From assembly GCF_030253575.1 (NCBI RefSeq), contig NC_080558.1, forward strand, positions 7,450,001 to 7,514,000: 64,000 nucleotides of DNA, written 5' to 3'. Shown here piece after piece: positions 1 through 64,000 of this stretch (its first letter is position 1; the number at the start of each line of letters is the position of its first letter). The position numbers and the translations under genes were made by a program. Below the pieces are notes generated by a model. It searched no databases. It saw nothing but the letters and a program-made list of their open reading frames with translations, and was not told the DNA's origin. Origin of the DNA: Rhododendron vialii. Its lineage: Eukaryota; Streptophyta; Magnoliopsida; Ericales; Ericaceae.

Positions 1-1
1 A

Positions 2-1954
2 GAGATTTACAGGGCTCCGGCGGCTCTGACGTGGTTTCTAGGGCAGGCGCCGGCGGGTGAGGCGGAGACCGTCCATTATGACCAGTTCAAACTGTATTTG
101 CACGGGAGGGAGCCGGAGTCAGAGTTGGAGGCGGAGCAGATGGCGAGGGCCTACCTGTTGTACTTGTTCGGGGCTACCCTGTACCCGAACAAGCGATCCA
201 CAGTGCACCTGTCCTACTTACCGGCCCTCCATGACTTAGGCGCAGCTTCGAGGTTTGACTGGGGAGGAGCTGCCCTGGGCACCTGCTATGGCTTTATGGG
301 GGCGTTCTCTCGCGGGAAGAAGGCGACTGCCGGCTACTGGAGGGTGTGAGAGGTAAGAAACAAAGACTATCATTTACTTAACGCTTTTCCCTTTATTGCA
401 TTTGTACTTTGATTTGCATATGAACTGACGCCTTGGTTGTCTTTACCATTTGCAGCTATGGGCTTATGAGGTGCTGAAGATGTACCCTCCGGAGAACAAG
501 TGCCCGAACCTGAGGATGCTCCCCCGTGCCATGATTTGGGGTCCTATGTATAGCGGGAAAAAGAAATCCAGAGGGAGCCTCCTAGCTTTCCGGACCTACC
601 TCGACGAGCTGTCTGGCACTCAGGTATGCAATTATGTCGAATTTGATCATTATACCCGTAGAATTGCTTTAATGCTGTCGCTGATACCTTACAAACTGTG
701 CCATTGCCTTGCAGGTGGATTGGAACCCTTGGAGCGGCGCTGAGCCTGAGCCTGCGTACTTGGCGGAGAGCAGGGTGGTGACTGCGAGCCGGGTGCTTTT
801 GGAGTCGGCCTTCGGGTGGCGGTGGTATCTGGGTGATCGGGTGACACGGCAGTCACTAGGTGCTCTTGACTTTCAGGTGCCTGGGCCACTTCCTCCTCAC
901 GCTTCCCACACGGACAAGTATACCCTGGCTGAGCTGAGGCGCTTCACTGTTCCGACCGGGCTGGCTGCTTTTCTGAGGCCTGAGCGTGACTACGCCGTAT
1001 ACCGGAGGCAGCACCTGGCGAGGCCGCTCGGCGTGCTGGAGCATGTCGCCGTGCAGAGTGAGGCGCTTGAGGCTGGTGAGGAGAGGCGGAGCCGGGAGAG
1101 CAGGGCATCCCGCCCGAGAGAGAGGAGCGACTATGCCACAGCGACTGGGCTGCCTCGGCTTTCTTGGACCCTAGCTGTGCGGGACACGGCAGGAGAGGAG
1201 GCTATAGTTCGGTTCGAGCCCGCCAGGACAGATCCAGCAGAGATCACAGGGCCGGTAAGACATTCCTTTACCCTTTTGTAGTTCCCGTATTTGTTTTCAG
1301 TATGTACACTTGGCTTGCATTCTGATTCTGTCCCGAAATATGTCACAGGCCCCGATAGAATGGGTACGGGAGGCAGCTCGCCTGATGAAGGCCATGGAGA
1401 AGGAGTTCCACAGGATAGCCGGCGGCGCCTCTTTGCAATTGGAGTACCCACCACCAGTTCCAGCTCCCGTTGAGCAGCCTCAGGTATAACTGTTCCTTTT
1501 ACTTTTGATCGGGATTGCTTTTGACATTTCCTGCACTCAGCATTTCAATATATACAATATGCACAATGTATGTTAACTGAATTGAATGACTATGCAGTGA
1601 CACGCTAGGGCGGCTCCTAGGAGAAAGAGCGTGCGGCCTCCCCCAGCAAAGAAGGCAGCTTCGAGCTCCTCCCGGCCAGTGGCAAGGGTGGAACAGGGAG
1701 TGCAAATCACTCCGGCCAGCGAGGAGCTCCAGTTCCGCCGGGAGCTGAGGAAGAGGCCTGCAGAGAAGAAGCCTGCCGAGGGACCCTCGCAGAAGAAAAG
1801 GAGAGAAGAAGAAGAGGCAGAGGAAGAAGAGGAAGAGGGGACGTCCCTCAGCAGCGGCTCTGACTCAGCGAGCGATCCGAGGTTCCGGATAGACCCTAGG
1901 GAGGTGGAGGACAGCGAGGACGAGGACGACGAGGAAGACCTTTTTGATGACTGA
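2..1954 (+). pseudogene. Plant-mobile-domain (MAIN-like) gene, 5' end outside window, two premature stops
   Basis: Five exons fit GT/AG rules and one reading phase: before 2-352, 456-623, 715-1,254, 1,349-1,483 and 1,598-1,954. The translated part has the plant-mobile-domain signature of an AYLLYLFG segment, a YLPALHDL segment and an FDWGGAALG segment, followed by a Pro/Arg-rich linker and a Lys/Glu-rich then Asp/Glu-rich tail that looks intrinsically disordered. Two in-frame TGA codons break it. One at 347-349 falls where a Trp is expected beside the first donor; the other at 1,598-1,600 is the first codon of the last exon. It runs antisense to the pol gene to its right and is probably a cargo gene of the Tat element. 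Function of the family is unclear; MAIN-type host relatives act in genome maintenance and silencing. Confidence 0.65.
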
Positions 1955-3150
1955 GGGCTATCACCGAGCCTCAGTCTATTTTGCCGGTACTTGCCACTTT
2001 TGGATAGATACTTTGATACTCGATGTTTTGGACGGGGCCTGCGTGCCTCTTGATTTTGCGGGCGAGTGTGCCCTGATACATTTAGCTCTGCCCGGGCCGT
2101 TGTGTCGTTTGATACTCGGTACATTTCCACCAGTAGCTTTGACACAGTAGTATATAATAGATGCATTTTCTGTTTTACTGCTTTCCCATTACTTTGGTGA
2201 GGCTTGGTAAAGGAAAAGAACAAAACATCCGCTAATATCTAACATGCATTGATGAATACTTTGAGTCGACCACAGACACTTGACTACGCACATAATTGAC
2301 TTAGCTCGAAGAAAAGATGGACAGAAACGTCCTAGGATACCATACGTATCCCAGACACGCGAGGGATACGGGAGTTTTCGGCGCCGGTAGGCCAAACTCC
2401 ATCATTTACCCCGGGGAAGGAAACTGACCCTTTTGAACGGTGACATAGATGCAAAATGACTTGTACGAATCATCCAAACCGATAGAAATGTACCGGTGCA
2501 AGGGAAATATCAAGAAAACGCTAAAAATGCCATAAAAACGGGCATAAGACGCCAAAGACGACTCGATATAGTCCCGGACTGAAACCGACACCCCCACACA
2601 GTCACATAAGTCCTACGCAACTTGTATGGTATGACAAAACTTGGCAAGAGCCCTGGAAACGAGTTTTGACCATCCGTATCCTTGATTTTGTCTCGACACG
2701 GGCCACCGAGGGTCCAAAATCTTCATCGAGCGTGGCTTTTGGAATCCGATGCTTGGCCATAGTCTTAAATGTCATTTGTGACTTGTAGGACCCAACAAAT
2801 AGCCAAAACCAGCCCCGGAATTGAAAACGACCACACGGAGGCAGTAGCTGCTCAAGACTGGTTTCTGGTGAAGCCGACTGGCGTACGCCAGAAGTTGAGG
2901 GCAGTACGCCAGTAGTGTGGGGACACGGACACGCCAGTAAATAACTGGCGTACGCCAGGTTCCTGAGTGCCAGATCCACTTGACTGACCAACTGTCCTTT
3001 TCGGGGGCCACTTTGTCTTCACCCCTACACGGTTTGCACACGGTTTCTGGGTGTCTCAGGGGGCAGTGTCCTTTGCATGAACACGATTTGGAGTCTAGCA
3101 TGAGGCTTTGGATGCCCCATTATTGGCAAAAATTTCAAAGGGCAAAGGCC
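1955..3150. other. Non-coding spacer between the two antisense genes
   Basis: No convincing reading frame on either strand. From about 2,875 to 2,960 there is a cluster of near-palindromes of the form CTGGCGTACGCCAG, the same motif that recurs in the LTR at 14,460-15,720. The rest probably holds the terminator of the left gene and the promoter of the right one. Confidence 0.5.
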
Positions 3151-3157
3151 TATAAAG
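3151..3157 (+). promoter_or_regulatory. TATA box of the antisense DUF7745-type gene
   Basis: TATAAAG lies 70 bp upstream of the ATG at 3,227, in a pyrimidine-rich leader. It points away from the retrotransposon's own transcription and suggests that the antisense gene has its own promoter. Confidence 0.5.
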
Positions 3158-3226
3158 CAGAGGCCCTGCAAAGGTTTCCCAAGGCGCACTGCTTCCCCTT
3201 TCCTCCAGTATACTTCAATATTTGCC

Positions 3227-4484
3227 ATGGACAACCCCCTCCCGACTTTACTTAGGCCCTGGTTGGCGCAATTTCTAAGCGTTGACTGGCTCAACTTTCA
3301 ATACCACGGTCTCGCCTCGTTCCGCTTTCTTCGACATGTGCCACTCCGCCCAGCGCTCCTGCAGGCTGCTCTCAGATTCTGGGATCCAGATGTCCATGTC
3401 TTTCGCTTTGGCGACGACGAGATGTGCCCGACTGTCGAAGAATTCCAGGTGTACCTTCGGACCTTCTCGTCCCCTACGCTTGTAGTTCCGCCCTACCAGG
3501 CGAGCATGCCCAAATTGCTGGCCAGTTCACTCAATATTTCCCGGGGCTCGGCGAATACCATCCTGGAGGGCGGCCAATTGAAAATCATGCGGTTGATCGA
3601 AATGTACAGCCCGGACGGCGATTTGGCTAGTGATGATGCTCAGGCGCGTCGCCGCTTTGCCTTGGTGATCTGCTTGCTGGCCGCCTACTTGCTTGTGCCG
3701 GCCGACGGGCGGGTCAGCCCTTCACTGGTGAGCGTTGCTGCACAGATGGGGGCGCGAAGGAACGTGGTCCCTCTGGTCCTGGCCGAAACTCTCTTGGGTT
3801 TGGATTTGGTGTATACGGGCCAGTTCGCCGTTTTCAGCGGCAGCCCGCTTTTGCTTCAGGTAATCTCACTCAGCTCACCTTTTTCCGGCTTTTCACACGT
3901 TCTCATTTTACCTCAACACTCGGCTTAGGCTGCTTCCCTGCTCCTTACTTGTCTTTTCGCTCAGGTTTTATCTGGCTTCTTACTTGTCTTTTCCTCTCAT
4001 ACAGTTGTGGCTGTCAGACAAGTTGAATCTCTTGCATCCTCCGGTAGCGGGCTGGAATCTCTTTCCGAAGAGGATCCATCAAAGGGAGATGCGGTATCCG
4101 GACATGGACATAGAAGGCTGGTATGCGTTCATGCAGCAAATGCAGCCTGATGAGATTGCTTGGAGGTGCCCCTGGCTGGACCTTCCGGATATGGCTATTT
4201 CCTCCGACGGATTCGACCGGATGGTGATTGCTGGGCTATCGAGTTTCACTTTCTACATTCCCGGCCGTGTTCTTCGACAGTTGGGCGCCTCTCAAGAGAA
4301 CCACCGCACCAGCATTGGGGATTTCCGTGTCCCGAACTTCAATGCTCAAACACTCGGCGGTTACCAACGGCGCTGGGGCCTTAGAGCCCTTCAGGCTGAG
4401 ATGCCGGGTTTTTCAACAGGGCTGAGGAGCCGCTATAGACAGTGGCTGAGAGCAGATGTGAATGCAAGAGAAAATATTGACTGA
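3227..4484 (+). CDS. DUF7745 / plant-mobile-domain-like protein, antisense cargo of Tat element, intact
   Basis: Two exons, 3,227-3,859 and 4,005-4,484, joined by a 145-bp GT/AG intron in phase 0, give an uninterrupted protein of 370 aa. The ATG sits in a good context (gccATGG). The N-terminal half has the pattern of DUF7745 proteins: an LQAALRFWDP segment, then VFRFGDDEMCPTVEEF, and after the central region a hydrophobic ALVICLLAAYLLVP stretch and a VPLVLAETLLGLDLV segment. These proteins are common in plant genomes, usually within gypsy elements, and have no proven biochemical role. The gene converges with pol, whose stop is at 5,029, leaving a 0.5-kb gap. The open frame next to a frameshifted pol suggests either recent insertion or separate constraint. 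Confidence 0.75.
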
Positions 4485-4839
4485 CTCCGGGCCACTTTGC
4501 TATGCTTAGAATAAACTGCGAGCCGTTAGGCTTCTCAAGCATTTTGTTCTGTTTTTCATGCTTCAACTGTTTTTAAGGCTTTTGTGCTCAGCTTATATAT
4601 TAGAAATAGTAATTTGCAATAAAGTTGAAAGACAACAGGTTTCCCCCTTTCTGACTCGCTTCGGTGCTGCTTTTGACTTGTGCTCGACCCCCCCTCGAAC
4701 TGTGCTATTGACCCAAAAGTGTCGAACCTGGATCGAAATTTTGATCGAATGTGACCGAATCTCAAGGTGAGATTGCCTACGTATCCCTTTTCAGGGAATC
4801 AGGTCAGAACGTAGTTCAGGCTAAGGTTCACTCGTGTAT
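4485..4839. other. Spacer after the antisense gene
   Basis: A T-rich stretch with AATAAA-like signals at 4,508 and 4,617 on the plus strand, suitable as the 3' end of the antisense gene. No coding frame is evident. Confidence 0.35.
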
Positions 4840-5028
4840 TTTACCTCTCCTTTTACGCTCTAACTTTTGCCTAGCACTGCCTCCTTAGGTTTTCGGTCTA
4901 GCGAGCTTTCGACTTTTGCCTATTTATTTTTGCCTAGAACCGCCTCCTTAGGTTTTCGGTCTAGCAGGCTGCTCTAACTTTTGCTTGGAATCGCCCACCC
5001 TTGTGGTTTTCGACCCAACGAGCATCTC
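4840..5028. repeat. Three imperfect tandem repeats downstream of pol
   Basis: A unit of about 60-70 bp is repeated three times. Each copy carries 'aacttttgc', 'cgcc(t)cc' and a 'ttttcggtctagc' or 'ttttcgacccaac' segment. The third copy is the most diverged. It lies directly after the pol stop codon, a position where Tat elements often carry tandem repeats. Confidence 0.6.
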
Positions 5029-6159
5029 TCAGGGAAAATAACGCTTGAGCTGATCCAGGTTGACCAGGGTGTTGAATTCATTGCCGTCGAGGTCGATGAG
5101 CTTAGCAGCACCCCCGGATAGGACGGTCTTGATGATGTATGGCCCGGATCGCTTCGGCCTGAATTTCCCACGAGGATCAAACACTGGAGCCCGGATCTCC
5201 TTTGTGACCATGTCTCCTTCGACCAAGCCCCTGGACTTCACCTTTTTGTTGAATGCGCGGGCAATTCGACGCTGATACCCCTGAACATGATACAAAGCCC
5301 GGAGTCTTCTCTCATCAAACAGCATCAACTCGATAAACCTTCCGCTTAACCAGTCAGATTCCTCAAGACCGCTTTCAACCATGATTCTCAGCGATGGTAC
5401 CTCGAGCTCGATGGGAAGTACTGCCTCCATCCCATAGACTAGAGAGAAGGGAGTTGCACCCGTTGAAGTTCGAATAGATGTCCGGTATCCCCAGAGGGCG
5501 AGTGGCAGCTGCTCGTGCCAATCCCTTGCAGACTCGGCAGTCTTCTTGATGATCATCTCGACATTCTTGTTTGCAGCTTCGACCGCCCCATTTGTTTGCG
5601 GGCGATAGGTCGTTGAATGATGGATCTCGATACCAAATTCCTCGAAGAGCTCCAGAACCCTCCCCTTGAAATGGCTCCCGTTATCGGATACAAATGCCTG
5701 AGGAACCCCGTACCGGTAAATGATGTTCTTTCGAATGAATTGAGCAACTTGAACCGTTGTCAGTGTCTTGTAGGATTCGGCCTCGACCCACTTGGTGAAA
5801 TAGTCTATCGCTACTAGTATGAACTTATGGCCGTTTGAAGCAGACGGTCTGATCATCCCGATAACATCGATGCCCCAAACAGAGAACGGCCATGGCGAAG
5901 TCATGCCATACAGCTTAGACGGAGGGACATGCTGCAAGTTCGCGTGGATTTGACACTTGTAACAGCGCCGGACATAGTCGATGCACTGCGTTTCCATTGT
6001 AGACCAGTAGTAACCCTGCCTGAGGATTTTCCTAGCGAGCATGACGCCGCTCATGTGAGGCCCGCAGACTCCTTCGTGAACCTCTTCCATTATCCTTGTT
6101 GCCTCGACGCCGTTGACACAGAGCTTGTGCATCCCACAGTGCGACCTTCGATACAGCTT
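5029..6159 (-). pseudogene. Tat pol, integrase part (frameshifted from the RT part)
   Basis: This minus-strand frame carries the integrase. A zinc-binding HHCC region (H-x-H spacing, then CYKC) is followed by the DDE core with DVIG, SDNGSHF and the final Glu in the VEAANKN segment, then a C-terminal domain ending at RYFP. No chromodomain follows, as expected for Tat. The frame is separated from the upstream RNase H frame by a run of seven C (6,160-6,166, plus strand). Six would keep the reading phase, so one extra base has broken the polyprotein. Confidence 0.85.
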
Positions 6160-6166
6160 CCCCCCC

Positions 6167-8029
6167 ACAGATGATGTACTGAGAAGCCAGCCTCTGTAAG
6201 GCGATCCGGTCCTTCTTCGTGGCCTCAATAGGGAACTCCCCGCGCTCCACAAAGTTCCAAATGTCATGGTACCAGGGTAGGCTATCATCGACATCATCAA
6301 TGGCGTTGATATACTCGTAAGCGGGCAAGTCCCTCTGTTCAATCACAATTGGCCGCAGCTTAACTCCTATTGGAAGTTCGATCATTGAAGCCAAAGTCGC
6401 CAAGGCATCGGCGAACTGATTCCTCAAGCGTGGGACATGGGTGAAAGTCACCTTATTGAAGCGAGGAATCAGTTCTTCCAAATCTTGGTGATAAGGCTTC
6501 AGCTTTTCCTCACGAACCTTCCAATCTCCATTGGCTTGGGAAACCACCAAGTTCGAATCGCCAATTACTTCCAACTTCTCGACCCCTAAAGCGATGGCAG
6601 CTTCCATTCCGACGATGCAGGCCTCATACTCGGCTTGATTGTTGGTGACATCGAAATTCAGTTTGAAGGCGAGAGGAATGTGAGCACCGGCGGGCGTGAT
6701 CAACAATACTCCGATCCCGAATCCCCTTTGGTTAGCAGCCCCATCAAAATAGAGCGTCCATACTTCCTCGACCACTGTTAGAACCTCTTCGTCGGGGAAT
6801 GTGAAATCCACATCTTCCGGGCCGTAGATCGGGTGGTCGGCTAAAAATTCGGCCACAGCGCGCCCCTTTACAGATTTTCTCGTGACATGTTGGAGTTCGA
6901 ACTCAGCCAGCAGAAGCAACCAACGTGCTAGCTTATGGGTGAGTGCAGGCTTCTCGAACAGATACTTGATAGGATCCATCCGAGAGATCAGTCTCACCGA
7001 ATAGGCTAGCATGTAGTGTCTAAGCTTTCTTGTAGCCCAAACTAACGCCCAACACGTCTTTTCGAGAGGGGTATAGCGCTCCTCAGATCCGACCATCTTC
7101 TTGCTCAGATAGTACACAGCCTTCTCGACCCCATTGCTTCCTTCCTGTGCTAGCAGACATCCCATAGCTGTTGAAGAAACGGACAGATAGAGAATCAAAG
7201 GTCGACCCGGTGTTGGCGGCATCAGTACCGGTGGGTTCTGCAAATACCTCTGAATAGACTCGAAAGCGGTCTGGCATTTCTCCGTCCATTCGAATGGGAC
7301 CCCCTTTTTGAGCAAATGGAATAACGGCCCGCAGGTTAGAGTTAACTTGGAGATGAACCTGCTGATGAACTGGACCTTCCCTAGAAAACTTCGCACACCT
7401 TTTTCAGACTTGGGTGGCTCCATCTCAAGGATTGCTTTGATTTTGGAAGGATCCACTTCAATTCCCCTCGCGGTGATCAGAAACCCCAACATTTTGCCTG
7501 ACGTGACCCCAAACGTACACTTTTGCGGGTTCAGGCGCACATTGTATTTGCGGAGCCTTTCGAGAAATTGCCTGAGTGTCGGAAGATAGTCTTTTTCCTC
7601 CTTTGCCTTCACGATCATGTCATCGACGTAGATCTCGACAGTCTTATGGATAAAATCGTGAAACAAGGTCGTTTGAGCCCGTTGGAAAGTGCACCCGGCG
7701 TTCTTCAGCCCAAACGGCATTTTTACATAGCAGTAAGTCCCCCATTCCGAGACAAATGTCGTTTTCTCTTGGTCCTCGGGTGCCACAGAGATCTGGTTGT
7801 ATCCGGAGAATCCGTCGACAAAAGAGAGCAAGGCATGCCCCGCCGTGTTGTCCACAAGCACGTCAATGTGCGGCAAGGGAAAACTGTCTTTGGGGCTTGC
7901 CTTGTTTAAGTCCCGGAAGTCGACGCAGACTCGGATCTTTCCATCCTTCTTAAGAACGGGCACAATGTTGGCCACCCATCTGGGGTACTCTGCAACCCTT
8001 ATGAACCCTGCATCAATCTGTTTAGTAAC
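6167..8029 (-). pseudogene. Tat pol, reverse transcriptase, RNase H and archaeal-type RNase H part
   Basis: The frame has the RT palm motifs VDFRDLNKA and YVDDM with both catalytic Asp. The connected gypsy RNase H follows, but its first catalytic Asp is replaced (YLSVSST where YLDAS is usual). A second RNase H domain then shows all acidic residues (YFDGA, AEYEA, GDSN, FADALA). A degenerate first and intact second RNase H is the Tat arrangement. The frame is cut off from gag-protease by a stop and one-base shift at 8,030-8,033, and from integrase by the homopolymer at 6,160-6,166. Confidence 0.9.
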
Positions 8030-8030
8030 C

Positions 8031-11000
8031 CTATTCCTTGATCTTCTGAACCCAATCCGGCCTCATTCTGCGGAGCTTCTGTTTGACGGGGACAGCCCCA
8101 GGCTCCAACGGGATTCGATGCTGCACTATTTCAGGATCAATGCCGGGCATATCCTTGTGAGACCACGCGAAAACCTCGGGAAATTCCTTGAGTAGCTCGA
8201 TAGTTCCGGCATGATTTTCCGGGGATAGATTTGCACCGATTTGCATCATGTGGGGGTCATCCTCGTTTTTCAAATTTACACAAATTACTTCTTCTTTTAG
8301 AGGCTGAGCACGCCTTTCGTCTTCCTTTTCGATGAGGGAACGCAACTCAGCCGGGATGTCCCCGTCGAAGTTTGTTCCTTCATCGTCAGGGTCGACACAG
8401 TTTATATAGAAGCTAGCAAAGTAGTCAGAAGTAGGATCATGCATTTCATAAAACCCCACGGGGTTGCCAAGTACAACAGACTCGAACTCGAAGTAAAAGC
8501 TACGACGTGGAGGGCCAAGAGGCACAAGCTCCGACTCTGAGCTAGACTTAGACTTGACAGACTCTGTGTCAGACTCAGACTCATCGTCAATGCATGTTAG
8601 ACGCGGAGTGAAAATGCAGTTATTGAGACTTCCCTGTGCCTTCACGATGAGAAAGGTAGGATCCTCGAGAGCATCTGAGGAGTCGGGCCCGAGCATCAGC
8701 ACTTCAGCTTCTTCGCCCTTGCCAACCAAACCTACTTGGGAGAACAACATCTCCAGATCGCCTTGATCAAAAGCCTTCAGCCAGTCAAACTCTCCCTTGG
8801 CTTGACCCAACTGCTTCTTGAATTCCTTTTCGGCCAGTTTCTCTTCGGCTGTCTCCTCATCGGGCCAGGTGTCCGCAGCAAAGATTTCAAATCCCGGTAG
8901 CCAAGTGGAAGTCTCCGGATCCCAAAACGGCTCTATCTGTCCCGAATAAGCAGAGCCTCCTCCCTCTCGCACAAAGTAGCTGTCGGGGTTACCAAAAAGG
9001 GTTCGAGGTTTTCCCGTGTCTTTCCTCTTTTCGGCGTCTTTGGCCGGTGAAGTGTAACCAAGACCAAAGCGGCCGTTGTTGGAAGGAAAGACAGGGAACT
9101 CGGCGATCCCTTGTTGGTTGGCCCCGAGTCCTAGGCCCGGCATGAATGACATCTTCCTCATCATTTCGAGGACAGTTGAGCTTATGGTGAAGTCATCATC
9201 CATGGCAATGGCGAGGACTGAGCCAGATGTGTCGAAAGAGAAACCCCCGAAGTCCGAGTCTTCTTCCCCGTGCATAATGCCCAAGACAGGCGTGCCGTCA
9301 TCCGTGAGCGGGCGGATCCCAGAGTCCGCGCAGATTGTTAAGGTTCCGGTAGGCAGCCCCAGCATGACTTTCTGGTGTAGGGTTGAAGGTACAGCCATAA
9401 TGTCGGCCCTATGAAGCCAAGGTCTGCCCAGCAGCAGGTTAAAGGTGGCGGGGACGTCAACCACGTGGAACTCTACATCCATTTCGAAACCCTCAGCATC
9501 CAGTTTCAGCATCAGAGTTCCTTCCACCATGCGGCGAGTGCTGTCATATGCCTTGACGGCCAGATTGGAGGGCGTTAGGTCGCTCTTTGCGAATCCCAAA
9601 CGGTAGGCAACCCTCATCGGGCAAACGTTGATAGCTGAGCCGTTGTCAATTAGCACGGTTGGCACCCAATGTCCCCGGCACTTGATGGTGATGTGCAGCG
9701 GGCGGTTGTGAGCAGTTCCTTCAACGGGCAGATCCCTCTCAGTGAAAATGACGGAGTGTTTAGAGAGAAGTGGTAGCACGAGAGCAATCATGGCCTCGGG
9801 GGTAATGTCGATCGGTACAGTGAGCCGGGCCAATGCGGAAGACAGCTTCTCACGATGCTCCTTTGATGACGATATCAGACCCCAGATAGAGACGGCGGCA
9901 GGAATCCGTTCGAGCTGTTTCAAAATGGCGTCTTCTTCTGGAGCCCCATTCGGAAAGAGCGGATCAGTTTGCTGAGCAGCGGGAACAGTGGCTTTCTGAC
10001 CGGGCGGATTGGACGAGCTTCCCGCCTGGAGGTTGGAGGGCTGAAACACTCGGCCGCTCCTAGTGACATTGGCCACGTCCCACCAAGATGATGAGTCAAT
10101 AGAATCCCACAGATCGGCTGGTACTTCTTCCAGCTTGCGCTTCCCTTTGTCCGTTGATGCCACCGTTGCAGTCGAATCTGTCCCCAGAGCGGTATCCCAT
10201 TCCAAATCCTTCATCACTAGACCCTCCCAAAAGGCGGGATCCTGTGCAGCCTCTTCTTCAAATGGTGCTCCTGGGTTAGTGACGAATGGAACGTCCCAAA
10301 ATCCTCCATCGACGAGAGCAGTATTGACGGTCCATACTTCGTTCCCCATGTTGAGGTCGACAATGTTGTCGACGTCCCAAATATCAGCGGGCGGTGAGGT
10401 CTTAATAGCTTCTTCCGCATCCCAGAGGTCGGCCGGAAGCGCATCTAGAATCATGATTGAGCAGTCATCCCCGGGGGCTGTAATGACAGGACGCGGCCGT
10501 TCCACAGAAACAACGTCGAGGGTAATATCACACTCATGGATGCGACGGTCGAGCGTGTCAGCAATAGCATTTACCAAGGGTAACATGGCGCCTAGCGGGC
10601 GACGAACTTCGGGCACAACCTCTCCCTCTTGGAACTGGTCCCAGTACTTCTCATCAAAGTCGTTTTGGTCCACATCCGCCTCGAGGCCTTGACCCAATTG
10701 CCATCCACCAGGCTGTGGATCCCACACGTACTCCTCGGCTTCCACTTCGACGGGGTTTAATTCGGGCTGGTGAAAGAGCGCGAACAGAGAGAGACCATCC
10801 AGAGGGTCAGCCTGCGCCACGTTCCATTCTTCCTGCCACTGGTCTAGCCATACCTGATTGACCTGAGGGTGCGCGGGGAATCCCATGTTGTACTGTTCAG
10901 TCCAATCACTGCAAAGTTCTTCCCACTCCTTGGCTCTGTCCTCCATGGCCCAACCGGCCGCCATCATGTTAATGCTTGGTTCGGAGGGGAAGGGTACAAT

Positions 11001-12413
11001 TGGTTTTTGGTTGAAGGTTGAGGTAATATGGTCGGTAGGGTTGAATATGGTGGAGCTAAGGTTTATCTGGTTCACTCGAGGGTTAGGGTCATGCTTGGGT
11101 AAGGAGTTGGAAATGACATTGGGCTTTGCGGGTGGAGTTGGAAGGGTGCCATTGTCCACCAAATCCTGTATCGCATGACGGAGGCGGTAGCATGAATCGG
11201 TGTAATGGCCGGGCATTTGATGGTACGCACAGAAAGCGTTGGGGTTATGGCTAGGGGGTGGATTTTGAGGAAGTGGAGTTGGGGCTAGAGGCCTGAGGTG
11301 CCCGGTTTTGATTAGCTTCTCCAACACCGAGGAGAGAGGTGCCTCGAAGTTGGCGAAGTTACGAGGTTGGTTGCGGTTTCGGGGTCTTTGAAGGGTTTGA
11401 ACTTGGTTAATGTCGGCAATGTGGTTAGAGTTTTGGGTAGAGGGGTTGTTGGCAGAGTTCGCGTTGGCGTAGCTGTTGCCACCGAACAAAGCAGTGCTGT
11501 TCCCGGTGTATGCACGAGGCTTTGATTTTGAGGCTGAAGTGGAGGAGGAATTGTCACTCCTAGGCAGAACGCCGGTTTGAAGGGCTTCTTCGATGGCCAG
11601 CCCGGAGTCATAGAAGGTTTCAAAGTTTGCGCCCTGAACCAACACAAGGTTTTTGGCGAAGTCGGGCTGCAGATTACGGGAGATGATGCGGATCTGATCC
11701 TTCTCGCTTGGGCGGTCGGGCATGAGAGCGGCATTGGCTCTCCATCTTTGGATAAAGTCTGCAAAGGACTCCTTTGCAGTCATCTTGGTGGATTCCAACT
11801 CCCGAGTGGTCATTTTGAGCTGGGCGTTGTAGCTATACTGGGCATTGAAGGCCGTGCCGATGTCCTCCCAGGTCCGCCTCTTGGCGATGTCGAGGGACAG
11901 AAACCATTGGAAAGCGGGACCGGCCAGAGTTTGCGGAAATAGCTGAGCCATGGCATCCTCCTCGACGCCATGCAGCTTCATGGCTCCATGATAGGCCAAC
12001 AAGTGAGTTTTCGGGTCTCCGCTGCCGTCGAATTTTGCAAAGTCGGGCATTTTAAACCGATCGGGCAGCCGAGCATTCGGAAATGGGCAGAGGCGGTCCA
12101 TGTCTAGCGCTCCCGACCCTTTTCTTTCAGATTTGGCGACGGCTTCTTCCAACTTGGCCATCTTGGCGACCAAAGCTGCCATTTCTGGGCTTGGAGCGGG
12201 GTTCTCAACCAATGGTTCCTCTTGGCCGGCGGCTCCCTGTTCACGCCTTTCACCGCCTTCCCCTCCTGCTACCAGGGGAAGTCGCTCCTCGATTAGGGTT
12301 TGGAGATTGGCCATAGAGGCGTCGGCCTGGTCGGCTCTCTGTTGCATGATGGCCAGGTTGCGCTGTAGATCGGCTAGGACGATTGCAAGATTCGGAGGTG
12401 GGACATCCGCCAT
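8031..12413 (-). CDS. Tat gag-protease polyprotein, with G-patch-like segment
   Basis: I chose the ATG at 12,411-12,413 (context gccATGG). The open frame extends 50 codons further upstream without an ATG start. In order: a coiled-coil-prone N-terminus, the retrotransposon gag domain (FDGSGDPKTHLLAY, AFQWFLSL), a low-complexity Asn/Pro linker, a CCHC-like knuckle (CAYHQMPGHYTDSC), and a long acidic Trp-rich spacer. Next is an aspartic protease in which the active site reads IDNGSA rather than D-S/T-G, then a G-patch-like Gly-rich segment (FMPGLGLGANQQGI) often seen in Tat elements. It ends at TAG 8,031-8,033 at the start of RT. About 1,460 aa. Confidence 0.85.
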   Translation of the reverse strand: MADVPPPNLAIVLADLQRNLAIMQQRADQADASMANLQTLIEERLPLVAGGEGGERREQGAAGQEEPLVENPAPSPEMAALVAKMAKLEEAVAKSERKGSGALDMDRLCPFPNARLPDRFKMPDFAKFDGSGDPKTHLLAYHGAMKLHGVEEDAMAQLFPQTLAGPAFQWFLSLDIAKRRTWEDIGTAFNAQYSYNAQLKMTTRELESTKMTAKESFADFIQRWRANAALMPDRPSEKDQIRIISRNLQPDFAKNLVLVQGANFETFYDSGLAIEEALQTGVLPRSDNSSSTSASKSKPRAYTGNSTALFGGNSYANANSANNPSTQNSNHIADINQVQTLQRPRNRNQPRNFANFEAPLSSVLEKLIKTGHLRPLAPTPLPQNPPPSHNPNAFCAYHQMPGHYTDSCYRLRHAIQDLVDNGTLPTPPAKPNVISNSLPKHDPNPRVNQINLSSTIFNPTDHITSTFNQKPIVPFPSEPSINMMAAGWAMEDRAKEWEELCSDWTEQYNMGFPAHPQVNQVWLDQWQEEWNVAQADPLDGLSLFALFHQPELNPVEVEAEEYVWDPQPGGWQLGQGLEADVDQNDFDEKYWDQFQEGEVVPEVRRPLGAMLPLVNAIADTLDRRIHECDITLDVVSVERPRPVITAPGDDCSIMILDALPADLWDAEEAIKTSPPADIWDVDNIVDLNMGNEVWTVNTALVDGGFWDVPFVTNPGAPFEEEAAQDPAFWEGLVMKDLEWDTALGTDSTATVASTDKGKRKLEEVPADLWDSIDSSSWWDVANVTRSGRVFQPSNLQAGSSSNPPGQKATVPAAQQTDPLFPNGAPEEDAILKQLERIPAAVSIWGLISSSKEHREKLSSALARLTVPIDITPEAMIALVLPLLSKHSVIFTERDLPVEGTAHNRPLHITIKCRGHWVPTVLIDNGSAINVCPMRVAYRLGFAKSDLTPSNLAVKAYDSTRRMVEGTLMLKLDAEGFEMDVEFHVVDVPATFNLLLGRPWLHRADIMAVPSTLHQKVMLGLPTGTLTICADSGIRPLTDDGTPVLGIMHGEEDSDFGGFSFDTSGSVLAIAMDDDFTISSTVLEMMRKMSFMPGLGLGANQQGIAEFPVFPSNNGRFGLGYTSPAKDAEKRKDTGKPRTLFGNPDSYFVREGGGSAYSGQIEPFWDPETSTWLPGFEIFAADTWPDEETAEEKLAEKEFKKQLGQAKGEFDWLKAFDQGDLEMLFSQVGLVGKGEEAEVLMLGPDSSDALEDPTFLIVKAQGSLNNCIFTPRLTCIDDESESDTESVKSKSSSESELVPLGPPRRSFYFEFESVVLGNPVGFYEMHDPTSDYFASFYINCVDPDDEGTNFDGDIPAELRSLIEKEDERRAQPLKEEVICVNLKNEDDPHMMQIGANLSPENHAGTIELLKEFPEVFAWSHKDMPGIDPEIVQHRIPLEPGAVPVKQKLRRMRPDWVQKIKE

Positions 12414-13881
12414 GGCTAGTACTTCTATTTTAACAGGTTTGGGAGATGCTGGCGGAGATGGAGTAGACGGAGGGGACTCGTGCGGAGTAGTCGGTGGCGA
12501 ATCCTCTCGTGACACAGTGCAGGCCAGAGCTTCCGTTGCGGTCGACTGAAAAACGAACCCCAAATCAGATCCTCAAACAGACTCGACGGACGGTCCCAAG
12601 TAGGTTTGGCTCTTGATCTCGGAATTCTGCTTTGACATCGGCATGACTAGACGGCAAAGTACAAGAGCTCAGTGACAGCCTGCAGTCATTTTATTTGAAA
12701 GAATAGACGGGAATTGAAAAATGATCATGCCAACGTCGTCGGTGTCCTCCTAGACTCTAGAACTAGGGGGAGTCTGCTTTACACCATTCGGACGGTTGCC
12801 ATGGAATCCTCGGATTTTCTTTTCGACAGTGTATCCTTGATTGAATCGAATGTTTACTAAGGGATGCCAAAACAGCCTAAGTCTTTGACTTTCTCCCTTC
12901 TCGAAGTTTCAAAGTTTGATTTTGGAACAACTCGGTGTAGATGTCATGATACCGTAACCGAAATGGCGTAAGTAGCACTGTGCCGGAGCCTGGTGTAAGT
13001 GGTTAGCACTTTTAACCCGAGTGGTGTAAGCATCATGCCATTCTCTCCGTTGTTCCTAGTTTTCGGTTTGAAACCTCGATGGGGTTTGAGACAAGGACTT
13101 AGGAAGTATCGATTTCCCGAAGTTCCATTGACTAAGGATTTGAAAATTCTGGTAACGTGCAACATCGAGATGCACGACTCGTCATCGGTCCAAGGCAAAC
13201 GCCGAGTGGGCGCAAGACAGACTCGACAAAAGACATCCTAAAAGCCGCCCTAGCATGCTCCTACGCGAAACGATCATGAATGTATGTACAGGCATGCGAT
13301 ATGGAAAGCGATAACACATAGATAGGATATGGGGTGAGAAGCAAGTAATCCTACCCTGCGGGTTCCTGTCTTAGGTTGAAAGGTGCTAATGCTTTGTACA
13401 CGCTGTAGAGGCCGGTTTTGGCTTAAAGGGGTTCCTCTGACTAGAGCCGCGATATACCTCCCATTGCAACGCGTGGAGCAAAGCAAAGGTCGAACGGTAG
13501 TACGACTCATCATCGTCCAAGGTTGTTGGGCATTCGAGGACCCCGGGCTCCAGTAAACTGTGCCGGTTACCCAAAACACCTCAACGGGGCTGACCAACCA
13601 TCGATACGAACGGAGAATGCCGAAGAATGATTAGATGAGAGAAAAATGCAACACCTTTGAAAACAAACGCCTTTTGAAGCTTGGCTCACTTTTGTTAATT
13701 GATATTTTGGAGAAAACTACACAAGAGAACAATAGTAAAAGCCCCAGTTCGGATTGGTCGGATGCTGAGATCCTGTTACGTTACCATTCCGTTCTTCAGC
13801 AGCGCGAAGCGTACTGTTTTGACAAGCTTTTGAGAATTGTTCAATTATGTATTAATCGCCAAATATCAACCAACGCAATGT
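12414..13881 (-). other. Leader region of the Tat element
   Basis: This 1.5-kb stretch lies between the primer binding site and the gag start. It has no convincing coding frame. It would contain the packaging region and untranslated leader of the element's RNA. Confidence 0.55.
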
Positions 13882-13899
13882 TCCCCAGCAGAGTCGCCA
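13882..13899 (-). other. Primer binding site of the Tat element
   Basis: On the minus strand the sequence TGGCGACTCTGCTGGGGA begins one base after the CA end of the LTR. TGG at this position, pairing with the CCA end of a tRNA, is the standard arrangement. I have not assigned the tRNA. Confidence 0.75.
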
Positions 13900-13900
13900 C

Positions 13901-15905
13901 TGTGGGCACGCGCCCCGAAAAATCGCTCGATCTTTGGGTTCCCATTTCTTAAAGACTGGGCGCGGCCCTCTTTGGAAAATGCGCGGCGAAATGCCTTGAT
14001 TCAGAGTCGCCACTCGGGTTTTAGCGGTAGGAACACCCAAGGAACCGAACTCGAAAACGTTTTTACCACGCTTGTTTGATTTTGAAAAGGCGTAGACCGG
14101 TCCGTCGTCACCTTCGATATCTGAGGTTCGGGAGCCAGATTACGAGAGGGGAAGGGTTTTATGGCACCCCTCTCGCCCAATCCGGAGATCGGTCTCTACT
14201 CAGGCATTTTATAAAGCATTTGCATTTTTCTCTCATTTCATCATTTTTTAGCCAGTTAGGGCGGGGGAACAGTTAATGGGGGCGAAAGCGGTAACAAATT
14301 GCAGTTTATGTGACAAAATGCCTATGAATGATTTGATTGCGATGCTAAGTATAGATTGAGAACAAGCACTGAGTATCCCGAGCAAACTGCAGTACGCTGT
14401 CACAAGGTGACGTGAGCAGATTCTGCCAACATGCACTGGTCGAGCCACTGCATGGTGACGAAACCAGCGCACGCCACATATAAACTGGCGTACTCCACTT
14501 GTTGGATCTCTCAGTCTTTGTTTGCAACCCTCTGGGCTCTGGAAAAGGACCAGCGCACACCCAGGGCAAACCACGCAGTTTAATATAGCAGAATATACAC
14601 AGTCACAGGAAAAAAATGAATGGCTTTAGACCAGGAAAGAAAGCAGAGCATCCCAAAACAGTGCGGGACAGAAGATAGGCCTAGCTTACGCTTCAGGTGC
14701 AAGGGCCAGTCACTGGACCCAGAGGACTACGGCCGTACGCCAGTGTATTACTGCCGTACGCCACTTGTCATTTGATTCCAGTGTTTGGCTTTGCATCATC
14801 TGGGTTCTGGAACATGACCAGAAGGATCCCAGAGGCCTTTATATGACAGAAATGGAAAAGATAAGATATTACCACTAAACAGCTCTAAACATGGAAAGCA
14901 GTAAACCGGTTATTAGCATGCTAAGGTGATCGACAGAAAGATAAAATAAGAGGAATGACGATCCATGATCCCCACGCCAGTTGTGCCCATACTTCCATTA
15001 CTGGCGTACGGCATAGACGTACTGGCGTGCGCCATGTTTCATCTGATACGATTGTCATATTTTTGCCATTTCAAGGCCAGGACTAGTATTGTTTACTAGC
15101 CTGGGCCCTGCTGGCTCCCCTCAGGGATCGAAAACAGAAAAGAACGTAAAGGTGGTATACCTTTTTGTATGGAGGTTTGGAGGAGATATTGAGCTTATGG
15201 ATTGAAGATGGAGGCTAAGAAGGTGGCTGTATGTCAGCAGGGTGTATGGAGATGGGTGGTTCTCCTTTCTCTTTCAATGGAAGAAGAGAAATAGAGAGCA
15301 AGAAGAGAGATGAAGAAAGCTTTGTGCTTCTTAATGAGGCCAACCCCCTTGCAAATGAATGCAAGGGGGGTATTTATAGAGGGGGGAGTGACTGAGATCA
15401 GTCTGGTCTAAGGCCCTGTTTGGCTGTTTAAGGTAAGGTTGGAGCCTCCCATGCATTAAATGCATGGGACTTGCCTTGATGGGGGGTGTAGGAGAGAGGG
15501 GGAGCGGGCCTGGCCGAAAGCGGTCATCAGGGACACTGTGGCCGACGTCAGGGTGGCACAAAAGTCCCGCCCAAGTGGCTGGATAAAGTTGATTTGACTG
15601 GGTTTGACTGGCGTGCGCCACTAGTAACTGGCGTGCGCCAGTACAAGATGGGCCACTGGTCGATGACTGACACGTGGCAGGTGACCGGCGTACGCCTCCA
15701 GTACACTGGCGTATGCCAGTTGGGTTTTGCTGGGGCTGTTTGGCTCTGGTTTGAAGGGTTTTGAAAGGTGTTTTGAGAGAGGTTCGGGACGCTCAAAGCT
15801 CAACCACCCTTTCGTCCTTAAACTGTTTTCGACTAAAATCATCATTGGGGAAATATAAGATCGACAAATAACGTTATCTGGACAGTCCAGAATGGGGTGT
15901 CTACA
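13901..15905 (-). repeat. 5' LTR of the Tat element (2,005 bp)
   Basis: On the minus strand it starts TGTAGACACCCC and ends CCCACA, directly followed by the primer binding site. It carries a minus-strand TATA box at 15,371-15,379. It contains five clusters of near-palindromic CTGGCGTACGCCAG-type motifs. The right boundary is the TG terminus only; no second LTR is available for comparison. Confidence 0.75.
15371..15379 (-). promoter_or_regulatory. TATA box in the Tat LTR
   Basis: CTATAAATA on the minus strand, in a C-rich context typical of plant LTR promoters. Transcription would run leftward through gag and pol. Confidence 0.6.
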
Positions 15906-18002
15906 TTACCAAAAATACCCATTTTGTGACGAAATATATTTTCATCGCTGAAAGTATCTCGTTTTTTGACGAAATAACTTAAGCTTATGAATTGTACATA
16001 ATGTTTTACTATGGTATCAGAATGAGATTAATTCCACTCTACAATTCAAAAATTAAATTAACTCTCACGACAACGGTCCCAATAAAAAGATTACACGATT
16101 ATAGATAAAAAAAAGAGAGAGAGAGAGAGGCTACATGTGACATACTTTAAACGTGGCTGCAAGGGATCAGAGGGGTTTCAAGGAAAGTCAGGCACAGCTG
16201 AATTCATTCTGAGGCCTTGGACGAAATAGTAACATGAGGCCTATTATTTGAAATATTAATTTATTTATTGTTGGGGCATGGAATGAGTAATTAATCACCG
16301 AACATTGTTGGACCTAATCGCTATGAGGAGGTTAATGGAACCACTCTTAACGCAACCCAAGTTAGTTCTTATGCTTAATTTAAAAAAAAAAAAAAAAAAC
16401 GAACAAACCATGTACTAACGAACGGAACACCCCTAAACCATTAAACGGGATGACTTTCACCCCTAATTTTTTTCTATGGAGTCATGCGTATTCAACTCAT
16501 CTCAAATTGCTTATATACTCTTAAAAAAAGGTCGTGCAATAGTGAAACAAAAAGTAAAGTATGTCCATTCATAATTTTTTTAGATTGTTGTGCATATCGA
16601 TACTCTGGACTATCAATGAAGGAAGTATGGTAATATGCACAGAAATTGAATTGGGTCTTTAGGCCTGTCTTTTCTGATGTCATTTGGCGATTTGGAGGCA
16701 TGATCGGCAACAAAATAGGTATAGGCTAGGGGGGCCACTGTTTCAATATTGTTCATGAGTTCTTTAATTTGTGAAAAAAAAAAAACTGGGAAAAAATGTA
16801 TGGACTACGGAGACTAAGGTTCAAAATTATCATCCCTGACCCAAATTTTGTCGAATTAATTTTCCACGAAATGCCGGAAGAGAATTTTGTTACACGGAAT
16901 GCGATTATTCCAGGATATTCACAACGCAAGAGAATGGACATGGCGAGAGAACTCTGAGTCAATGGATCTAATGGTGAAATTTATTTATTTATTTTCAAAA
17001 TGATAGGATCTTGATTACAGAAGAAGCAAAGTTCAAAACATCAAATAGGGCATCCGTCCTTCTTAAGGGAGGACAAAAGTAATAATTGGGATAAATTACC
17101 AAGTACAAGAATGACTCCCTCTCTCAGCACTTTGAGCCAAGCAATGAGCAATTTCATTGCCACCACGTCGAACAAACTGCACCAAGGACTTTGTAAGAAT
17201 AGACTGAACACGATTGATGTTTGCCAAAACCACAACTAATTTGTTATGCTCCCTCGAGCTCCTGAGTTTTAAATTTTTTATTTTGTATATACCTGATTTT
17301 AAATATCATAGATAATTATTCGTGTATAGTTACTTATAATCTTAATAATTTTGGTTTGATTTGATAAAAAATCAAGTTATTTTACATTTTCATGTCTCAA
17401 TTTCTTTCATAAATAGAAAAATTAGCATGTGACAGTTGATGTGGCCTAAAGAAAAAAACAAAATGATTTGTATACTTTAACTGCATTTCGCTAGAATCAT
17501 TTCAATCTACAAATGTAATGTATGGGAAAAACAAAAACTTTATGCTATAATAAGTATACGTTTCGATAAAAAAAAAGTTTATTAATCCGGCCCCCCAAAG
17601 TCAAAATCCTAGCCCCGCCACCACCTGCTTGGAATCTCCTTCAAACACGATGCAATCAAAACCCAATTCCTCTGTAATGACGAAATTGCTCATGCTAGGG
17701 ATTTACATTTTTTTTCCAAACTTTTTGCACATATTAAAGAACTAGTGAAAAATTTTAATTTGGGGCAAAACTATTAAAAAAAATTATGAATGAAAGAAAG
17801 TACTATACTTTTTATTTTAATATTGAACGACATTTTTTTAGAGGATAAACATGGGTTGAGTTCCGAAGCATAATTGCAGTATTGGACAGTTCAAATTTCA
17901 ACTATCTCATCCAGTTCGAAACATGAATTGAAGAGGATCTGTTTCCGAAATTAAGTTGGACCAGTTGGTGGAAACTGAATGCCAGTCCTATATCTTTTTG
18001 GC
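15906..18002. other. TE-rich spacer before the first peptide gene
   Basis: It starts with a short CACTA-like subterminal fragment (15,906-15,990) with 'tgacgaaat' motifs. A GA microsatellite follows near 16,112-16,129 and an A-run at 16,381-16,399. A LINE RNase H remnant (16,980-17,690) is listed separately. The rest is AT-rich with no gene. Confidence 0.5.
16980..17690 (-). mobile_element. LINE RNase H domain remnant, interrupted
   Basis: On the minus strand two pieces of an RVT_3-type RNase H can be read. One is at about 17,627-17,690 with FEGDSKQVV, the other at about 17,120-17,262 with FVRRGGNEIAHCLAQ. About 360 bp of unrelated AT-rich DNA separates them. Its right edge carries a C/G-rich terminal-repeat-like stretch (ggccccccaaagtc and tagccccgcc), so a small DNA transposon probably split the domain. 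The left end is TTTATT-rich, consistent with a LINE 3' tail. Confidence 0.55.
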
Positions 18003-18010
18003 TATATAAA
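18003..18010 (+). promoter_or_regulatory. TATA box of peptide gene A
   Basis: TATATAAA 39 bp before the ATG, within a block (ggctatataaagggt) conserved in all six family members. Confidence 0.7.
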
Positions 18011-18048
18011 GGGTAAACCACAATTACCCTTTCCATATACTGAGAAAA

Positions 18049-19310
18049 ATGGCTTCAAGCAAGCATTTTGTTGTTTTGCAAGCCCTTTTGATCTCTATCA
18101 TTCTCTTGGGTTTTCAGGTGGCTGTTAGGGAACTGGTCGAGACATCTCACGCTCAAAAATATTGTAAGTTACATAGTTTCGGTTTTCCATAGCAAAAGTC
18201 AATATTCGTAGAATAATTAGGTCAACACATTCTAAGAGTAGTTGAATTCTTGACTCTCTTTCTCCTGGCACTTATGTGCATTCCAAATGGTGTTGCTGGA
18301 GGCCTCTAGGTTTACATAATTTAGGAACCCAAAGTGTTGGCATGTTCGTCTAGGGCCTGAGTTCAGGGATTTTTTTCCCTTTCAGATTTCACTTTCGAAA
18401 TGTTCAGGTGCCATTAATTTTCAATGTGCCAGCTTATAGGAAATTTACGGGGTTTTAAACTAGTCACCCGCTAGTTGACAGGAAAATTGGTGTTTCAGAA
18501 ATTAAGATGGTCCGGACACTCTGAGTAAAAACAAAGAGGTTTATACACATTTTACTAAACCAACAAAGCTATTGCACATGATCTATCCCAACCTAGGCAT
18601 ATTGGTGAATCACACATACCTTGTTGTTTTCCCTTGTGTGATTGTTTTGTGCTGTATATTGTTTTTGCGGATTGATTCATCTGTTCCTTTTTCATACTAC
18701 CTCGCTTGTGGTTCATTTTCATCGATCAATCAAGTTGTGCTTCATTTTTAAGATTAACTTCAATCAACATGGAGAGACTTACGCTTGAATTATTCATCAT
18801 ACAAATTAACGAAAAAGGGAGTCGCAAAAGTATTAGCTGCCAGTTTTTTTTTTTTTTTAATCAGCATTTAGCTGCCAGTTGAATTGTACATTTGTAGATA
18901 TAGTTTTTCAGTCTGCAAGAAAATGAAATGGATTTGCAAATTTAGTTATCTACTGTAATTTGGAATCCGGTGAACATGCAAGGGGGTGAGTTATATGCCC
19001 CGATATACCTTTAAAATGAATAAATAAAAAATCAGATTCGTTGAAAAATAATACTCCAATACTATTTACCACTCATGTTCTCCTAATATTCGAAAATGAC
19101 ATTGTGGAATCCAATTCATATTACAAAAAATAAAAAATAAAAAATACTTGTCCAATTAATTCGTACCATATCCAAGATTGCGTTACCTCATTGATAACTG
19201 ATCAGCCTTTAAATTTACATGGCTATTGTTTGAAAAATACTTACTACTATGTAATTTGTGTAGTTCCAACAGGTAGTCATCATTACAATCCGTGGGGCCA
19301 CAATCCTTGA
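18049..19310 (+). CDS. Secreted peptide precursor A (PWGHNP family), 50 aa
   Basis: Exon 1 is 18,049-18,163 and exon 2 is 19,273-19,310, with a strong GTAAGT donor and a 1.1-kb phase-1 intron. Residues 1-26 form a signal peptide (MASSKHFVV start, long Leu/Ile core, cleavage expected near VAVR). The mature region is only about 24 residues and ends SHHYNPWGHNP before TGA. It lacks the HKM-type segment and the C-terminal RHG seen in paralogues. An alternative acceptor 9 bp upstream keeps the frame and would add three residues. This is the most isolated family member, upstream of the receptor kinase gene. The short exons escape simple ORF finding. Function unknown; a signalling peptide is inferred. 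Confidence 0.75.
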
Positions 19311-20689
19311 TTATATGCTAGCTAGCTGAACATCCACAATCACAAATTCAACCTAATTCCGGAAAAAAAGACGTACATTGGCGTGATGGATGCCCGCGAT
19401 GTCTCGATCGATTGATGTTGGCATTTGAATCTCAATACTACAAGGCACAAAGCTACTATATATACTGTTTTGAATTTTGTTCATCCTCCTACCTATCGGG
19501 TGTGAAAATGTAAAAATAAAAAAAAACTAAGTTAGTTCGTGAATTTGCGAAGCATGGTACTGTAGTACAATTGCACCGTTGTGGTTTGATATATAATTAT
19601 ATACTTGATGTTACTCTATTTAGAAAAACATTAACTTAGGGATGCGGAGGCTCTGCTGTTCATGGGAGGCAGCAGCCCCCTACCCAGCCCTTGAATGATA
19701 GCGTTTTGGGAGGCAGAAGAAACCCTTGTCATTCTTATTTGCAATCCTATGGAGCAGAAATTTAATTACAAAAGTCCTAAAAGTAAAATTTAATTATGTC
19801 ACTTTAGAATAATATGATTAAAATAATAAAATCTTTGCATTGGTTCAAACGGATTCAAAATTGGAGCACTTAATCTTTTTTTTTTCTACATATTTTTTTT
19901 TATAACTATGTGCTTATATTTTGTAATAATAAATCATTTGTAATGTTTTTTTTTATAAATTTTTTTATGAAACTCTTTGTAGATCAACTTTTGAATGAAA
20001 AATATAAAGAAGCCGCATTCAATGAGTTCCCTTCCGGCCTCCAAAACTTATTAGCCGGCACTGCTTGATCAGGAGTCAAGGCAGCGATAGTCAAATATTG
20101 GGTGTGGTGAATGAGGAGTCAGCAATCGGTCTTAGGTCAATTGTGAAGAGTTTCAATTTTGGAGTAATATCGATTGTAATCACACAAGTTAATTATAGTT
20201 TTCGATTTCTCTCGCGATTTTTACCCGTTTTTTAGATTTTCCCTGTATATATATTCATGTGTTCATCATATTACTTTTTTTGTATTTGTGCTTGTCTTTG
20301 GATGGGAGTATCCCATATATAAGAATTTCAGTTATTTTTAGGGTTAGGACACCATATCCTTGAGAGTAAAGTTGTTGTACTTGTAGAGAGAGAGACTTAA
20401 AGGATTTTCTCCATTGAGTCCCGAAGAGTAGGCAGTTGGTGAATCTCGTGTATTTGGGTGTTTTGTTTCTCTCTCTCCCTCCTCTTCTCATTTTTTCTTT
20501 CTTGTGATTCATAGCATCCAAGATTTGAAAGTTTTGTGTGCTGATGAGATTAAGCGCGTAATTTGATTAATATCCCAAAAACTCAAGAAGATACTTTCTT
20601 CCTCTTTATTTTCCCTTTCCTTCCACTTGAAAGAGGAAATAAAAGTGCACCCGGAAAACCAACTTAACCAACAAAACAAACCTTTCGCA
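19311..20689. other. Spacer between peptide gene A and receptor kinase gene
   Basis: The first 150 bp resemble the 3' flank shared by other peptide genes, including a diverged tRNA-like stretch around 19,380-19,440. Around 19,640-20,070 lies an unassigned insertion-like segment rich in T-runs. The last 250 bp before 20,690 should hold the kinase gene promoter. No coding frame is supported. Confidence 0.45.
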
Positions 20690-23600
20690 ATGCCCAGCCT
20701 ATTCATCTATCTTGCTATAGCTCTCTCAGCCGTTTCCGCGGTTTTCCCACCTCACTCCACCGCTCAACCACCACAAAATACCGAAGTCGAAGCGCTTCTC
20801 CGGTGGAAACAAAGCCTACGCAACCAAACAATTGTCGACTCATGGATTTTCAACCAAACAAATGGTAACTCTTCAGCTTCAAGCCCATGCAACTGGCTTG
20901 GAATTTTATGCAATGCTGCAGGAAATGTTACCCGGCTGAACCTTGCCTACACGGGACTACAAGGTACGTACTCTTGACCATTTGGACCTCTCTTTTTTCC
21001 CTCTCCTCTTCCGTCTCGACCTAAAAGTACGTTAACCAACTCAATGGTACCATTCCCACCAACATCGGCTTACTTTCGAACCTCATGTATCTTGATCTCT
21101 CCGCCAACTCTTTCTCAGGAACAATCCCTCTTTCCATCACGAATCTCACTAGGGTTGTCGAGTTGGATTTTTCAGGAAATCCTATAACCAGGTAACTTGA
21201 CCCACGGTTATTCCCTGACCGCGGGTCAAGTCAGGCGAAAACCGGCCTACTTAGCATCCAAAGGCTACTCTTGACAGATACTTTGCTTGGTGGTCCCCTC
21301 CCATCAGAGATGGGTAATTTGGAACATTTGACTCTCTTGGCTCTGGATAACAACAGTTTTTATGGCCCAATTCCTCAGTCTCTGGGTAACTTGAGTAAGA
21401 TAACTTTCCTTCATCTTAACCAAAACCAATTTTCTGGCCAGATTCCTAAGAGTTTCGGCACTCTGACCAAGTTAACCAACTTGAACCTGTTTTCGAACCA
21501 CTTAACCGGTTCAGTGCCAGAAGAAATCGGAAATCTTTCATCGTTGGTAGTTTTTCATTTACTTTCTAACAACTTGAGTGGTCAATTACCTCCACAAGTG
21601 TGTCAAGGCGGAATGCTAGCGAATTTCACCGCGGGGTACAATAATATCACCGGTCCAATTCCGGTAAGCCTCAAAAACTGCACAACCTTATTCAGAGTCC
21701 GGCTCGAACATAACCAACTGACCGGAAATCTTGATCGATATTTCGGAGTGTACCCAAATCTCAATTATATCGATTTGAGCCACAACAATTTACAAGGGAA
21801 AATTTCACCCACATGGGGAGAATGCAGTAGCTTGACACTGCTGAATTTGGGTGGGAATTCTATTGGAGGTGAAATCCCAGTGGAAATTTCCCAATTGAAC
21901 CAACTAGTAGTGCTTGACCTTTCCTCCAACAAGATATCCGGGAAAATTCCGGCACAAGCTGGACAATTGTTGAAATTATCGTCGTTAAACTTGAGTGACA
22001 ACAACATTTTTGGTCAAATACCATTCGAAATCGGGGGACTGTCCAATTTGGCTTCTCTTGATCTCTCAATGAACATGCTAAGCGGACCTATTCCATATCA
22101 AATTGGAGACATGTCAAGATTAATCTTTCTAAGTCTGAGTAAAAACCACTTGAATGGGAGCATTCCATATCAGATTGGCAATCTTGAATCTCTACAAAGT
22201 CTGCTTGATCTTAGTTACAACTCTCTCACTGGAGAGATTTCGCCACATCTAGGGAAGCTGATTATCCTAGAAGCTTTAAACCTCTCCCACAACTCTCTCT
22301 CCGGGTCTATACCGTTTAGAGAAATGATCAGCTTGTCAGCTATCGATTTGTCGTTCAACGAATTGGAGGGTCCTCTGCCTGACTCCAAGGTTTTTATTAC
22401 GTCTCCACCCGAAGCATTTTCTCATAACAAGAATCTATGTGGGGATCCAATCCACGGTTTGACACCATGTAGCCACTCGGCATCCGAGGGTGGTGGAAAT
22501 AAAGGAAACTCGAGGTCGATCATTATTGCGATTTCTACCTCGTCAGGCTCCTTGTTTCTTTTGCTCTTGCTTGTTGGGTTTATCGCGTTTCGTCGAAATA
22601 GTTTCTGGAGAAATCAGAAAGAAGATGTGATCAGGGGAGAGGATATATCTTCAATCCTGAATTTTTCTGGGAAAATTCCGTACGGAGATATCATCCGTGC
22701 TACAGACAATTTTGACGATGAATACTGCATTGGACAGGGCGGATCTGCTAGAGTCTACAAAGTCAACTTACCAAGTGGGCAGGTACTTTTGAAAGTGTTA
22801 CGTCTCCGTATGATTATATATTTTGTGTTTTGGCGCGGTGGTGTAAAGGTTTGTTTATAAAATATAAAAGAAATGTCTTTTTAACTAACAGTGATCATTG
22901 CCAAGGGATCGACAAGAAGTCCGATCCACCCTTTCTGTTGAAGTACCCTGTTTGTTGTGCCCTTTGGATAAAGACTATATGTATTTCTCTCCTAGACGTT
23001 GGGACATGGAGTGATTTTTGGGATAGGATTTTCGATAGCAGCCTTTTCTTCTGTAGGCATTCTCTTCAAAAGTTTGGAGTTGATGCGCAAAATCTTAAAC
23101 TACCTTGCTTGACACCCGTCTGTCATCATTCGTGTAGGGTGTCGGACATTTGTTGAGATTTTCGGATGTTTCTTGGTGTAGTATAAGTTCGTCACAAAGG
23201 GAGTCAACTGATCACCTGAGTTGGATGTAAAAGAACTACTTGTCATGACTCTCATTGAACACATCGACTGTCTTTCTTTAGTTTTATCTTCCTAGTACTA
23301 TTTTGAATCTACTGGTTATTGTGATCTTTGTTGTATTATTAATACTATATTCTACTGCCTAAATCATCTACAGGTAGTAGCAGTCAAGAAGCTATTCATG
23401 AATGAAGATTCAGAGATTGGGGAGATCAAGAGTTTTGCAAATGAGATAGCAACTCTGACAGAAGTAAGACACCGGAACATAGTGAAACTCTATGGCTTCT
23501 GTTTCCATGAAAAGCACACATTTTTGGTTTGCGAGTACATGGAGAGAGGAAGCTTGGCAGATGTTTTGAGGGGAGAGGAAGAAGCCAAGGAGTTGGATTG

Positions 23601-24850
23601 GAGTAAGAGAGTGAACGTAGCTCGAGGGGTGGCTCATGCTTTATCTTACTTGCATCACAACTGCGTGCCACCTATAATTCACCGAGATATATCAAGCAAG
23701 AATGTTTTGTTGAACTCGGAAATGGAGGCCTGTGTCTCAGATTTTGGCACGGCAAGGTTTTTAAAGCCCGATGCTTCAAATTGGTCCGCAGTTGCTGGCA
23801 CATATGGATACATTGCTCCAGGTAACTTGAAATAGTGCTTTGGAAAGTTTCAAAACAGAACTCATGCAATTTACATCTTTCAAAGTACTTAATTTGCTGT
23901 GAAGCCCATTGCGAATTCTGAAGTATGAATTACTATCGTGGTACGTATATAACGAAGTTACCCAAAACAAAAGGGCCAACGCCATGGTATACTTACACCC
24001 TTCGGAAAACAGATTGTATGCCTAGTTATATATGAGCTTTTTTTTGTGGTCTTGTTTTACAACATACTGGTGTTGCTTTTGGCTTGAACGAACGGTTAAA
24101 TGAAATTGGAACCTGTCTATGATCAAATCAAACATGCTCAAACTTGGTTATGAGGCTTTTTCATGCTCTGTTATGAACCGAAGTAGCCTTTTTTTTTATC
24201 AGGCTTTGCATATTGTCTTAGTCACGATTCGAAGTGATTTTGGTTAGAAGATTGATATTCCCCTATCCAGTTCTTCGTCCAAGATAACGTATGCCTCCAT
24301 ATGAATGAACACCTCAGTTTCAGGATATTTGATATCTGGTACATAGCCTTTTCGGTTGCATGACAGCAACTCGACATGTTCAAACAAGTTTAAAATCACT
24401 CAATTTAATATCTGGGGCTGCTGCAAAAAAAGATCATCCTTTATTTTGTTAGCTAGATCTATTTGTGAGTGAGAGAACTAACATGTGGCATTGTTGTGTT
24501 TTTTTCCTTGGGATGACCCAGAATTATCATTCACGATGGCAGTGACTGAAAAATGTGACATGTTGAGCTTTGGTGTTTTGGCACTTGAGATTTTGATGGG
24601 ATCGCATCCGGGGGAATTCAGTTCAAACCTACACTCACCCCTCGACAAGGAACACATACAATTAGCAGACGTCCTGGATCCTCGTCTTCCGCCTCCTACT
24701 AGTCAAAAGTTAAAAGACGGAATGGATTCCATTTTGAATATAGCAATATCGTGCTTACGTGTTGATCCACGTTCTAGACCTACCATGTACGAAGTGTCTC
24801 AGGTGCTTGAGATGAATGCTGGAGGCGGCGGAAAGTGTCCAGATCGTTAG
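20690..24850 (+). pseudogene. MIK2-type LRR receptor-like kinase (LRR-XII), damaged N-terminus
   Basis: Three exons: 20,690-22,782, 23,374-23,821 and 24,522-24,850. The protein has a signal peptide, an LRR N-cap (ALLRWKQSL, CNWLGILC), many LRRs of the GxIPxxxGxL type, and one membrane segment near 22,510-22,590. The kinase domain has VAVKK with the ATP-binding Lys, HRD at 23,680, DFG at 23,740 and APE across the last intron. The P-loop reads GQGGSARVY. Layout and repeats match MDIS1-interacting receptor-like kinase 2 relatives, which sit at the plasma membrane; Arabidopsis MIK2 perceives SCOOP peptides. Lesions: apparent 4-bp insertions near 20,969 and 21,029 and an in-frame TAA at 21,193-21,195. 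A splice of 20,963 to 21,119 would restore phase but not remove the stop. It may be a pseudogene, a damaged allele or an assembly error. Confidence 0.8.
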
Positions 24851-25519
24851 TTTAAGTAGTCAGTTTTTAGATTTGGTAATTCTGTTAAAGAGGGTGTTGA
24901 GCTACAAAGCTAGTGGTCGGTTAGTTTTTGGAAGCTAGATATTTCTCTCTCTCGTTCTCTATTACTGTTGTGTAATCAGGGACAGAGTCGGGATTTTTGA
25001 CGGTGATGTCAAATACCTAATGCCATGCTCATGAGCCCAGGACTTCGAGATGGAAGGGAAATGCTGTAATTTTAAGTAACAAAACAATGTCAGTCCAAGA
25101 GGCAGTTATTTGTTACATCATGCGGGACACACAAAACAATGTCTAGTGCATACAGAACGCAAGTGACCGCGTAATTGGCGAGAGATTACTTCAATAGTCC
25201 ATAGAAAATCATTTAGTTTCTTGGTGTTGTTTTGTTACTTTCTACTCAGAATGGCACAGACTAAGCTATCTGGTCTTGCTTACTTTTGTCAAAAATGATG
25301 CTGTACTCTTTTGGTGATGAACATATTATGTTCGAGGAAGTTTTCACTCGCATCACCAAAAGAATTTCCTTTTAGGAGTAAAAGTACGCTTTTACAAAAT
25401 GAAACGGTCGCACGTACCCTTGATAAAATTGGATTGGATAATACTTGAACATTTCTAGTCCAGTATAGCAAATAGCTTTACCGCTTTAGTTTTGCACTGG
25501 ACATGAAAATATGTCAATC
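24851..25519. other. Spacer after the receptor kinase gene
   Basis: Contains the presumed 3' UTR of the kinase gene, with a CT-rich stretch near 24,945. I see nothing else that can be named. Confidence 0.4.
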
Positions 25520-27045
25520 TCATTTCCCATACCATGCTCCTAAACGGATTGCAGGCAAACTCAATCCCTTGTCAAAGGCCTTAGCCAATTCTACCGCTCC
25601 ATCCACCTCGTAACACATCACTGCTTTATATTTTTCCTCATCATAACATCCTTCCGGTAGACGCGCCAAGCCATCACACTTCCAGCTTTTGTTTACAGGC
25701 TCGGACCCGTTCTTCAGAGCTTCAAGGAGTTCAGCATTTCCCATGACGCTATCATTAGCCTGAGAAGTTTCCTTGTCCATTGCCATCTTACTGGGAGGAT
25801 CGTTTTGCTGTTTCCAGGCAATGACTGCCAAAGCAAAATGCTCGAGTCTCACCACGTGTTCACCATTTTCCAATGCAGCTTTTACAGATAAATTGTAAAT
25901 TTTCCACGAAGGAACGTCAACTTTCGAATGCTTTCCGATGTTACGTCTACGTTAAGCCCTTTACCATCAAGGATCCTCCGGACAGGCTTAGCTTACCCTA
26001 GACAGTGATAGGCTAAACAGGAAGTGCTCTATATTTGATGAAACGATGACCCTGCATTCTTCTTTCGATATAAGCAGCCCCAACAACATCGATCACTTCA
26101 CTATCAAAACTTCCAAAGCCATCACTTTCAAAAGGGGCAAGAGCTGCAAATGAAACATCCGCACCGCTAGGCATTTAAATTCTTTCAATATAGCCATCAA
26201 TCTCTACGGTCAGGCTTTAATTGCCGTAGGCGATGACAGAACTTTGTGTAACTATCAATGAGCGCTCCAAGTTAAATATTCTCTCGAAATCTTCCTGATC
26301 AAAAACGGTCAATACAAACTTCCCTATTAATACTGCTAAACACACTGTCGTGAACAGATTCATACAGCTTCAGCGAGGGCAGCTTCTACCAATTAGGAAA
26401 ATCAAAGCAAACCATCCCTCGTAAGGTTAATGCTGCAACAGCCTTTGCAATCAGATATTTCTTTTCCGAGCATTTGCCTTCTGGCTTTGCCGCAGACCAC
26501 AAACCAAGTTCCAAGGCCTCGGCCTCGCATAAAGAGCTTCCCGATCCCTTCAATGCAGCCTTAGACTTCCTCTTTCTCTTTCAAACTTTTGGCAATCCCT
26601 TAGTCTTGGATTCAATCAGAGAAGCATGCCATCCCTCCCAAACAATGTCAGGGTAGCGACCACATACAGAACGGGCATGTGCAAGGGGCCTTCTTCTGGC
26701 ACAATCATCATCAGAAACCATCACCGTATCCATTCCTGTGATTTGTTTTGACTTTGGCTTGAAATCAGATCGAGGACGGTTCCAAGTTCTGGTCCATGAC
26801 GGAGGATCGTTTCTTCGGTATATATCCAATGCATGGGGCAACCCAAACCTCACCACCAACGACCTAGAGACACACACCCTCAGGCGAACCCGGGGCCCCT
26901 GCTGTGCACTTGTGCACAGCATGGGTGTTGTGTACAATCTCAGCCGTTGGATCGTGCATCCGATGGCTCGGATAGTGCAAAACACGTAAGTGCACAGCAT
27001 GCCCCTCACTTTGTCCTCGGGCCCGTGTAGACGGGCTACACACAA
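25520..27045 (-). pseudogene. Unrecognised degenerate gene on minus strand
   Basis: Several minus-strand frames read like true protein but are separated by stops and frame changes. The clearest is 25,520-25,873, with LEHFALAVIAWKQQNDPPSK and an acidic C-terminal part. Further upstream are a segment with FDSEVIDVVGAAYIERRMQG near 26,080 and one with KAVAALTLRGMVCFDF near 26,420-26,580, preceded by a Lys-rich KRKRKSKAA stretch. The order and spacing suggest a multi-exon gene remnant rather than chance frames. I do not recognise the family and propose no function. Confidence 0.4.
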
Positions 27046-27058
27046 ATTGATAGATGAG

Positions 27059-27357
27059 AGTAGGTCTGTAAATGAACCGAGCAGTTCGGCTCGGCTCGAC
27101 TTGACTCATTTAGTAAACGAGCCAAGCTCGAGCTCGAGCTCGAGTTTTTGGCACATTTACTAAACGAGCTAAGTGGAGCGCGGCTCGTTAAGGAAGGCTC
27201 GGCTTGATTAAAGAGGCCCGTTTAGTAAATAACTAAGCCCGGCTCGTTAAGACTCGAGTTGAGCTCAAGCTCAAGTCTTTGGGTCATTTAGTAAATGAGC
27301 CGAGCTTGAGCTTGACAAAGCTTTAGTCGGCTCGGCACGGCTCGTTTACAGCCCTAG
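27059..27357. mobile_element. MITE-like element rich in CTCGGCTCG motifs
   Basis: The left end (taggtctgtaaatgaac) and right end (gctcgtttacagcccta) are imperfect inverted copies of each other. The interior repeats 'gagctcgagctcgag' and 'taaacgagc' units. Elements of this look are widespread in plants and probably belong to the hAT group. No clear target duplication is visible. Confidence 0.5.
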
Positions 27358-27425
27358 TTCATGCGAGTGAGTTAATATACATTACCGAAAGATTGTGAGA
27401 ACATTATTTACGGCTCTACAGTGAA

Positions 27426-27529
27426 CATGGTGGTGTCAGGACTATGAATAGTCTCTGAACCCTTCGTTGACTAACAAACTAACACCCCGCTAATTCTTGC
27501 TGACCAAAAAAAAATCATGGTGGTGTCAG
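27426..27529 (+). mobile_element. Very short retroposed insert with 14-bp target duplication
   Basis: The 14-mer catggtggtgtcag occurs at 27,426-27,439 and 27,516-27,529. Between them lie 76 bp ending in an A9 run plus T. A poly-A end and long direct flanks are the marks of LINE-driven retroposition. The inserted body is too short to assign and may be the 3' end of a SINE or a truncated transcript. Confidence 0.55.
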
Positions 27530-28540
27530 ATGGGTGGTTTGAATGAGTTTGGACGGGTTGTAAAACGGATTGGGCTTTTAATGGATCGTTAATTATTTAC
27601 TACCTAATTAGTCAGATTACTACTCTTATTCGACCGACCATTTATTTTTAATCCTTAAAACCTAACTCGTCTATTAATCCAATTACATACTAGTATTCCT
27701 AATTCTAAATTATATACGTGTTTATAAACATATTCAGCACGAAAAAGGTGGTGTATGACATTTGTAAATTCATTTATGAAATTTGGTGTGCCGTTAGCAA
27801 AATGTGATGTTGCAGTAGAGATTTTGGTGAATCAGTAGTGAATTTTGGTATGACCATAGTAACTATTGGCGTGGTAATAGTGAGTGAGATCACCGTAGTA
27901 GTTTATTAATGGGATCGCTTATTAATTAGGACTCTTTATTATTGCCACTCTAATAAGTGGGTTGAATTTAATTTAATTTAAAATGGATGAAATAGGACAT
28001 ATTAGTGGGTTTGGATCAATATTATTGACACTCGTAAATACTAATATTCAATAACCTGGGGAGCCGGTTCGGGCCGTTCATTTTAGCAATGGACAACTCA
28101 AATTTTATCTCAGTCAAACAGATCTCAGTCGTTCATTGCTAAGATGAAATTTGAATTGTCCATTGCCGAATTTGAACGGCCAGATAGGTCAATACACGGA
28201 CAGCATGCTCCCCAATGGTCAGCTCATCATATCAAAGAGCACCCAGCGAATTTTCCATCATATATGGAAAGCCCCGTGAATTAATGTGTGGTGCGTTGTT
28301 GAGGTATTGGGACACAGGACCACTTAACAATTTCCCCCAAAGTAAGGACGGGAGATCTCTGTCAGCTTGTTCCACCTCCAATAACTGTGTGTTTGACGCC
28401 TAGTCACGTAATCTCTTTTAAAATTGCCTACATTTGCGCTCGGTTCTCAATCCTTGCGTGGACGGATTTTATAGTTGTTTTGAAGGTTTTTGAGGGACAC
28501 TTTCAAGCTCCCGCCTGCGCTATATGTGACTTAGGTTTGA
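27530..28540. other. AT-rich spacer
   Basis: No gene is supported. Two halves of an inverted repeat (aaattttatctcag at about 28,100 and its diverged complement at about 28,147) suggest a small hairpin. The rest is unremarkable. Confidence 0.35.
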
Positions 28541-28545
28541 GTTTG

Positions 28546-30147
28546 TGTTTACACCCATTTTTGGCCAAAAATCAGGGAATGGATTTAAGGGTTAAAAGGT
28601 AGCCTCGAGGGTCGAGGCCCTAGCCTTGAAAGACCTTACGACCAGTTGCCCACGAATTAGGGCTGGTTCTTAAGAAATGATGGGCCTTGCATATAGCCTA
28701 AATCAGTCAAAGGCCTAAGGCTTGAATCAGTCCACCAGGCCTGAGTATTTCGTCTAGGCCTAACCCAAATTCCTAGAAGTAACAAAGGCCTAAGAAATGG
28801 GCCCAAATTGGTAGAAGCCTAGGTTTTCTCACCAGGCGTGGGCTCAGAAGGCTTACATTGGGCAAAGGCCCATGATTTAACAAGAAGTTTAGGCCCAATT
28901 GATGAAAGGCCCACTACTTTAAGAGCATCGTTAAAGCCTTTAAGGAGCAATTAGGGGGCCTTAAGCTGCTCACAAGTAGCTCAAGGCCTTAAGCAGCTCA
29001 CAAGTAGCTCAAAGGCCTTACGCTGCTCACAAGCAGCTCAAAGGCCTTAAGCTGCTTGTGAGCAGCTCAAAGGCCTAGAATATTCCTGATAGGCAGGTCT
29101 GGGTAAGCTGCTCACAAGCAGCTCAAGGTCTGAACTGGTGGGACCCCATTCTTCAGCACGAAGCAAGGCTAGAGACAGGTGGCGCACATGCAGCCCTTGG
29201 AGCTGTTGGTGAATGATTCATGCAGACCTAAGCAAGCTGCTCACAAGCAGCTCATCCAGGTCTGGTTAATCCTTTGTTTCTGGATCCTTCTTCCGTGAAA
29301 GATCAACCTCAGAGGATTTAGAGGGCCCACAAGTATGCAAGGTCCAATAAAATGATAAGAAAGGCCTGGTGAAGTATTGGTCTGCAGTTGTGGTGGGCCC
29401 AAAATGGCCTGGATACTGCAGAAACTGAAATTTTCTTTGCCCTTTTTCAAAATTATATGCAGAAAAGAAGGATTTTTCAGGCCTTTGCCCTTTTCTTAGA
29501 GTAAAAGGCACGTTTTGTTCAGAGAGTAACCCCTCATTGGAGCATTTCGAAGCTGCTCAAGCTCAAGCCTCTGATAGAAGGCCATGTGGCAGCCATGCAT
29601 TGGAGCATTTTGAAGCAGCTCAAGGCCTGTAGCTCCTATAAATCACAGTTCTGAAGACCTTGGCCAAGGTCCACGACCATCAAAGCCCATGGCTTATCCA
29701 AATTTCATTTCATTTATCTTTTAACTATTTTTATCTTTCGGTCCCCGACCAAACAAGCCCATGGCTTATCGTTCAATTAACTTTACTTTCTAGAATAGTT
29801 TGTACTCAATCTAGCCAAGCCTAGATTTTATTTCATTTCCTTGTAATCAGACTTTGTTAAACTGTTAATAAAGTCCATTTATTTCTGTTTTAGGCCTTGC
29901 TCTACCTTTCTGTCCATTTTTCACACGATTAGGAAATTTTAAGTCCTTAGCCCGCAAAGGCAAACCACGAACCTCCTCACGGTCTCCACCCTTAGGCCGT
30001 GCACTTTCGTCCAATTAGAAGTCAGATTAAGGCTTCCAGGCCTTGATACGAATTTGGGCAGCAATCTTGCCCTGGCACGCCCGCATCAGGCCTAGAACTG
30101 CACTACTCGCTGTTCCTAGGCCAATTTTTACTTTTTCGGAACAAACA
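28546..30147 (+). repeat. 5' LTR of the non-autonomous element
   Basis: 1,602 bp, TG...CA ends. The middle part (about 28,960-29,130) is a run of short units built from 'ggccttaagctgctcacaag' and its inverse, giving many local hairpins. About fourteen AGGCCT hexamers by hand count. Confidence 0.9.
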
Positions 30148-30148
30148 T

Positions 30149-30167
30149 TGGCACGCCTGGTGGGACC
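30149..30167 (+). other. Primer binding site of the non-autonomous element
   Basis: TGGCACGCCTGGTGGGACC starts one base after the LTR. TGG matches the CCA end of a tRNA. I have not assigned the tRNA species. Confidence 0.65.
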
Positions 30168-30201
30168 CTAATCGTTTTAAGGGGTATGATCACTCCGATT
30201 C

Positions 30202-31606
30202 ATGTCGACTCAATACATTGTATTGGATGTTGAGATTCGGCGTCTTGAAGAAGAAATTAGTTGGCGCTATGATAAGGTCGATGAACTTGAAGATGAGATC
30301 AACCGTCTCAACATGGAGAAGTATCGACTCAATCCTACGGAGGGTTGGTTTCTCGACGCACAACACTACTACAACGATGCAGTTAGAAGGCTTGAAGACG
30401 AAATTGGCAGACTTGAAGATGAGGAATGCCAATTACGCAATGAGGTAGCCTATCTCCTTAATGCTAAGTCACGTGGCTATTCAAGTATCATGCATTCAGG
30501 CCTGCCCGAACAGCCTGAATTCCAAAATGGTGGCTTTGGTGATCCTTATACTCAGACCTTTGGAGGCCAAGTTGAGGAAAATATGGGCATTCAGACCTAT
30601 ACCGTTGCATCCAACGAAAAATTCTAGCGGGAGATTTCTCATCCCTTGGATGCATCTTTGCTTAAGATTGAGGAATGTCTAATCAACTGCAACAAGGCCA
30701 CTATCAACTGCAATAAGGCCATTGACAACTTCAACAAGGCCATTGATAAAGCGATGGCTAAACTCAAGGATAAGTTGTCAACTCCTCCACCACCGGTATC
30801 ACGGTTTGACACTTTAGGCTCGACTTCAGGCCTGAATGTGTCTAAACAAGCCTCGAACAAGTACACCAGGCTTCTCTCAGGCCTTAGCTTCCGAAAGCCC
30901 TGCACTCGGGGGGCAAGGAGGCCAAGAAATTGCACTTGGGGGGCAAGATTCTCAGTTCAAGCCTTTGAGGATTCCCGACCAGCGGCAAGGCCTGGGTTAC
31001 AACAGCTTCATGCCTGAACGCAGCAGCGAACATTCAGGAGTTTCTCAAAAACTTCTAGATGAAAAGCCAGTTCCAAGCCTAGAGGAGCCAAACGACAGGC
31101 CTGTTTCGACGCAAATGGAGCAAGATCTCAGGCCTGGAATAAGCCAGAACATGGGAACTCCAATTATGAGGCAAGATCAGCCCATTTTCTCCTTTCAAGA
31201 GCTTTCTGAAGTCTCTGAAGGGCTACCACATCCAGATTCAGTCCTAGGTGATGAGCAGATCATTGATGTAGGCCTAGAACGATCCAGGCTTGCCATCAGC
31301 CCTATGGGTAGGTCTGAATTGCATGTTGCAGCTGTTCTAGAAGAGGAGGAACGACATGAAGAGGAGGAAAACGATGACACTCCAGGGTTTGATCACGATT
31401 CATTTGTGATTGGAGATCCCCCTCCTCCCCCGGTTAACGAAGGCTTTTTTGGCATTGTCCAACCTGCCAAAAGGCATTTCAAGCGTAGGCCAGCTATAGG
31501 CCTTAAAGCTGTAGAATCGTGCCCACATTGGATTTGTGGGGCACATCAAAAGCGAGTGTTATTCACTTGGCTTACGCAAAAATGTCGTGGTTGTAAAAAG
31601 GGCTAA
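30202..31606 (+). pseudogene. Unrecognised protein of the non-autonomous element, stop and frameshift
   Basis: The frame starts at ATG 30,202 and codes a charged heptad-like region (DVEIRRLEEEI, VDELEDEINRL, RRLEDEIGRLEDEE) that should form coiled coils. TAG at 30,625-30,627 interrupts it, but the frame continues with a second helical part containing repeated CNKA/FNKAIDK units. Somewhere between 30,830 and 30,900 the sense frame shifts by one and runs to 31,606. This last part is Gln/Pro-rich, then acidic, and ends with a Cys-rich tail (C-x4-C then C-x2-C) that resembles a zinc ribbon. It shows no gag, zinc knuckle or enzymatic motif I can name. A structural, gag-like role is possible. Confidence 0.55.
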
Positions 31607-32389
31607 GTAGAGGAAAGCCCTTCAAGGGCCGAACATGCATCTTTAAGATGTTCGGCCAAGGCCTACCAGTCATTGAGTAGGCCTTATTTTTAAGTTCATA
31701 CCAGGCCTTTTATTTCATTTAAATAGGCCTTTTTGCAAGAAATGAGGCCCTTTAAGCTCTTTCTTTCGGCCTGAGCCACCTTTTTAGGGCTTTCAACGTA
31801 TTTCCAGGCCTTGTTGCGAACCTTTTGTAGGTGTGGAGCTGCTCTGCAACCGGGACTGAAAAGAGGCCTCGTATCGGTGTATAAAGGCCTTTTCCACAAA
31901 GATGAAGGCCCTTTGAGCTCTTTAAGTAGGCCTGAATCGTCATTATAAACACTTTAACTGGAAGTTTAGGCCTTCCAAACATGATTTCAGGCCTGAACGC
32001 ATAGCCTCTATTGGCGTAAACATGGCTAATAAGAGGCAATGAGCCTTAAGATTCAACTCTAGTATAGGCATGATCATCATCCAATTGCTCTAAATAGCCC
32101 TAAAGGATGCAGATTGAGGCCTTCTATCTTTAAGAGAGGCCTTTCACAGGCCTGTCCAACAAAAATATGGTTGGCAGACTCATTCCAAGGTCTGAAGTTA
32201 GAGAATATTGTCAGAGAGGCCTGAAAGCATGTTTGAAAAATGTCTAATGCCTACTAAGTCCAAAGGAAAGGCAATCAAAAGAATACATGCAAAAATAGGA
32301 ATCGAGGCCTGTTTGGATGCCAAAAAATGGTTTTACTTTTTATACATGCCTTGATCCTAAACGTAAAAAATCAAGGCATGGGGGGGCAA

Positions 32390-34021
32390 TGTTTACACCC
32401 ATTCTTGGCCAAAAATCAGGAAATGAATTTAAGGGTTAAAAGGTAGCCTCGAGGGTCGATGCCCTAGCCTTGAAAGACTTTACGACCAGTTGCCCACGAA
32501 TTAGGGCCGGTTCTTAAGAAATGATGGGCCTTGCATATAGCCTAAATCAGTCAAAGGCCTAAGGCTTGAATCAGTCCACCAGGCCTGAGTATTTCGTCTA
32601 GGCCTAACCCAAATTCCTAGAAGTAACAAAGGCCTAAGAAATGGGCCCAAATTGGTAGAAGCCTTGGTTTTCTCACCAGGCTTGGGCTCAGAAGGCTTAC
32701 ATTGGGCAAAGGCCTATGATTTAACAAGAAGTTTAGGCCCAATTGATGAAAGGCCCACTACTTTAAGAGCATCGTTAAAGCCTTTAAGGAGCAATTAGGG
32801 GGCCTTAAGCTGCTCACAAGTAGCTCAAAGGCCTTAAGCTGCTCACAAGTAGCTCAAGGCCTTAAGCAGCTCACAAGTAGCTCAAAGGCCTTACGCTGCT
32901 CACAAGCAGCTCAAAGGCCTTAAGCTGCTTGTGAGCAGCTCAAAGGCCTAGAATATTCCTGATAGGCAGGTCTGGGTAAGCTGCTCACAAGCAGCTCAAG
33001 GTCTGAACTGGTGGGACCCCATTCTTCAGCACGAAGCAAGGCTAGAGACAGGTGGCGCACATGCAGCCCTTGGAGCTGTTGGTGAATGATTCATGCAGAC
33101 CTAAGCAAGCTGCTCACAAGCAGCTCATCCAGGTCTGGTTAATCCTTTGTTTCTGGATCCTTCTTCCGTGAAAGATCAACCTCAGAGGATTTAGAGGGCC
33201 CACAAGTATGCAAGGTCCAATAAAATGATAAGAAAGGCCTGGTGAAGTATTGGTCTGCAGTTGTGGTGGGCCCGGAATGGCCTGGATACTGCAAAAATTG
33301 AAATTTTCTTTGTCCTTTTTCAAAATTATATGCAGAAAAGAAGGATTTTTCAGGCCTTTGCCCTTTTCTTGGAGTAAAATGCACGTTTTGTTCAGAGAGT
33401 AGCCCCTCATTGGAGCATTTCGAAGCTGCTCTTGCTCAAGCCTCTGATAGAAGGCCATGTGGCAACCATGCATTGGAGCATTTTGAAGCAGCTCAAGGCC
33501 TGTAGCTCCTATAAATCACAGTTCTGAAGACCTTGGCCAAGGTCCACGACCATCAAAGCCCATGGCTTATCCAAATTTCATTTCATTTATCTTTTAACTA
33601 TTTTTATCTTTCGGTCCCTGACCAAACAAGCCCACGGCTTATCGTTCAATTAACTTTACTTTCTAGAATAGTTTGTACTCAATCTAGCCAAGCCTAGATT
33701 TTATTTCATTTCCTTGTAATCAGACTTTGTTAAACCGTTAATAAAGTCCATTTATTTCTGTTTTAGGCCTTGCTCTACCTTTCTGTCCATTTTTCACACG
33801 ATTAGGAAATTTTAAGTCCTTAGCCCGCAAAGGCAAACCACGAACCTCCTCACGGTCTCCACCCTTAGGTCGTGCACTTTCATCCAATTAGAAGTCAGAT
33901 TAAGGCTTCCAGGCCTTGATACGAATTTGGGCAGCAATCCTGCCCTGGCACGCCCGCATCAGGCCTAGAACTGCACTACTCGTTGTTCCTAGGCCAATTT
34001 TTACTTTTTTGGAAACAAACA
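32390..34021 (+). repeat. 3' LTR of the non-autonomous element
   Basis: 1,632 bp. It has one more 'ggccttaagctgctcacaag' unit than the left LTR, which accounts for the length difference. The TSD GTTTG follows at 34,022. Confidence 0.9.
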
Positions 34022-34588
34022 GTTTGACGAGCTTATGGGGAAGATCTTGTCAATATATATGGGACCATAACCTTGAAATGAAGCAAAATTGTTTGTCAAA
34101 GATGGAGGCGAAAAGAAGCCAGTTTGAAGAGCTCCATACGTCTACAATTCTTTGGCGTGTTCAATGCCATAGGGCAACCGGCATGCCCAACAACCAAACA
34201 ATAAGTAAAGAAGATATAAAAACTAGACTGGAAATAAGGTGTTTTGTTACAAGAGATGTTTTCTGGAGGTGCTTTCCAAGATATGATCAAACATTTTTTC
34301 ACAAGTCCAAATGAATAGAAAATTCTGCAAACCGAAAATCTACAGTGCTATTTCTCCACAACCAGGGCAGCAAACGAGCCAAGCGGCTCGTGACTTGGCT
34401 CGAGAAAAACTCGTTCAAGCTCGACTCGGATACTAAACAAACAAACTCAAGCCTAGCATATTAGATCATTAGATAAACGAGATCGAGCTGTTGAAAACTC
34501 GGCTCGTTAGATAAACGAGCCTAGCATTTTAGAATTCTCTTCTTAAACACTGTTTTCTATGGCTCTTATCACCCATTGAACTTGGGCG
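34022..34588. other. Spacer with MITE fragment before peptide gene B
   Basis: Around 34,365-34,525 lies a second, partial copy of the 'aacgagcc / ggctcgt' MITE seen at 27,059-27,357. The sequence between the LTR and this fragment has no recognisable gene. Confidence 0.45.
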
Positions 34589-34594
34589 TTGACC
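34589..34594 (+). promoter_or_regulatory. W-box upstream of peptide gene B
   Basis: TTGACC within 'ggcgttgacccaaaag', 124 bp before the ATG. The same block with the same core lies upstream of gene F (56,183-56,188) and, with the core altered to TAGACC, upstream of gene D. W-boxes are WRKY factor sites; use here is inferred. Confidence 0.45.
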
Positions 34595-34666
34595 CAAAAG
34601 TCCAATTCTTCTTTTGGACCAAATACAATAAATTCGTAGAAAATGAATGCCATACATTTTTTGGGC

Positions 34667-34673
34667 TATAAAA
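34667..34673 (+). promoter_or_regulatory. TATA box of peptide gene B
   Basis: TATAAAA 46 bp before the ATG in the conserved 'ggctataaaagggtgaaccct' block. Confidence 0.7.
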
Positions 34674-34712
34674 GGGTGAACCCTACTTGCCATTTCCTTA
34701 TACTCAGAAAAA

Positions 34713-35807
34713 ATGGGTTTTAGTAAGCTTTTTGTTGTTTTGCAAGTGCTTTTGATCTCTATCATTCTCTTGGTTTCTCAGGTGGCTGCTCGGCAACTGG
34801 TCGAGACTTCCAACGCTTTAAATCCTTGTAAGTTTACATAACCCACAAGTTGGCCGATCAGTGATTAAGGTCTAAAACTTAAGATCTTGACCCCTCTTAG
34901 GTTTTACATTTGAAACCTCCAACATTATTTTTTAGTTGGTTTCATCTTCTTTGGAATTATTTTAGTAAATATACATATTATTTTTGAGTTTAAAAATTAC
35001 ACGCAATTTCGTACAACTTTGTGAGACGGAGAGAGTAATATTGATTACGCTATTCACGGTCCATTAGGTTTTCAAAAAGGCAAGAAGAATATTTGAAAAA
35101 AACATTGTTTCCGATGCAATATTTTTACTCCCTCCGTGCCTTATTTAGAGTCCAGTATTCCATTTTAGGTTGTTCCTTAATAAGGGTCCATTTTATGAAG
35201 TTAGTGGGTAAAAGTTGGTGCATTGTTTATTTTGTCCATAAAAGTGATTCCATTTTGAAAAGTTAGTGAATAAAAGTGTAATGATGATGGTAAGTAGGAA
35301 AAGTAGAGGAAAAAGTTGATGTGAAAGGTATAATGATGATGTCTTTTTAATAAGTTGAAGTTACGAAGCAGGATACTTAAAAAAAGACGAAGGGAGTAAC
35401 ATTTTTCAAGGCAAACACATAGAATATTGTTTTTTGTGTGTGTTATTTTCTTATTTTATTGACAGCCCATTGGGTTGCTATTAGCATTTTTTTATTACGA
35501 TGTGCCAAATTTCATGGCAATACCTCGGTGATTAATCAAGCATTTAAATTTACTTATTTTGGATCGGCGAAAGTCAGTTTGTTAAAATAGTTAAATTAAC
35601 ACATGCATGAGAGGAGAAGTTGAATTACTTAACTCCTTTCTCGTAGCAGCACCTCCTGACCTCTGTGAAAAAGCCTTTCAATTACTACGAATATTGTGTG
35701 ACTAAGATTAACATGTAGTTTGTGTTTTCCAATTAACAGACCATAAGATGGACAGAGAGCTGATCACGGGCAATAAACCGGATAATCCATGGCCCCACAA
35801 TCCCTAG
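34713..35807 (+). CDS. Secreted peptide precursor B (PWPHNP variant), 60 aa
   Basis: Exons 34,713-34,827 and 35,740-35,807, phase-1 intron with a GTAAGT donor and AACAG acceptor. The signal peptide is like its paralogues but starts MGFSK rather than MASSK. The mature part reads RQLVETSNALNP across the junction, then an HKMDREL segment and the end KPDNPWPHNP. It is the only copy with Pro instead of Gly after Trp. The stop TAG arises from a one-base shift relative to paralogues that read on into RHG; the DNA after the stop still shows the 'acatggatgat' remnant. A Stowaway MITE lies in the intron. The copy may be active or decaying. Confidence 0.75.
35126..35398. mobile_element. Stowaway MITE in the intron of peptide gene B
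   Basis: Terminal inverted repeats CTCCCTCCGTGCC and its partner ending GAAGGGAG are flanked by TA on both sides (35,126-35,127 and 35,397-35,398). This is the Tc1/mariner-derived Stowaway signature. The element is 269 bp and non-coding. Confidence 0.85.
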
Positions 35808-36371
35808 ACATGGATGATTTGCCTCAACAACTCGAGCTCAATTCGAGAAAAAAGGGATTGACTTGGTGATTAAGATGTCCCAAGACGATGCTCGCACTTG
35901 AATCTCACTAATGCAAGCTAGCTACTATTTTTTTTTTCTTTTCAATTCTCCTCCTATCAGTTGTAAGAACGGCGAATTAAAATAATGTTCTTTGTGAACT
36001 GTTGCGAAACATGCATACTTTAGTGCTCCAAATTAATATTGCACCCTTGCGGTTTGGAACTTGTAGTGATAGTCATGTAACTAAATTTACAAAGAATTAT
36101 GATGTGATACAAATAAAGATATAACTAGATGAGTTTTATTGAAAAGACTTATCCAAAAGGGGATTAAATTCTATCCGCCATAGGTGGAAACCATGGTGTT
36201 TCCGCCACCACTTGTAGGCCCCACCGAACATTTTTTGTTCTAATATAAATCGTTCATCTTGTATAGCCCGCAAATTAGTATATCTGCAAAAAATTAGTTT
36301 GATTGTACGTTGATAGGTATATCAAAAATTGAATTTTGATTTATAAAATGGACGGTAGATTATTTTAAAGT

Positions 36372-36825
36372 CACTACAAGAAAAATGAAAATTGGTGACA
36401 AAGAAGTGGCGACGAAAAAATAAATTCGTCACTATTTTGACAACTTCCGTGACAAAATAATTTCGTCACCAATTATACCTATTTAGCGACGAAAAAAAAA
36501 ATTCATCACGAAAGGTACCCATTTGGTGACAAAAAATATATTTCACCGCCAAATGAGAGCAATTTAGTAACGAAATATTTATTTCGTCAACAAATGCTTA
36601 ACTTTGGTGACGAAAAATAATTTTGTCACCATTTTAACTCTTTTAGCGACGAAAAATATATTTCGTCGTCAAATGGGTACTTTTCGTGATGAAATTTATG
36701 AATTGTGCTTTGTCACTAAATGTATTTCAAACATAACTCTTTACTAAAAACTCCGATTGAGATAATTCAAATTGGGTTTTAACAATAACTCAATTGCCTA
36801 CAACTTTCATGTCACTAAATGTATT
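36372..36825. mobile_element. CACTA transposon end with subterminal repeats
   Basis: CACTACAAGAAAA at 36,372 is the usual terminus of En/Spm (CACTA) elements. It is followed by at least ten alternating 'gtgacgaaa' and 'tttcgtcacc' motifs up to about 36,720, the subterminal transposase-binding pattern. No opposite terminus or transposase was found, and the right limit is approximate. Confidence 0.6.
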
Positions 36826-36972
36826 TTAATTTTTTTTTACAGGGTTTGATAGATCTTATCGAAATCTATCAAACAAAATTCATATTTTATACTTTTTGAT
36901 TTCAGTAAGCCTATTATTTTAAAGCTTGAAAATTATAAATAACTACTTAATTTTTGGGACCCAATCCGGAAC
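36826..36972. mobile_element. Right part of a GGCCCCGTTCCG MITE
   Basis: This stretch matches the right half of the complete MITE at 54,854-55,095, including the end CCGGAACGGGGCC and the following 'gccattggttgtcaagg' flank. The left half has been replaced by the CACTA-like sequence. Confidence 0.65.
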
Positions 36973-38080
36973 GGGGCCGCCATTGGTTGTCAAGGTCAGC
37001 TCATCAAATTGCCCCCCCATGTATATAGTCGTATGGTGGTTGAGGTATTGAGACACTGGACCACTCAATTATTTGGACGATCGAGTTGATTTCAATACAC
37101 AAGGACAAGGAAACCCCATAAGTCTTCTCCAGTTTCAAATTTCAATCACGCGTTTTGCTTTGGTTAGATTTGGTATATCCTATGCATGGGAACGCCTATG
37201 GTTCATTTTCATCCCTCCCCCACCGCACTTAATCTTACTGTTCAAAAGCACTTTGAACGATTTGGAATTTAAAAATTCTTCCAGGTAAACTCTTTCCTCT
37301 TCCCTAATAGAGTTTTTTTAAAATCCAGACCATTGATTGCCGAGACGGACGGTGAGATTAGAGGAGCGGTAAAAGTGAGCCAAATCCACGTCCATTCTAG
37401 AACTGACACTTGTTGCAGGTAATGGCCCTCTGCTTGGACTTCTCTTCAAATTCGTTTCCACTTCCTTATTTTAAATTTGGAGGATTGTTCATCTTGTGAA
37501 CCCAGTAGCCCCAGGGGTTGGCATGACTAGTGAGTCTAGTCTGCCTTAGAGTTTATTATTTGAAACATTTTAGGTGTTATCAACTCGTATGAAATTAGTT
37601 AAAACGGAGCTTTATTCTAGTTTTGAACAGACCATGCAAATTGATAGTGTAATGGGTCGCTCAATGATTAGTCGATCGAGAAGCGCATAATTAGTTTGTC
37701 CAGACATTGAGATATACAAATAAAAAGACAATCCCATAAACCCACTATAGATACTCTTTAAAACTTAAATTGATTCGAAAATCATTCGCCCATGCCCTAA
37801 CATCATTCTCGCAGTCCACTTTTTCTCAAGATGAAGCTTTTTATTTTTAGAGGGTTACGATTATCGAATCAGAGTGAGATTTTCAAACGATTACACACGA
37901 TTGCCGGCAAAATCTACAATTTAGATTTTCAAAATACGATCGGCAAGATAGCTCCACGCTGCATGAATGAACCCTTCGTTCCAAATTAAGGAACTGAGAG
38001 AATCCTTTTAAAATAATGTTATATACTTCATGAGTCATGTCCCTAGTAGTAGAAAATGAATCCCAATCCTTGCCCGTTTT
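36973..38080. repeat. Duplicated upstream block of peptide gene C
   Basis: From 'gccattggttgtcaaggtc' on, this block is nearly collinear with 55,096-56,210 before gene F. It is also collinear, in interrupted form, with 41,195-41,269, 41,980-42,019 and 48,678-50,400 before gene D. TGAGTCA within 'catgagtcatg' occurs at 38,031-38,037 and at equal places before D (50,299) and F (56,154). Confidence 0.8.
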
Positions 38081-38084
38081 TGGC

Positions 38085-38091
38085 TATAAAA
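38085..38091 (+). promoter_or_regulatory. TATA box of peptide gene C
   Basis: TATAAAA 47 bp before the ATG. The W-box block present before genes B and F is missing here because about 30 bp are deleted. Confidence 0.7.
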
Positions 38092-38131
38092 TGGGTGAAC
38101 CCTAACACCCTTTCCTTATACTGAGAGAAAA

Positions 38132-38749
38132 ATGGCTTCAAGTAAGCTTTTTGTACTTTTGCAAGTCCTTTTGATCTCTATCATTCTCTTGGCTTTTCAG
38201 GTGGCTGCTAGAGAACTGGTCGAGACTTCTAGGGCTCTAAATCCTCGTAAGTTTATATAGTTGAGATGCGTTTAAATCGATCTGGACACCTAGTTATTAA
38301 AAAAGTTAAAAGAAAGTTTACATAGTTAAGAAACTGTCCTGGAGGTAAAACTTAGAATTTTGCTCTCTCTTGCATGGTTTGAAACCTCTGCAGTGACATC
38401 GATTCTTGTGGGGTTAATTAGTCCTCCTGGCTGTATTTGAATTGTAAATTTATAGATGTTTTTCCATAAAATATAAAAAGAAATGGATTCTTATATTTCT
38501 TCATCTACTTTCACTTTGGAATTCAGTGGAGATTACCCTACTACTCTCTAGTTAGTATGCTCGGTGGGTGTATTTCTTTAAGTGTTGGTTTCACCACACT
38601 GAAGTACTTATCAATCACTAATATTTGTTTCCTAAAAAATAAAAATCTGTTCTTCTCTGCCAAAATATTACATGACTGACAAGTATATTTGTGTTGTTCA
38701 AACAGATCAGGCGGACAATCCTTGGGGCCACAACCCTCGACATGGATGA
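38132..38749 (+). CDS. Secreted peptide precursor C (PWGHNPRHG type), 52 aa
   Basis: Exons 38,132-38,246 and 38,706-38,749, intron 459 bp in phase 1. The signal peptide (MASSKLFVLL start, cleavage expected near VAA-R) is followed by RELVETSRALNPHQ and the end ADNPWGHNPRHG. The HKM-type segment found in genes B, D and E is deleted, so exon 2 codes little more than the presumed mature peptide. Relative to gene F, exon 1 differs at 7 of 115 bases by my count. Five of the changes alter the protein, mostly after the signal peptide. Confidence 0.8.
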
Positions 38750-38795
38750 TTTAGCAAGTCTCACAAACTAAAAGTTTAATTTGGGCCAAAGAGGT

Positions 38796-38839
38796 TGGCA
38801 TGGTGGACAAGATTTTCCGGATTTTTGTGTTCGAATCTC
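38796..38839 (+). repeat. tRNA-like (SINE-derived?) sequence in the 3' flank of gene C
   Basis: TGGCATGGTGG (box A-like) and GTTCGAATCTC (box B-like) are spaced as in tRNA-derived promoters. The same stretch follows gene D (51,175-51,217) and gene F (56,921-56,963), and is more diverged after A, B and E. It probably was a SINE head captured before the array expanded, now perhaps part of the 3' UTR. Confidence 0.45.
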
Positions 38840-39589
38840 GCTACTGCAAGCTGCTACTCTACTCTACTGTTTTCTCTATCATTTCATTGTAGTAAAAAAA
38901 AAGTAAAAAAATGAAAATAAGTCGTTTGTAAATCTGTTGGGAAGCACTGCTTAGTCCAATCGCATCACTGTCGTTTGAGTGCTCTCTAGTGATAGTGATG
39001 TTAATTTATTTAGAGGTAATTTTTGTTTGAACTGATATTTAGAAGTAATGTTGACTCGTATAAATAACGTATCCAAAAGTGGTTTGGAAAATTTCGCCTC
39101 GATCATGTATTGGCGCGTTCATGATGCATCGTATTGGCAAACTCGCTCGGCAGCTTTATTTCAAGGCCTGCACAGGACACAAGAAACTTAAGTTATAGCC
39201 ATTTGTCTCACATGGAATGGAGATTTAGCTAGCCTGAATATCCAATTATAATGTTCTTTTATATATACATTAATATATAGTCGCGACCAAATGAACCGAA
39301 CACTCTGGGAGCATCTGCTAGGACTGACGACTGCAATTAAAGCCGAAGGAAAACTACGTCCACGCTGACCACAAACAGAAAATTGTTAGCACGCGGTGAT
39401 GAGTTGAACTCTAGAACAAGGAGTACTTCTTGAGACCTCTAATACGACTCTGCAAATGAGTTCAGTTAACCTTAGTCGGCAGCTTTACATTGAAGACAGG
39501 GTTTCAAACGGGTGGTGAGTATGTTTGGATGGTGATGCAGAGCCATAGCGGAGGAGTATCTTAGGCATTTTAAGCTTGAGATGGCAAAA

Positions 39590-40960
39590 CCATAAATATT
39601 TAATTGATGTAGTATAAACAAAAATATTTAATGAGTTGATTAAATGAAAGACTTATCCAAACGAGGTCTGTATAACATTAATTTAGGCCCCATTGTTCCT
39701 GAATTAATGTTTTGGTATATCTAGTCGTCCTTTCTGAATTTTAGTTAGATTTACGTCAATCTTTCGATTAATTATTTGTCTCGCTGAGAGGACTACAAAA
39801 AGTTTAAAAAACAAAAAATAGGACCAAAATAATAATGAGTTCACTAAAAACGAAAAGTTTGAAATAACTATTTTTTGTCTTGAAAATAAAAGGTTTTATG
39901 CAAAAGTACACAAAAAGTTACGATAAGTAAATAGTACTTTCTGTATTTTAGACAAATTAATTTAGGAAGAACTTCAGCCTTAATTTATCCTGTTGTCTCA
40001 CATGAAATGCAAGTATATATGGAAATTTGAAACCTTAATTTACAAATGGGGGATCCTGTTGACCTTTGAAGTTCAGCATGTGTGTTGTCCCCTATTCAGA
40101 TCGTCCAAAAGTGTTTTGAATTGTCTGGATTTTTTCTTCCAAGGAATAGTTAGACTCTTTCCGGAAGAAGATTTTCTATAATCCGGACCATTAATTACTG
40201 ATATAAATGGTTGAGATTGGGGACAACACGCATGCTAACCTTTGAGGTCAGCAGGATCTCCGGGTTGCTTAATTTATCCTGTTGTCTCACGTGAAATGCA
40301 TGTATATATGGAAATTAGGTTGTCAAAATTTTGCGCTGCGAAAAATGCAGGGGGCGCAGTACTATGTAATGTTTTGGTAAACCTTCTGGCCTGAATATTC
40401 AGCATATAACTTTTTTTGTAAAACATTTTCCGACCTAATGGATCAACTAATTCTGAAAATAGTCTCTCTTTTTTTACACAGAAGGGTTAGAGAGTAATTC
40501 CACTTACCACATTTACTAAGCAATTGTTTTATATTTTTTTTGTACAACGAAGAAAATTTATTAATCTTTGGAAATAAATTATAAAGATTTAAAGGATCCA
40601 AAACACGAGGCGTCAAGCAGAGTGAAAAAGAACTTCGACAATCATATGCCGCGAGGAATCAGAAGAAAAGAATTAACCACCTTCGGATGGCAAGAAGCCA
40701 ACCAAAGCCTCTTAAACACAGACACACTTAACCCAAACTCCCGACGTGGGAGACACTTTAGATCACAGGCCCAAGAGTCTTACCCGCATACTGACAGGAT
40801 TATAATGGTCGGGCTAACAGGCCTGGGACCTGGATCTAGCTCCCGCATGGAGGCGAGCCAAGACCATTTGTATTTTTTTTACACGGAAGGGTGATTCTGA
40901 AAATAGTCGACTAGCTATGATTCCAACTAAAACCCAGCAAAGGCCTGTGTAGACTGACCA
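39590..40960. repeat. Duplicated downstream block, copy 1
   Basis: Matches 53,640-54,840 (after gene E) and 62,520-63,980 (after gene F) almost collinearly, including 'gaaagacttatccaaacgag' and the GGATCC-bearing stretch near 40,250. Copies 1 and 3 also share a 'gaaataaattataaag' segment missing from copy 2. I see no gene in it; the apparent short frames in copies 1 and 3 are not conserved by reading phase. Confidence 0.75.
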
Positions 40961-41269
40961 CGTGCATGAATTGATAGCATGCCGTGAGAGACGAATCCTA
41001 AAATCGACCCCATTTGTTCTGGGACTTTGGATTTAAAATTGTAGATAATGAATGTAGAGAGAAATAGAATAATAATTGAAAATAAGAGTAAAGAATGGAA
41101 AGAGATAAAGAAAAAAATAAAAGTCATGATTGAAAAGAAATATGATAATGATTATAATCCAAAATCCAAAAACTTTAAACGAGCGGGTCAAAGCCATTGG
41201 TTGTCAAGGTCAGCTCATCAAATAGCCCCCCCTATGTATATAGTTGTATGGTGGTTGAGGTACTGAGAC

Positions 41270-41979
41270 CCCGTTCAAGAACACCTTCTTAAAAAATAAA
41301 TACTTATTTCATATTTTTAAACTCAAAAATAATGTAAAAGAAATATAATTTTTCTATTTTTTTTTTGCACCATATGAAAGATCTCAATGAAAAATATGAT
41401 ATAAAATCCATATTGATAGAAAAATTGATACAGTAGCCAAAGAGGAGGAGTACTACTTTAAGCATTCCTAGGCCTTTTTCTACTAATAGGTATTTTCATG
41501 AATAACTGACTGGAGAATTTGGTTTTGGGCTCACTTGGGTTCGATCTGAAATGGCCCGACCATAAGGCCATGTGCCGTGTGTTTTTTAGCCTTCTGAGGC
41601 CATTTGGGCCTCCGACAGGGCCTTCGAACTGTTTTTGGGCTATTTTTGTTTTGCTTATAATTTTTCGTAGGAAACTCCGTTTTAGCCTGTTCTTTTTTCA
41701 GAACTCTTGTTTTTCCCTCTAATTTACGCTTTCTAGGGTTAGAGTTGCTTCCTTTATATTCAGTTGTTCTCCTCAGGGCTAAGGAGTTGATTATTGAATA
41801 TTGAAAAGAGTCTAGAGAGAGTTTCTCTAAAACTACTGTGTTTGTGATCGACCTTGCTGCTCCGTTTTCAATTTCTTGTACGCTTTTCTGCATCAAAAAT
41901 TATTTGTGTAATCACATAATTTTTAAATTTAAAATTGCCTTCTTAAAAATAAGTACTTATTTCATTTTCGAGAACGCGG
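41270..41979. mobile_element. hAT-like non-autonomous DNA element, 710 bp
   Basis: It sits exactly inside a sequence that is continuous in the C and F blocks ('gaggtattgagacactggacc'). Flanks are ACTGAGAC on the left and TCTGAGAC on the right, 7 of 8 bases equal, as for an 8-bp hAT target duplication. Ends are CCCGTTC and GAACGCGG with inner inverted copies of 'aaataagtacttattt'. The T-rich core from about 41,500 to 41,900 may itself be a captured fragment. Confidence 0.65.
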
Positions 41980-42019
41980 TCTGAGACACTGGACCATTCA
42001 ATTACTTGGACGATCGAGT

Positions 42020-42416
42020 TGTTGTTTTTGGCTTGTTTTGGACGTCTTGGCCTCCGTGGTCCGGTCCAAAGCCTTGGTGGTCCGGACCAGCGTGGACAGG
42101 ACAGATTAGTATATAAGCATATTTTAGGGTTTTTTGCTTATAGTATTGCATTCACAGCAGCTTTTCTGCGAGAGGCAAAGAGAGGAACTCTGAGAGATCT
42201 CATCTGTAGCCCTTTGGGCATCCGATTACTTCCGTATAGTGAAACCCTTGATCGTCTGACTGCCCGTGGAGTAGGTATTCATTACCGAACCACGTATATC
42301 TCTGTGTTCTCTGTGATTGCTCTTTCTCTCTCTCTCTCTCTCTTTTCTGTGGTTTGTTCAATTACAAAGCAATTAATCACGTCCGTTTCTGAGTTTGTTA
42401 ACGCTTCCGCACTACA
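42020..42416 (+). repeat. 5' LTR of copia element
   Basis: 397 bp, starts TGTTG and ends CTACA. A TATATAA signal is at 42,110-42,116 and a CT microsatellite near 42,325. Open frames through the LTR are not genes. Confidence 0.9.
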
Positions 42417-42419
42417 AAC

Positions 42420-42431
42420 TGGTATCAAAGC
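42420..42431 (+). other. Primer binding site of copia element
   Basis: TGGTATCAAAGC, three bases after the LTR, matches the initiator-Met tRNA site TGGTATCAGAGC typical of copia elements, with one mismatch. Confidence 0.8.
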
Positions 42432-42489
42432 CCTAGGTTTTCGATCTAGGGTTTGTTTCTGGTGATTTTTGCTTTGTTATTGAAGAGCG

Positions 42490-44739
42490 ATGTCTGAAGA
42501 ATCCGGTAAATCTGGTAAAACTCCAAAAGATGGAGAATCCACCAAAACTGAATCGAGTTATCAGCCTGGGGCTTCGAGGCCGATTATGTCGAGTGCGAAG
42601 TTTGATGTGGAAAAATTTGATGGCAAAAATAACTTCGGTATGTGGCAGTGCGAAGTTATGGATGTTCTGATCCAACAGGAGTTGGATTTTACTTTGGAAG
42701 ACAAGCCTGAGGACCTTAATGCAAGGGATTGGGATCGGATCAACCGTCAGGCGTGCGGTTTTATCAGGATGTGTCTTGCCAAAGATCATAAGTATTTTGT
42801 TATGCGGGAAACGAATGCGAAGGTCCTGTGGAAAAAGCTCGAGGACAAGTACATGACCAAGAGCGTGGAGAATCGCCTTTATCTGAAGAAGAAACTCTTC
42901 AGATTTCAGTATCGTTCAGGTATATCAATGACCGAGCACTTGAATGATTATAATAAAATACTTGCTGATTTGTTGAATCTAGATGTTGAAATTCTAGATG
43001 AGGATAAAGCCCTGCTTTTGTTAAATTCCTTGCCCAAAGATTATGATCATCTGTCTACCACTTTAATGTATGGGAAGGATACCATTAAATTTGATGATGT
43101 CCCCAATGCTCTTGTGAACAATGAGTATCGCAAAAGGGATATGCAGGCACATGGAGATTCTGGAGAAGCCTTATCTGTCAGGGGCAGGTCTCAAAATAGG
43201 AAGAATAGCGGTAATCGGGGTCGCTCCAACTCTAAGGGGAGAGGGACCTCAACTTCTGGTAGAGTTGCTAAGGATGAATGCGCCTATTGTTGTGAGAAGG
43301 GCCATTGGAAGAAAGATTGTCCCAAGAAAAAGGGCAAGGATAGTTCCAAGGCCAACATAGTACATTCTGATCAAGATGATGATTCTAATTTTGCTCTGTT
43401 GGGTTCGTCGCTAGTTTGTCAGTCTGATCAATGGATTTTGGATTCCGGCTGTACCTACCATATGTGTCCTAACAAGGATTGGTTTTCCAGCATTGACATG
43501 GTTGATGGTGGAGCAGTGTTTATGGGTAATGATCATGCCTGTAAGACAATCGGGGTAGGGAAGATCAAGCTGAAGCTACATGATGGGTCCGTTCGTATTT
43601 TGTCTGATGTTCGGTATGTACCGGACTTAAAGAAGAATCTGATATCGCTGGGTACTTTAGACTCCACAGGTTACCGGATTACCATTGAAGGTGGAGCTCT
43701 AAAGGTTTCGAAAGGTGCTATGGTTGTGATGAAGGGCATTCGACAGAACAATTTGTATTACCTGCAGGGTATTGCAGTTGTAGGTGGGTTAGCCGCCGTC
43801 TGTAGCAACGTCGGGGAGGATGATTCGGACACTACTAGACTGTGGCACATGCGTTTGGGTCATGCTGGCGAAAAGGCCATGCAAGGCCTGCTGAAGCAGA
43901 ATTTGCTGAAAGGTGCCAAGACCTGCAAGATGGATTTCTGTGAACATTGTGTTCTGGGGAAGCAGACTAGAGTCAAGTTCGGCACTGCTATTCACCAAAC
44001 GAAGGGTACACTTGACTACATTCATTCGGATGTCTGGGGGCCAGCTAGGGTTGCTTCTTTGAGTGGTAAATATTATTTTGTTTCAGTCGTTGATGATTAC
44101 TCTCGCCGTGTTTGGATTTATATCATGAAACATAAAGATGAGGTGCGTGATATTTTCCTTAAGTGGAAAAAGTTGATTGAGACCCAGACAGGTAGACAGG
44201 TCAAGCGCCTCAGATCAGACAATGGGGGAGAGTATCGATCTGATCCTCTCTTCGATATTTGTGAAAAATTTGGTATAGCGCGGCACTTTACGGTGAGAGG
44301 CACACCACAGCAAAATGGTGTGGCAGAGAGGATGAACCGTACTTTACTGGACAAAGTGCGGTGTATGCTATCGACTTCTGGTTTGGGTAGACAGTACTGG
44401 GCTGAAGCAGTGATGTATGCATGTCATTTGGTCAACCGTTTGCCATCTGTTGCACTTGAGGGTAAAACGCCATTGGAGGTATGGTCAGGTAAACCTGCAT
44501 CAGATTATGATTCCTTACATATTTTTGGTTGCCCTGCTTATTATCATGTTAGGGAATCAAAGCTGGATCCTAGAGCCAAGAAGGCATTGTTCTTGGGTTT
44601 TATGGAAGGTGTTAAGGGATACAAGTTGTGGTGTCTCGATTCAAAGAAGGCGATCATTAGCCGTGACGTGACCTTCAATGAATCTGAGATGATCAAGCCG
44701 CCTGTGCAGGTTGTGGGTAATAAAGTTGCTCAGAAATAG
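42490..44739 (+). CDS. Copia gag, protease and integrase part of the polyprotein
   Basis: ATG at 42,490 opens a 749-aa frame. A gag domain with FDGKNNFGMW is followed by a CCHC zinc knuckle (CAYCCEKGHWKKDC), an aspartic protease with the site LDSGCTYHM, a pre-integrase HH segment (LWHMRLGHAG) with CEHC, and the integrase core (HSDVWGP, SDNGGEY, final Glu in QQNGVAERMN). It ends at TAG 44,737-44,739. A second in-frame TAG is at 44,755-44,757, after which the same frame continues into RT. No frameshift is involved, so the two stops alone cut the polyprotein. Confidence 0.92.
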   Translation: MSEESGKSGKTPKDGESTKTESSYQPGASRPIMSSAKFDVEKFDGKNNFGMWQCEVMDVLIQQELDFTLEDKPEDLNARDWDRINRQACGFIRMCLAKDHKYFVMRETNAKVLWKKLEDKYMTKSVENRLYLKKKLFRFQYRSGISMTEHLNDYNKILADLLNLDVEILDEDKALLLLNSLPKDYDHLSTTLMYGKDTIKFDDVPNALVNNEYRKRDMQAHGDSGEALSVRGRSQNRKNSGNRGRSNSKGRGTSTSGRVAKDECAYCCEKGHWKKDCPKKKGKDSSKANIVHSDQDDDSNFALLGSSLVCQSDQWILDSGCTYHMCPNKDWFSSIDMVDGGAVFMGNDHACKTIGVGKIKLKLHDGSVRILSDVRYVPDLKKNLISLGTLDSTGYRITIEGGALKVSKGAMVVMKGIRQNNLYYLQGIAVVGGLAAVCSNVGEDDSDTTRLWHMRLGHAGEKAMQGLLKQNLLKGAKTCKMDFCEHCVLGKQTRVKFGTAIHQTKGTLDYIHSDVWGPARVASLSGKYYFVSVVDDYSRRVWIYIMKHKDEVRDIFLKWKKLIETQTGRQVKRLRSDNGGEYRSDPLFDICEKFGIARHFTVRGTPQQNGVAERMNRTLLDKVRCMLSTSGLGRQYWAEAVMYACHLVNRLPSVALEGKTPLEVWSGKPASDYDSLHIFGCPAYYHVRESKLDPRAKKALFLGFMEGVKGYKLWCLDSKKAIISRDVTFNESEMIKPPVQVVGNKVAQK

Positions 44740-44757
44740 GTGGAGTTAGAGACCTAG

Positions 44758-45680
44758 GTGGTTCCTCAAGATCCGATTCAGTTAGTTGAAGAAGACAGTG
44801 GGGTTGAATCAAATGATAGTGATACGGTTGAGGGTGAAGTTCCAGTACACAGTTCTTCGCAACAGCAGCAGCAGAAAGATTCCATTGCAACATCTCGACC
44901 CAAAAGGGTCATCCGTGTACCCGCAAGGTATGTTGATATGGTTGCCTATGCATTGCCGGTTATAGATGCTGACATCCCGTCCACTTTCAAAGAAGCTATG
45001 GGTAGTCCAGAAACTATGGAGTGGAAGAAAGCAATAGGTGAGGAGATGACTTCTCTTCACAAGAATCAGACATGGGATTTGGTTTCGCTTCCGAAAGGCA
45101 AGAAGGAGATTGGTTGCAAATGGGTCTACACCAAGAAGGAAGAGTCAACAAAGAAGGGTGGTATTCGTTTCAAAGCTAGGCTGGTAGCTAAGGGCTACGC
45201 ACAAAAGGAGGGAATCGACTACAATGAGGTATTTTCTCCTGTTGTGAAGCAAGCTTCAATTCGCATTTTACTAGCTTTGGTAGCTCAGTTTGATTTGGAG
45301 TTGGCTCAATTAGATGTTAAAACTGCATTCCTACATGGTGATTTGGAGGAAGAGATTTATATGTCTCAACCTGATGGTTTTCGTATTGCTGGTAAGGAGA
45401 AGTTGGTTTGTCGATTACATAAGTCTCTCTACGGGTTAAAACAGTCGCCGCGTCAGTGGTATAAACGTTTTGATAGCTTCATGTTGAGTCAGAAATACAC
45501 TCAGAGCCAATTTGATCATTGTGTATATTTCAGAAAGCTTGCGGATAAGTCCTTTATTTATTTGCTTTTATATGTCAATGATATGCTGATCGCATGTAAA
45601 ACATATAAAAGTCAGGTGGAGATAGACAAGTTAAAGATTCAGCTAAGTCGGGAATTCGAGATGAAGGACCTCGGGGAGGC
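44758..45680 (+). pseudogene. Copia reverse transcriptase part, inactive active site
   Basis: In phase with the frame before the stops. It contains CKWVYTKK, ARLVAKGYAQKEG, the LDVKTAFLHGDL motif and the catalytic loop, which reads YVND instead of YVDD: the codon at 45,577-45,579 is AAT where GAT is universal. Loss of this metal-binding Asp should abolish polymerisation. The frame is cut at MKDLGEA by the nested solo LTR. Confidence 0.9.
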
Positions 45681-47262
45681 TGCTTCGTCGGCAACCTAAC
45701 CTCTTAGAAAGGTTCACACCCCAAGCGTAGGGCTAGGTCGTTGATAGCATATAAACCGGAAGACCGGATCGTTCCCACAGAGAAATCTTCTTTAGCGAAT
45801 TTGGAATAGAAGTTGCTTAAAGATTGCGGCGTTCAAGCAGCCAACTTTGGAGTTTGGATTCGATTGACGAAATTAAACTTGGAAATAAACTAGGTTAAGA
45901 TGGTCGAGTCAAAGGGATTGATTTACCCACGACTTAGCCATCAAACGGTTTCTTCATCTAACTCATGAATGAACCGAAACCGTCCGGATCCACTAGACGA
46001 ATTAAAAGCTGAAGACTACTTATAACTTAATTCAAAGCTCTAATTCAAATTGAACTCATTTAACGCAAGTGAGAGACGAAAAAAGATCGTTCGCACGCGT
46101 AGGATTATCAAGCTCGTAGCACAAGGCGATAAACTTCATTGATCAAAGAAACCACCAACCCCATGATCAAAACTAGAAATCATGGGTTTAATTCATTCAA
46201 AACCTTGAGATTAAGCTAAAGTTAAGAGAAACCATTTAATGGACTAATCCATAGGGTGAACCTCACCCCATGACCGAACCGATTAACTACTCACTCATAA
46301 TAAAAAGACTAGAAAACATGCTAAGAAATGAAAACATGATTAACCGATAAAAACGAAAATAAACTTGATTTATAAGAAGATCTAACAAGTAGCTACAACA
46401 TTAATACATGAGAAAACATCAAAACACTTAAACTTACTTGAGTTCTTGAAGATTGAAAGCTTGAAAAGCTATGAACACAACATGAAAATCCTAGAAAGCA
46501 AGAAAAAGACTTAGGCCTAAAAAACTAACTAATGGCCATATCTTCCATAAATGGCATACAAGACTATTTATAGGCCTTACAAAATCAGCCTTACAATGGA
46601 CAAAAAGGCCCCCAAAATATCCCAAAAACATACTAGAAGTAGAAACTTTCCATTTATGGAAGGTTGAAATGTTCAGCAAAAAATGTGCTGGCCGAAGGGC
46701 ATTGGTACCAATACCTAAAAAATGAGGTATTGGTACCAATCCAACTGTCTTCTAATTCGGCATGATGGTACCAATACCTAAAAAATGAGGTATTGGTACC
46801 TCTGTGTGAAAACTGCAGAACAGGGTCAGCTTGGGCCATCATGCCTTGTCGTGCCCCGACGGCCTTCCAATGCTTCATTACATGATCAACGAGACTTGGC
46901 GGAGGTATGCCTAGTGGCCTTGGAGTCTCGGATACCCTCGAGGGCCATCCTCGATGCATATGCCTTGCTTAAACCACTTTGGCACGTTCCTTGCCAACCT
47001 TGACCTCCGGCCAATCTCCGTGGCTTCTTGTGGCACCGTTAGGCTTCGGTGACAATGAAATGAGTACCGGCGGGCATTTGGACACTTGGCTCATCCCGGA
47101 ACGTTTATTGGCGATCAAAACCGCCTTATTAGCACGTTTTACCTGAAATACACAAAAAGGTACCTTACGTGCAATATCGCATAAAAACGACAATATATAT
47201 GTACAAACACAACATACTAAAGGACTTAAGCACCAAGAATATGCATTATTGGGTGCTTATCA
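45681..47262 (-). mobile_element. Solo LTR nested in the copia RT gene
   Basis: 1,582 bp with TG...CA ends, flanked by GAGGC on both sides (45,676-45,680 and 47,263-47,267). Removing it restores the reading phase from DLGEA into CKILGMEI. A minus-strand TATA box (CTATAAATA, 46,565-46,573) suggests that it is a minus-strand LTR starting TGATAAGCACCC at the right. No internal region or second LTR is present, so it is the product of LTR-LTR recombination. It must be younger than the copia insertion. Confidence 0.85.
46704..46800. repeat. Two copies of a 34-bp hairpin in the solo LTR
   Basis: 46,704-46,737 and 46,767-46,800 each read GGTACCAATACC, a spacer of about 10 bases, then GGTATTGGTACC. 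Start-to-start distance is 63 bp. Confidence 0.8.
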
Positions 47263-47267
47263 GAGGC

Positions 47268-48144
47268 ATGTAAGATTTTGGGGATGGAGATTACTCGGGA
47301 TAGGGTGAAGGGCACCGTTCATCTAACTCAGCAGCAATATTTGAAGAAGGTGCTTGAGCGGTTCGGTATAGGTGGTAGCTCAAAACCGGTGAGCGTACCA
47401 CTGGCTCCCCATTATAAGCTTAGTGCTTCGCTATCTCCCACTACAGATGAGGAACGAAAATACATGGCGACCGTTCCTTATGCGAGCTTGGTTGGAAGTC
47501 TGATGTACGCCATGGTCTGCACGAGGCCTGATTTGGCACAGGCCGTCAGTATGGTTAGTTGTTACATGCACGATCCTGGTAAGGTGCATTGGCAAGCGGC
47601 TAAGAGGATTTTGCGGTATGTTCTGGGAACCGTGAATTTGGGTTTGAAGTTCGAGAGGTGCGCATCAGTTTGTGATCTGGTTTCTGGTTTTGTGGACTCG
47701 GATTATGCGGGTGATCTGGATAAGCGTCGTTCAACAACTGGGTATGTGTTTACCATGGCTGGTGGGCCGGTGAGTTGGCGATGTACTTTGCGGTCGACGG
47801 TTGCACTGTCCACTACTAAGGCCGAATATATGGCTGTGACTGAAGCCATAAAGGAGGCGATCTGGTTGCATGGGTTGATGGCTGATTTGGGCATTGGGCA
47901 AGATCACGTTGTCGTTCATTGTGACAGTCAGAGTGCAATTCATCTTGCGAAGAATCAGGTGCATCATGCTCGGACCAAACATATTGATGTTCGCTTTCAC
48001 TTTGTTCGTGAGATCATTGATGAGGGGGATATTCTATTAGAGAAAATTGGTACTGCGGACAATCCGGCTGATATGATGACTAAGGTTGTCACTGGGGTCA
48101 AGTTCCAGCGTTGCGTGGACTTGATCCATATGCAGCAAATCTGA
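47268..48144 (+). pseudogene. Copia RT C-terminus and RNase H part
   Basis: It continues the RT after the nested solo LTR with ILGMEITRD, then PYASLVGSLMYAMVCTRPDL. RNase H motifs follow: VDSDYAGD, KAEYMAVTEA, CDSQSAIHLAKN and the HIDVRFHFVRE end segment. Stop at 48,142-48,144. A purine-rich tract (ccaaggtggagat, ending about 48,285) before the 3' LTR is the likely polypurine tract. Confidence 0.9.
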
Positions 48145-48286
48145 GCACCTTCGGGTGCATGCGCCATAGGGCGCTCTGATGGCAGTCAGAGCACGATTCG
48201 TTTGGGTATTCTGGTTATCTGATTTTCTGGTTGCTGCATGTCTGATTTTTTGGTTCGTAGTCCAATATCTTGCCAAGGTGGAGATT

Positions 48287-48677
48287 TGTAGTTTTTGGCT
48301 CGTTTTGGACGTCTTGGCCTCCGTGGTCCGGTCCAAAGCCTTGGTGGTCCGGACCAGCGTGGACAAGACAGATTAGTATATAAGCATATTTTAGGGTTTT
48401 TTGCTTATAGTATTGCATTCACAGCAGCTTTTCTGCGAGAGGCAAAGAGAGGAACTCTGAGAGATCTCATCTGTAGCCCTTTGAGCATCCGATTACTTCC
48501 GTATAGTGAAACCCTTGATCGTCTGACTGCCCGTGGAGTAGGTATTCATTACCGAACCACGTATATCTCTGTGTTCTCTGTGATTGCTCTTTCTCTCTCT
48601 CTCTTTTCTGTGGTTTGTTCAATTACAAAGCAATTAATCACGTCCGTTTCTGAGTTTGTTAACGCTTCCGCACTACA
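48287..48677 (+). repeat. 3' LTR of copia element
   Basis: 391 bp, TGTAG...CTACA. Differs from the 5' LTR at its fourth base, at three further positions, and by three fewer CT repeats. Confidence 0.9.
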
Positions 48678-50412
48678 CGAGTTGATTTCAAAACACAAGG
48701 ACAAGGTAACCCCATAGGAATGCTTACACCTATGGAAATCTTCTCATGTTTCAAAACACAAGGACAAGGAAATCCCATAAGTCTTCTCAAGTTTCAAATT
48801 TCAATCACGCGTTTTACTTTGGTTTGGTACGCCTGCCGCTCCTTTTGATCACCTCTCTCATACTCAATTTCAAGTTTCAAAAGTATTTTGAACGATTCGG
48901 ATTTTAAAAAACTCTTCGAGGGAGTTTTTTTACTTTGGTTTTATTCTAGTTCAAGTTTCACAAGGACAAGAGTTTTTTTTGTTTTTAAATCCGGACCATT
49001 AATTGTTGAGACAGGCGGTGAGATTGGGGAAGCAGTGAAAATGAGCGGTGGACGTAGAACCACTCATGCCCAAAAAATCAAAGGAAAAGGTATGACGTAC
49101 TAAATGATCACATTAATGTGGGGAAAAAAAAAGATGCGTGATTTAACATGTCTTCTGTTTTCGGAAAATGTTACACAATGAACAATCAATAAAATAAGAT
49201 CCAAATTAAACTACAAAAGTTTTACTACTATATCGATCAATTAACAGGAAATTAATTACATGAATCTCAATTAGCATAATAGGATTCAATTCGATAGATT
49301 GGTTAAGATGAACTTAAAATGGTCGGACACTCTTAGTTATAAAGGAAAATATATCGACGTACGTGGCAATATAGGTACTGCAAGATCGGACCCGAGATGG
49401 ACCGGAGAGAAGCCAAATTTAGTATTGAAAAATAGAAAATGACAGAAAACAGGACCATACTTTGCATTCTCATGAGTCAAATCCACATCCATTTTAGAAC
49501 TGCCACTTGTTGCAGGTAATGGCCCTCTACTTGGACTTCTCTTTCAATTTCGTTTCCACTTCCTTTATTTTAAATTCGGAGGATTGTTCATCTTGTGAAC
49601 CCAGTAGCCCTACGGGTTGGCATGACTTTGAGAGTTTAGTAGAGTTTATTATTCGAAACATTTTAGGTGCTATCAACTCGTATGGGTAAAGCCGGTTCAT
49701 AAGTTTTTGAGGTCGGAAGCGAACCTCTTAAATGAGACCTCCGTATATTTTTCATATAAAAGTGGTCTACAAAAAGTCTCATAAAAAAACCATTACAAAA
49801 GAGTAATTCTACCATTATAAAAAAACAACCATTAAAAAACCAATTACTCCTCGGGTGTTTTTTTTCTTCTTTTTTTATCGTCCCAGTGTTTCTAATGAGT
49901 AATTCCACCATTTGGGCCTATTTTGTGTAAATGAGGCTCAGTGCAAAAACTTTTGGGGGCCATTTATACATACATATATATTGGGATCCTAAAATTTTGA
50001 AGGCCCTCGTTTTTAACATTTTCGAGGGTCCAAAGCACATGCTTCCTTGACCTATCCCATTAGCCGGCCCTGCGTATGGGATCAGTTAAAATGGAGCTTT
50101 ATTCTAGTTTCAATCAGACCTTTCAAACGGAGCTTTATTCTAGTTTATAACGCTGATTACACACTATGGCCGAAAAAATCTACAATTTAGATTTTGCGAA
50201 GTACGATCAGGATGAGCTCCACGCGGCACAAATGAATCCTTATTTCCAAATTAAGGACCTAAGAGAATCCTTTAATTAAAATAATGTTATATCCCTCATG
50301 AGTCATGTCCCTAGTTAAACTCTGGCGTAGACCCAAAAGTCCAAGTCTTGTTGGGGCCAAAGGCATTAAATTAGTAGTAGAAAATGAATGCCAATCCTTT
50401 CCCTTTTTTGGC
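48678..50412. repeat. Upstream block of peptide gene D, with small insertions
   Basis: Collinear with 37,080-38,080 before gene C except for local duplications near 48,683-48,790 ('acacaaggacaagg' twice) and foreign segments at about 49,060-49,470 and 49,684-50,080. The second foreign segment resembles degenerate transposon sequence ending 'gccggccctgcgtatggg'. No coding region is supported. Confidence 0.6.
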
Positions 50413-50419
50413 TATAAAA
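50413..50419 (+). promoter_or_regulatory. TATA box of peptide gene D
   Basis: TATAAAA 47 bp before the ATG. The upstream W-box core is mutated here (gcgTAGACCC at about 50,328-50,335). Confidence 0.7.
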
Positions 50420-50459
50420 AAGGTGAACCATAATGCACTTTCCTTATACCGAGGGAAAT

Positions 50460-50807
50460 ATGGCTTCAAGTAAGCTTTTTGTTGTTTTGCAAGTCATTTT
50501 GATCTCTATCATTCTCCTGGCTTTTCAGGTGGCTGCTAGAGAATTGGTTGAGGCTTCTAGCGCTCTAAATCTTTGTAAGTTTACATACTTAAAGATTAGT
50601 TGAGGACCTGAGTTGCAGGTAAAGTGGTTCGGAAACCTGGTTATTAAAGAAAATTTAAATAGTTGGGAATTTTGCTCTCTCTAGTTCGTATGTTCAGTGG
50701 GTATATTTCTTTAAGTTGGTTTCACTACACTGAAGTAATCAATCATAGAGGTGGGTAATGTTCTCGTACCTTTAGAACTAGTGAACAAAATCAGACTCGT
50801 ATTTTAA

Positions 50808-50850
<43 letters not shown>

Positions 50851-51132
50851 TCATATTCTCGTTCCTTACACGACAACTTACGTTCGATTGAATTGATATT
50901 TGTTCTGTAAAAGACTAAAAATCTGTTCTTCTCTACCAAAAATTCACGGCATGAGGCCAAGAGATACGTCATGATTAATCATGACCATTAATTACAAAAT
51001 TACAAAATTACAATCCATAATATTGTGTGACTGGCAAGCATTTGTGTTGTTCAAACAGATCATAAGATGGAGAGGGAACTTGTTAACTCGGATGATCCTT
51101 GGAGCAAGGGCCACAACCCTCGACATGGATGA
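50460..51132 (+). CDS. Secreted peptide precursor D (PWSKGHNPRHG type), 62 aa
   Basis: Exons 50,460-50,574 and 51,059-51,132, phase-1 intron of 484 bp. This is the longest product. After the signal peptide come RELVEASSALNL, then YHKMERELVNSD, then the end DPWSKGHNPRHG. Relative to genes C and F it has two extra residues (Ser-Lys) between Trp and Gly and keeps the HKM segment. The intron holds a pure TA microsatellite. It is flanked on the left by the copia insertion about 1.8 kb upstream, which leaves the near promoter untouched. Confidence 0.8.
50811..50846. repeat. TA microsatellite in the intron of gene D
   Basis: About 18 uninterrupted AT dinucleotides; absent from the introns of the other copies. 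Confidence 0.95.
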
Positions 51133-51217
51133 TTTTGTCTCACAAATTAAAAGCTTAATTTGGGCCAAAGAGGTTGGCATGGTGGACAAGATTTCCCAAT
51201 GTTCGCGTTCGAATCTC

Positions 51218-52431
51218 GCTACTGGAAGCTGCTACTGTACTGTACTGTTTTCTCTTTTATTGTATAAAAAAAGTTAAATAATGAAAATAAGTTGTTTGTG
51301 TACTGCAATTAATTAAAGCCGAGGAAAAACTACGTCCACACTGACCCCACACGGAAAATTGTTGGCACGTGGTGATGAGTTGAAAGGGTGGATGGGATAG
51401 CACTACAAAAAATGATCTGAATGGAATAGCATGCAAATAATGGGACCGGCCAAGAATTTTCCGCTAGAACAACCTATTGCACTCCCCAATATTTAGCCAG
51501 AGATTTTAACAGCCCAAGTACCAGCAAAAGCTGTTTCCCATCGGCCCATACCCTCAACATCAAAACATACATATATATGAAGGTCATCCAAAAGAAAAAG
51601 CAAACATACATGTAAGGCTCAATTTGGATGGCAGAACGCTTAGAGAAGGAATGACAATGTGACGCCATATTTCAATGATTTCGATGTTTGGAAGTGACGG
51701 CAACAAGAATTTGATGCCATACTTTCGGGATTCCTACGTTCGGAAGGGACATGAATAGGATTGTGATTCAGGTTGACACTTGCAACCAGAAATCATATTA
51801 TATACTAGATTGAGCGAGAATCTGATCCATCCCTTTCCCTATGGCTCCGTTTAGTTGCCAAGAATATTGTACAAGAAAGTTATTCTCAGAAAAAGTAAAG
51901 TAAAAGAAAATGAAATCTATTTTCCTACGAATGTTCATTTGGCAAAAGAATTTTGTAGAAAAACTAAAGTTTAATTGTTCATTTGCCGGGAAAATACACT
52001 TCTGAGAAACTTCTTTATTTTTATTTCCATGGCTAGTTTTAAATAAAAATAACTTTGAGAGCTAAATAATCATCCGGACCAAAATTAAGGACATGGAGAG
52101 AATCCTTCCAAGGAATACAATCCCAAATCCACGGGGCATGAAACGAGTGAACACTTCATATAATATGGCCAGGAACCTTTTCAATTAATATACAGCTTAA
52201 GCTTCTAGATTATTATTCTATCCCATTTTATAATTAAGGTATCAAAACCAGACTCATTCTATCCCCTATTCCAAAAATTTATGACTATTACTAACATCCA
52301 CGGTAACAATCCAAATATTTATAAAGTTGAACGATGATAAACTAAAAAGATGTTACAAAACCGCATTGCAGCGGTACGTGAGGGGAATGTCACATATACA
52401 ATACCACATGCCTTAGAGACAAAGAATGAAT

Positions 52432-52469
<38 letters not shown>

Positions 52470-52589
52470 CTATTATATTAATTGTTGGCTCTCTCTGCCT
52501 AATAACTTATTAAACTTTTTCGTTGAATATAGAATTTCTAACATTATATTGGTAGGAAATGAATCCCAGCCTTATAGTATATTTTTGGC
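51218..52589. other. Spacer between peptide genes D and E
   Basis: The first 160 bp still match the 3' flank of gene C ('aaagccgaggaaaaactacg'). A segment starting CACTACAAAAAATG at about 51,402 looks like a degenerate CACTA end. A CT microsatellite lies at 52,434-52,465. No coding region is supported. Confidence 0.5.
52434..52465. repeat. TC microsatellite upstream of gene E
   Basis: Sixteen TC units about 180 bp before the ATG of gene E. CT-rich tracts can act in plant core promoters; this is not shown here. Confidence 0.9.
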
Positions 52590-52596
52590 TATAAAA
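52590..52596 (+). promoter_or_regulatory. TATA box of peptide gene E
   Basis: TATAAAA 45 bp before the ATG. No W-box block or TGAGTCA motif is found further upstream, so this copy has a different distal promoter. Confidence 0.7.
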
Positions 52597-52640
52597 AGGG
52601 TGAACCCTAATTGCCACTTTTCTTATAGTTAGATAGAAAG

Positions 52641-53396
52641 ATGGCTTCAAGTAAGATTGTTGCTGTTTTGCAAGTCCTTTTGATTTCGATCATTCTCTTG
52701 GCTTTACAGGTGGTTGCTAGGGAACTAGTCGAGACTTTCAGCGATCAAAATCATTGTAAGTTTACGTAACTTAGAAACCCGACGTCAAGAAACTCAGAAT
52801 AGGAATTTGTTCCCTTACAATTAAATTTCGCGTTCCAGACCTTCAGGTGCCATTGATTTTTGTGGGGCTAGTTTATAAGGAATTTACCTGATTTTAAACT
52901 GTGGCCACCAATGGTAGATAGTGAAATTGGTCTCCTATGAATTCGTTGAGGTGTCAAAATGTGACTACATTTGATAAAATCCATATTTAAACAAAAAGAA
53001 GAAGAAGAACCGTTCCAGAAACCCAAATAAGTACTGATTTTTTAAGAAGGCAATTTCAAGCTCAAAAATCAGGTGTTTACGCAAATAATTTTCTTAGCAT
53101 TATAGATTTTATTTGATAGATCTCATTGAGATTTTTTAAACGATGAAAAAAAAATCAAAAATTTATTTTTCATTTACATTATTTTTTAGTTTGAAAAATG
53201 TGAAATAAGTTGTTTACTTTTTAAGAAGGTTTCTGGAACATTGGGGTTAATTAGAAAATCCAGGCTTTTAAATAATTAACATGTTGTTCGACCAACATAG
53301 TTACATGTAATTTGGGTTATTCAAGCAGATCATCAGATGAAGAAGTTGAACGTTTCGCCATATGATCACCCATGGTCTAAAGGCCACAATCCTTGA
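52641..53396 (+). CDS. Secreted peptide precursor E (PWSKGHNP type), 60 aa
   Basis: Exons 52,641-52,755 and 53,329-53,396, phase-1 intron. The signal peptide starts MASSKIVAVLQ and ends near VVAR. The mature part is RELVETFSDQNH, then YHQMKKLNVSPYD and the end HPWSKGHNP before TGA. It shares the Ser-Lys insertion with gene D but lacks the RHG tail, like A and B. It is the most diverged copy of the right-hand group. A 228-bp MITE sits in the intron. Confidence 0.78.
53012..53239. mobile_element. MITE in the intron of gene E
   Basis: Perfect 12-bp terminal inverted repeats GTTCCAGAAACC and GGTTTCTGGAAC. Inside lie inverted 'aaataagtact...ttaagaagg' arms like those in the elements at 41,270 and 54,854. 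No clear target duplication. Confidence 0.7.
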
Positions 53397-53639
53397 TGTC
53401 GATGATTCTGTTTCACAAATTCAAGCAGAATTCAAGACGAAGAGGTTGGCGTAAGCGATCTCCCGAAGTTGGCATTGAATCTTAGTACTGCAGGCTACTA
53501 TACTGGGTTTTTTTTTTTTTTTTTTAAATTCTGCTTCAATTGGGTGAAAATGTAAAAATAAATTAAGTTGTATGTGACTTTTGTGAAGCATGGTTTAGTC
53601 AAAATGCACCATTGTGTTTTGAATATTTGATGTTGCTCT

Positions 53640-54840
53640 ATTTAGAAAAAAATAATTGATGTAGTCTAAACAAAAATATTTAATGAGTTGATTAAATGAA
53701 AGACTTATCCAAACGAGGTCTGGATAACATTAATTTAGGACCCATTGTTCCTGAATTAATGTTTTGGTATTTCTAGTCGTCCTTTCTGAATTTTAGTTAG
53801 ATTTATGTCAATCTTTCGATTAATTATTTGTCTCGCTGAGAGGACTACAAAATGTTTTTAAAAAAATAGGACCAAAATAAAAATGATTTCACTAAAGACG
53901 AAAAAGTTAGAAATAATTATTTTTTGTCTTCAGTGTCGTCCAATCTGAACTTTTTTTCAAATCAATTTATCTTTTCCAATAGTTGTATGCTGAGCCGCAT
54001 GATTCCTCCTAAAAGGTTTTATGCAAAAGTACACGAAGAATTACGATAAGTAAATACTAGTACTTGTTGTATTTAAGACAAATTAATTTAGGAAGAACTT
54101 CAGCCTTAATGTATTCTGTTGTCTCACATGAAATGCAAGTATATATGGAAATTTGCAGCGTTAATTTACAAATGGGGATCCTGTTGACCCTCAAAGGTCA
54201 GCATTGTGTTTTGTTCCCGGCCCCATCCAGACCGTTAATTAAAAAGTGTTTTTAATTTGGATTGTCTGTATTTAAATAAAAAACTCTTTCAAGAATTGAA
54301 AGAGAACATGTTTTCCTAAAATCCGAGCCATTAATTATCGACATAGCCGGTCTAAATGGGGGACAACACATATACTGACCTCAAAGGTCAGCAGGATCCC
54401 CGGGTTGCATAATTTACCCTGTTGTCTCATGTGAAAATTTTGCCCTGCAAAAAAAGAAGGGGCCGCAGTATGTAACTTTTTGGTAAACCTTCTAGCCTGA
54501 ATATTCAGCATATAATTTTTTTTGTAACACACTATCCGACCTAATGGATCATCTAAGAAAAGGCAAATTCAGTGCACAAGACTCCCGCCATTGCGGAGTT
54601 TGGAGAATGGTTGATGTACGCAACCTTATCCCTGTAAGCAAAGAGACTATTCAATTCTGCGACTCGAACCCGTGACCTCTTTCAGGTCACAAGGGAGCGA
54701 CTCTACCATTGCGTCAAACCCGCCCTTCGACCTAATGGATTAACTAATTCTGAAAATAGTACGTCCACTAGCTAGGATTCCAACTAAAACCGAGAAAGGC
54801 CCGTGTAGACAGACCACACACCAACATGCGGTGAGAGATA
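53640..54840. repeat. Duplicated downstream block, copy 2
   Basis: Follows gene E and matches the blocks after genes C and F, but contains an Au SINE at 54,550-54,727 that the other two lack. No gene. Confidence 0.75.
54537..54740 (-). mobile_element. Au-type SINE with 13-bp target duplication
   Basis: CGACCTAATGGAT occurs at 54,537-54,549 and 54,728-54,740. Between them, on the minus strand, is a tRNA-like head with a box A-like stretch (TGACGCAATGGTAGAGTC) and box B (GGTTCGAGTCGC). The body motif 'ggataaggttgcgtacat', the 'ggcgggagtcttgtgcac' segment and a TTTTCTT end follow. These are the conserved parts of the plant Au SINE family. The empty site is present in the C and F blocks. It is not a functional tRNA gene. 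Confidence 0.88.
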
Positions 54841-54853
54841 AACCATAAAATTA

Positions 54854-55095
54854 GGCCCCGTTCCGTTTTCTAAAAAAAGTGCTTAAAAAATAATGACCTA
54901 TTTTCAAACATAAAAATAATGAACTTATAAAAATATTTTTTTAATTTTTTTCTAGCAAAGTTTGATAGAACTCATCGAAATCTATCAAATAAGATCCATA
55001 TTGTATTTTTTTTTATTTCAGTAAGCCTAATATTTTAAAACTTGAAAATTGTAAATAAGTACTTATTTTTTAAGTATCCAATCCGGAACGGGGCC
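54854..55095. mobile_element. MITE with GGCCCCGTTCCG ends
   Basis: Perfect 12-bp inverted ends GGCCCCGTTCCG and CGGAACGGGGCC, 242 bp. The right half is also found before gene C at 36,826-36,972 at the same junction, so it was inserted before the C and F blocks separated. Inner arms 'aaataagtacttatttttt' can form a stem. Confidence 0.8.
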
Positions 55096-56210
55096 GCCAT
55101 TGGTTGTCAAGGTCAGCTCATCAAATCGCCACCCCTATGTATATAGTCGTATGGTGGTTGAGGTATTGAGACACTGGACCACTCAATTATTTGGACGATC
55201 GAGTTGATTTCAATACACAAGGACAAGGAAACCCCATAAGTCTTCTCCAGTTTCAAATTTCAATCACGCGTTTTGCTTTGGTTAGATTTGGTATATCCTA
55301 TGCATGGGAAAGTCTACGCCTATGGTTCATTTTCATCCCTCCCCCACTGCACTTAATCTTACTGTTCAAAAGTATTTTGGATGATTTGGAATTTAAAAAT
55401 TCTTTCAGGTAAACTCTTTCCTCTTCTCTCGAAGAATTTTTTAAAAATCTAGACCATTGATTGCTGAGACGAACGGTGAGATTAGAGGAGCGGTAAAAGT
55501 GAGCCGAATCCACGTCCATTCTAGAACTGACACTTGTTGCAGGCAATGGCCCAGTGCTTGGACTTCTCTTCAAATTCGTTTCACTTCCTTCTTTTAAATT
55601 CGGAGGATTGTTCATCTTGTGAACCCAGTAGCCCTAGGGGTTGGCATTACTAGTGAGTCTAGTCCCTCTAAGAGGTTTTTATTCGAAACATTTTAGGTGT
55701 TATCAACTCGTATGAAATTAGTTAAAACGGAGCTTTATTCTAGTTTTGAACAGACCCTGCAAATTGATAGTGTAATGGGTCGCTCAATGATTAGTCGATT
55801 GAGAAGCGCATAATTAGTTTGTCTAGACATTGAGATATACAAATAAAAAAACAATCCTGTAAGCCCACTATAGATACTCTTTAAAAACTTAAATTGATTC
55901 AAAAATCGTTCGCCCATGCCCTAACATCATTCTCGCAGTCCACTTTTTCTCAAGATGAAGCTTTATTTTTAGAGGGTTACGATTATCGAATCAGAGTGAG
56001 ATTTTCAAACGATTACACACTATGGCCGGCAAAATCTACAATTCAGATTTTCGAAATACGATCGGCAAGATAGCTCCACGCAGCATGAATGAGCCCTTCG
56101 TTCCAAATTAAGGTGCATGAGAGAATCCTTTTAAAATAATGTTATATATTTCATGAGTCATGTCCTTAGTTTAACTCTGGCGTTGACCCAAAATGCCAAT
56201 CCTTTCCCTT
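55096..56210. repeat. Upstream block of peptide gene F
   Basis: Near-identical over about 1.1 kb to 36,973-38,080 before gene C, with TGAGTCA at 56,154-56,160. Unlike C, it keeps the W-box block at 56,183-56,188. No gene. Confidence 0.8.
56183..56188 (+). promoter_or_regulatory. W-box upstream of peptide gene F
   Basis: TTGACC in 'ctggcgttgacccaaaa', 82 bp before the ATG and 35 bp before the TATA box. Confidence 0.45.
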
Positions 56211-56217
56211 TTTTGGC

Positions 56218-56224
56218 TATAAAA
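56218..56224 (+). promoter_or_regulatory. TATA box of peptide gene F
   Basis: TATAAAA 47 bp before the ATG within 'ggctataaaaagggtgaa'. Confidence 0.7.
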
Positions 56225-56264
56225 AGGGTGAACCCTAACGTCCCTTCCTTATACTGAGAGAAAA

Positions 56265-56874
56265 ATGGCTTCAAGCAAGCTTTTTGTAGTTTTGCAAGTC
56301 CTTTTGATCTCTATCATTCTCCTGGCTTTTCAGGTGGCTGCTAGAGAACTGATCGAGGCTTTTAGCGCTCTAAATCCTCGTAAGTTTTCATATATAGGTG
56401 CGCGTAAACCGGATACCTAGTTATTAAAAAAGTTAAAAGAAAGTTTACATAGTTAAGAAACTGCCCTGGTGGTAAAACTTAGAATTTTGCTCTCGCTTGG
56501 TTTGAAACCTCCGCAGTGATATCGATTCCCGTAGGGTTAATTAGTCCTCCTAGCTGTATTTGAATCGTAAATTTATAGATGTTTTTCCATACAATATAAA
56601 AAGAAATGGATTCCTATATTTCTTCATCTACTTTCACTTTGGAATTCAGTGGAGATTACCCTACTCTCTAGTTAGTATGCTCAGTGGGTGTATTTCTTTA
56701 AGTTGGTTTCACCACACTGAAGTAATCAATCACTGATATTTGTTTTCTAAAAAAATAAAAATCTGTTCATCTCTGCCAAAATATTGCATGACTGACAAGC
56801 ATGTTTGTGTTGTTCAAACAGATCGTAAGATGGTGGTGGACGATCCTTGGGGCCACAACCCTCGACATGAATGA
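56265..56874 (+). CDS. Secreted peptide precursor F (PWGHNPRHE type), 55 aa
   Basis: Exons 56,265-56,379 and 56,822-56,874, phase-1 intron of 442 bp closely similar to that of gene C. The signal peptide is MASSKLFVVLQVLL-like and ends near VAA-R, followed by RELIEAFSALNP, then HRKMVV and the end DDPWGHNPRHE. The last residue is Glu instead of Gly. It keeps a shortened form of the HKM segment that gene C has lost. With its long shared flanks, F is the closest relative of C. A LINE inserted about 245 bp after the stop may shorten its 3' region. Confidence 0.8.
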
Positions 56875-57416
56875 TTTTGCAAGTCTCACAAACTAAAAGC
56901 TTAATTTGGGCCAAAGAGGTTGGCATGGTGGACAAGATTTCCTGATGTTTGCGTTCGAATCTCTCTACTGCAAACTACTACTCTTCTGTACTGTTTTCTC
57001 TTTTACTGTAGTAAAAAAAGTAAAAAAATGAAAATAAGTCGTTTGTAAATCTGTTGGGAAGCACTGCTTAGTCCAATCGCATCGCTGTCGTTTGAGTGCT
57101 CTCTAGTGATAGTGATGTTTTTTTTTTTGCTCGGCAAAATGAAAACTTTATTGGCTTGAAAAGGGTACATCGAGAGAGCATTCAATAAGCAACAAACGCT
57201 TAAAGTGCAGCAGATACAAAACAAAACAAAAGGAAGAAGGGTATGACCCTCCAACAGAAAGTTGGATCGAATCCATCCTCACGAAAAAAGAACCTACACT
57301 TTGATCTTCCTCATTCCATTAAGATAACCCTTAAAATCCTCCACCGAGTGCACCTTAATATCAAACTTCACTTTGATCCACATAGCAACTCTGGTTTTAA
57401 TTAGCTCCCAAAGGTC

Positions 57417-57883
57417 CTACACTCGCCAAGAAGCATTGTTGAAGACAATATCATTTCTTACCAGCCATACAGACCAAATAGTAGCATGGAAAGTTGTTTC
57501 CCACATGAACTTTTCCAGATTTTTGAAACCAAAATCTAACCACCATGTAAAGAGGTTTAACAAGGAGGCCGGAGGTTTAACAAGGAGGCCGGACAAACCC
57601 AACTGACATGCCACCAGTCTAAAATCAATGACCAAACATCCCATGCAAATTGACAATGGAGAAAGAGGTGCTCCAGTGTTTCTACAGTCAAAGAGTAGAA
57701 CGGACACATCACCGATTGGCCCTCAGGTAATACATTGCGGTAGAGAAGAGCTGACTTCGTAGCCACTTTGTCCTGGAGTGCCAACCAGGAAAAAATTTCC
57801 ACTTTGGGTGGGGAAATGCTTTTCCAAATCGAACCCAACACCCTATTCGTTGTAAGGCCCACTTGTTCCCATCTATTATACAC
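57417..57883 (-). pseudogene. LINE zf-RVT (C-terminal zinc-binding) part
   Basis: WKSISPPKVEIFSWLA, followed by CPFY and LEHLFLHC, is the zf-RVT pattern found after the RT of plant LINEs. A 19-bp tandem duplication at about 57,557-57,594 shifts the frame inside it, and the sense continues in another frame with VWLVRNDIVFNN. Confidence 0.8.
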
Positions 57884-58487
57884 AGATTTTACAGAAAAGT
57901 AATTATCAAGAGTCTATTTCCACCTCAAACAGATCACACTTGGTTGGATCCAAAAGCACCGGTTGTAGTTTCAAAAGCAGATCCTCAAATTGCTGAATTT
58001 TCGAATCCCGTAGCCCTCTCTGGAATAGTAAGTTCCATCTATCATCTTTAATATCACTAATTACCATCTCTTTTTGAGTAGAGATAAGATAGAGGCGAGG
58101 AACTCCTCTTTAAGGGATGAGTTCCCTAACCAGACTTGGTTCCAGAAGGAGATTTTTCTGCCCCGAGTGAACCTCTAATTTAAAACCTTCCTGGAGAGTG
58201 GATCCGATACAACCATTGGTCTCCCCTACCAAATATATGTCCTTCGAAATAATAGAGGCCTTACTAGAAGAGGGTAACCGAGGTAACCAACATCTTGGCT
58301 CCAAATTGTATCTGCATTTGATCACCTTCACCCATAGAGAATTGCTGTCCTTGTAGAATCTCCACCATCACCTGGCCAGGAGAGCAAGGTTTTGGATCAT
58401 CAAATTCTTGACTCCTAACCCTCCATACTTTTTCTTTTTGGAAATCACATCCATTTGACCAGGTGTAACTTTCTCTTATCCACTGTA

Positions 58488-59720
58488 TCACCCCAAAAAA
58501 ATTGTCTCTGGATTTTTGCTAATGCCTTGGCAACTGACAATAGCATTTTGAATAACGACATGAAGTATATAGGCAAAGCTTCCAAGGGATGAGTTCATTA
58601 AAGTAAGTCTACCCCCGGAAGTCTTGAATCTCCTTTGCCATACACTAAGCCTTTTTTCCATTCTTTCAATCACCAAATCCCATGTTTTGATTATGTTTGG
58701 ATTAGCTCCCAATGACAACCCCAAGTACTTGATTGGCAAATGATCAATTTTGCATCCCATGACCATAGCACGGGTGGTAACATCCTGGTGGTTCACCTTA
58801 ATCCCACACAAAGAACTTTTGGAATAGTTTATCTTTAATCCTGACATAAGTTGAAAACATCACAGAATTCTTTTGATATTAACCAACTCCTCTCTATCAT
58901 TATTGCAGAAAATAATCGTGTCGTCAGCAAATTGGAGGGGAGAAACCACTATCCCATTTGCTCCAATCGGTCCAATTCTAGCCCCTTTAATGAAGTTCAG
59001 CTCCCTCGCCCTTTCTAGCAGAATGTTTAGCCCTTCAACCACAATATTGAATAGAAAGGGAGATAACGGATCCCCCTGTCGAATGCCCTTCTGAATTTGG
59101 AATTCCTTAGATGCAGAGCCATTTATCAGAATAGACATAGTCACCGAGGACAAACATTCCTTAATCCAAGCACACCATTTCTCCCCGAAGCCCAATTTTG
59201 CGGATAAGTCAAGTAAAAATCCCCAATTGACACAATCATAGGCTCTCTCGAAATCAATTTTCAAGATCAAACCTCCTTGAGAGCTATTTTTCCACCCATG
59301 AATAACCTCGTTTGCGATAAGAACACCATCCAATAGCTGTTTGTCCTCAATAAACGCAACTTGGGATTCACCAATAAGAGGAGGTAGATGGCATTTGAGT
59401 CTATTAGCTAGAACTTTAACTAGCAGCTTATAAATCCAACCTACCATACTTATGGGTCGAAATTCTTTAAATGACCTGGGGCAATTTACTTTCGGAATTA
59501 AAGTTACAAAAGAAGAGTTGATACCTCTAGTGAGCTTGCAATTAGAGTGGAACTCAGAGAAGAATTGCACCAGTAGTTCCTTCATAAAATCCCACCCTTT
59601 TTTAACTAACGAGAAATTGAAACCATCTGGACCCGGAACCTTGATGCTGCTGCATTCCTTCAAAGCTGCAAGGATTTCCCCCTCCTCAAAAACTTTATCT
59701 AACTGACTAGAGATGTCCGG
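58488..59720 (-). pseudogene. LINE reverse transcriptase
   Basis: Starts with KVPGPDGFNFSLVKK and includes TLIPKVNCPRSFKEFRPIS, LKIDFERAYDCVNW, GIRQGDPLSPFLFN and the catalytic FADD. The thumb region with GLKINYSKSSL follows after a frame break near 58,850. All RT blocks are in the expected order. The palm motifs themselves are intact. Confidence 0.9.
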
Positions 59721-60162
59721 ATTAAGAGCTCCCTAGCACACTCCCCAACATTGGTTTAAGCTTTCTCTCCTCTTTAAAGTTATCACTAAAGTAATCAACG
59801 ACAGCAGCCTTTATTTCCAGGGGATCCTCAAGCACTCTCTCATTCACCTTTACCGAACCCATCATATTCCTCCGAAATCTATTATTTGCAATGGCTTGAA
59901 AATATCTCGTGTTTTTATCCCCCAATTTCATCCAAGTCAACCTTGATTTTTGTCTCCACATAGTTTCAGCCAGTCGAGATAGCCTCCAAAATTCAGTTTT
60001 AGCCTTACATCTCAAGGCATTCTCCTCAGAATTGAGCGTTCTCTCCTCCACCAAAAGATCAAATCGATGAATTTCTACTTCCTTATCTTGTAAAGCCGCA
60101 TTGACATCCCCAAATTCCTCTTTGTTCCATACCTTGAGCTTGTCTTTGATTGCTCTCAGTTT

Positions 60163-60987
60163 CTACAAAATAATAAAGCCAGCCCATCCACTCACATGTG
60201 TATTCTCCCATGTTTCCTTAGTAATAGCCATACACTTAGGATTTGATAGCCAGATATCCATGAATTTAAACGGTCTAGGGCCCCAATCTCTTCCATCATC
60301 AAGCAGCATAATAGGACAATGATCAGATATGGGCCTATGTAGCCCCCATTGAAGAACTTTGAATCTGTCTAGCCATTGTTGAGAGAGCAGAAATCTGTCC
60401 AAACGACTAAGGATGGCATTATCTTGGTAGTTGGTCCAAGTAAATTTCCTCCCAATCATCAGTATGTCTATTAGCTCTATAGAATTGCAAAAATTCACAA
60501 AATCCTTCATTCCTCTTTCCACCCGTTGACACCCTTTCCTTTCACTGATAGAGGTAATTTCGTTAAAATCTCCCCCCATACACCACGGGACAGGTGAGTT
60601 CCTTTTCAATCCTAATAATTCATCCCATAAAACTCTCCTACTTCCCGCCTCATTAGGAGCATATACATTCACCACTCAACAAGGGAAATAATTATATAGC
60701 ACACCGTGTAAAATAATGAAAGATCTGTGGGAGACAATATTGTCAACTTTAATAAATTCTTTGTTCCAGATAGATAGTAAGCCCCCGGATGCCCCGATAG
60801 AACTAGATATAGCAAACTCAAAATCACCACAGTCCCATAATTTCTGAACATCAATTCTAGCTAAACTCTCCAGTTTCATTTATTGAATGAAAATCAAATC
60901 AGGCTTTCTTTTTTTAATAAGCTTAGACACAAATCTCTTTTTAACAAAACTCCCCGAATCTCTAATGTTCCATGATAAGATCAGCAT
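60163..60987 (-). pseudogene. LINE endonuclease (EEP type)
   Basis: Begins with LILSWNIRDSG at 60,987, has a stop near 60,880, and continues with GASGGLLSIWNKE, then VNVYAP, CMGGDFNEI, and FTWTNYQ, LSRLDRFL and ISDHCPIML. These are the APE-like endonuclease motifs, with the Asn/Asp/His catalytic residues visible. Internal stops break it into three frames. Confidence 0.88.
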
Positions 60988-61573
60988 AAAAACTATGGAA
61001 ACCGAAAGCAGTAGGCACCAAAGGGATAGGAAATTTACCCTCTCGCTTCTTGCTCCAGCAGAGCCGAGTTAATCTATTTAGAGGTAATTTTTGTTTGAAC
61101 TGATATTTAGAAGTAATAGTGACTCGTATAAATAACGTATCCAAAAGAGGTTTTGGAAAATTTTGCCCCAATCATGTATTGGCACGTGCATCGTGATCAA
61201 AAGGAGCCGGCCGACCGCGTCAAGGAAATCAATCCGATTGGCAAACTCGCCCGGCAGCTCTATTTCAAGGCTTGCACACGACACAAGAAACTTAAGTTAT
61301 AGCTATTTGTCTCACTTTGAATGGAGATTTAGCTAGCCTGAATATCTTATTATAATGTTCTTTTATATATGCAATATATAGTCGCAACCAAATGAACCGA
61401 ATACTCTGGGAGCATCCGCTAGGACTGACGACTGCAATTAAAGCCGAGGGAAAGCTACGTCCACGCGACCCCAAACAGGAAATTGTTAGCACGCGGTGAT
61501 AGTTGAACTCTAGAACAAAGAGTACTTGTTGAGACCTCTAATACGACTCTGCAAATGAGTTGAGTTAAACTTA

Positions 61574-62416
61574 GGGGCTGTTTGATAAAACTGAAACTGA
61601 AAGCTGAAAAATTAAGTACTGAAAACTAAATGCTGAAATCTTTAAGCTGAAAAGCTGTTTGATAAATATATTAAGTACTGAATTAAAAAAATGATGAATT
61701 AATTTTGTTCCAATTCTCTTTTAATTTACTAACAGTCATAATATACTTATTGTAATGGTGGAGGAGTGGTGGAGGTGGTGGTGGCGATGGTGGTGTCGAT
61801 GGTGGCGGAGGTGGTGGAGTGGTGGAGGTGATAGAGTGGTGGTGGTGGTGGAGTGGTATGGTGGAGTGGTACGTGGGAGTACGTGGTGGTGGTGGTGGCG
61901 GTGTAGTGATGGTAGTGGTGGTGGAGTGGTGGTGATGGTGGTGGAGTGGTGGTAGGAACGATGGTGGTGGTGTAGTGATGGTAGTGGTAATGGTGGTGGT
62001 GGTTGTGGTGGAGCTGGTGGTGGTGATGTGGTGGTGGTGGTGGTGGAGTGGTGTAGGTGGTGGAAGTGGTGTAGTGGTGGTAGGAGCGGTGGTCATGGTG
62101 TAGCGATGGTAGTGGTGGTGGTGGAGTGGTGGTAGTGGTGGTGGTAGAGTTGTGGTGGTGGTGGTGGTGGTGGAGTGGTGGTGGTGGTGGTGGTGGTGGA
62201 GGAGTGATGGTATGATAGTTGAATGTAAGTTCACAAAAATTCAGCCAGAATTAAGTAGCTCAAAGCTACTTAATTTTTTTCAACTTTTTAGCCTATATTT
62301 TAAGTGGTACTTAATTTGTTAAGCAATGTAAAATGTAGGTATATCAAAACTACTGAATCACTTATTACTTAATTGAATGAGTTTTAAGTGCTGAATTTAA
62401 GTTATCAAACAAGCCC
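61574..62416. mobile_element. PIF/Harbinger-like MITE containing a GGT array
   Basis: Ends GGGGCTGTTTGATAA and TTATCAAACAAGCCC are inverted copies and are flanked by TTA on both sides (61,571-61,573 and 62,417-62,419). The empty site is 'aaccttagtcggcagc' after gene C (39,470). TTA duplication with GGG..CTGTTTG ends is the Tourist/Harbinger pattern. The middle 450 bp is a trinucleotide array. Confidence 0.75.
61753..62212. repeat. Imperfect GGT/GGA trinucleotide array
   Basis: About 460 bp built almost only of ggt, gga and gat triplets with variant units such as 'ggagtggtggt'. All long frames through it (poly-His, Thr and Pro on the minus strand, Trp-rich on the plus strand) are artefacts of the repeat. 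Confidence 0.95.
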
Positions 62417-62519
62417 TTAGTCGGCAGCTTTACATTGAAGATAGGGTTTCAAACGGGTGGTGAGTACGTTTGGATGGTAATGTGGATGCCACGACCGAGG
62501 AGTATCTTAGGCATTTTAA

Positions 62520-63980
62520 GCCTAGAATGGCAAAACCGTAAATATTTAATTGATGTAATAAAAACAAAAATATTTAATGAGTTGATTAAATGAAAGACTT
62601 ATCCAAACGAGGTACTATTTAATATTAATTTAGGTCCCATTGTTCTTGAATTAATGCTTTGGTATGTCTAGTCGTCCTTTCTGAATTTTAGTTAGATTTA
62701 CGTCAGTATTTTGATTAATTATTTGTCTCGTTGAGAGGACTACAAAAAGTTTAAAAAAAAATGGACCAAAATAAAAATGAGTTCACTGAAGACGAAAAGT
62801 TTGAAATAACTATTTTTTGTCTTTAGTGTCGTCCAATTTGAACTTTTTTTCAAATCAATTTATCTGTCCAAGTAGTTGTACGATTCATTAATTTGCTGAG
62901 CCGAATGATTCCTCCTAAAAGGTTTTATGCAAAAGTACACAAAAAGTTACGATAAGTAAATAGTACTTGCTGTATTTTATAAAAATTAATTTAGGAAGAA
63001 CTTCAGCCTTAATGTATCCTGTTGTCTCACATGAAATGCAGGAATATATGGAAATTTGCAACCTTAATTTACAAATGGGGATCCTGCTGACCTTTGAAGG
63101 TTTGTGTGTTGTTTCCTATTCGGAACGTTCAAAAGTATTTTGGATGGTCTAGATTTTCTTTTTCAAGAGTTAGACTCTTCCTAGAAAAAGATTTCCTAAA
63201 ATCCGGACCATTAATTACTGATATGAATGGCCGAGATAGGGGGCAACACACATGCTAACCTTTGAGGTCAGCAGGATCCCCGGGTTGCTTAATTTATCCT
63301 GTTGTCTCACGTGAAATGCATGTATATATGGAAATTAGGTTGTCAAAATTTGCGAAAAATGCAGGGGGCGCAGTATGTAATGTTTTGGTAAACCTTCTGG
63401 CCTGAATATTCAGCATATAACTTTTTTTCTAAAACACTTTCTGACCTAATGGATCAACTAATTCTGAAAATAGTCTCTCTTTTTTTATACAGAAGGGCAA
63501 GAGAGTAATTCTACTTACCACATTTACTAGGCAATTGTTTTATTTTTTATTTTTTTGTAGAACAAAGAAAATTTATTAATCTTTGGAAATAAATTATAAA
63601 GATTTAAAGGATTCAAATCACGAGGCATCAAACAGAACGAAAAAGAACTCCGACAATCATATGCCGCGAGGAATCAGAAGGAAAGAATTAACCACCTTTG
63701 GATGGCAAGAAGCCAACCAAAGCCTCTTAAACACACACACACTTAACCCAAACTCCCGATGTGAGAGCCACCCTAGATCACAGGCCCAAGAGTCTTACCC
63801 ACATACTGACAAAATTATAATGGTCGGACTAACAGGCTTGGGACCTGGATCTAGCTCCAGCACGGAGGCGGGCCAAGACCATTTGTATTTTTTTTACACG
63901 GAAGGGTAATTCTAAAAATAGTCGACTAGCTAGGATTCCAACTAAAACCGAGCAAAGGCCCATGTAGACTAACCACACAC
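62520..63980. repeat. Duplicated downstream block, copy 3, reaching the window edge
   Basis: Matches 39,590-40,960 after gene C through to 'gaatagatagcatgc'. In the C copy this point is about 215 bp from the start of the next peptide-gene unit at 41,195. Confidence 0.75.
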
Positions 63981-64000
63981 ATGAATAGATAGCATGCGAT

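Follow-up and report, generated by a model that had tools for sequence, protein, structure and literature searches.

The six short genes that share a C-terminal ending in the 64,000-nucleotide stretch of Rhododendron vialii DNA analysed here (the window, C2:7450001-7514000) belong to a much larger array of similar genes, and that array occupies the same interval of contig C2 as a clade of LRR receptor kinases. The confinement of both families to one interval is a notable feature of this genome. In the reading that we prefer, the six genes would belong to a large family of secreted peptide precursors that duplicates fast in Rhododendron; in it exon 1 encodes a putative signal peptide, probably cleaved after VAA and before RE, and exon 2 a variable spacer followed by a predicted C-terminal peptide, some 8-14 residues long, built around D-x-P-W-(xx)-G-H-N-P. 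The tail would be released in the apoplast and may act there as a phytocytokine-like signal bound by the interleaved LRR receptor kinases, with ligand and receptor copies having presumably multiplied and diversified together in one cluster. The peptides are most likely signals and the interleaved kinases the leading candidate receptors; on the fuller claim of a phytocytokine-like family amplified together with its candidate receptors, we are evenly divided.

Gene structure and extent of the peptide array

As the preliminary description had it, the window contains six plus-strand genes, each with a first exon of 115 nt, a phase-1 intron and a second exon of 38-74 nt (Table 1). Exon 1 ends in phase 1 at a GTAAGT donor in all six, and the conceptual proteins are 50-62 aa long. 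For genes 1, 2 and 5 a second usable in-frame AG lies upstream of the acceptor given, and the AG within a conserved ACAG/GCAG was preferred. The ending proposed as common to the six was found in every one of them: PW, an optional SK, G or P, then HNP, with RHG or RHE beyond it in three genes. A scan of both strands of the window for this pattern detected no seventh ending. The window genes also have a hydrophobic N-terminal stretch and a VAA/RE cleavage site, both judged by eye, and their layout, in which the middle varies while the signal peptide and the ending are conserved, agrees with the secreted-precursor anatomy that had been suggested. At the DNA level, a 219-nt block is repeated in six copies, the other five being 62-89% identical to the reference copy. 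Together with the in-frame models and TATA boxes found across the cluster, these repeats confirm that the six genes are more than a product of chance.

Table 1. Positions of the peptide-gene exons and of the receptor-kinase gene in the window
Feature	Position	Strand	Remarks
Gene 1 exon 1, signal peptide, 115 nt	18049..18163	+	ATG at 18049
Gene 1 exon 2, 38 nt, ending YNPWGHNP	19273..19310	+	
Gene 2 exon 1, 115 nt	34713..34827	+	ATG at 34713
Gene 2 exon 2, 68 nt, ending DNPWPHNP	35740..35807	+	
Gene 3 exon 1, 115 nt	38132..38246	+	ATG at 38132
Gene 3 exon 2, 44 nt, ending DNPWGHNPRHG	38706..38749	+	
Gene 4 exon 1, 115 nt	50460..50574	+	ATG at 50460
Gene 4 exon 2, 74 nt, ending DDPWSKGHNPRHG	51059..51132	+	
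Gene 5 exon 1, 115 nt	52641..52755	+	ATG at 52641
Gene 5 exon 2, 68 nt, ending DHPWSKGHNP	53329..53396	+	
Gene 6 exon 1, 115 nt	56265..56379	+	ATG at 56265
Gene 6 exon 2, 53 nt, ending DDPWGHNPRHE	56822..56874	+	
MIK2-like LRR receptor-kinase gene	20690..24847	+	Open pieces 20690-20974, 21196-22860, 23296-23835, 24482-24847

The 532,647,506-base assembly (13 contigs) was searched with several queries. A protein query gave 42 matches and an exon 1 DNA query gave 40, all of them on the plus strand of C2:7.40-8.82 Mb. With a diverged R. molle relative as the query, 66 of 67 matches fell in this interval and on this strand, the lone outlier lying on C4 (E 1.36); of the 42 matches to an Actinidia protein, 41 were again in the interval and the remaining one on C13 (E 2.6). 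Hand compilation, with second-exon matches, repeats, two short partial hits and one split piece excluded, yielded 66 first-exon-like places over 1.42 Mb, all on the plus strand, 38 in subfamilies A/B and 28 in subfamily C; six of the 66 are weak (E-values 0.026-0.19), and some are truncated, broken or frameshifted. The array of six described earlier is present, then, but only as a portion of this longer one. From 26 first exons, 28 spliced models could be drawn that are in frame across both exons and encode precursors of 50-66 aa, a set selected for readability and not an unbiased count of intact genes. Of 25 upstream stretches, 20 contain a TATA box 46-51 nt ahead of the ATG. The array probably represents a real and well-defined family of secreted peptides.

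Three first exons on C2 (8062114, 8169479 and 8298847; L004/L043, L007/L045 and L002/L047) each have two candidate second exons downstream that encode different tails and may be alternative terminal exons. At these loci the near exon is fast-evolving between copies and the far exon conserved. Because neither of its two second exons is clean, 8062114 was left out of the 26. At a further locus (L046, C2:8266299), a first exon that is otherwise open has a GC donor (GCAAGT) in place of GT.

Other features of the window concern duplication and mobile elements. The flanks of genes 3 and 6 (36819-38542 and 54935-56665) form a segmental duplication about 18.1 kb apart, with pieces that are 83-98% identical. 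Between genes 3 and 4 lies a Copia-like element (42016-48582) whose 300-nt terminal direct repeats are 98% identical. Another repeat pair, about 3.85 kb apart and 97-100% identical (28546-33129), flanks a 256-aa open frame (30836-31606) and is perhaps a non-autonomous LTR element. The minus strand carries Gypsy-like polyprotein frames at 5029-12572, one of them 1513 aa long, and LINE-like reverse transcriptase and endonuclease frames at 58860-60675.

The C-terminal ending and its relatives

Across the 28 models the core is PW in 22, SW in four and PG in two, with W present in 26; three of the tails that lack the core PW contain a PW further on, within HPWHG; H-x-P occurs in 24, and the strict form PW(xx)(G/P)HNP in 16. 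Subfamily C has a different spacer, and at three of six loci its tails read RRDDPWGHNP, RRDVPWGHNP and RRDKPWGHNP, with two Arg directly before the core; the sequence examined at the other three showed no such tail.

Profile searches recovered three relatives from R. griersonianum, three from R. molle and one from Actinidia. The R. griersonianum protein P0001 has a DNPWPHNP ending identical to that of gene 2, and the Actinidia protein ends in PWGHGYNPPSNP, an altered form. In 14 aligned rows, hand-chosen for diversity and excluding both PG tails, W and the final P never vary, and the D and P before the W reach at least 90%. The ending thus outlasts a divergence that leaves the spacer poorly alignable. 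Loss of the ending in related species with conserved flanks had been named beforehand as one finding that would count against the family; what we observed was its retention in R. molle and R. griersonianum and its persistence, altered, in Actinidia.

The suggestion that such genes escape standard annotation does not hold throughout: no R. vialii member appeared in the protein searches, but the three R. griersonianum and three R. molle members are annotated as hypothetical proteins, and the 63-aa Actinidia chinensis relative (P0127) bears the database name mitogen-activated protein kinase, a label that is evidently wrong. The statement that no named family is known to have this ending agrees with the searches made. 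Pfam contained no family above cut-off for sets of six and four of the proteins, NCBIfam (meant for prokaryotes) gave weak unrelated matches alone, the literature searched did not contain the endings, and Rhododendron was absent from the literature matches listed for peptide-signal terms. The N-terminus of the PF07172 glycine-rich proteins resembles the signal-peptide region, and 6/6 members match it at E up to 1 (best 2.3e-4). Membership in PF07172 was rejected, as member 1 scores 18.9 bits against a cut-off of 30 and there is no glycine-rich region; at most, the two may share an origin of exon 1.

Receptor kinases in the same interval

The receptor-kinase gene of the window (Table 1) had gone unmentioned in the preliminary description. 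A break in its frame between 20975 and 21195 makes it a probable pseudogene. Its central open reading frame has ten relatives at 80-83% identity, all on the minus strand of C2:7.87-8.81 Mb; thus all 11 copies found of the clade (at least 80% identity) lie inside the peptide interval, and the next relatives are at 48%. At least 52 other genome matches at E up to 1e-60 have 36-48% identity, a figure that undercounts far relatives because 81 of 1811 candidates were scored. Seven minus-strand copies were read and have long open frames of 738-902 aa, and two of the three copies near 8365769, 8488053 and 8700706 have shorter ones of 496 and 536 aa. Other tandem clusters of LRR receptor kinases, at 43-48% identity, are located at C2:9.1-11.0 Mb, C7:35.5-35.8 Mb, C11:24.9-25.5 Mb and C13:4.44-4.46 Mb.

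Among the best 120 of 6843 matches, relatives in other plants are often named MIK2-like and come from Vaccinium (76-80% identity), Camellia (59-62%) and legumes (about 56%). In a FastTree tree the Vaccinium copies group together inside the Rhododendron set, two R. vialii lineages pair with R. molle or R. griersonianum copies (support 0.99 and 0.81), and one R. molle copy falls outside (node support 0.16).

Ectodomain variation among the paralogs was counted without L055, which the LRR pattern used did not match, and without the three copies near the positions given above. On the concave strands 37 of 90 positions vary, compared with 60 of 411 in the rest of the LRR domain (p 9e-8); when the register was shifted by as much as 12 in either direction, the concave count never exceeded 28. 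Omega for the ectodomain exon is 0.21-0.57 (15 pairs, 6 sequences). In four pairs it is 0.44-0.67 on the concave face, never shown above 1, versus 0.14-0.35 elsewhere, and a fifth pair has seven nonsynonymous changes and no synonymous change on that face. This variation would fit diversified ligand binding and, since concave-face omega stays below 1, would also fit relaxed constraint. One LRR strand carries R-x-R or K-x-R (SLRRVRLEYN and variants), which may resemble a motif through which other receptor kinases bind the C-termini of peptides.

Peptide and receptor genes are interspersed in one cluster, a feature of poplar-type clusters. Read from locus tags, the two are also neighbours in R. 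molle, where peptides Rhmol02G0064600, 65100 and 65400 lie among receptors 64800, 65000 and 65500, and in R. griersonianum, where peptides 003820, 3822 and 3834 surround receptor 3824. Inside the R. vialii cluster, receptors are no nearer to peptides than random cluster points are (median 7.2 versus 7.4 kb, P 0.56), which does not support a tight association of individual receptors with individual peptides. A block some 110-150 kb long, comprising a receptor and much the same kinds of peptide, recurs about four times (receptors near 8.10, 8.21, 8.37 and 8.49 Mb), and because such blocks repeat, the joint expansion is explicable by segmental duplication alone. The peptides might then be secreted signals whose receptors lie elsewhere, the kinase clade being a passenger of shared segmental duplications. 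Random spacing and repeated blocks agree with this account, as does the unlinked state of PEPR/Pep pairs in Arabidopsis (PMC3975113, in excerpt). We nonetheless consider it less likely, given that two unrelated families occupy one interval and have neighbouring locus tags in R. molle and R. griersonianum as well, and that receptor variation is concentrated on the ligand face. That the peptides are ligands of the co-clustered receptors, as the preferred reading has it, appears plausible without being probable.

Precedents, constraint and competing explanations

Phytocytokine and receptor genes reportedly cluster in poplar and willow, a finding attributed to Lintz 2024. Such clustering in poplar and willow is described in excerpts of a 2026 review (PMC13157962), and poplar LRR-RLP clusters are interspersed with small orphan genes that include RISP (PMC3975113, in excerpt). 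The poplar RISP/LRR-RLP clusters may be taken as the closest precedent: in both plants, small and apparently lineage-restricted genes for secreted proteins are found among tandem LRR receptor genes, some of them co-duplicated. The poplar partners are LRR receptor proteins without a kinase, whereas those in Rhododendron are receptor kinases. RISP has 60 mature residues and four cysteines and is cationic (PMC4756128 and PMC3975113, in excerpt), whereas the Rhododendron family is far larger and has a short fixed ending. Membership in RISP was rejected, as one Cys follows the signal peptide in three of the 28 models and none in 25, and the receptor type differs.

RISP, which in poplar is likewise encoded in a cluster, has an inhibitory effect on a rust fungus (PMC4756128, in excerpt), and the Rhododendron peptide array is large and fast-evolving; both points suit a role for the tails as apoplastic antimicrobial or defence peptides that act directly on microbes and have no plant receptor. 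Such a role seems improbable, however, for tails that are short, nearly Cys-free and furnished with Asp/Glu, and the fixed PW...HNP ending would fit recognition better than membrane attack.

By kind of receptor, the closest system would be SCOOP/MIK2. The cluster receptors carry MIK2-like names, and among their best PDB matches MIK2 comes second, after 5hyx; SCOOPs, like the Rhododendron peptides, form a large multi-gene family of putatively secreted precursors with a short C-terminal motif (PMC11331138, in excerpt). SCOOPs and MIK2 are reported in the same excerpt as confined to Brassicales, and membership in SCOOP was rejected, the SxS motif being present in just 2 of 28 models. In the best alignment, the two aligned parts are separated by 48 residues in the receptor and by 134 in the MIK2 chain, making the receptor about 85 residues shorter there; MIK2 chain residues 160-293 lack an aligned receptor counterpart, in a chain numbering that may differ from that of the paper. 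The MIK2 SxS pockets are given as D246/N268 and S292/H294/H316 (PMC11331138, in excerpt).

The weak side of the case for the peptide family is that its exons evolve about as fast as its introns. In 11 pairs of readable genes, with two genes used twice, substitutions number 54/1268 in exon 1 (4.3%), 39/679 in exon 2 (5.7%) and 342/7532 in introns (4.5%). Over 13 disjoint pairs, dN/dS is 0.60 for exon 1 (p 0.015) and 0.88 for exon 2, the latter not different from neutral (p 0.80). None of eight exon indels breaks the frame, compared with 34 of 46 indels in introns (p 1e-4), a preservation that is partly built in because the genes were picked as readable. The second exons of 8170300 and 8299714 differ at 14 of 68 sites, and their intron at 18 of 706 (p 6e-8); this pair was picked afterwards from the 11, and the result survives correction for 11. 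Either a short conversion tract or diversifying selection could lie behind its acceleration. Overall, the family gives no support for positive selection, with exon 2 near neutral and one of 11 exon pairs accelerated. A collection of mostly decaying or non-functional copies, in which a signal-peptide exon and a leftover short exon were carried along by cluster expansion, would account for the similar exon and intron rates, the near-neutral exon 2, the truncated or frameshifted copies and the broken window receptor, but is hard to credit beside 28 readable models, exon indels that keep the frame (biased as these are to readable genes), TATA boxes before most of the genes and an ending kept across subfamilies and in Actinidia.

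Co-amplification of phytocytokine-like peptides with their candidate receptors is favoured by the gene anatomy, the confinement to 1.42 Mb, the kept ending, the TATA boxes, the exon frame, the locus-tag neighbours, the concave-face variation and the accelerated exon pair, and weakened by the near-neutral exon 2, the random spacing, omega below 1, the 6 of 28 models without core PW and the broken window receptor. If it is correct, two Ericales genera possess an unnamed plant peptide family whose candidate receptors are named by position, and Rhododendron has a kinase-bearing counterpart of the poplar clusters that keeps ligand and receptor genes together. Direct tests become feasible, pitting an 8-14-residue peptide against a handful of open receptor genes.

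A more distant likeness involves soybean GmPep914 and GmPep890, C-terminal octapeptides of the form D-x-P-R-G-G-N-Y from 52-aa precursors that are said to have no obvious signal peptide (PMC7730307, PMC6547358 and PMC4621407, all in excerpt). Four of eight positions (D, P, G and N) agree with DDPWGHNP, and do so only in insertion-free tails; membership was rejected, as DxPRGGNY occurs in 0/28 models. No legume protein was matched at E up to 10, though both soybean octapeptides were rows of the profile query, and in view of this and of the soybean precursors' want of an obvious signal peptide the likeness may be chance. It would be a long shot to see the Rhododendron tails as representing, within the Ericales, an ancient octapeptide family, D-x-P-(W/R)-G-(H/G)-N-(P/Y), to which GmPep914/890 also belong, with the MIK2-like clade, which has the legume relatives noted above, as its missing receptor and with ligand and receptor co-expanded in a Rhododendron megacluster. 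The receptor of GmPep914 is described as not yet known in excerpts of the 2026 review (PMC13157962), and the clade would, were this proposal true, offer a concrete candidate for it.
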